Shown in pieces: positions 1 through 19,416 of a stretch of 19,416 nucleotides of DNA. A program made the position numbers and the translations under genes. The stretch is taken from assembly GCA_002698885.1 (NCBI GenBank), contig PAAH01000018.1:9408-28823 (forward strand). The letters run 5' to 3'. The stretch comes from Nitrososphaerota archaeon (GTDB lineage: Archaea; Thermoproteota; Nitrososphaeria; Nitrososphaerales; Nitrosopumilaceae). The stretch's first letter is position 1; each line of letters begins with the position of its first letter. The notes under the pieces were generated by a model. That model saw only the letters and a list, made by a program, of their open reading frames with translations. It was not told the DNA's origin and ran no database searches.

Positions 1-701
1 TTTTCAAAATTATAGTCATTCTCATTATTTTTTGCGTTCTGATAATTGGTTGAATCTCCCATATCACTCCATTCCATATCAACAGCAAATAACCCTGAAG
101 TTTCCAAAAGTCCTTGTAATCCATTTGAAATTTGACGCTCATCATCAATCAGAGTTTCATCATCTTCCAAACTTTTCCAAAATTGTCCATAATCCTCTAT
201 GTGTAAAAAACCTGTAAATGCAACATATTCATTTGAACAATTCTGCTTATCTTTGATTTCAATAACCTTCTTATTTTTTACTAAAATATTACAAAAATTC
301 TTCGAATTTTGGCTATTGATTTGCTTTGTTCCAATCCAATTTCCATCAGGTACATCACTAAGACTATGATCAAATAACATATCACAAGGAAGAAAGTGAA
401 ATGGTTCTTGTAATTTTTCTTTACAGCATAATAATGAATAGCCTGGACCATTACCATGTCCATCAAAATTATCAACATTAACGAAATGAAATATTCGTTC
501 TGGATATGCAGTAGACAGAAAATCTTTAACTTGTTTACCAAGATGGCCTAAACCAATCACAAATTCATCTTCTAAAGAAAAAGATTCTATTATATGACTT
601 ATGATTGGTTTTCCATCAATTGGTAGCAATGCCTTATTGATATTTTTTTGAATATCCTGCATCCGTAAACCTTTACCTGCTGTTAGAATACAAATTTTCA
701 T
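1..701 (-). CDS. Sugar-phosphate nucleotidyltransferase, partial (3' end beyond the window)
   Basis: Reading the minus strand from an ATG at 701 gives 233 codons without a stop up to the window edge, so the C-terminus is missing. The N-terminus carries the nucleotidyltransferase signature: LTAGKGLRM at residues 6-14 (the G-x-G-x-R nucleotide-binding loop) and NKALLPIDGKP at 22-32, whose lysine is the usual triphosphate contact. A glycine-rich HGNGPGYS stretch lies at 82-89, PCDMLFD near 105-111 holds the metal-binding aspartate, and EWSDMGDSTNY near 211-221 resembles the W-x-D-x-G-x-x-x-x-Y closing motif. Such enzymes join a nucleotide to a sugar or polyol phosphate to make an activated donor in the cytoplasm. 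The exact sugar cannot be read from sequence. It lies 30 nt downstream of the WavE-like gene and is probably co-transcribed with it. The fold assignment is firm; the substrate is unknown. Confidence 0.85.
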   Translation of the reverse strand, partial: MKICILTAGKGLRMQDIQKNINKALLPIDGKPIISHIIESFSLEDEFVIGLGHLGKQVKDFLSTAYPERIFHFVNVDNFDGHGNGPGYSLLCCKEKLQEPFHFLPCDMLFDHSLSDVPDGNWIGTKQINSQNSKNFCNILVKNKKVIEIKDKQNCSNEYVAFTGFLHIEDYGQFWKSLEDDETLIDDERQISNGLQGLLETSGLFAVDMEWSDMGDSTNYQNAKNNENDYNFE

Positions 702-731
702 AAACTACAACTATTAAGATTAATTATAAAT

Positions 732-1406
732 TTAGGTTTCATTATCTGGTTTTTTTAAATCCTGATAAAATAGGTCAAAAAATCGCTTTATGTTCCACTC
801 AGGTGTCATCTTCAACCATTCTATCTGAAAATCTTTTACAAAATCTCTAACATAGAAATATTTTCCGAGAACCTCTTTCCATGGACTTAGATCTTTTTTT
901 GCATGTAAAATATAATTTGTTGTTAGATAGATTTCAATGTGAGGAAGGCATGTTCCATCAAAATAGTCTATTGAATTCCAATACTCCAATAAATTTTCTC
1001 TGGTTGATATTTGACAGATATCAGATGCCCAATAATCAATATCATCAAAAGTAATAAAATTTGGAATCATAATTTTATCTTTTGAATTAGATTTATTATA
1101 TAACTCAAAAATATGTTTATTGTGTATAACTTGATCAGTTCTACATTTCATTATTATATCAGCATTCATTTTTTTCAAACCTTCTAAAGCACCTATGATT
1201 GCATGATTAACATGAAAAGACGAAGGAATATTTTTTGGTTGATCTAATTGAAGAGTTTTGCATGAAATATTTTCAACATTTTCAGTCTTCCATGTAGAGT
1301 ATAATATTTCAGCGTCAGGAAAATTTTCCTGATATTCTTTTACTATTTTTTCAGACCACTCAGTAATAGCACCCTGAAGTAGTACTCCAATAGAATTTCT
1401 TGCCAT
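732..1406 (-). CDS. WavE-like lipopolysaccharide/glycan synthesis protein
   Basis: This is a 224-residue soluble protein without membrane segments. It begins with SIGVLLQGAITEW (residues 5-17), then ENFPDAEILYSTWK (27-40) and ADIIMKCRTDQ (82-92). An opening strand ending in QG, a FPxAxIxxSTW motif and a later R-x-D motif are the pattern of the WavE family, glycosyltransferase-like proteins of bacterial LPS core and capsule loci. The biochemical activity of the family is poorly defined, so the role as a sugar transferase is inference. The ATG at 1406 starts right at the conserved N-terminus. The gene leads a two-gene minus-strand unit with the nucleotidyltransferase and diverges from the coiled-coil gene across 82 bases. 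Its tail is highly charged (KKPDNET) with no recognised domain. Confidence 0.65.
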   Translation of the reverse strand: MARNSIGVLLQGAITEWSEKIVKEYQENFPDAEILYSTWKTENVENISCKTLQLDQPKNIPSSFHVNHAIIGALEGLKKMNADIIMKCRTDQVIHNKHIFELYNKSNSKDKIMIPNFITFDDIDYWASDICQISTRENLLEYWNSIDYFDGTCLPHIEIYLTTNYILHAKKDLSPWKEVLGKYFYVRDFVKDFQIEWLKMTPEWNIKRFFDLFYQDLKKPDNET

Positions 1407-1423
1407 GATATTAGTTTATTTTA

Positions 1424-1440
1424 GTATATACAAATATTTT
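1424..1440 (-). promoter_or_regulatory. Probable TATA region for the WavE-like gene
   Basis: On the minus strand this reads as an AT-only run with a TATATAC core, 18 to 34 nt upstream of the ATG at 1406. That position fits an archaeal TATA box serving a leaderless or nearly leaderless transcript. AT richness makes chance matches common, so this is tentative. Confidence 0.35.
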
Positions 1441-1453
1441 TTTACGAATCTGA

Positions 1454-1466
1454 ACTATATTTAAAA
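1454..1466 (+). promoter_or_regulatory. Probable TATA box for the coiled-coil/DUF4214 gene
   Basis: The sequence actatatttaaaa is centred about 29 nt upstream of the ATG at 1489. That is where an archaeal TATA box lies when transcription starts at or next to the start codon. No Shine-Dalgarno sequence precedes the ATG, which fits a leaderless message. Confidence 0.45.
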
Positions 1467-1488
1467 GATGGATAATTAACTGAAAAAT

Positions 1489-1875
1489 ATGGATGATGGT
1501 TATAATATAAAAAATTTAGAAAAAATGATAATTGAAAAATCATGTAAAATCGGACTGCTAGAAAATGAAATTAGGGAACAAACACTTGAAATAGAAAAAT
1601 TGAAAAAAATCTTACATGAATTAGTTTATGAAAAACTTGAAATAAAACCTACAGATGAAAAAGTAACTAAATTAAATGAGATTTACACAAGATTGCTTCG
1701 GAGAGAAATTGATGTAGGAGGCTTGTTAAATTTTTATCCTAAAATTAAAAATAATGAGATGAGTTTTGATGAATTAGAAGAGCACATTAGAAATTCTAAT
1801 GAATTTATAGTAACAGAGAAATCTCCAACGTCAAAAACTGAATTTAATTATTACTCCCCTGATATGAAAAATTAA
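1489..1875 (+). CDS. Small coiled-coil protein with C-terminal DUF4214-like module
   Basis: This 128-residue protein has two parts. Residues about 8-52 form a charged heptad pattern (IIEKSCKIGLLENEI, LEIEKLKKILHEL) expected to make a coiled coil. Residues 59-108 match the DUF4214 pattern: LNEIYTRLLRREIDVGGLLN followed by MSFDELEEHIRNSNEF, meaning a helix with LYxxxLxR, a D-x-x-G-L turn and an S-x-E-F end. The last 20 residues look disordered. No catalytic motif is present, so a scaffold or adaptor role is inference. The same module occurs at the C-termini of the kinase at 4860-6230 and the radical SAM enzyme at 8285-9343. The TAA at 1873-1875 lies in the same frame as the next gene, with no intervening base, so the two genes form one interrupted frame. 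Confidence 0.75.
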   Translation: MDDGYNIKNLEKMIIEKSCKIGLLENEIREQTLEIEKLKKILHELVYEKLEIKPTDEKVTKLNEIYTRLLRREIDVGGLLNFYPKIKNNEMSFDELEEHIRNSNEFIVTEKSPTSKTEFNYYSPDMKN

Positions 1876-2982
1876 TTGATCAATTTGACAGAAAAAACTG
1901 AAATTACAACGGTTATCAAAAAGTCTGCAACTGATGATCCTGTGAGAAATGCAGTAGATCCAAAACTTTACGATGAATACAGGCAAATTTGGAAAGATGT
2001 TAATAGTCTAGAAAAAGTAACAGATTTTCCAACACAGATAGACTTTGAACTGAACTATTCTTGTAATTTTACCTGTCCTATGTGTACTTGGAATAAAGAA
2101 TCAACTGAAAATATGGGTACAGAAGCTTGGTTTGATTTTGATGTCTTTAAAGAAGTAATAGACGATGCTATACCTAAAGGTCTCAAATCAATTAGAATGA
2201 ATTACATAAATGAACCTCTAATGAGAAAAGACATAGTCAATTTTATTTCGTATGCACGTAAGGCCGGAGTTTTAGATATTTACTTTAGCACTAATGGTTC
2301 ACTCTTAACTGATGATATAATTAGAGATTTAATTAATTCTGGTCTTTTAAGATTACAAATTTCTTTAGATGCATTTACAGAAGAGACATTTAACAAAATA
2401 AGAACGGGTGGAAATTTTAAGAGTGTAATTAAAAATGTTTTAAGATTTTTAGAAATTAGAAAGGAAATGGATGTTAAGCTACCAACACTTAGAGTAAACT
2501 TCGTTAAAACTGATACAAATAAACATGAATTAGATGATTTTGTTAAATTTTGGAAATCTAAAGCAGACTCTATTGGAGTACAGGATTTGGTTGGAATAAT
2601 GAGTGGTTACGGCAGAAAAACAGAGGAAGAAATTAAGGATACCAATCTTACTGGAACGTTTAGGTGTGCTCAACCATTTCAACATTTAACTCTAAGATAC
2701 GATGGAACCATTTTACCATGTTGTACATTTTTTGGAGCAGAAATTCCCATAGCGAAACTTAAAACAAAGAAAAAAATTAAATTTTCCGAAATAGAAAATA
2801 TTGGTCTTTTAGACAAATCATTAAAATCTAAATTAATTATACGAAATATAGAAGAAACTTGGAAAAGTAAGGAAATGGAATATTTTAGGGAAATTCACAG
2901 AAAAGGGGAATTTTGGAAACATCCAGTTTGCAAAAAATGCGTACTTTCAACATCTCACTTTGATGTACAAGATAACTTATAA
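1876..2982 (+). CDS. Radical SAM enzyme with SPASM domain
   Basis: The protein has 368 residues. C63-x3-C67-x2-C70 (in SCNFTCPMC) is the radical SAM cluster motif that binds a 4Fe-4S centre and S-adenosylmethionine. The barrel continues with MNYINEPLM (109-116), a GGE-like position, and STNGSLLTDD (138-147). The C-terminal part has C264, a C282-C283 pair after YDGTILP, and C352-x2-C355, the layout of a SPASM domain carrying extra clusters. Relatives in surface-polysaccharide loci are thought to modify sugars or glycan-linked groups; the substrate here is unknown. The start is unusual. The first codon after the preceding stop is TTG at 1876, with another TTG at 1885 and GTG at 1942 as alternatives, and none has a clear Shine-Dalgarno. 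About 55 residues precede the barrel. Enzyme class is confident, exact start is not. Confidence 0.85.
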   Translation: MINLTEKTEITTVIKKSATDDPVRNAVDPKLYDEYRQIWKDVNSLEKVTDFPTQIDFELNYSCNFTCPMCTWNKESTENMGTEAWFDFDVFKEVIDDAIPKGLKSIRMNYINEPLMRKDIVNFISYARKAGVLDIYFSTNGSLLTDDIIRDLINSGLLRLQISLDAFTEETFNKIRTGGNFKSVIKNVLRFLEIRKEMDVKLPTLRVNFVKTDTNKHELDDFVKFWKSKADSIGVQDLVGIMSGYGRKTEEEIKDTNLTGTFRCAQPFQHLTLRYDGTILPCCTFFGAEIPIAKLKTKKKIKFSEIENIGLLDKSLKSKLIIRNIEETWKSKEMEYFREIHRKGEFWKHPVCKKCVLSTSHFDVQDNL

Positions 2983-3004
2983 TCAATATTTTATGACTTA
3001 GATT

Positions 3005-3358
3005 ATGGAATTTACAGATATTTGTAAGCAATATTTTCAAGCCTTTCAAGAAAAAGATATCGAAATAATTGAACAGATGGTGCATGAATCTGTTGAATTA
3101 AAAGATTGGGAGTTAATGGTTTCTGGCAAGTCTGATTTTATCAATGCAAACAAGAAAATATTTGCTGGTGTTGAAAATATTTCAATTATAGTTAAAAACC
3201 AAGGTATTCAAAATCAATCAACATCTCAATCCGTAATTGTTTTTAACGAAATTGAAATTCACTTGAATAATAATTCAATAATATTAGAAGTAATGGATGT
3301 AATTGAATTTGAGGCAAAAACTGGCTTAATAAAATCTCTTAGGGCATATAAAATTTAG
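3005..3358 (+). CDS. NTF2-like (SnoaL-type) small protein
   Basis: This is a 117-residue protein. The N-terminal helix pattern FTDICKQYFQAFQEKDIEII is followed by a turn with HESVELKDWEL, then alternating strands ending in VMDVIEFEAKTGLIKSLRAYKI. That layout (long helix with F-x-A-F-x-x-K-D, then a curved sheet ending in a strand pair) is typical of the NTF2/SnoaL cone fold. The fold is used by small-molecule enzymes and by binding proteins, so no reaction can be assigned. It follows the radical SAM gene by 22 nt on the same strand and probably shares its transcript, which suggests it acts on the same intermediate. The ATG at 3005 has no evident ribosome site. Confidence 0.65.
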   Translation: MEFTDICKQYFQAFQEKDIEIIEQMVHESVELKDWELMVSGKSDFINANKKIFAGVENISIIVKNQGIQNQSTSQSVIVFNEIEIHLNNNSIILEVMDVIEFEAKTGLIKSLRAYKI

Positions 3359-3374
3359 TTTTTAAATTACTTAG

Positions 3375-3380
3375 TTTTTT
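3375..3380 (+). terminator. Oligo-T tract after the NTF2-like gene
   Basis: A run of six T residues lies 17 nt beyond the stop of the NTF2-like gene, before the next start at 3418. Archaeal RNA polymerase stops at such tracts without needing a hairpin. This would separate the radical SAM unit from the sugar-dehydrogenase-like gene. AT richness lowers specificity. Confidence 0.4.
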
Positions 3381-3417
3381 ACAAATAGTATAATACAAGG
3401 AATTTTTTAAAATTGAT

Positions 3418-4821
3418 ATGTTACAATTGATAATTATCGCTGGTATCAGTTCACTTATACTGATTGGTGGGATTACAGATTACTATGTTTCTGCCCAGAC
3501 AGATGATTATGCAGAAACTGATGCTGATCTTGGGCAAGATGGTTTTCTTAAAGGTGAATTAACTGTCTTTGATGATGATTATACAGTTGAATTATTTGCT
3601 AATGGACTAGATTTCCCAACAACTATTGATTTTATCGGAAATGATTTACTGGTACTTGAAAAAAATACGGGAAAAGTTATTAGAATTAATGAAAATGGCG
3701 AGATTGATAAAGAACCAGTTTTAGTTGTGCCTGTATACAATGGTAATGAGAGTGGTTTGCTTGGAATTGCTACTCAAGACAATGATGTTTTTCTATATTT
3801 TACAGAATCATTTGAAGGAAGTAGCCCAGAAAAACCTAATAAAAATACAGTCTATCACTATTCTTGGGATGGAGATAATTTAACTAATCCAATCTTGATT
3901 AAAGAATTGTCTGCTGACTTTTGGTCACATAATGGAGGAGTATTTGCCAAAGGTCAAAGTGAGGAGATTTATTTTGTAATAGGAGATGATAATAAGAGGA
4001 CAATTTTTCAAAATGATCCTTCTGTTCCATCAAGTAACGAAACTGGAAGTATTTTCAAAATACATACTGACGATGACAACAGAGTTGAATTATTTGCGGT
4101 AGGAATACGAAACAGTTTTGGTTTGGCCGTTGATCCGCTTACAGGTAATTTGTGGCAGACAGAAAACGGAATGCAAGTATATGATGAAATTAATCTTGTA
4201 GAAAATAGATTCAACAGTGGATGGAGTGCGATTACTGGTCCTTCTGACAGAGTTGATGCAATTACTGATCCAGTATTGTTTGAGAAAGGAATACAATCTC
4301 TTGAAGGTTTTGTTTATAGCGACCCAGAATTTTCATGGTATAATGCAGTTGGATCTACTGCAATTGCTTTTCCTGATATGACTAATTTTGCAAAATACCA
4401 AGATTGGTTATTTGTTGGAGATTTCTCTAATGGAAGAATCTACAAATTTCAACTAAATTCAGATAGAACAGATTTCATTTTTTCTGACACAAATTTAAAA
4501 GATCTTGTATATGATCCTGATGATAATTTGAATGAAATTCTTTTTGCTGAAACTTTTCCAGGTGGAGTAACTGATATTAAATTTGGTAATGATGCAATGT
4601 ATGTAGTTTCTCCATTTTATCATGGAAGTATTTACAAGATTTATCCAAAGCAATTAATTCCAGAGTCAAGTCAAATCAATATTCCAGATACTCCTATTTT
4701 AGAAATTGAAGAAACTCCTGAAGAGTTCCCATATACTGGAATTATTCTGGCAATAATAGGCACAATAGTAGTTGGAATAATACTAGTAATTAGGAAAAAA
4801 AGAAGGTATCTTAAAAATTAG
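3418..4821 (+). CDS. Secreted, membrane-anchored PQQ-type sugar dehydrogenase-like beta-propeller
   Basis: The protein has 467 residues. Residues 1-26 form a signal peptide or anchor with a VSA-Q cleavage-like site. The body follows the glucose/sorbosone dehydrogenase propeller family: LEKNTGKVIRI (80-90), SGLLGIA (112-118), a WSHNGG motif with H171 at the expected catalytic histidine, GIRNSFGLAVDPLTGNLW (229-246), YDEINLV (255-261), and GDFSNGRIYKF (334-344). Family members oxidise sugars with PQQ, but many archaeal relatives have unknown cofactor use, so the activity is not proven. The C-terminus (residues 431-467) has PEEFPYTG, a 17-residue hydrophobic segment and an RKKRR tail, a three-part sorting or anchoring signal. 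An oligo-T tract precedes the gene, so it may have its own promoter (AT-rich box about 3386-3397). It likely acts on the outside of the cell. Confidence 0.8.
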   Translation: MLQLIIIAGISSLILIGGITDYYVSAQTDDYAETDADLGQDGFLKGELTVFDDDYTVELFANGLDFPTTIDFIGNDLLVLEKNTGKVIRINENGEIDKEPVLVVPVYNGNESGLLGIATQDNDVFLYFTESFEGSSPEKPNKNTVYHYSWDGDNLTNPILIKELSADFWSHNGGVFAKGQSEEIYFVIGDDNKRTIFQNDPSVPSSNETGSIFKIHTDDDNRVELFAVGIRNSFGLAVDPLTGNLWQTENGMQVYDEINLVENRFNSGWSAITGPSDRVDAITDPVLFEKGIQSLEGFVYSDPEFSWYNAVGSTAIAFPDMTNFAKYQDWLFVGDFSNGRIYKFQLNSDRTDFIFSDTNLKDLVYDPDDNLNEILFAETFPGGVTDIKFGNDAMYVVSPFYHGSIYKIYPKQLIPESSQINIPDTPILEIEETPEEFPYTGIILAIIGTIVVGIILVIRKKRRYLKN

Positions 4822-4841
4822 TTCTAAACACCAAAAGTAAA

Positions 4842-4847
4842 TTTTTT
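4842..4847 (+). terminator. Oligo-T tract between convergent genes
   Basis: Six consecutive T residues lie about 20 nt beyond the stop of the dehydrogenase-like gene, in the 38-base gap before the convergent kinase gene. This is suitable as an archaeal oligo-T terminator for the plus-strand gene. Confidence 0.45.
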
Positions 4848-4859
4848 AATTAATACACA

Positions 4860-6230
4860 CTATGCCAATGTTTTATATTCATCTGAATCTAAAAGTGTTT
4901 TTCTTAATTCATCAATTGTAATTTTTTTATTTTCTAGAAGTGAAGAGAAATGCGTTAGTCCATCTCTGTCTGCATTTCTGTTAAGTATTTCTAAGTAAAG
5001 TTCGTTTACAACTATTTTCGAAGGAGTATCAAATATTTTATCACTGTCAATAAAACTGGAAAGAGCATTATTCTTTCTTTGTAGTGATTTTGTCTCATTA
5101 ACAAGCTCTCTAATGTTATTTTCTTGTTCTAATATTTTTTTCTGGATATTTTGTATCTTATTATCAGATTCAGTATATTCACGAATTTTAGTATACGCAT
5201 TATGATAAAATTCCTTTTCAGAAGACATTATGTCATTCTGTAAGGATATTTCAGTATTAATCACATCTTTCTCATTCAAACGTGATGATATCTCAGAAAT
5301 GAATTCACTAAATCCATTTTTTTGTTGATTATAAAATGATAAGATGGTGGAATCAAAACTTTGTATGTATTCTTTAATTTCAAATATCAGTCTACATGCA
5401 ACATCAAACTGTTCATTTGACCTATACTTTGTAAACTCTCTTAATGACGATGTGAACGAGTGATTATTTTTTTCTGTGTTTAGCATTACACTGTAAATAT
5501 AATCATTTGATACTGAATATTGAATTTTGAAGAATCTGAGCCAGTCAAAAAAATAAAGATGTGTTTCATTCCCATCTTCAAAATCAACCAATGTGATATT
5601 TTCGTCGTCAACAAGGATATTTCTAGATATGAAATCCCCATTGGAGTATCTTTTAGATATTTTCTTATTTTTGAAATTCTGTAAGAATATTGATATACAT
5701 TTCTTTATTGTAAGAATTTCATCTTCCGTAGGAGAATATAGATTGATGAATCTATCAACTAACTGGTTCACTTCTCGTTCAAGGGAATCAAAAGTAGATG
5801 GTTCAAGCATGGCGTTCAAGTGTTCGTACAGCGAGATTACTCTCTGCATTATAGATTTCACTAGGTTTTGAGAAGGATTATCAGATAGATATCTGTCAAG
5901 ATTTTTTCCATTAATTCCTTCTTCAATCATAATTTCAACATCATTCAACATCAAAATTCCGATTGGTTTTGGTATTCCTTTACCACCACATTTTTTATAA
6001 ATTATTTCTTGATTTTCGAATTGATTATGTATTAATCCATTTGGTTCTTTATAGAATTTCGCTGTTATAGTTGGTATACCATCTTGTAGTATTAAAAAAA
6101 CAATCCTACCCTGCTCATATCGCTTGTAACTTCCAGTGCTAATCATTACATAAGATAATTTTTTGTTTGTGTCAAAATATTGATTATATTTTGAATCATG
6201 TACAAGTGAATTAATTATAGATTTAATCAT
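4860..6230 (-). CDS. Phosphotransferase-type kinase with coiled coil and DUF4214-like tail
   Basis: The protein has 456 residues, numbered from the ATG at 6230. The N-terminal two thirds follow the aminoglycoside/choline kinase fold. ITAKFYKEP carries the candidate ATP lysine K58, and E75 is the pairing glutamate. SNGDFISRNIL (196-206) is the catalytic loop with D199 and N204, and LVDFEDG (214-220) holds the metal-binding D216. Most relatives have HGD; here it is NGD. Residues about 357-392 (IQKKILEQENNIREL and on) look like a coiled coil. Residues 405-455 match DUF4214 (NELYLEILNRNADRDGL, ITIDELRKTLLDSDEY). It should phosphorylate a small molecule or glycan end; the substrate is unknown. An alternative GTG at 6239 overlaps the upstream stop as GTGA. 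I prefer ATG 6230 because GTGAT, four bases before it, matches the archaeal anti-Shine-Dalgarno. It is the last gene of the minus-strand series. Confidence 0.8.
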   Translation of the reverse strand: MIKSIINSLVHDSKYNQYFDTNKKLSYVMISTGSYKRYEQGRIVFLILQDGIPTITAKFYKEPNGLIHNQFENQEIIYKKCGGKGIPKPIGILMLNDVEIMIEEGINGKNLDRYLSDNPSQNLVKSIMQRVISLYEHLNAMLEPSTFDSLEREVNQLVDRFINLYSPTEDEILTIKKCISIFLQNFKNKKISKRYSNGDFISRNILVDDENITLVDFEDGNETHLYFFDWLRFFKIQYSVSNDYIYSVMLNTEKNNHSFTSSLREFTKYRSNEQFDVACRLIFEIKEYIQSFDSTILSFYNQQKNGFSEFISEISSRLNEKDVINTEISLQNDIMSSEKEFYHNAYTKIREYTESDNKIQNIQKKILEQENNIRELVNETKSLQRKNNALSSFIDSDKIFDTPSKIVVNELYLEILNRNADRDGLTHFSSLLENKKITIDELRKTLLDSDEYKTLA

Positions 6231-6235
6231 CAAGA

Positions 6236-8194
6236 TCACTTTTGTGCCACCATAGAATAAGATGAATAAAGATTTGGTAGATGCTCAGAAAAAATCTTGT
6301 AGAGATGTTTTAATTTTTCATTATATTTACTACTTGTTTGATTTGATGTATCAAACTCATCTAAAAAATAAAGATTGTTGGCAACAAACATAGAAGACTT
6401 GTTAGTTGATAAATCTACCCATGCAAATGGTAATCGGTGATCACGAAGGTTTCCATAAAAATTAACATCTTTAAAACCTGATTTTAAAATCATTTCTTCG
6501 AATTCTTTTTTTCCATGATGTAAAGTTTTTAATTTTTCACCAGTTTCTGTTTCAAAAATCGATTTGGAGATGTCACTTTCAAGATAAACATAATCCTGCA
6601 GACCATCTACATTCTCACCTAGAAGATATTGCAAACCGAATTTGTTAAGTGCATCAAAATAAAGTGTGCCATCAAATTTTAGTATACGATAAGATTCATT
6701 CAGTAATTCCTGTTGGTTTTTCATTTGATCTCTGTTTTCAGAAGAATTTATTTTCTCGAAACCATTTATAATTACCAGATCAAATTTATCAGTATCAAAT
6801 TTTGTATTATAAATTTCAGAGTTCAGAAACTCTATGTTATTTCGGTTTTCTTGCTTAGCAATGATTTTCATGATACTAATCTTATCTGGATCATTTTCTA
6901 TGGCAATGACATTACAGAATCTTGATAGCGGTACTGCAATCTGACCCAAGTCAGCGCCTATGACAAGGGCCAAATCATCCTTTTTTATATCAAGTAGGAA
7001 CAGAAAATCAGCCCTATTCTGACTTGTTAGCATTGCATATGACCATGGTTTATTTTGATACACTTCTGCGGCAACCTCTAACCAATTTTTTGTTTCTAAT
7101 TTTTCCAAAAACATGCGATATTCACGCTTTTCTATTGCGAAATCAACAACTTCCGAATTATAAAATGTTGAATAACCTCTTGGCATGTACTCATATTCCA
7201 TTTCTCTCATGTATGCATCCAAGATTTCTATGATCACATTATCTGTAGAAAAATTTTCTCGGGTTAGATTATTTATTTTTAATTTAGTAGAAAAATTAAC
7301 AAGTTTCTCAATATGGTCTTCTGGTACCATTGGTTTTTGCACTAGGGAACGATATAGAAGACTGTAAAAATAATCCTTGTCAGTTGGTATGTAGAATTCA
7401 TGCTGGTACAGGATCTTACGATCTAGTATGTCATTAACCCACTTTGGATCATAATATTGTTCTCCAACATGAAACAAGACATCTTTGTTTTCAATCTTAA
7501 CTAAATGAAACTCCTGCTTTTTTTCTTCTAAGATTTTTTTTCCATTTGTGATGAACCTGATTTCTTCTACTTGATTTGTTAAAATATCAATATCACTATT
7601 TAGTGCTGATATATCCAATTCAGGTATATTTTCAAAGTTTCTCAGTATAACATAATTTACAGTTGCGTTTAAAACATAAAATAACTGAGAAGTGTTTTTC
7701 CATCCTTTAGATCCTACTAGATCAGAATTAATAGTTTCAATTTTACTATTCCATTTTTCTGATAAACTATTACGAACATCCTTTAGGTTTTTTCCAAGTA
7801 AAAGTACAAGATCATGTTCTGCTTCTTCTGTAGTATTACTGGCATGTATATGATTGCCTCCACCAGTCCATGAACGGTAAGTTTGCTTTGCATCAAATAT
7901 GTTAATATTCACATATGTTTCACCTTTTGCAGTTTCTCTATTATCATATGTAGGATTCTTATCTTCAATTATACACAATAAGAAAGGTCCAAAATCATGT
8001 TGATCTGCTTTGAAGGCACCAGGAGGTAAGTTTACACCATAAAAACGTGACATATTATCAGAAAAAAATTCTGAACTCCAATTAACTTCATAAACTTGTA
8101 GTAATTCAAATTTTTTCTTAAGATCACTTAGTATTTCTTCTGTCTTATGACGAGCCTTTTTCCAAATAATAAATACATGTAATTCTGAATCCAA
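6236..8194 (-). CDS. Two-part protein: unassigned N-terminal region plus class I SAM methyltransferase domain
   Basis: The protein has 652 residues. The N-terminal region opens with HVFIIWKKAR, has a striking WTGGGNHIHASN motif (109-120), and later LNSDIDILTN (198-207), reminiscent of the D-x-D of nucleotidyltransferase folds. I do not recognise a named family for it. Residues about 390-560 are a class I methyltransferase: LALVIGADLGQIAVPLSR (408-425) is motif I, with GADLGQ in place of the usual GxGxG, IAIENDP (430-436) supplies the ribose-binding E433, and KFDLVIINGFE (470-480) and YRILKFDGTLYF (502-513) follow. The start is TTG at 8194. An in-frame stop lies six codons upstream and the next ATG would remove the conserved opening. 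The stop abuts the kinase start, so translation is probably coupled and the two likely work on one substrate. Confidence 0.75.
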   Translation of the reverse strand: MDSELHVFIIWKKARHKTEEILSDLKKKFELLQVYEVNWSSEFFSDNMSRFYGVNLPPGAFKADQHDFGPFLLCIIEDKNPTYDNRETAKGETYVNINIFDAKQTYRSWTGGGNHIHASNTTEEAEHDLVLLLGKNLKDVRNSLSEKWNSKIETINSDLVGSKGWKNTSQLFYVLNATVNYVILRNFENIPELDISALNSDIDILTNQVEEIRFITNGKKILEEKKQEFHLVKIENKDVLFHVGEQYYDPKWVNDILDRKILYQHEFYIPTDKDYFYSLLYRSLVQKPMVPEDHIEKLVNFSTKLKINNLTRENFSTDNVIIEILDAYMREMEYEYMPRGYSTFYNSEVVDFAIEKREYRMFLEKLETKNWLEVAAEVYQNKPWSYAMLTSQNRADFLFLLDIKKDDLALVIGADLGQIAVPLSRFCNVIAIENDPDKISIMKIIAKQENRNNIEFLNSEIYNTKFDTDKFDLVIINGFEKINSSENRDQMKNQQELLNESYRILKFDGTLYFDALNKFGLQYLLGENVDGLQDYVYLESDISKSIFETETGEKLKTLHHGKKEFEEMILKSGFKDVNFYGNLRDHRLPFAWVDLSTNKSSMFVANNLYFLDEFDTSNQTSSKYNEKLKHLYKIFSEHLPNLYSSYSMVAQK

Positions 8195-8284
8195 TGTGTA
8201 TTCCTGAACCTAAAATCAATCACATACTTATTTTTGTATCCATCAACATCTATTCAATTATTAGCATCAAATTAAGAATTCAAT

Positions 8285-9343
8285 TTAGGTTAGTTTAGAA
8301 GTTCTTCTAGATCCATATTCAAATGATTGTTTTATATGATTTTCAATATCAGTGATAGAAAGCTCACCGGTAGATAGTTTCGAGTAAAAATAATAGAATC
8401 CTTCTTTGTCTGGAAATCTATTCAGAAGTTTTTGGTATAAATTAATTACAGAATGAGCTGTTTCATTATTATATTTATTTACAATATTTTTCCGATCTTC
8501 TATTTCTTGTTCAGGTATTGCTTGATTACAATATCGGCAAATTATCTCATCATCATAAGATTTCATTTTATTATAGATTTTCTTAAACTCATCATTTGTG
8601 AAAAGTGAATTATAATCCATCCTAGTTAAATTTCCTATAATATTCTTTAAACCATAATCCATACAACAAAGTGTAACATCACCATTTGGTAAGAGTGTAT
8701 TAGCATCGAATCTATCCTCTAACCCATCATGACTTGAAATGTTACATGACAAAGGGCCCAATTTTTTTTCAAAATCATTTTTTACATTTGAAAGATTTCC
8801 TGCACGACTAATCATTTTTTCGGCTTCAATATCTATATGGAGAATATCTTTAACTTTAGGATGCAAATCACCCATTGACATACATGTAAGATTTTTTATG
8901 TTACTCTCTTGGAGTTTTTTGAGAATAGCCAAATAGTTTTTGTTAACTGCAATTTTTGCATAACTAGATGAATCAGGTAAATGGATATGAAAATTTGCAA
9001 ATGGTATATGCTTAATTTTATCTATATCCTCTAACTTTAATCCAACTAATGTTGAGTATATGCTTATTTTGTGACCAGAATCAAAAGCATAAAGAATCAT
9101 CTTTGCAGCTTCTGGATGTAAAAATATTTCAGAATATCCTCCAAAACTTATTTGTACATTTTCTGGAATTTTATCTATACATTGTTTAAATACAGAAAAA
9201 TCCATAATGTTTGGATTTCCATAACTTATGTTTGTTAAGTTATTTTGTAATTCATATTCTTTGATCAATAGTTCCTGTGGGCAAAAATCACAATCTACTC
9301 TACAAGCAATAGTTGCAGTTATTGCCATGTAAGCTTCAGCCAT
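8285..9343 (-). CDS. Radical SAM/SPASM enzyme with C-terminal DUF4214-like module
   Basis: The protein has 352 residues. ACRVDCDFC gives C14, C18 and C21, the radical SAM CxxxCxxC cluster motif. SFGGYSEIFLHP (66-77) is the GGE-like motif. Later cysteines (C200, C226-C227 after LLPNGDVTL, and C269-x2-C272) match the SPASM-type layout of the enzyme at 1876-2982, though overall similarity is modest. The barrel begins almost at the N-terminus, so ATG at 9343 (or 9328) is sound. Residues 296-344 carry a DUF4214 module: VINLYQKLLNRFPDKEGF, then LSITDIENHIKQSFEY. Fusion of the module to a radical SAM enzyme is the main oddity. The gene lies 78 nt after the methyltransferase at 9422 and 90 nt before the two-part methyltransferase, gaps large enough for its own promoter. 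Confidence 0.85.
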   Translation of the reverse strand: MAEAYMAITATIACRVDCDFCPQELLIKEYELQNNLTNISYGNPNIMDFSVFKQCIDKIPENVQISFGGYSEIFLHPEAAKMILYAFDSGHKISIYSTLVGLKLEDIDKIKHIPFANFHIHLPDSSSYAKIAVNKNYLAILKKLQESNIKNLTCMSMGDLHPKVKDILHIDIEAEKMISRAGNLSNVKNDFEKKLGPLSCNISSHDGLEDRFDANTLLPNGDVTLCCMDYGLKNIIGNLTRMDYNSLFTNDEFKKIYNKMKSYDDEIICRYCNQAIPEQEIEDRKNIVNKYNNETAHSVINLYQKLLNRFPDKEGFYYFYSKLSTGELSITDIENHIKQSFEYGSRRTSKLT

Positions 9344-9364
9344 ATTGAAATAAACTAATTTATC

Positions 9365-9374
9365 ATATATTTTA
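9365..9374 (-). promoter_or_regulatory. Probable TATA box for the radical SAM/DUF4214 gene
   Basis: The minus strand reads TAAAATATAT, 22 to 31 nt upstream of the ATG at 9343. This is a good archaeal TATA placement for a near-leaderless transcript and suggests the gene can be transcribed separately from the upstream methyltransferase. Confidence 0.45.
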
Positions 9375-9421
9375 ACAATATTATTTCTGTGACGAATAAT
9401 GAATAAGATTTAAGATGAATT

Positions 9422-10207
9422 CTATTTTGAGAATTTGAATAAGCCAATTTTTCCAACATTTGAATCAGAAAAAAAATGTGGATATGTTCTTTCATAAGGC
9501 ATGGATATTGTGTCTACTAATTCCGCATTCTTAAATCCACAAATACTCTTTGCAATGTTTATCAGACATTGTGGACTTGCTACAATGGGAGCAAATTCTC
9601 CAGCAGATCCATGCTTTGTGGGATCCGATTGATCATAGTAATACATTATTGGATTTTCACTTTCTAATATATGACCAGATAAAAAAACTGAATCATTAAC
9701 AACAGAATGGATTTTCTTCAATACAGAGATCAAATTTTCTATATGGTAGTATACACCAAAGAATAAAATAAAATCAAATGTTTCTTTGAGCAAATCTATA
9801 TCATACACATCAAGCTTTCGATATTCTACTTTTGAATCAAGCAGTTTTTTAAATAATTCAAAATAATTTACATTAACTTTTGTTCCGGACTCTGCTATTG
9901 TTTTATGCTTATCAAATCCTTCCTGATCTATCGCAAGTATTCTGCTTGCATTTCTTTTTTCACATAGAAATGAATAGAATCCATCTGCACATCCCACATC
10001 AAGTATTTTTTTACCAGTTAAATCGTTTGGTATTACCTGAGAAATCCACTTTTGATATTCTGAAGATGTTCTAGTGTTTTCAGTCTTAATTCCATTAATA
10101 TTCATAGTATGATAAAATTTAGTATCTTTTTTAAAAAATTCTCTAACCTCTTCTTTAGAGAATCTTGATTGAAATATTATTTCTTCTTTATCTAAATTAT
10201 CAGTCAT
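9422..10207 (-). CDS. SAM-dependent methyltransferase, CmoB/DUF1698-like
   Basis: The protein has 261 residues. KKILDVGCADGFYSF (66-80) is a textbook motif I, and ILAIDQ (90-95) provides the acidic ribose contact D94. FDFILFFGVYYHIENLISVL (144-163) matches the FDxVxxxGVLYH-x-x-(D/N)-P block of the CmoB/DUF1698 family, as does the helical lead-in around FYHTMNINGIKT. In bacteria CmoB modifies the tRNA wobble uridine. Here the protein lacks the long CmoB N-terminal domain and lies in a glycan operon, so sugar methylation is more likely (inference). It starts 2 nt after the stop of the GDP-mannose dehydratase gene and must be co-transcribed with it. This suggests the substrate could be the deoxysugar made by that pathway. 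No Shine-Dalgarno is evident. Confidence 0.8.
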   Translation of the reverse strand: MTDNLDKEEIIFQSRFSKEEVREFFKKDTKFYHTMNINGIKTENTRTSSEYQKWISQVIPNDLTGKKILDVGCADGFYSFLCEKRNASRILAIDQEGFDKHKTIAESGTKVNVNYFELFKKLLDSKVEYRKLDVYDIDLLKETFDFILFFGVYYHIENLISVLKKIHSVVNDSVFLSGHILESENPIMYYYDQSDPTKHGSAGEFAPIVASPQCLINIAKSICGFKNAELVDTISMPYERTYPHFFSDSNVGKIGLFKFSK

Positions 10208-10209
10208 TT

Positions 10210-11253
10210 CTATAATTTTTTAGTTTTTTTCATTCCAATTGAATCATGCCCAAATGTTGCTGCATCCCATGGAAAATATTCACGTTTTATCCATCTTTCC
10301 CAACGACTGATATCTTCATCTACCATAATTTTGACCAGTTTTTTAAATTTAGTTTTGGGACTCCAGCCAAGTTTTCTTTTTGCTTTTTTATAATCACCAC
10401 GAAGATATTGAACATCAATTGGTCGTAGGTTCTGTTTAGAAGTTTGAATACTTTTACTAGAAATACCTGCAATCTTGCAAGCCTCGTTTACAAATTCTCT
10501 GACTGTATGGGTTTCATTTGTAGCAAGAACATAATCGTCAGGATTTTTTTGTTGGAGCATCTTCCACATACCTTCTACAAATTCTGGTGCATAGCCCCAA
10601 TCTCTTTTTGCATCTAAATTTCCAAGTTTTAATGATTTTGATAAGCCAAGAGAAATTTTTGCAACTTCGTTAGAAATCTTTCTTGTGACAAATTCTAATC
10701 CACGTAGTGGTGATTCATGATTAAATAAAATTCCATTTGTTGCATGCATTCCATATCCCTTCCTATATGCACGAACCATCCAATAACTATACAGTTTTGC
10801 AACTGCATATGGACTAACTGGATTAAACGGAGATGTTTCATTTTTAGTAGGTGAATTATCTTCTCCAAACATTTCACTTGAAGAGGCTTGGTAGATCTTT
10901 ATTTTTTTATCAAATTTTAGAATTTCGTCCAATAGTCTTACAGAGCCAAACCCAGTTACATCAGAAGTATAAAGTGGTTGTACAAATGATGCACCTACAA
11001 AACTTTGAGCTGCCAGATGATATACTTCATTAGGTGCAGAAGCTACTAGTGCTTCAGATATTGAGTGAGAATCTAATACATCTAAAGGTAATAATTTTAC
11101 TTTATCATGAATTCCAAGATGATACAATCTCCAGAAATTAGGCGTAGATAATCTTCTGTAACCGCCGAAAACTTTGTAGCCTTTGCCTAAAAGGAAATCT
11201 GCCAGATATGCACCATCTTGACCTGTTATACCTGTAATCAGTGCATTTTTCAT
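10210..11253 (-). CDS. gmd: GDP-mannose 4,6-dehydratase
   Basis: This 347-residue protein is the usual length for the family. TGITGQDG (7-14) binds NADP at the N-terminus. GYRR (31-34) and QASSSEMFG (122-130) follow, giving S125 and E127 at the catalytic Thr/Ser and Glu positions, and SPYAVAK supplies Y149 and K153. The FNHESPLRG block (177-185), TRK, and LGNLDAKRDWGYAPEFVEGMW (210-230) are diagnostic of GMD. The C-terminus has RPIDVQYLRGDYKKAKRKLGW, also typical. It converts GDP-mannose to GDP-4-keto-6-deoxymannose in the cytoplasm, the precursor of GDP-rhamnose, GDP-fucose and related sugars. It is the first gene of the minus-strand series and diverges from a reductase/epimerase gene that could take its product. 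ATG at 11253 begins right at the Rossmann strand. This is the clearest call in the window. Confidence 0.95.
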   Translation of the reverse strand: MKNALITGITGQDGAYLADFLLGKGYKVFGGYRRLSTPNFWRLYHLGIHDKVKLLPLDVLDSHSISEALVASAPNEVYHLAAQSFVGASFVQPLYTSDVTGFGSVRLLDEILKFDKKIKIYQASSSEMFGEDNSPTKNETSPFNPVSPYAVAKLYSYWMVRAYRKGYGMHATNGILFNHESPLRGLEFVTRKISNEVAKISLGLSKSLKLGNLDAKRDWGYAPEFVEGMWKMLQQKNPDDYVLATNETHTVREFVNEACKIAGISSKSIQTSKQNLRPIDVQYLRGDYKKAKRKLGWSPKTKFKKLVKIMVDEDISRWERWIKREYFPWDAATFGHDSIGMKKTKKL

Positions 11254-11273
11254 AATTTTTCTATCAAAATTAG

Positions 11274-11281
11274 TAAATAAG
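11274..11281 (-). promoter_or_regulatory. Probable TATA box for gmd
   Basis: The minus strand reads CTTATTTA, 21 to 28 nt upstream of the gmd ATG. A near-identical box lies at the same distance before the divergent gene, which supports both as promoter elements. Confidence 0.5.
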
Positions 11282-11319
11282 CTTAAAATTAAAATATATC
11301 GAATAATAGTTCAAACGGA

Positions 11320-11327
11320 TTTATTTA
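11320..11327 (+). promoter_or_regulatory. Probable TATA box for the reductase/epimerase gene
   Basis: TTTATTTA lies 21 to 28 nt upstream of the TTG start at 11348, mirroring the CTTATTTA box of gmd in the same 94-base divergent region. Confidence 0.5.
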
Positions 11328-11347
11328 ACTAAAAATTATAATACATA

Positions 11348-12238
11348 TTGAAAACAGTTTTAGTTACTGGGTTTAACGGATTCTTTGGTTCTAATTTAAT
11401 CCCAGAATTAGAAAAAAAATTCAATATTATTGGAATATCACGATCAAAATATTCAGGTGTAAAAATTAAACAAATTACATGCGACATTTCAAAAATTAGT
11501 AAAATTAATCCGAAAGAAAAAATTTCTACTATAATACATTTAGCAGCACTTACTGATGTAAATTTTTGCCAAAACAATCCAGAAAAGGCATTCATTAATA
11601 ATATTCAAGGTACACGAGAAATATTGGAATTTGCCAGAAGAAAAGATTCCAACGTAATATTTGTTAGTACAGCACATGTTTTTGGAAAAATAAAAAAAAA
11701 TCCTATTAGGGAAAACCATGAAAAAAATCCTATCTCAGTTTATGGAATTACAAAATTGGCTGGTGAAATAATGTGTAAGGAATATTCAAGCTCTTATGGC
11801 CTAAATATAGCAGTTCCAAGATTATTTTCGATTTATGGACCATATAGTCCAACCCATTCTGTTAGCAATAATATTATCAGACAGATACTTACAAAAAAAA
11901 GCCTGCAACTTGGAAATATCAAATCAAAGAGGGATTTTCTTTATATCAAAGATGCTGTAGATGCTATTTTACTCATTATGAAAAAAAATAAAAAATTTAA
12001 TGACTATAATATTGGTTCAGGCAAAAGTTACTCCATACTCGAAATTTGTAATCTAGTAAAAAAACTATCCAAAAAAGATAACATCCCAATTAGAACAATT
12101 AATTCTAAAATTCGTAAGAATGACTCTAGTAATATTGTATGCAATTCATCAAAAATAAAAAAACTTGGATGGAATCCAAAAACATCGATTACAAAAGGAT
12201 TCCAATCAACTATAGATTGGCATGCCCAACTAATCTAA
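11348..12238 (+). CDS. NAD(P)-dependent sugar epimerase/reductase (extended SDR family)
   Basis: The protein has 296 residues. TGFNGFFG (7-14) is the dinucleotide-binding loop, IIHLAALTDV (62-71) and VSTAHVFG (106-113) follow with the catalytic Thr108, and VYGITK gives Y132 and K136 of the YxxxK pair. LGNIKSKRDFLYIKDAV (188-204) is the sugar-binding block of NDP-sugar SDR enzymes. The family includes GDP-4-keto-6-deoxymannose reductase, dTDP-4-dehydrorhamnose reductase and 4-epimerases. Divergence from gmd makes reduction of the gmd product attractive, but this is inference and no residue decides it. The start is TTG at 11348, immediately before the Rossmann strand and at the proper distance from a TATA box. 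An A9 run at 11692-11700 lies inside the gene but the frame stays open. Confidence 0.82.
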   Translation: MKTVLVTGFNGFFGSNLIPELEKKFNIIGISRSKYSGVKIKQITCDISKISKINPKEKISTIIHLAALTDVNFCQNNPEKAFINNIQGTREILEFARRKDSNVIFVSTAHVFGKIKKNPIRENHEKNPISVYGITKLAGEIMCKEYSSSYGLNIAVPRLFSIYGPYSPTHSVSNNIIRQILTKKSLQLGNIKSKRDFLYIKDAVDAILLIMKKNKKFNDYNIGSGKSYSILEICNLVKKLSKKDNIPIRTINSKIRKNDSSNIVCNSSKIKKLGWNPKTSITKGFQSTIDWHAQLI

Positions 12239-12243
12239 AATGC

Positions 12244-12260
12244 TACTATCCTACATAGTA
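12244..12260 (+). terminator. Small hairpin after the epimerase gene
   Basis: The arms tactat and atagta flank a 5-base loop, starting 6 nt after the stop at 12238. T-rich runs at 12283-12287 and 12295-12300 lie downstream. The hairpin is short and weak, so its role in termination or 3' end stability is uncertain. Confidence 0.25.
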
Positions 12261-12295
12261 AGATTAGAGTAAAACCTAGAAATTTTTCACAATGT

Positions 12296-12304
12296 TTTTT
12301 AAAC
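12296..12304 (+). promoter_or_regulatory. Probable TATA box for the family 2 glycosyltransferase gene
   Basis: The AT box tttttaaac lies 23 to 31 nt upstream of the ATG at 12327, with no Shine-Dalgarno before the start, consistent with a leaderless archaeal promoter. Confidence 0.4.
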
Positions 12305-12326
12305 AAAGTTTAGGCTAGTTAATAAT

Positions 12327-13205
12327 ATGTCAATATTGACCTGTATTCCTGCATATAATGAGGGAAAAATAATCCGTGAAGTTGTAAAAAAATGTTTTAA
12401 AGTATCTGATCAGGTTGTGGTTTGTGACGATGGTTCAACGGACAATACATACGAAGAAGCTGATGCTGCTGGTGCACATGTAATTAGACATGATAGAAAT
12501 ATCGGAAAGGGAGAAGCATTAAGATCACTTTTTAAATTTGCTGCACACTCCAAAAATGATATTATTGTAACCATTGATGGTGATGGACAATTCTTACCAG
12601 AAGAAATCCCAAAACTTGTGACTGACATAGAGCAAAAAAATGCTGATATTGTAATTGGCTATCGTTTCGATGATGCAACAGACATGCCAAATTATAGGCG
12701 ATTTGGGAATAAAATTTTAGATAGAATGGCAAATATGGCTACTGAAATATCTGTTAGGGATACTCAGAGTGGATATAGAGCATATTCAAGAGATATTATA
12801 GAAAAATTAGATTTCAAGATTAATGGTTTTGGTGCCGACGTAGAAATATTAATTGATGCTGCAAAAAAAGGCATGCGTATCTCTGAGCAGAAAGTTACTG
12901 TGATATACAACACAGGAACTCAAACATCTACAAAAAATCCTATCTCACATACAGGAGAAGTCATGACAACTATTTTAGAAAAAATTGCTATAAAGTCACC
13001 GTTAAAATATATTGGAATTCCAGGGATTATTACAATATTAATTGGAATATATTTTGCATCTAACGTTGTTATAATGTATAATGATACAGGATACTTCTCA
13101 ATTCCATTTACTCTAGTAGGTGCCACACTTGTAGTGACAGGATTACTGTTATTTTTCATGGCAACGCTTTTGTTTAGTGTTTCTAAGAGAACCAAGAAGA
13201 ATTAA
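12327..13205 (+). CDS. Family 2 glycosyltransferase, polyprenyl-phosphate sugar synthase-like, with two-helix membrane tail
   Basis: The protein has 292 residues. CIPAYNEG (6-13), VVCDDGSTDNT (31-41), the DGDGQF metal/nucleotide motif at 84-89, VIGYR (109-113) and DTQSGYRAYSR (145-155) are the ordered motifs of dolichyl-phosphate mannose/glucose synthase-type GT2 enzymes. Two hydrophobic segments (about 229-250 and 258-285) follow with a basic end, anchoring the enzyme with its active site in the cytoplasm. The likely role is to move a sugar from a nucleotide donor to polyprenyl phosphate for use outside the membrane. It precedes a GT-C membrane transferase by 19 nt, a natural consumer of the lipid-linked sugar. 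The sugar identity is not visible. The ATG at 12327 lies just before the first beta strand. Confidence 0.87.
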   Translation: MSILTCIPAYNEGKIIREVVKKCFKVSDQVVVCDDGSTDNTYEEADAAGAHVIRHDRNIGKGEALRSLFKFAAHSKNDIIVTIDGDGQFLPEEIPKLVTDIEQKNADIVIGYRFDDATDMPNYRRFGNKILDRMANMATEISVRDTQSGYRAYSRDIIEKLDFKINGFGADVEILIDAAKKGMRISEQKVTVIYNTGTQTSTKNPISHTGEVMTTILEKIAIKSPLKYIGIPGIITILIGIYFASNVVIMYNDTGYFSIPFTLVGATLVVTGLLLFFMATLLFSVSKRTKKN

Positions 13206-13224
13206 GTATTAAAAAATTAAAAAC

Positions 13225-15201
13225 ATGTCGTCAAAAAGTTCATTCAGTATTTCTACTGAATCAAAAAAAATTCCAATTATTATAACACTAACATATTTCA
13301 TAGTTTTTTCATATGTAAGCTTCTTCCATCATAATTATTGGTTTGAGGCAGATGGAATATTCTTTCTAAATTGGGGTAATCAGATACTTAATGGAGACGG
13401 TGAAAATGTGGTAGTTCCAAATGCCAGTGTTGGAGGTCCAATCTTGTATGCATATCTAACCACAATTTTTGGTGATGCATTCCTAGTAATAAAATCAATT
13501 TCAATTCTTGGATGCACTGGAATTGTGTTTTTATCATATTTCATTACAAAGAATATTTTTAATTCTAAAATAGCATTAACAGTTCAACTTTTTTTTGTTT
13601 TTACATCTCAGTTAGGCCTTTTATCGATTTTAGCATTTAATGAAGTATTAGTATTATTTTTAATCTTTTTTTCATTTTATTTTATTACCAAAAAACAATT
13701 AAAAATTACTGATATAGTAATTGTAGGAATATCTCTAGGACTTGCGTCAAGTATTAGATTTCAAGGGTTCATTGTGTTTGTTTCATTTCTGATATTCTTC
13801 CTAATACAAAATAAAAAAATTAGTCTAAACCTAAAACATGCGCTAATACTTGCAAGTGTTTTTCTTCTAGTGTTATCACCTGTATTATATTATAATTATT
13901 CCACACATGAAGTAATTTCAGAATCAAGTCTAGCATTTCATTTCTCTAATACAGCAAAATATGGAACAACTGAATGGAAAAATAATCTAATGGAAATGCA
14001 TCAAGCACAAACTGGTTCCATTTTTGATGTAATATTACTTGATTTCGGAATGTTCATGGAAAATTATTTTTACAGTTTGTTATATCAAACACCAAATCAT
14101 CTTTTTAATTTTGACAAGGTTGCAAATATCTCTATTATTCCGCTAATTCCATTTATTGGAATAATTCCTGTAATATTGGGTTTCTTACACATCTTACAAA
14201 TCAAAGTAAATAAAAAAAATGTAAGTATAATATTTGGTAGTGCTATATTTTCATTTTTACTTGTGCTGTCATATGGTAAACTTGATGTTCATTCTTTTGC
14301 AATAATTATAATTCCAGTTTTGATAATGTTTTTAATTCATTTCAAAAACATTCAAAAAAATTTCCTTCCGCTGATAATCCTTAGTATAATTTTTCCTTTA
14401 ATAATTTCTATAGTTACGCTAAGTAGATCATATCAACTATTTCCTATATGGATTACTGTTGCAATACTAAGTGCAGTATTTTTTGTTGAATTTATTCCTA
14501 AAATCTTTCTTAAATTCAAACAGAATACTGGAAAGTATAATCTAAATCAAAGTACAAAAAAGATTATCATTATACCAATTTTCCTAATTTTATTAGTTAA
14601 CATAGGATTCACATACAAACTAATTGATTTCTGGCTTTATGATCAAGAAATGATTCAAGTAAATCTTGAAACCGTTTACAATGAATTTTTTAAAACATTC
14701 AGTAACAATGAAAAACTACAGAGAGGATACGAAAGCAAAATTATTGGAGAACTGTTAGCGAAGCAACCAGAAATTGAGAATAGTTACATAATGTCAGTAG
14801 ATCCAACAGTTTCATACTATGCTGGTGCAAAATATCTCTCAACAGGCTTTTTAGAAGGTAAGAAAAACGACACTCTTTCAAAATTTGTTAGTCGTGAAAA
14901 TTGGTCAGAAAAAGAAAAATATTCTTCAAATGTAGTTAGTAACCCAACTGATAGGTATGATAAGATAAATCCAAAAGCTGATTATATCGTATATGTTCCA
15001 AACATAAAATCTCATGACTCGTCTAAATATACAGACACACAAGCACCACAACTTGATCCATCTGTATTTTCTTCTACACAAGCTTACGATTTGTTAATAT
15101 TATTAGATCCAGAAAATTCTAAAATTCCTGATAATTTCGAATTACTTTACAAATCAGAATTATCAGAAACAGTTGTTTATAAAATAAATAATTTGAAATA
15201 A
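13225..15201 (+). CDS. GT-C membrane glycosyltransferase (PMT/ArnT-like, family 39)
   Basis: The protein has 658 residues with roughly a dozen hydrophobic helices between residues 16 and 465. It ends in a soluble domain (about 470-658), expected outside the cell. After the first helix comes WFEADGIFFLNWGNQILNG (39-57). Acidic E41/D43 in the first external loop followed by an aromatic-rich helix is the catalytic signature of GT-C enzymes that use polyprenyl-phosphate sugars. SIRFQGF near 175-181 matches the family's R-x-x-G-F/L cytoplasmic turn. The C-terminal domain contains YIMSVDPTVSYYAGAKYL (about 517-534), a common block in archaeal relatives. It should transfer a lipid-linked sugar to a protein or glycan. 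It follows the GT2 synthase by 19 nt in the same unit and is separated by 11 bases from the convergent FkbM gene. Confidence 0.78.
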   Translation: MSSKSSFSISTESKKIPIIITLTYFIVFSYVSFFHHNYWFEADGIFFLNWGNQILNGDGENVVVPNASVGGPILYAYLTTIFGDAFLVIKSISILGCTGIVFLSYFITKNIFNSKIALTVQLFFVFTSQLGLLSILAFNEVLVLFLIFFSFYFITKKQLKITDIVIVGISLGLASSIRFQGFIVFVSFLIFFLIQNKKISLNLKHALILASVFLLVLSPVLYYNYSTHEVISESSLAFHFSNTAKYGTTEWKNNLMEMHQAQTGSIFDVILLDFGMFMENYFYSLLYQTPNHLFNFDKVANISIIPLIPFIGIIPVILGFLHILQIKVNKKNVSIIFGSAIFSFLLVLSYGKLDVHSFAIIIIPVLIMFLIHFKNIQKNFLPLIILSIIFPLIISIVTLSRSYQLFPIWITVAILSAVFFVEFIPKIFLKFKQNTGKYNLNQSTKKIIIIPIFLILLVNIGFTYKLIDFWLYDQEMIQVNLETVYNEFFKTFSNNEKLQRGYESKIIGELLAKQPEIENSYIMSVDPTVSYYAGAKYLSTGFLEGKKNDTLSKFVSRENWSEKEKYSSNVVSNPTDRYDKINPKADYIVYVPNIKSHDSSKYTDTQAPQLDPSVFSSTQAYDLLILLDPENSKIPDNFELLYKSELSETVVYKINNLK

Positions 15202-15212
15202 AAAATTATATT

Positions 15213-16106
15213 TTAATTAAATTTTTTATTTTTTTTACAGAATAGATTCACAAACGAATTTTTTGTTTCTGGATATTTTTCAAAGAGATCAGTTAAACTA
15301 ATAATTTTGAATTTTCCAAGTTTCCGATTAAATGACATAAGATCAAATCCCATTTTAATTAAAAAATCTGGCAAAGATTTTGGACTGAACCCTGATTCCC
15401 TTATTGAACTTGGGTTATATTCTATTTGTATAGTAGCATCATTTGACTCTAGAATTTTTTCAATTCCTGCTAATACCTTCATCTCAGAACCTTCAGTATC
15501 AATTTTAATAAAATTAATTTTATCCTTGAAATTTATTTCAGAGAAAAAGTCATCCATTGTTGTAGATTCTATATCTAATGATTTATCACATAAGTCTGAA
15601 TTATAGATTCTATGCATACCATTACTAAATTTGCAAAGAAATAGCTTTGTTGTCTCTGTTTTATCGGATATTGCTTTTTGTGATAAAATTACATTATCAT
15701 AATTATTTTCTTCTATGTTCTTTTTTAGGATGGAAAAATTTGTTGGATCTGGCTCAAAGGCAAAAACTTTTCCATTAGGACCAACAAGTTTTGCAAATAA
15801 TAATGTAAAGTAACCAATGTTTGCTCCTATATCAATAACATTATTTCCTTCCTTCACTTCTTGTTTGATCATCATAGTTTCTTCATATTCGTGATGAGGA
15901 TTAATTGAAAGACCAAGTGAATCTTTAGAATCAAGATATATTTTATGATCATCTGTTAAAACATATTCTGGTACAAAATGAGACCAAAAAAAATAAACGG
16001 TTTTATGTATAGGATAATATCTTATCAATCCTAATCCATTAACGGAAAAAATGTGATATCTAATCGCATATGCAATTTTTTTTATCACTCCATCTATTTC
16101 GGGCAT
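15213..16106 (-). CDS. FkbM-family methyltransferase
   Basis: The protein has 297 residues. NVIDIGANIGYFTLLFAK (89-106) is motif I of the FkbM family, VFAFEPDP (114-121) supplies E118, and NFIKIDTEGSEMKVL (198-212) is the family hallmark block. FkbM enzymes methylate hydroxyl groups of small molecules and sugars, and are frequent in surface-glycan loci. O-methylation of a glycan sugar is therefore likely but not shown. The first 60 residues have an aromatic and partly hydrophobic stretch (about 28-50) which may touch the membrane. The gene stands alone between two plus-strand genes and has its own divergent promoter region shared with the DPM-like gene. The lysine-rich tail arises from the overlapping oligo-T terminator of the neighbour. 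Family assignment is firm. Confidence 0.92.
   Translation of the reverse strand: MPEIDGVIKKIAYAIRYHIFSVNGLGLIRYYPIHKTVYFFWSHFVPEYVLTDDHKIYLDSKDSLGLSINPHHEYEETMMIKQEVKEGNNVIDIGANIGYFTLLFAKLVGPNGKVFAFEPDPTNFSILKKNIEENNYDNVILSQKAISDKTETTKLFLCKFSNGMHRIYNSDLCDKSLDIESTTMDDFFSEINFKDKINFIKIDTEGSEMKVLAGIEKILESNDATIQIEYNPSSIRESGFSPKSLPDFLIKMGFDLMSFNRKLGKFKIISLTDLFEKYPETKNSFVNLFCKKNKKFN
15222..15236 (+). terminator. Double oligo-T terminator inside the convergent gene end
   Basis: T6 and T8 runs, separated by one A, lie 21 to 35 nt beyond the GT-C stop. They form a strong archaeal-type terminator on the plus strand. They also encode the lysine-rich tail (KKNKKFN) of the FkbM protein on the other strand. 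Confidence 0.55.
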
Positions 16107-16113
16107 ATACCAG

Positions 16114-16128
16114 TAAACTTCAAGTTTA
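16114..16128. repeat. Perfect 7+7 palindrome upstream of the FkbM gene
   Basis: TAAACTT, one C, then AAGTTTA make a perfect inverted repeat 8 to 22 nt upstream of the FkbM ATG. It overlaps the place where a TATA box would lie (minus strand TATAAAC at 16124-16130). It may be an operator, or chance in AT-rich DNA. Confidence 0.35.
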
Positions 16129-16224
16129 TAGTTATTAATTCATTCTAAAAACTTTAACTTGATTTTAATTATTTTGTTCAAAAAGTTTCTGTATAGTTAA
16201 TAAGAATTAGATTTTGGTTAATTT

Positions 16225-16232
16225 GAGTGATT
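16225..16232 (+). promoter_or_regulatory. Shine-Dalgarno-like site that decides the start of the DPM-like gene
   Basis: GAGTGATT lies six bases before the ATG at 16239. It resembles the GAGGTGAT complement of the 16S 3' end. The in-frame GTG at 16227 lies inside it and is therefore more likely part of the ribosome site than the start. Confidence 0.4.
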
Positions 16233-16238
16233 AAATTG

Positions 16239-17378
16239 ATGGAAAATCAAATTTCAATAATTGTGCCCACATATAATGAAGCAGAAAATATCTGTGATAT
16301 TATAAAATCAATAAAGAGTAATCTTTCAGAAGTTAATGCTGAAATTATAGTTGTAGATGATGACTCGCCAGATGGTACTGGAACAATAGTTGATGAATAT
16401 ATTCAATCTACTATACAAAATGATAGACATTCAGTTTCAATTATTCATAGAAAAAATAGAAATGGTTTAAGTGCAGCAATTCTTAACGGTGTAGAAAATT
16501 CAAAGGGAGAAGTAGTAGTTGTTATGGATAGTGATTTTTCACATCCGCCTGACGTTATTCCAAAGATGCTTGATAAAATAGAAAAAACACAATGTGATGT
16601 AGTGATAGCATCACGATACGTCCAAGGTGGAGGTATAGAAGGATGGCCAGTTAAACGCAAATTAATTAGTAAAGCAGCTACTGAAATTGCAAAAAAAGGA
16701 TTGGGTGTAAAAGCAAACGATCCAATGTCAGGATTTTTTGCATTCAAAAAGAATCTAATCAAAAATATTTCTTTTGATGCAATAGGTTACAAAATGTTAT
16801 TAGAATTATTAGTAAAAACTGCTGATGTAAATATTCAAGAAATTCCTTATACATTTACTGACAGAAAATTTGGTACGAGCAAGCTTGGTTCTTCAACAAT
16901 TCTAGACTATTGTAAATCCGTTTGGAAATTATATAGATATGGTAAAGAAGCAGCAAAAAAAGAGAGACGTTTATCGGTGAAATTTTTATCAAAGGCAGCA
17001 AGATTCTTTACTGTTGGCGCATCAGGACTAGGAGTAAATTATCTTGCTTCAATTTTGTTTTCAACTTCTCTTGATTTGTGGTATATTCATTCAACAATAA
17101 TTGGAATTCTATTTGCAATTACAAGTAACTTTTTCTTGCATAAATATTGGACATTCGGTGACAGAGATTTTTCATTAAAACGAACAGTATTACAATATAC
17201 AAAATTTGCAGGTTTTAGTTCAATTAGTGGATTGGTTCAGATTGGAATGGTATATTATTTTGTTAATGAATTTAATTTGTTATATCCAGTTTCTCTAGTT
17301 TTAGCCGTTGGTACAGCAGCATTTAGTAACTTTATAGTAAATAAGAAATGGACATTTAATGAGAAGGTTTGGGGCTGA
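16239..17378 (+). CDS. Dolichyl-phosphate mannose synthase-like GT2 fused to GtrA membrane domain
   Basis: The protein has 379 residues from ATG 16239 (383 if GTG 16227 is used). The catalytic part shows VPTYNEAEN (9-17), VVDDDSPDGT (38-47), VMDSDFSHPP (95-104), SRYVQGGG (125-132), NDPMSGFFAF (160-169) and FTDRKFGTSKLG (206-217). This is the motif series of polyprenol monophosphomannose synthase. From about residue 250, four hydrophobic helices with RFFTVGASGLGVNY at the start and NKKWTF at the end form a GtrA domain, which in related proteins helps move or anchor the lipid-linked sugar. This GT2-GtrA fusion is common in archaea. It should make dolichyl/polyprenyl-phosphate mannose or a similar donor at the inner membrane face for GT-C transferases. 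It is divergent from the FkbM gene and convergent with the right-hand membrane gene. Confidence 0.9.
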   Translation: MENQISIIVPTYNEAENICDIIKSIKSNLSEVNAEIIVVDDDSPDGTGTIVDEYIQSTIQNDRHSVSIIHRKNRNGLSAAILNGVENSKGEVVVVMDSDFSHPPDVIPKMLDKIEKTQCDVVIASRYVQGGGIEGWPVKRKLISKAATEIAKKGLGVKANDPMSGFFAFKKNLIKNISFDAIGYKMLLELLVKTADVNIQEIPYTFTDRKFGTSKLGSSTILDYCKSVWKLYRYGKEAAKKERRLSVKFLSKAARFFTVGASGLGVNYLASILFSTSLDLWYIHSTIIGILFAITSNFFLHKYWTFGDRDFSLKRTVLQYTKFAGFSSISGLVQIGMVYYFVNEFNLLYPVSLVLAVGTAAFSNFIVNKKWTFNEKVWG

Positions 17379-17425
17379 TTATTCAATTGGTTTTAAATTA
17401 ACTGTGACAACAAGTAATTTAATAA

Positions 17426-19096
17426 TCAATTTTCTAAAGAACCCTGCGAGATTTTTTTAGGTCTAAAAACACGATAGAAAAGATAAGACAAAATGGAAAC
17501 AGAAAATGTGAAAATAATTGAATAAGGAATTGGACCAAGAATATGTAGAATGTAAATATCATGTTGTAGTTGTTCAAACGCTGTAATTATAGAATGAGTT
17601 AACTGACTATATTGAAATGTCCAAATAACATCTGAAACAAGATACATCTGAGCTGTTTTGAATCCTTCCAGTCCAAAGAGACCAACCTCTGTACCAGGTC
17701 TGCTCCACACAAACCAAGCCACATCTTGAATCACATATACAGTATTAAAAAATGCACCAATTACAGCTAGAATTAGAATAATTGGTAAAATTTTCCATCT
17801 GTTTCTTTGTTCTAAACTTGCACCTAAAGGTATGAGTAAAAATGGAATCATCAAAAATAGATATCTAGGACCCCAACCGACCAAGCCATGCCAGCCACCA
17901 GTACTTGCTGTATGATAAATAATGTTCAATACAAAAAATGACAGAATTAGAACACACTCAGCCCTATTTTTCCTAAAATAGTCAATAAATGAAAAAAATA
18001 TTGTCAAAAGTATAGGACAGAATATAAAAAGTCCTACACCTGGTGCAAAAAATATTCCAAATATTCTGGTCATAAGTTCTGTGAATGGAACGCTAAATGC
18101 TGTCATAAAAAATGTAAGATCAGTATACGCAGAAGGGTTCTCTAAGGTACATGCATCACCAGTAGCAGCAGGATTTTTAATCAAATCACACTCAGATATA
18201 TCATCTATTGCAGCATCATCTGGTAATGATACTATGTCAAGTCTGTATCTTAAACCAGGAATAGTTTTGTAAATATAATAAACAAATAGACTAGGTATAC
18301 TAAAGAAAGAAACTGAAAGTAGTTTCTTCTTAAATGAAGAGTGAGAAACTATCAAGAATATCCATATTGGGAGTATGAACAGAATAACGTCTGATCTAAT
18401 TAAGAAGCCAAATCCAAATGCAGCTGAGGAAAAAATTAAAAATCTATACTGATGTAGGTTTTGAAATTTTTTGAAAAACAAATATCCTAAAAGAACAAAA
18501 AATAAACCTGGAACTAGATTCAATGATGTATTAGAATAAGCCCAAACTGTTGTTGAAAAGGCTAGAATTAGTGTAAGAATTATGGAATTTGTTCTAGAGA
18601 ATTTTTGTTCTATACAAATGAGGAAAAAAATTGCTACTGACAATGAAGAAAAAAATGGACCATAAAATAATTCCATAAATACAACATCAACATTCTGGGA
18701 ATTTCTCCAATGAATATAGTGTGGATCACGAAAATCTTCTACATCTAGAACTAAAGTTTCAGATGAAATGAAATTCATGTAGTGATTTGCTGCCATGAAT
18801 GGAACCTGAGTTGCACTATGAAAAACTGATGCGGGATAACAGGTAATTGGGTTTGCACATAATGAACCAACATTTCGAGGATTATAGATTGGAACGTTAA
18901 AGAACACTTTTGATTCATCTTGAACGTATGCAGGATCTGGTTCTAGTGTTGTCATACGATAAGCCATTTCTGAACTATGTAATTCATCAATAGCATATCT
19001 ATGACCATCAGACGTAAATAGAAACACGATAAATGCTAATCCCAAAATCAGGAAGAAAATTTTACGGATATTGTGTTTTTTATATTCTAATGTCAT
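17426..19096 (-). CDS. Polytopic membrane protein, probable GT-C type glycosyltransferase
   Basis: The protein has 556 residues. The first helix (about 13-28) is followed by TSDGHRYAIDELHSSEMAYR (28-47), an acidic loop with D37 and E38 placed as in GT-C catalytic loops. A long external segment with paired cysteines (SLCANPITCYP) follows, then about ten more hydrophobic helices. A second external loop (about 270-330) again has two cysteines (ECDLI and DACTLEN). The last helix ends in a basic tail. This architecture suggests transfer of a lipid-linked sugar outside the membrane, but no family-specific motif confirms it, and a transporter-like role cannot be excluded. The ATG at 19096 overlaps the stop of the upstream DUF4214-repeat gene as ATGA and has a strong AAGGAG site, so the two proteins are translationally coupled. 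Confidence 0.6.
   Translation of the reverse strand: MTLEYKKHNIRKIFFLILGLAFIVFLFTSDGHRYAIDELHSSEMAYRMTTLEPDPAYVQDESKVFFNVPIYNPRNVGSLCANPITCYPASVFHSATQVPFMAANHYMNFISSETLVLDVEDFRDPHYIHWRNSQNVDVVFMELFYGPFFSSLSVAIFFLICIEQKFSRTNSIILTLILAFSTTVWAYSNTSLNLVPGLFFVLLGYLFFKKFQNLHQYRFLIFSSAAFGFGFLIRSDVILFILPIWIFLIVSHSSFKKKLLSVSFFSIPSLFVYYIYKTIPGLRYRLDIVSLPDDAAIDDISECDLIKNPAATGDACTLENPSAYTDLTFFMTAFSVPFTELMTRIFGIFFAPGVGLFIFCPILLTIFFSFIDYFRKNRAECVLILSFFVLNIIYHTASTGGWHGLVGWGPRYLFLMIPFLLIPLGASLEQRNRWKILPIILILAVIGAFFNTVYVIQDVAWFVWSRPGTEVGLFGLEGFKTAQMYLVSDVIWTFQYSQLTHSIITAFEQLQHDIYILHILGPIPYSIIFTFSVSILSYLFYRVFRPKKISQGSLEN
17452..17458 (+). terminator. Oligo-T run in the convergent region
   Basis: Seven T residues lie about 75 nt after the stop of the DPM-like gene, inside the 3' coding end of the opposing membrane gene. 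It is a possible plus-strand terminator; the 47-base gap itself has only a T4 run. Confidence 0.25.
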
Positions 19097-19416
19097 TCGT
19101 TCTCCTTACTTTCTATATACTCATCAAATGCCTTTTGGTAACAATTGGTTTTATTATCAGGACAGTTTCGCTCTGCTTCTAGTTCAATTTCCGTGTATTC
19201 GTAAACTTGATGCTCAATTTCGTCTATTGTAATTAATCCGTCATTCATTAATTCAAAATAATGATCCTTTTCATACCATATTGCAGATCTATTCATTATT
19301 TCTAAAAATACCGAATTGATATCATTTTTGATCTTATATTCTTCAGATTTCTTAAGTTCTGCTTCAATTCCATCTATTGTGATTGCTTCATTATCAAGCA
19401 TTTCATGATAATACTG
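19093..19416 (-). CDS. Tandem DUF4214-like repeat protein, partial (5' end beyond the window)
   Basis: The frame is open through the right edge. Five codons (QYYHE) precede the first visible ATG at 19401 and continue the repeat pattern, so the true start lies outside. Two DUF4214-like units are visible: the end of one (YYHEMLDNEAITIDGIEAEL, ending SEEY) and a full second (INSVFLEIMNRSAIWYEKDH, then ITIDEIEHQVYEY). The second unit lacks the usual D-x-x-G turn. A charged tail with two cysteines (NCPDNKTNC) and KENE ends the protein. The function is unknown; the module suggests an adaptor or docking protein. It overlaps the following membrane protein by four bases (ATGA), so the two are made together. 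Confidence 0.7.
   Translation of the reverse strand, partial: QYYHEMLDNEAITIDGIEAELKKSEEYKIKNDINSVFLEIMNRSAIWYEKDHYFELMNDGLITIDEIEHQVYEYTEIELEAERNCPDNKTNCYQKAFDEYIESKENE
19102..19107 (-). promoter_or_regulatory. Shine-Dalgarno site for the right-edge membrane protein
   Basis: The minus strand reads AAGGAG five bases before the ATG at 19096, inside the 3' end of the upstream gene. It is the clearest ribosome site in the window. It fits an internal operon gene, while most first genes here look leaderless. Confidence 0.6.

Follow-up and report, generated by a model that had tools for sequence, protein, structure and literature searches.

One family of DUF4214-like modules is reused on unrelated enzymes within a 19,416-nt stretch of DNA (the window), which belongs to a surface-glycan locus of a marine, Nitrosopumilaceae-like archaeon. 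Judged from sequence profiles and predicted folds, the module is DUF4214, a three-helix unit akin to one half of the phycobilisome-linker (REP) domain. Tentatively, and at somewhat short of even confidence, we favour the reading that it is a swappable recruitment tail that would bring tailoring enzymes and a split chain terminator to one membrane assembly site.

Results

Seven modules on four proteins

An earlier note on this DNA had described a DUF4214-like pattern in five places on four proteins. The pattern proved to be real and more extensive, with seven modules carried by the coiled-coil protein (one), the kinase-like protein (one), the second radical SAM protein (one) and the right-edge protein (four), of which two are entirely and one is partly outside the window; the positions given for the modules were correct to within a few residues (Table 1). 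The right-edge protein had been credited with two modules, but its gene extends to about 20397 (L009:504-1805), adding modules 1 and 2, a Polyketide_cyc (SRPBCC) domain (3.1e-8) and, at the N-terminus, a hydrophobic helix.

Table 1 Genes of the window discussed in the text, with strand and main features
Gene product	Position	Strand	Features
Coiled-coil protein	1489..1875	+	Coiled coil res. ~6-50; module res. ~60-108 (nt 1663-1812); candidate adaptor
First radical SAM/SPASM protein	1876..2982	+	No module; Radical_SAM 4.3e-16, SPASM 2.8e-6
Kinase-like protein	4860..6239	-	Catalytic part; coiled coil res. ~354-403; C-end module res. 411-458 (nt 4866-5009)
Methyltransferase protein	6236..8194	-	C-terminal methyltransferase domain; Methyltransf_31 6.2e-9
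Second radical SAM/SPASM protein	8285..9343	-	C-terminal module res. ~298-343 (nt 8315-8452); SPASM 2.9e-7
Right-edge protein, C-terminal part	19093..19416	-	Module 4 nt ~19183-19332; part of module 3, 19333 to edge

Against Pfam DUF4214 (PF13946; cut-off 23.2 bits, whole-protein score), the kinase tail scores 25.1 bits, the second radical SAM tail 23.3 bits (barely above the cut-off) and the complete right-edge protein 64.8 bits (7.6e-18; 13.3 bits for the window part alone). The proposed assignment thus holds for these three but not for the coiled-coil protein, which was absent from the window search and reached 12.2 bits in the whole-genome search; we term it DUF4214-like because only the archaeal module profile relates it to the family (33.7 bits). 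All seven Pfam matches genome-wide (E ≤ 10) fall within C16:11082-29234, in a genome that is 63.7% complete. The Y..L.R and S.E signature of DUF4214 also appears in the window modules, whereas 54 of 67 sampled bacterial ORFs carry two to four modules and the enzyme-like carriers here carry one.

Next, we searched an independent profile, made from 18 modules of other genomes (L020 and L021 left out), against the 239 ORFs of at least 60 aa on the whole 92-kb contig, a set drawn from overlapping stretches in which some ORFs are counted twice. This profile scores 59.3 bits on the kinase-like protein, 46.4 on the second radical SAM protein, 33.7 on the coiled-coil protein (E 3e-10), and 34.2, 42.3, 25.4 and 12.8 on the right-edge modules; it found no other ORF of the contig, the next best reaching 4.7 bits (E 0.34). 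It is therefore extremely improbable that these charged segments look alike by chance: they are indeed short, helical and of low identity, and the coiled-coil protein lies under the Pfam cut-off, but the three single-module proteins give E-values of 3e-10 to 3e-18 with a clean gap to other ORFs. The module also recurs in 26 of 27 kinase-search matches and in every one of the 120 matches listed for the coiled-coil search and likewise of the 120 listed for the right-edge search, as detected with a later profile to which modules from the window and from bacteria had been added.

Carriers within the window

In the best 35-residue stretch of the coiled-coil protein, 80% of a/d positions are L, I, V or M, versus 16% elsewhere. 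Its similarity to the kinase tail extends over the full tail and takes in the coiled coil (30% over 102 aa, E 4e-8 as a single comparison), so the idea that the module's partners share nothing else is wrong for these two. The stand-alone coiled-coil protein belongs to a conserved family with 124 matches including its own, the best 120 of which each carry one module, and it is a reasonable candidate for an adaptor. The first radical SAM gene lies in frame with the coiled-coil gene, its earliest possible start (TTG 1876) directly following the TAA of the latter; its true start is uncertain. The second radical SAM protein matches Radical_SAM at 5.8e-6 (27 bits, below the cut-off of 29.5).

Module copies are mostly single on enzyme-like carriers and number two or more in the membrane-anchored right-edge family (count made without L035:8045-8353 and L036:6756-6995, which are cut by contig ends, and L020, which has an internal stop). 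By charge, this family is N-in/C-out in 97 of the 101 proteins scored among 120 matches listed, and its modules should accordingly point outward, outside the cell. Both the coiled-coil and the tandem-repeat protein had been put forward as scaffolds; because the charge-based topology puts the repeats outside, the right-edge protein would be a poor scaffold for cytoplasmic enzymes, and we dropped it as one. One natural fusion (P0147) joins a glycosyltransferase-like part, assigned by eye, to a methyltransferase via two adjacent modules.

An exchangeable end on a kinase-like protein

Across 18 aligned sequences of the kinase-like protein, N200, D202, F203, R206, N207 and D219-F220-E221 are invariant, which by their motifs we take to be a putative kinase site; a Pfam search gave no kinase family match, and in a PDB sequence search the kinase profile had no match below E 0.2 and the methyltransferase none at E ≤ 0.1. 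Homologs make ATG at 6230 the more likely kinase start, which would leave a 5-nt gap to the methyltransferase gene, as against a 4-nt overlap with the GTG start.

This methyltransferase-kinase pair occurs at three loci, namely the window and contigs C6 and C10 of genome G067, whose methyltransferases are 50% identical to the window protein over residues 349-652 and 357-652. The kinase ends differ: a DUF4214 module in the window, a coiled coil with a tail that is amphipathic by eye in one G067 protein, and in the other (L162) a coiled coil with two fused GT2 stretches, alongside genes for an ABC ATPase and an ABC2 membrane protein. Since the two relatives end in other tails, the module occupies an exchangeable end slot of the kinase. 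At L161, no ABC exporter was found among the genes read, and the neighbourhood is unlike a glycan locus.

In architecture only, the pair formed by the kinase and the abutting methyltransferase gene is reminiscent of a methyltransferase-kinase-coiled-coil chain terminator split in two. In WbdD, according to two papers (PMC11231755, PMC3482155), the coiled coil that acts as a ruler is followed by a C-terminal region containing an amphipathic helix and a site that recruits the polymerase. The likeness to WbdD and Klebsiella pneumoniae O7 ORF6 covers the methyltransferase, the kinase-like part and the coiled coil as well as a C-terminal region set apart from them, and in L162 also an adjoining ABC exporter and fused GT2 domains; the window differs in having two genes rather than one and DUF4214 at the end.

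Kinship with phycobilisome linkers

Sequence and fold searches both match the module best to phycobilisome linkers, with PDB sequence matches significant per chain only, and each half of the linker domain (PF00427) aligns with one module by both sequence profile and fold. Fold models were made of two right-edge homologs (P0108, P0101), and a module-only model served for the comparison; searching with a whole right-edge homolog gave SRPBCC-type matches throughout, uninformative on the modules. Some DUF4214 proteins also match PF00427, namely P0002, P0048 and P0101, and so do 2 of 67 bacterial ORFs. The kinase tail reaches 14.0 bits, under the PF00427 cut-off of 28.7, and no PF00427 match is listed for the remaining module proteins of the window (E ≤ 10, with HMMER filters dropping most matches above 0.1). 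Unlike a linker system, the window has no phycobiliproteins, and its enzymes carry single halves rather than pairs. Linkers are described as scaffold proteins (PMC7994580). Among the papers listed by the literature searches, none was found to link DUF4214 with phycobilisome linkers; domain databases may well record such a link.

Distribution and neighbourhoods in relatives

Within the family the module is rare, present in 13 of 200 genomes including its own. Pfam identifies an ABC ATPase, a sulfotransferase and methyltransferases among the carriers in relatives, as it does FkbM enzymes in Massilia, and GT2-, FkbM- and PMT-like carriers were recognised by eye. Most bacterial carriers in which a partner is recognised are secreted or act on the wall, and one 1.8-Mb genome holds up to 103 DUF4214 matches (E ≤ 0.001).

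Pooled over loci, neighbours of module genes in relatives are glycan-rich: 101 neighbours include Epimerase 11, GT2 9, GT1 8 and ABC2_membrane 6, versus at most 1, at most 1, 2 and at most 1 in 101 control genes. These counts exclude L037, L041 and L042 (30 of 131 neighbours), apparently orthologous to L034, as well as the L029 neighbourhood. To bring both sets to 101, 31 of 132 control genes were likewise omitted; the control set is drawn from four genomes (G044, G025, G059, G119) and the case set from eight, three being in common. The predicted linkage to glycan loci is borne out by these pooled neighbours but not by a conserved exception, a module-bearing methyltransferase beside TatC and purine genes, outside glycan loci. 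On the window's own contig, the truncated start of a putative ABC2 exporter gene lies at the left end (23.3 bits), and a flippase-like gene is also present. The suggested survey for tails co-occurring with kinases and radical SAM enzymes yielded little: among the 200 family genomes, the radical SAM protein was found in its own genome only (E ≤ 1e-20), and the two kinase homologs elsewhere, both in G067, lack the module.

Discussion

To our knowledge, DUF4214 has no established function. One paper calls it a likely surface anchor, and S-layer-anchored enzymes are discussed in another; a term search of an archaeal N-glycan paper (PMC12153357) found no mention of DUF, radical SAM, methyltransferase, gene cluster, sulfat or kinase. 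In the reading that we tentatively favour, a DUF4214 tail would attach tailoring and chain-terminating enzymes to one membrane assembly site, where the kinase-like protein and the product of the abutting methyltransferase gene would form a split methyltransferase-kinase chain terminator. The kinase coiled coil would serve as a spacer and the module as its far-end anchor, a position that another tail or polymerising glycosyltransferases may take in relatives, while the stand-alone coiled coil with its module could be an adaptor that joins the kinase or serves the module-less first radical SAM protein. In this reading we infer kinase activity, chain termination, complex formation and the binding partner; what the data show is the identity of the module, its copy numbers, methyltransferase-kinase synteny and the exchange of the tail. 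The likeliest partner of a module would be another such module, because linker domains consist of two halves, or else a protein of the polymerase/exporter complex.

A different role, possible though somewhat doubtful, is that DUF4214 is a glycan-binding module, with enzymes inside the cell holding the growing glycan through one copy and proteins outside holding the finished glycan or cell surface through two or more. The comparison that bears on this is Caulobacter RsaA, whose N-terminal domain (PDB 6t72, PF19198) is a weak fold match, with residues 3-59 superposing on one module and two weak motif copies 58 residues apart. RsaA, however, belongs to a separate, calcium-dependent Pfam family: it matches PF19198 only and not DUF4214, PF19198 is not listed for any window module protein (E ≤ 10), and RsaA_NTD occurs in 0 of 190 genomes of G547's class, with Caulobacter control genomes positive. 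Profile comparison is insignificant (hhalign probability <2%), the best-domain score was equalled by 26, 15 and 11 shuffles, and Foldseek alone puts RsaA in 15th place (E 2.6), just below an unrelated protein (rank 14). With these sequence tests failed or marginal, we rejected RsaA as a DUF4214 member; moreover, its calcium loop (77-100), whose stability is tied to bound sugar, lies outside the matched 3-59, and the better-matched phycobilisome linkers bind proteins.

It is unlikely, in our estimation, that the module is instead a generic helical stabilising or dimerising add-on whose co-occurrence reflects gene shuffling in glycan islands with no common partner, even though several observations fit. 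Modules track protein family over genome: same-family pairs across genomes (families assigned by eye) have a mean BLOSUM of 1.72 (n = 22), versus 1.07 for different-family pairs within genomes (n = 23) and 0.98 between genomes (n = 245; permutation p = 0.29 for the latter two). Because modules of one genome are no closer to each other than to those of others, a private docking code is unsupported, and we set it aside. Bacteria use the module broadly, with RTX, peptidase, Ig-like and beta-helix partners, and the TatC-linked methyltransferase provides one archaeal case outside glycan loci. Against a generic add-on stand the Y, L, R, S and E residues invariant across 20 modules on different proteins (though possibly structural), the difference in copy number between enzyme-like and outward-facing carriers, the glycan-rich pooled neighbours and the conserved family of stand-alone coiled coil plus module.

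A wider proposal, which we regard as speculative and quite unlikely, is that DUF4214 forms one two-half helical superfamily with the phycobilisome linker repeat and the LPS-binding end of RsaA. The cytoplasmic glycan enzymes of these archaea would then each carry one half, and halves from different enzymes would pair, directly or via the stand-alone coiled-coil protein, into a multi-enzyme complex for terminating and decorating the surface glycan.

Returning to the swappable tail on a split chain terminator, DUF4214 as an exchangeable end of the methyltransferase-kinase-coiled-coil arrangement would give a widespread module a role that is concrete and testable, and the related phycobilisome linkers offer a structural model of how DUF4214 might bind. 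Such a role would reveal how ammonia-oxidising archaea organise the assembly of their surface glycans.

Module identity and fold

The earlier note had read one DUF4214-like module in four proteins of the window, an assignment that Pfam bore out for the kinase tail, for the second radical SAM/SPASM protein (just above the cut-off) and, strongly, for the complete right-edge protein, while the coiled-coil protein fell short of the cut-off. A profile of 18 modules from other genomes of the same family recovered each of the four, well separated from the remaining ORFs of the contig. Y, L, R, S and E are unchanged in an alignment of 20 modules. The archaeal module profile matches its bacterial counterpart (probability 98.9%, P-value 1.8e-17), and AlphaFold2 models of two right-edge homologues (mean pLDDT 85 and 86, pTM 0.53 and 0.63) predict three helices per full module. 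Occasional ambiguous bases in the assembly of stretches L008 and L009 yield X residues, one each in modules 2 and 3 of the right-edge protein.

Genes in and around the window (window coordinates unless a handle is given)
Feature	Coordinates	Strand	Modules
Coiled-coil protein	1489..1875	+	1
First radical SAM protein	1876..2982	+	0
Glucose/sorbosone dehydrogenase-like protein, hydrophobic segment C-terminal	3418-4821		
Kinase-like protein	4860..6239	-	1
Methyltransferase	6236..8194	-	
Second radical SAM/SPASM protein	8285..9343	-	1
Right-edge protein	L009:504-1805; C-terminal part 19093..19416	-	4
Methyltransferase-like protein left of the window	L008:3538-4806		
ABC2-type exporter membrane protein, start	G000:C16:10-264		
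Kinase homologue in a relative	L161:8485-9849		

Carriers and their neighbourhoods

The contig holding the window measures 92,174 bp, in a genome of 746 kb that is 63.7% complete. By Pfam, the locus contains nucleotide-sugar enzymes, methyltransferases, two radical SAM/SPASM proteins, a PMT-type protein and a WavE-like protein, and further glycosyltransferase-like proteins are discernible by eye. The dehydrogenase-like gene lies inside this glycan locus, and a gene of the same kind is also close to the module gene of L041, a locus in a relative. The exporter gene at the left contig end is truncated by the edge (23.3 bits, below cut-off).

Counting our own genome, DUF4214 matched in 13 of 200 genomes of the family at E<=0.01 (one has an internal stop) and in 4 of 398 in a phylum-wide draw at E<=0.001, all four belonging to this family. 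The relatives' carriers comprise, by Pfam, methyltransferases, a sulfotransferase and an ABC ATPase (loci L041, L028 and L040) and, by eye, more methyltransferases, GT2-like, FkbM-like and PMT-like proteins and a right-edge ortholog. Among 101 neighbour genes pooled from eleven loci, Pfam found 11 Epimerase, 9 GT2, 8 GT1 and 6 ABC2_membrane genes, against at most one, at most one, two and at most one, respectively, in a control set of 101 genes drawn from four family genomes. The exception is the L041 methyltransferase, which lies outside glycan loci beside TatC and purine-synthesis genes and whose N-terminal module has no Pfam match at E<=1e-5 and scores 44.8 bits with our custom module profile; L034, L037 and L042, each with a methyltransferase that bears its module at the N-terminus, resemble L041 in gene arrangement. 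Separately, the 1.8-Mb campylobacterotal genome behind locus L069 (G541) holds 103 DUF4214 matches at E<=0.001.

Across the 200 family genomes, only our own has a module-tailed kinase, and no other genome has a homologue of the second radical SAM protein at E<=1e-20. Module-tailed kinase homologues come instead from a protein search, in which 25 of 27 matches carry one module, P0146 none, and P0147, which is not a kinase, two. P0147 is named 'Nitrosopumilaceae archaeon', and the right-edge homologue P0104 'Nitrosopumilus sp.'.

Copy number and membrane side

All 14 scorable enzyme-like carriers in relatives have one module, as do the coiled-coil homologues (120/120 among the matches listed). 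The right-edge homologues have two or three (120/120 among the matches listed, 207 in total). The right-edge ortholog has three and the PMT-like protein two. A bacterial sample of 67 ORFs, drawn from one DNA pattern and hence not unbiased, with some ORFs cut by locus ends, gave two to four modules in 54 and one in 13; recognised partners included SpoIID (10), RTX (7), Amidase_2 (7) and FkbM methyltransferases (3). Because these single modules also include one on a beta-helix protein, the copy-number difference is a tendency rather than a law.

The right-edge protein and its homologues P0001-P0120 combine a hydrophobic helix, an SRPBCC domain and DUF4214 repeats. Since the N-side is more positive in 97 of 101 scored homologues, the repeats should, judging from sequence, lie outside the membrane. 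Some members are annotated 'ribosome-associated toxin RatA', presumably owing to the SRPBCC domain, a name that the predicted outward topology makes doubtful.

The kinase-methyltransferase pair

The kinase and methyltransferase genes abut, overlapping by 4 bases with a GTG start or separated by 5 with the ATG start that kinase homologues use. The pair is retained on two contigs of one relative, G067 (kinase identity 43 and 36%, methyltransferase identity 50%). The methyltransferase gene looks like a fusion, because its N-terminal half (residues 4-347) has a separate homologue in genome G068 (40% identity).

The three kinases differ in what follows the coiled coil: DUF4214 in the window, a tail of amphipathic look (by eye) in L156/L161, and, in L162, two GT2 stretches. 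Next to the L162 pair are genes readable as sugar-nucleotide genes, along with those for an ABC ATPase and an ABC2 membrane protein; the neighbours of the L161 pair, in contrast, read as housekeeping genes. The methyltransferase-like protein of L008 (Methyltransf_23 E 6.7e-5, below its cut-off) contains a coiled coil of repetitive sequence and ends in a tail of the 'FRxxxKxDKxxG' type. This type of tail, also borne by the L161 kinase homologue, may be a second reusable one in these loci.

Function of the module

According to two papers (PMC3482155, PMC11231755), WbdD comprises a methyltransferase, a kinase and a coiled-coil ruler, with an amphipathic helix and the site that recruits the polymerase in its C-terminal region, while K. 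pneumoniae O7 ORF6 combines a methyltransferase, an unannotated kinase domain, a coiled coil and GT2 modules. The window pair, a proposed split chain terminator, resembles WbdD in architecture only: neither the kinase profile (below E 0.2) nor the methyltransferase (E<=0.1) matched solved WbdD by sequence.

Glycan binding by the module is suggested by its use on both membrane sides, its weak fold likeness to the LPS-binding end of Caulobacter RsaA, the ABC ATPase among its carriers and a published proposal that DUF4214 probably serves as a surface anchor. Modules within a genome show no greater likeness than those between genomes, which argues against a docking code specific to each locus. P0147 (698 aa) joins a glycosyltransferase-like part (by eye) to a methyltransferase through two adjacent modules, possibly a natural fusion of two tagged enzymes; this junction and kinship with the phycobilisome linker suggest that half domains may pair.

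The coiled-coil protein belongs to a conserved stand-alone family (of 119 members examined, 115 are 118 to 135 residues long) and aligns with the kinase tail across both coiled coil and module; the first radical SAM gene follows after its stop codon, in the same frame. The coiled-coil protein may act as an adaptor. As the module occupies an exchangeable end position at which related systems place membrane attachment or polymerase contact, recruitment is the best-supported candidate for its function.
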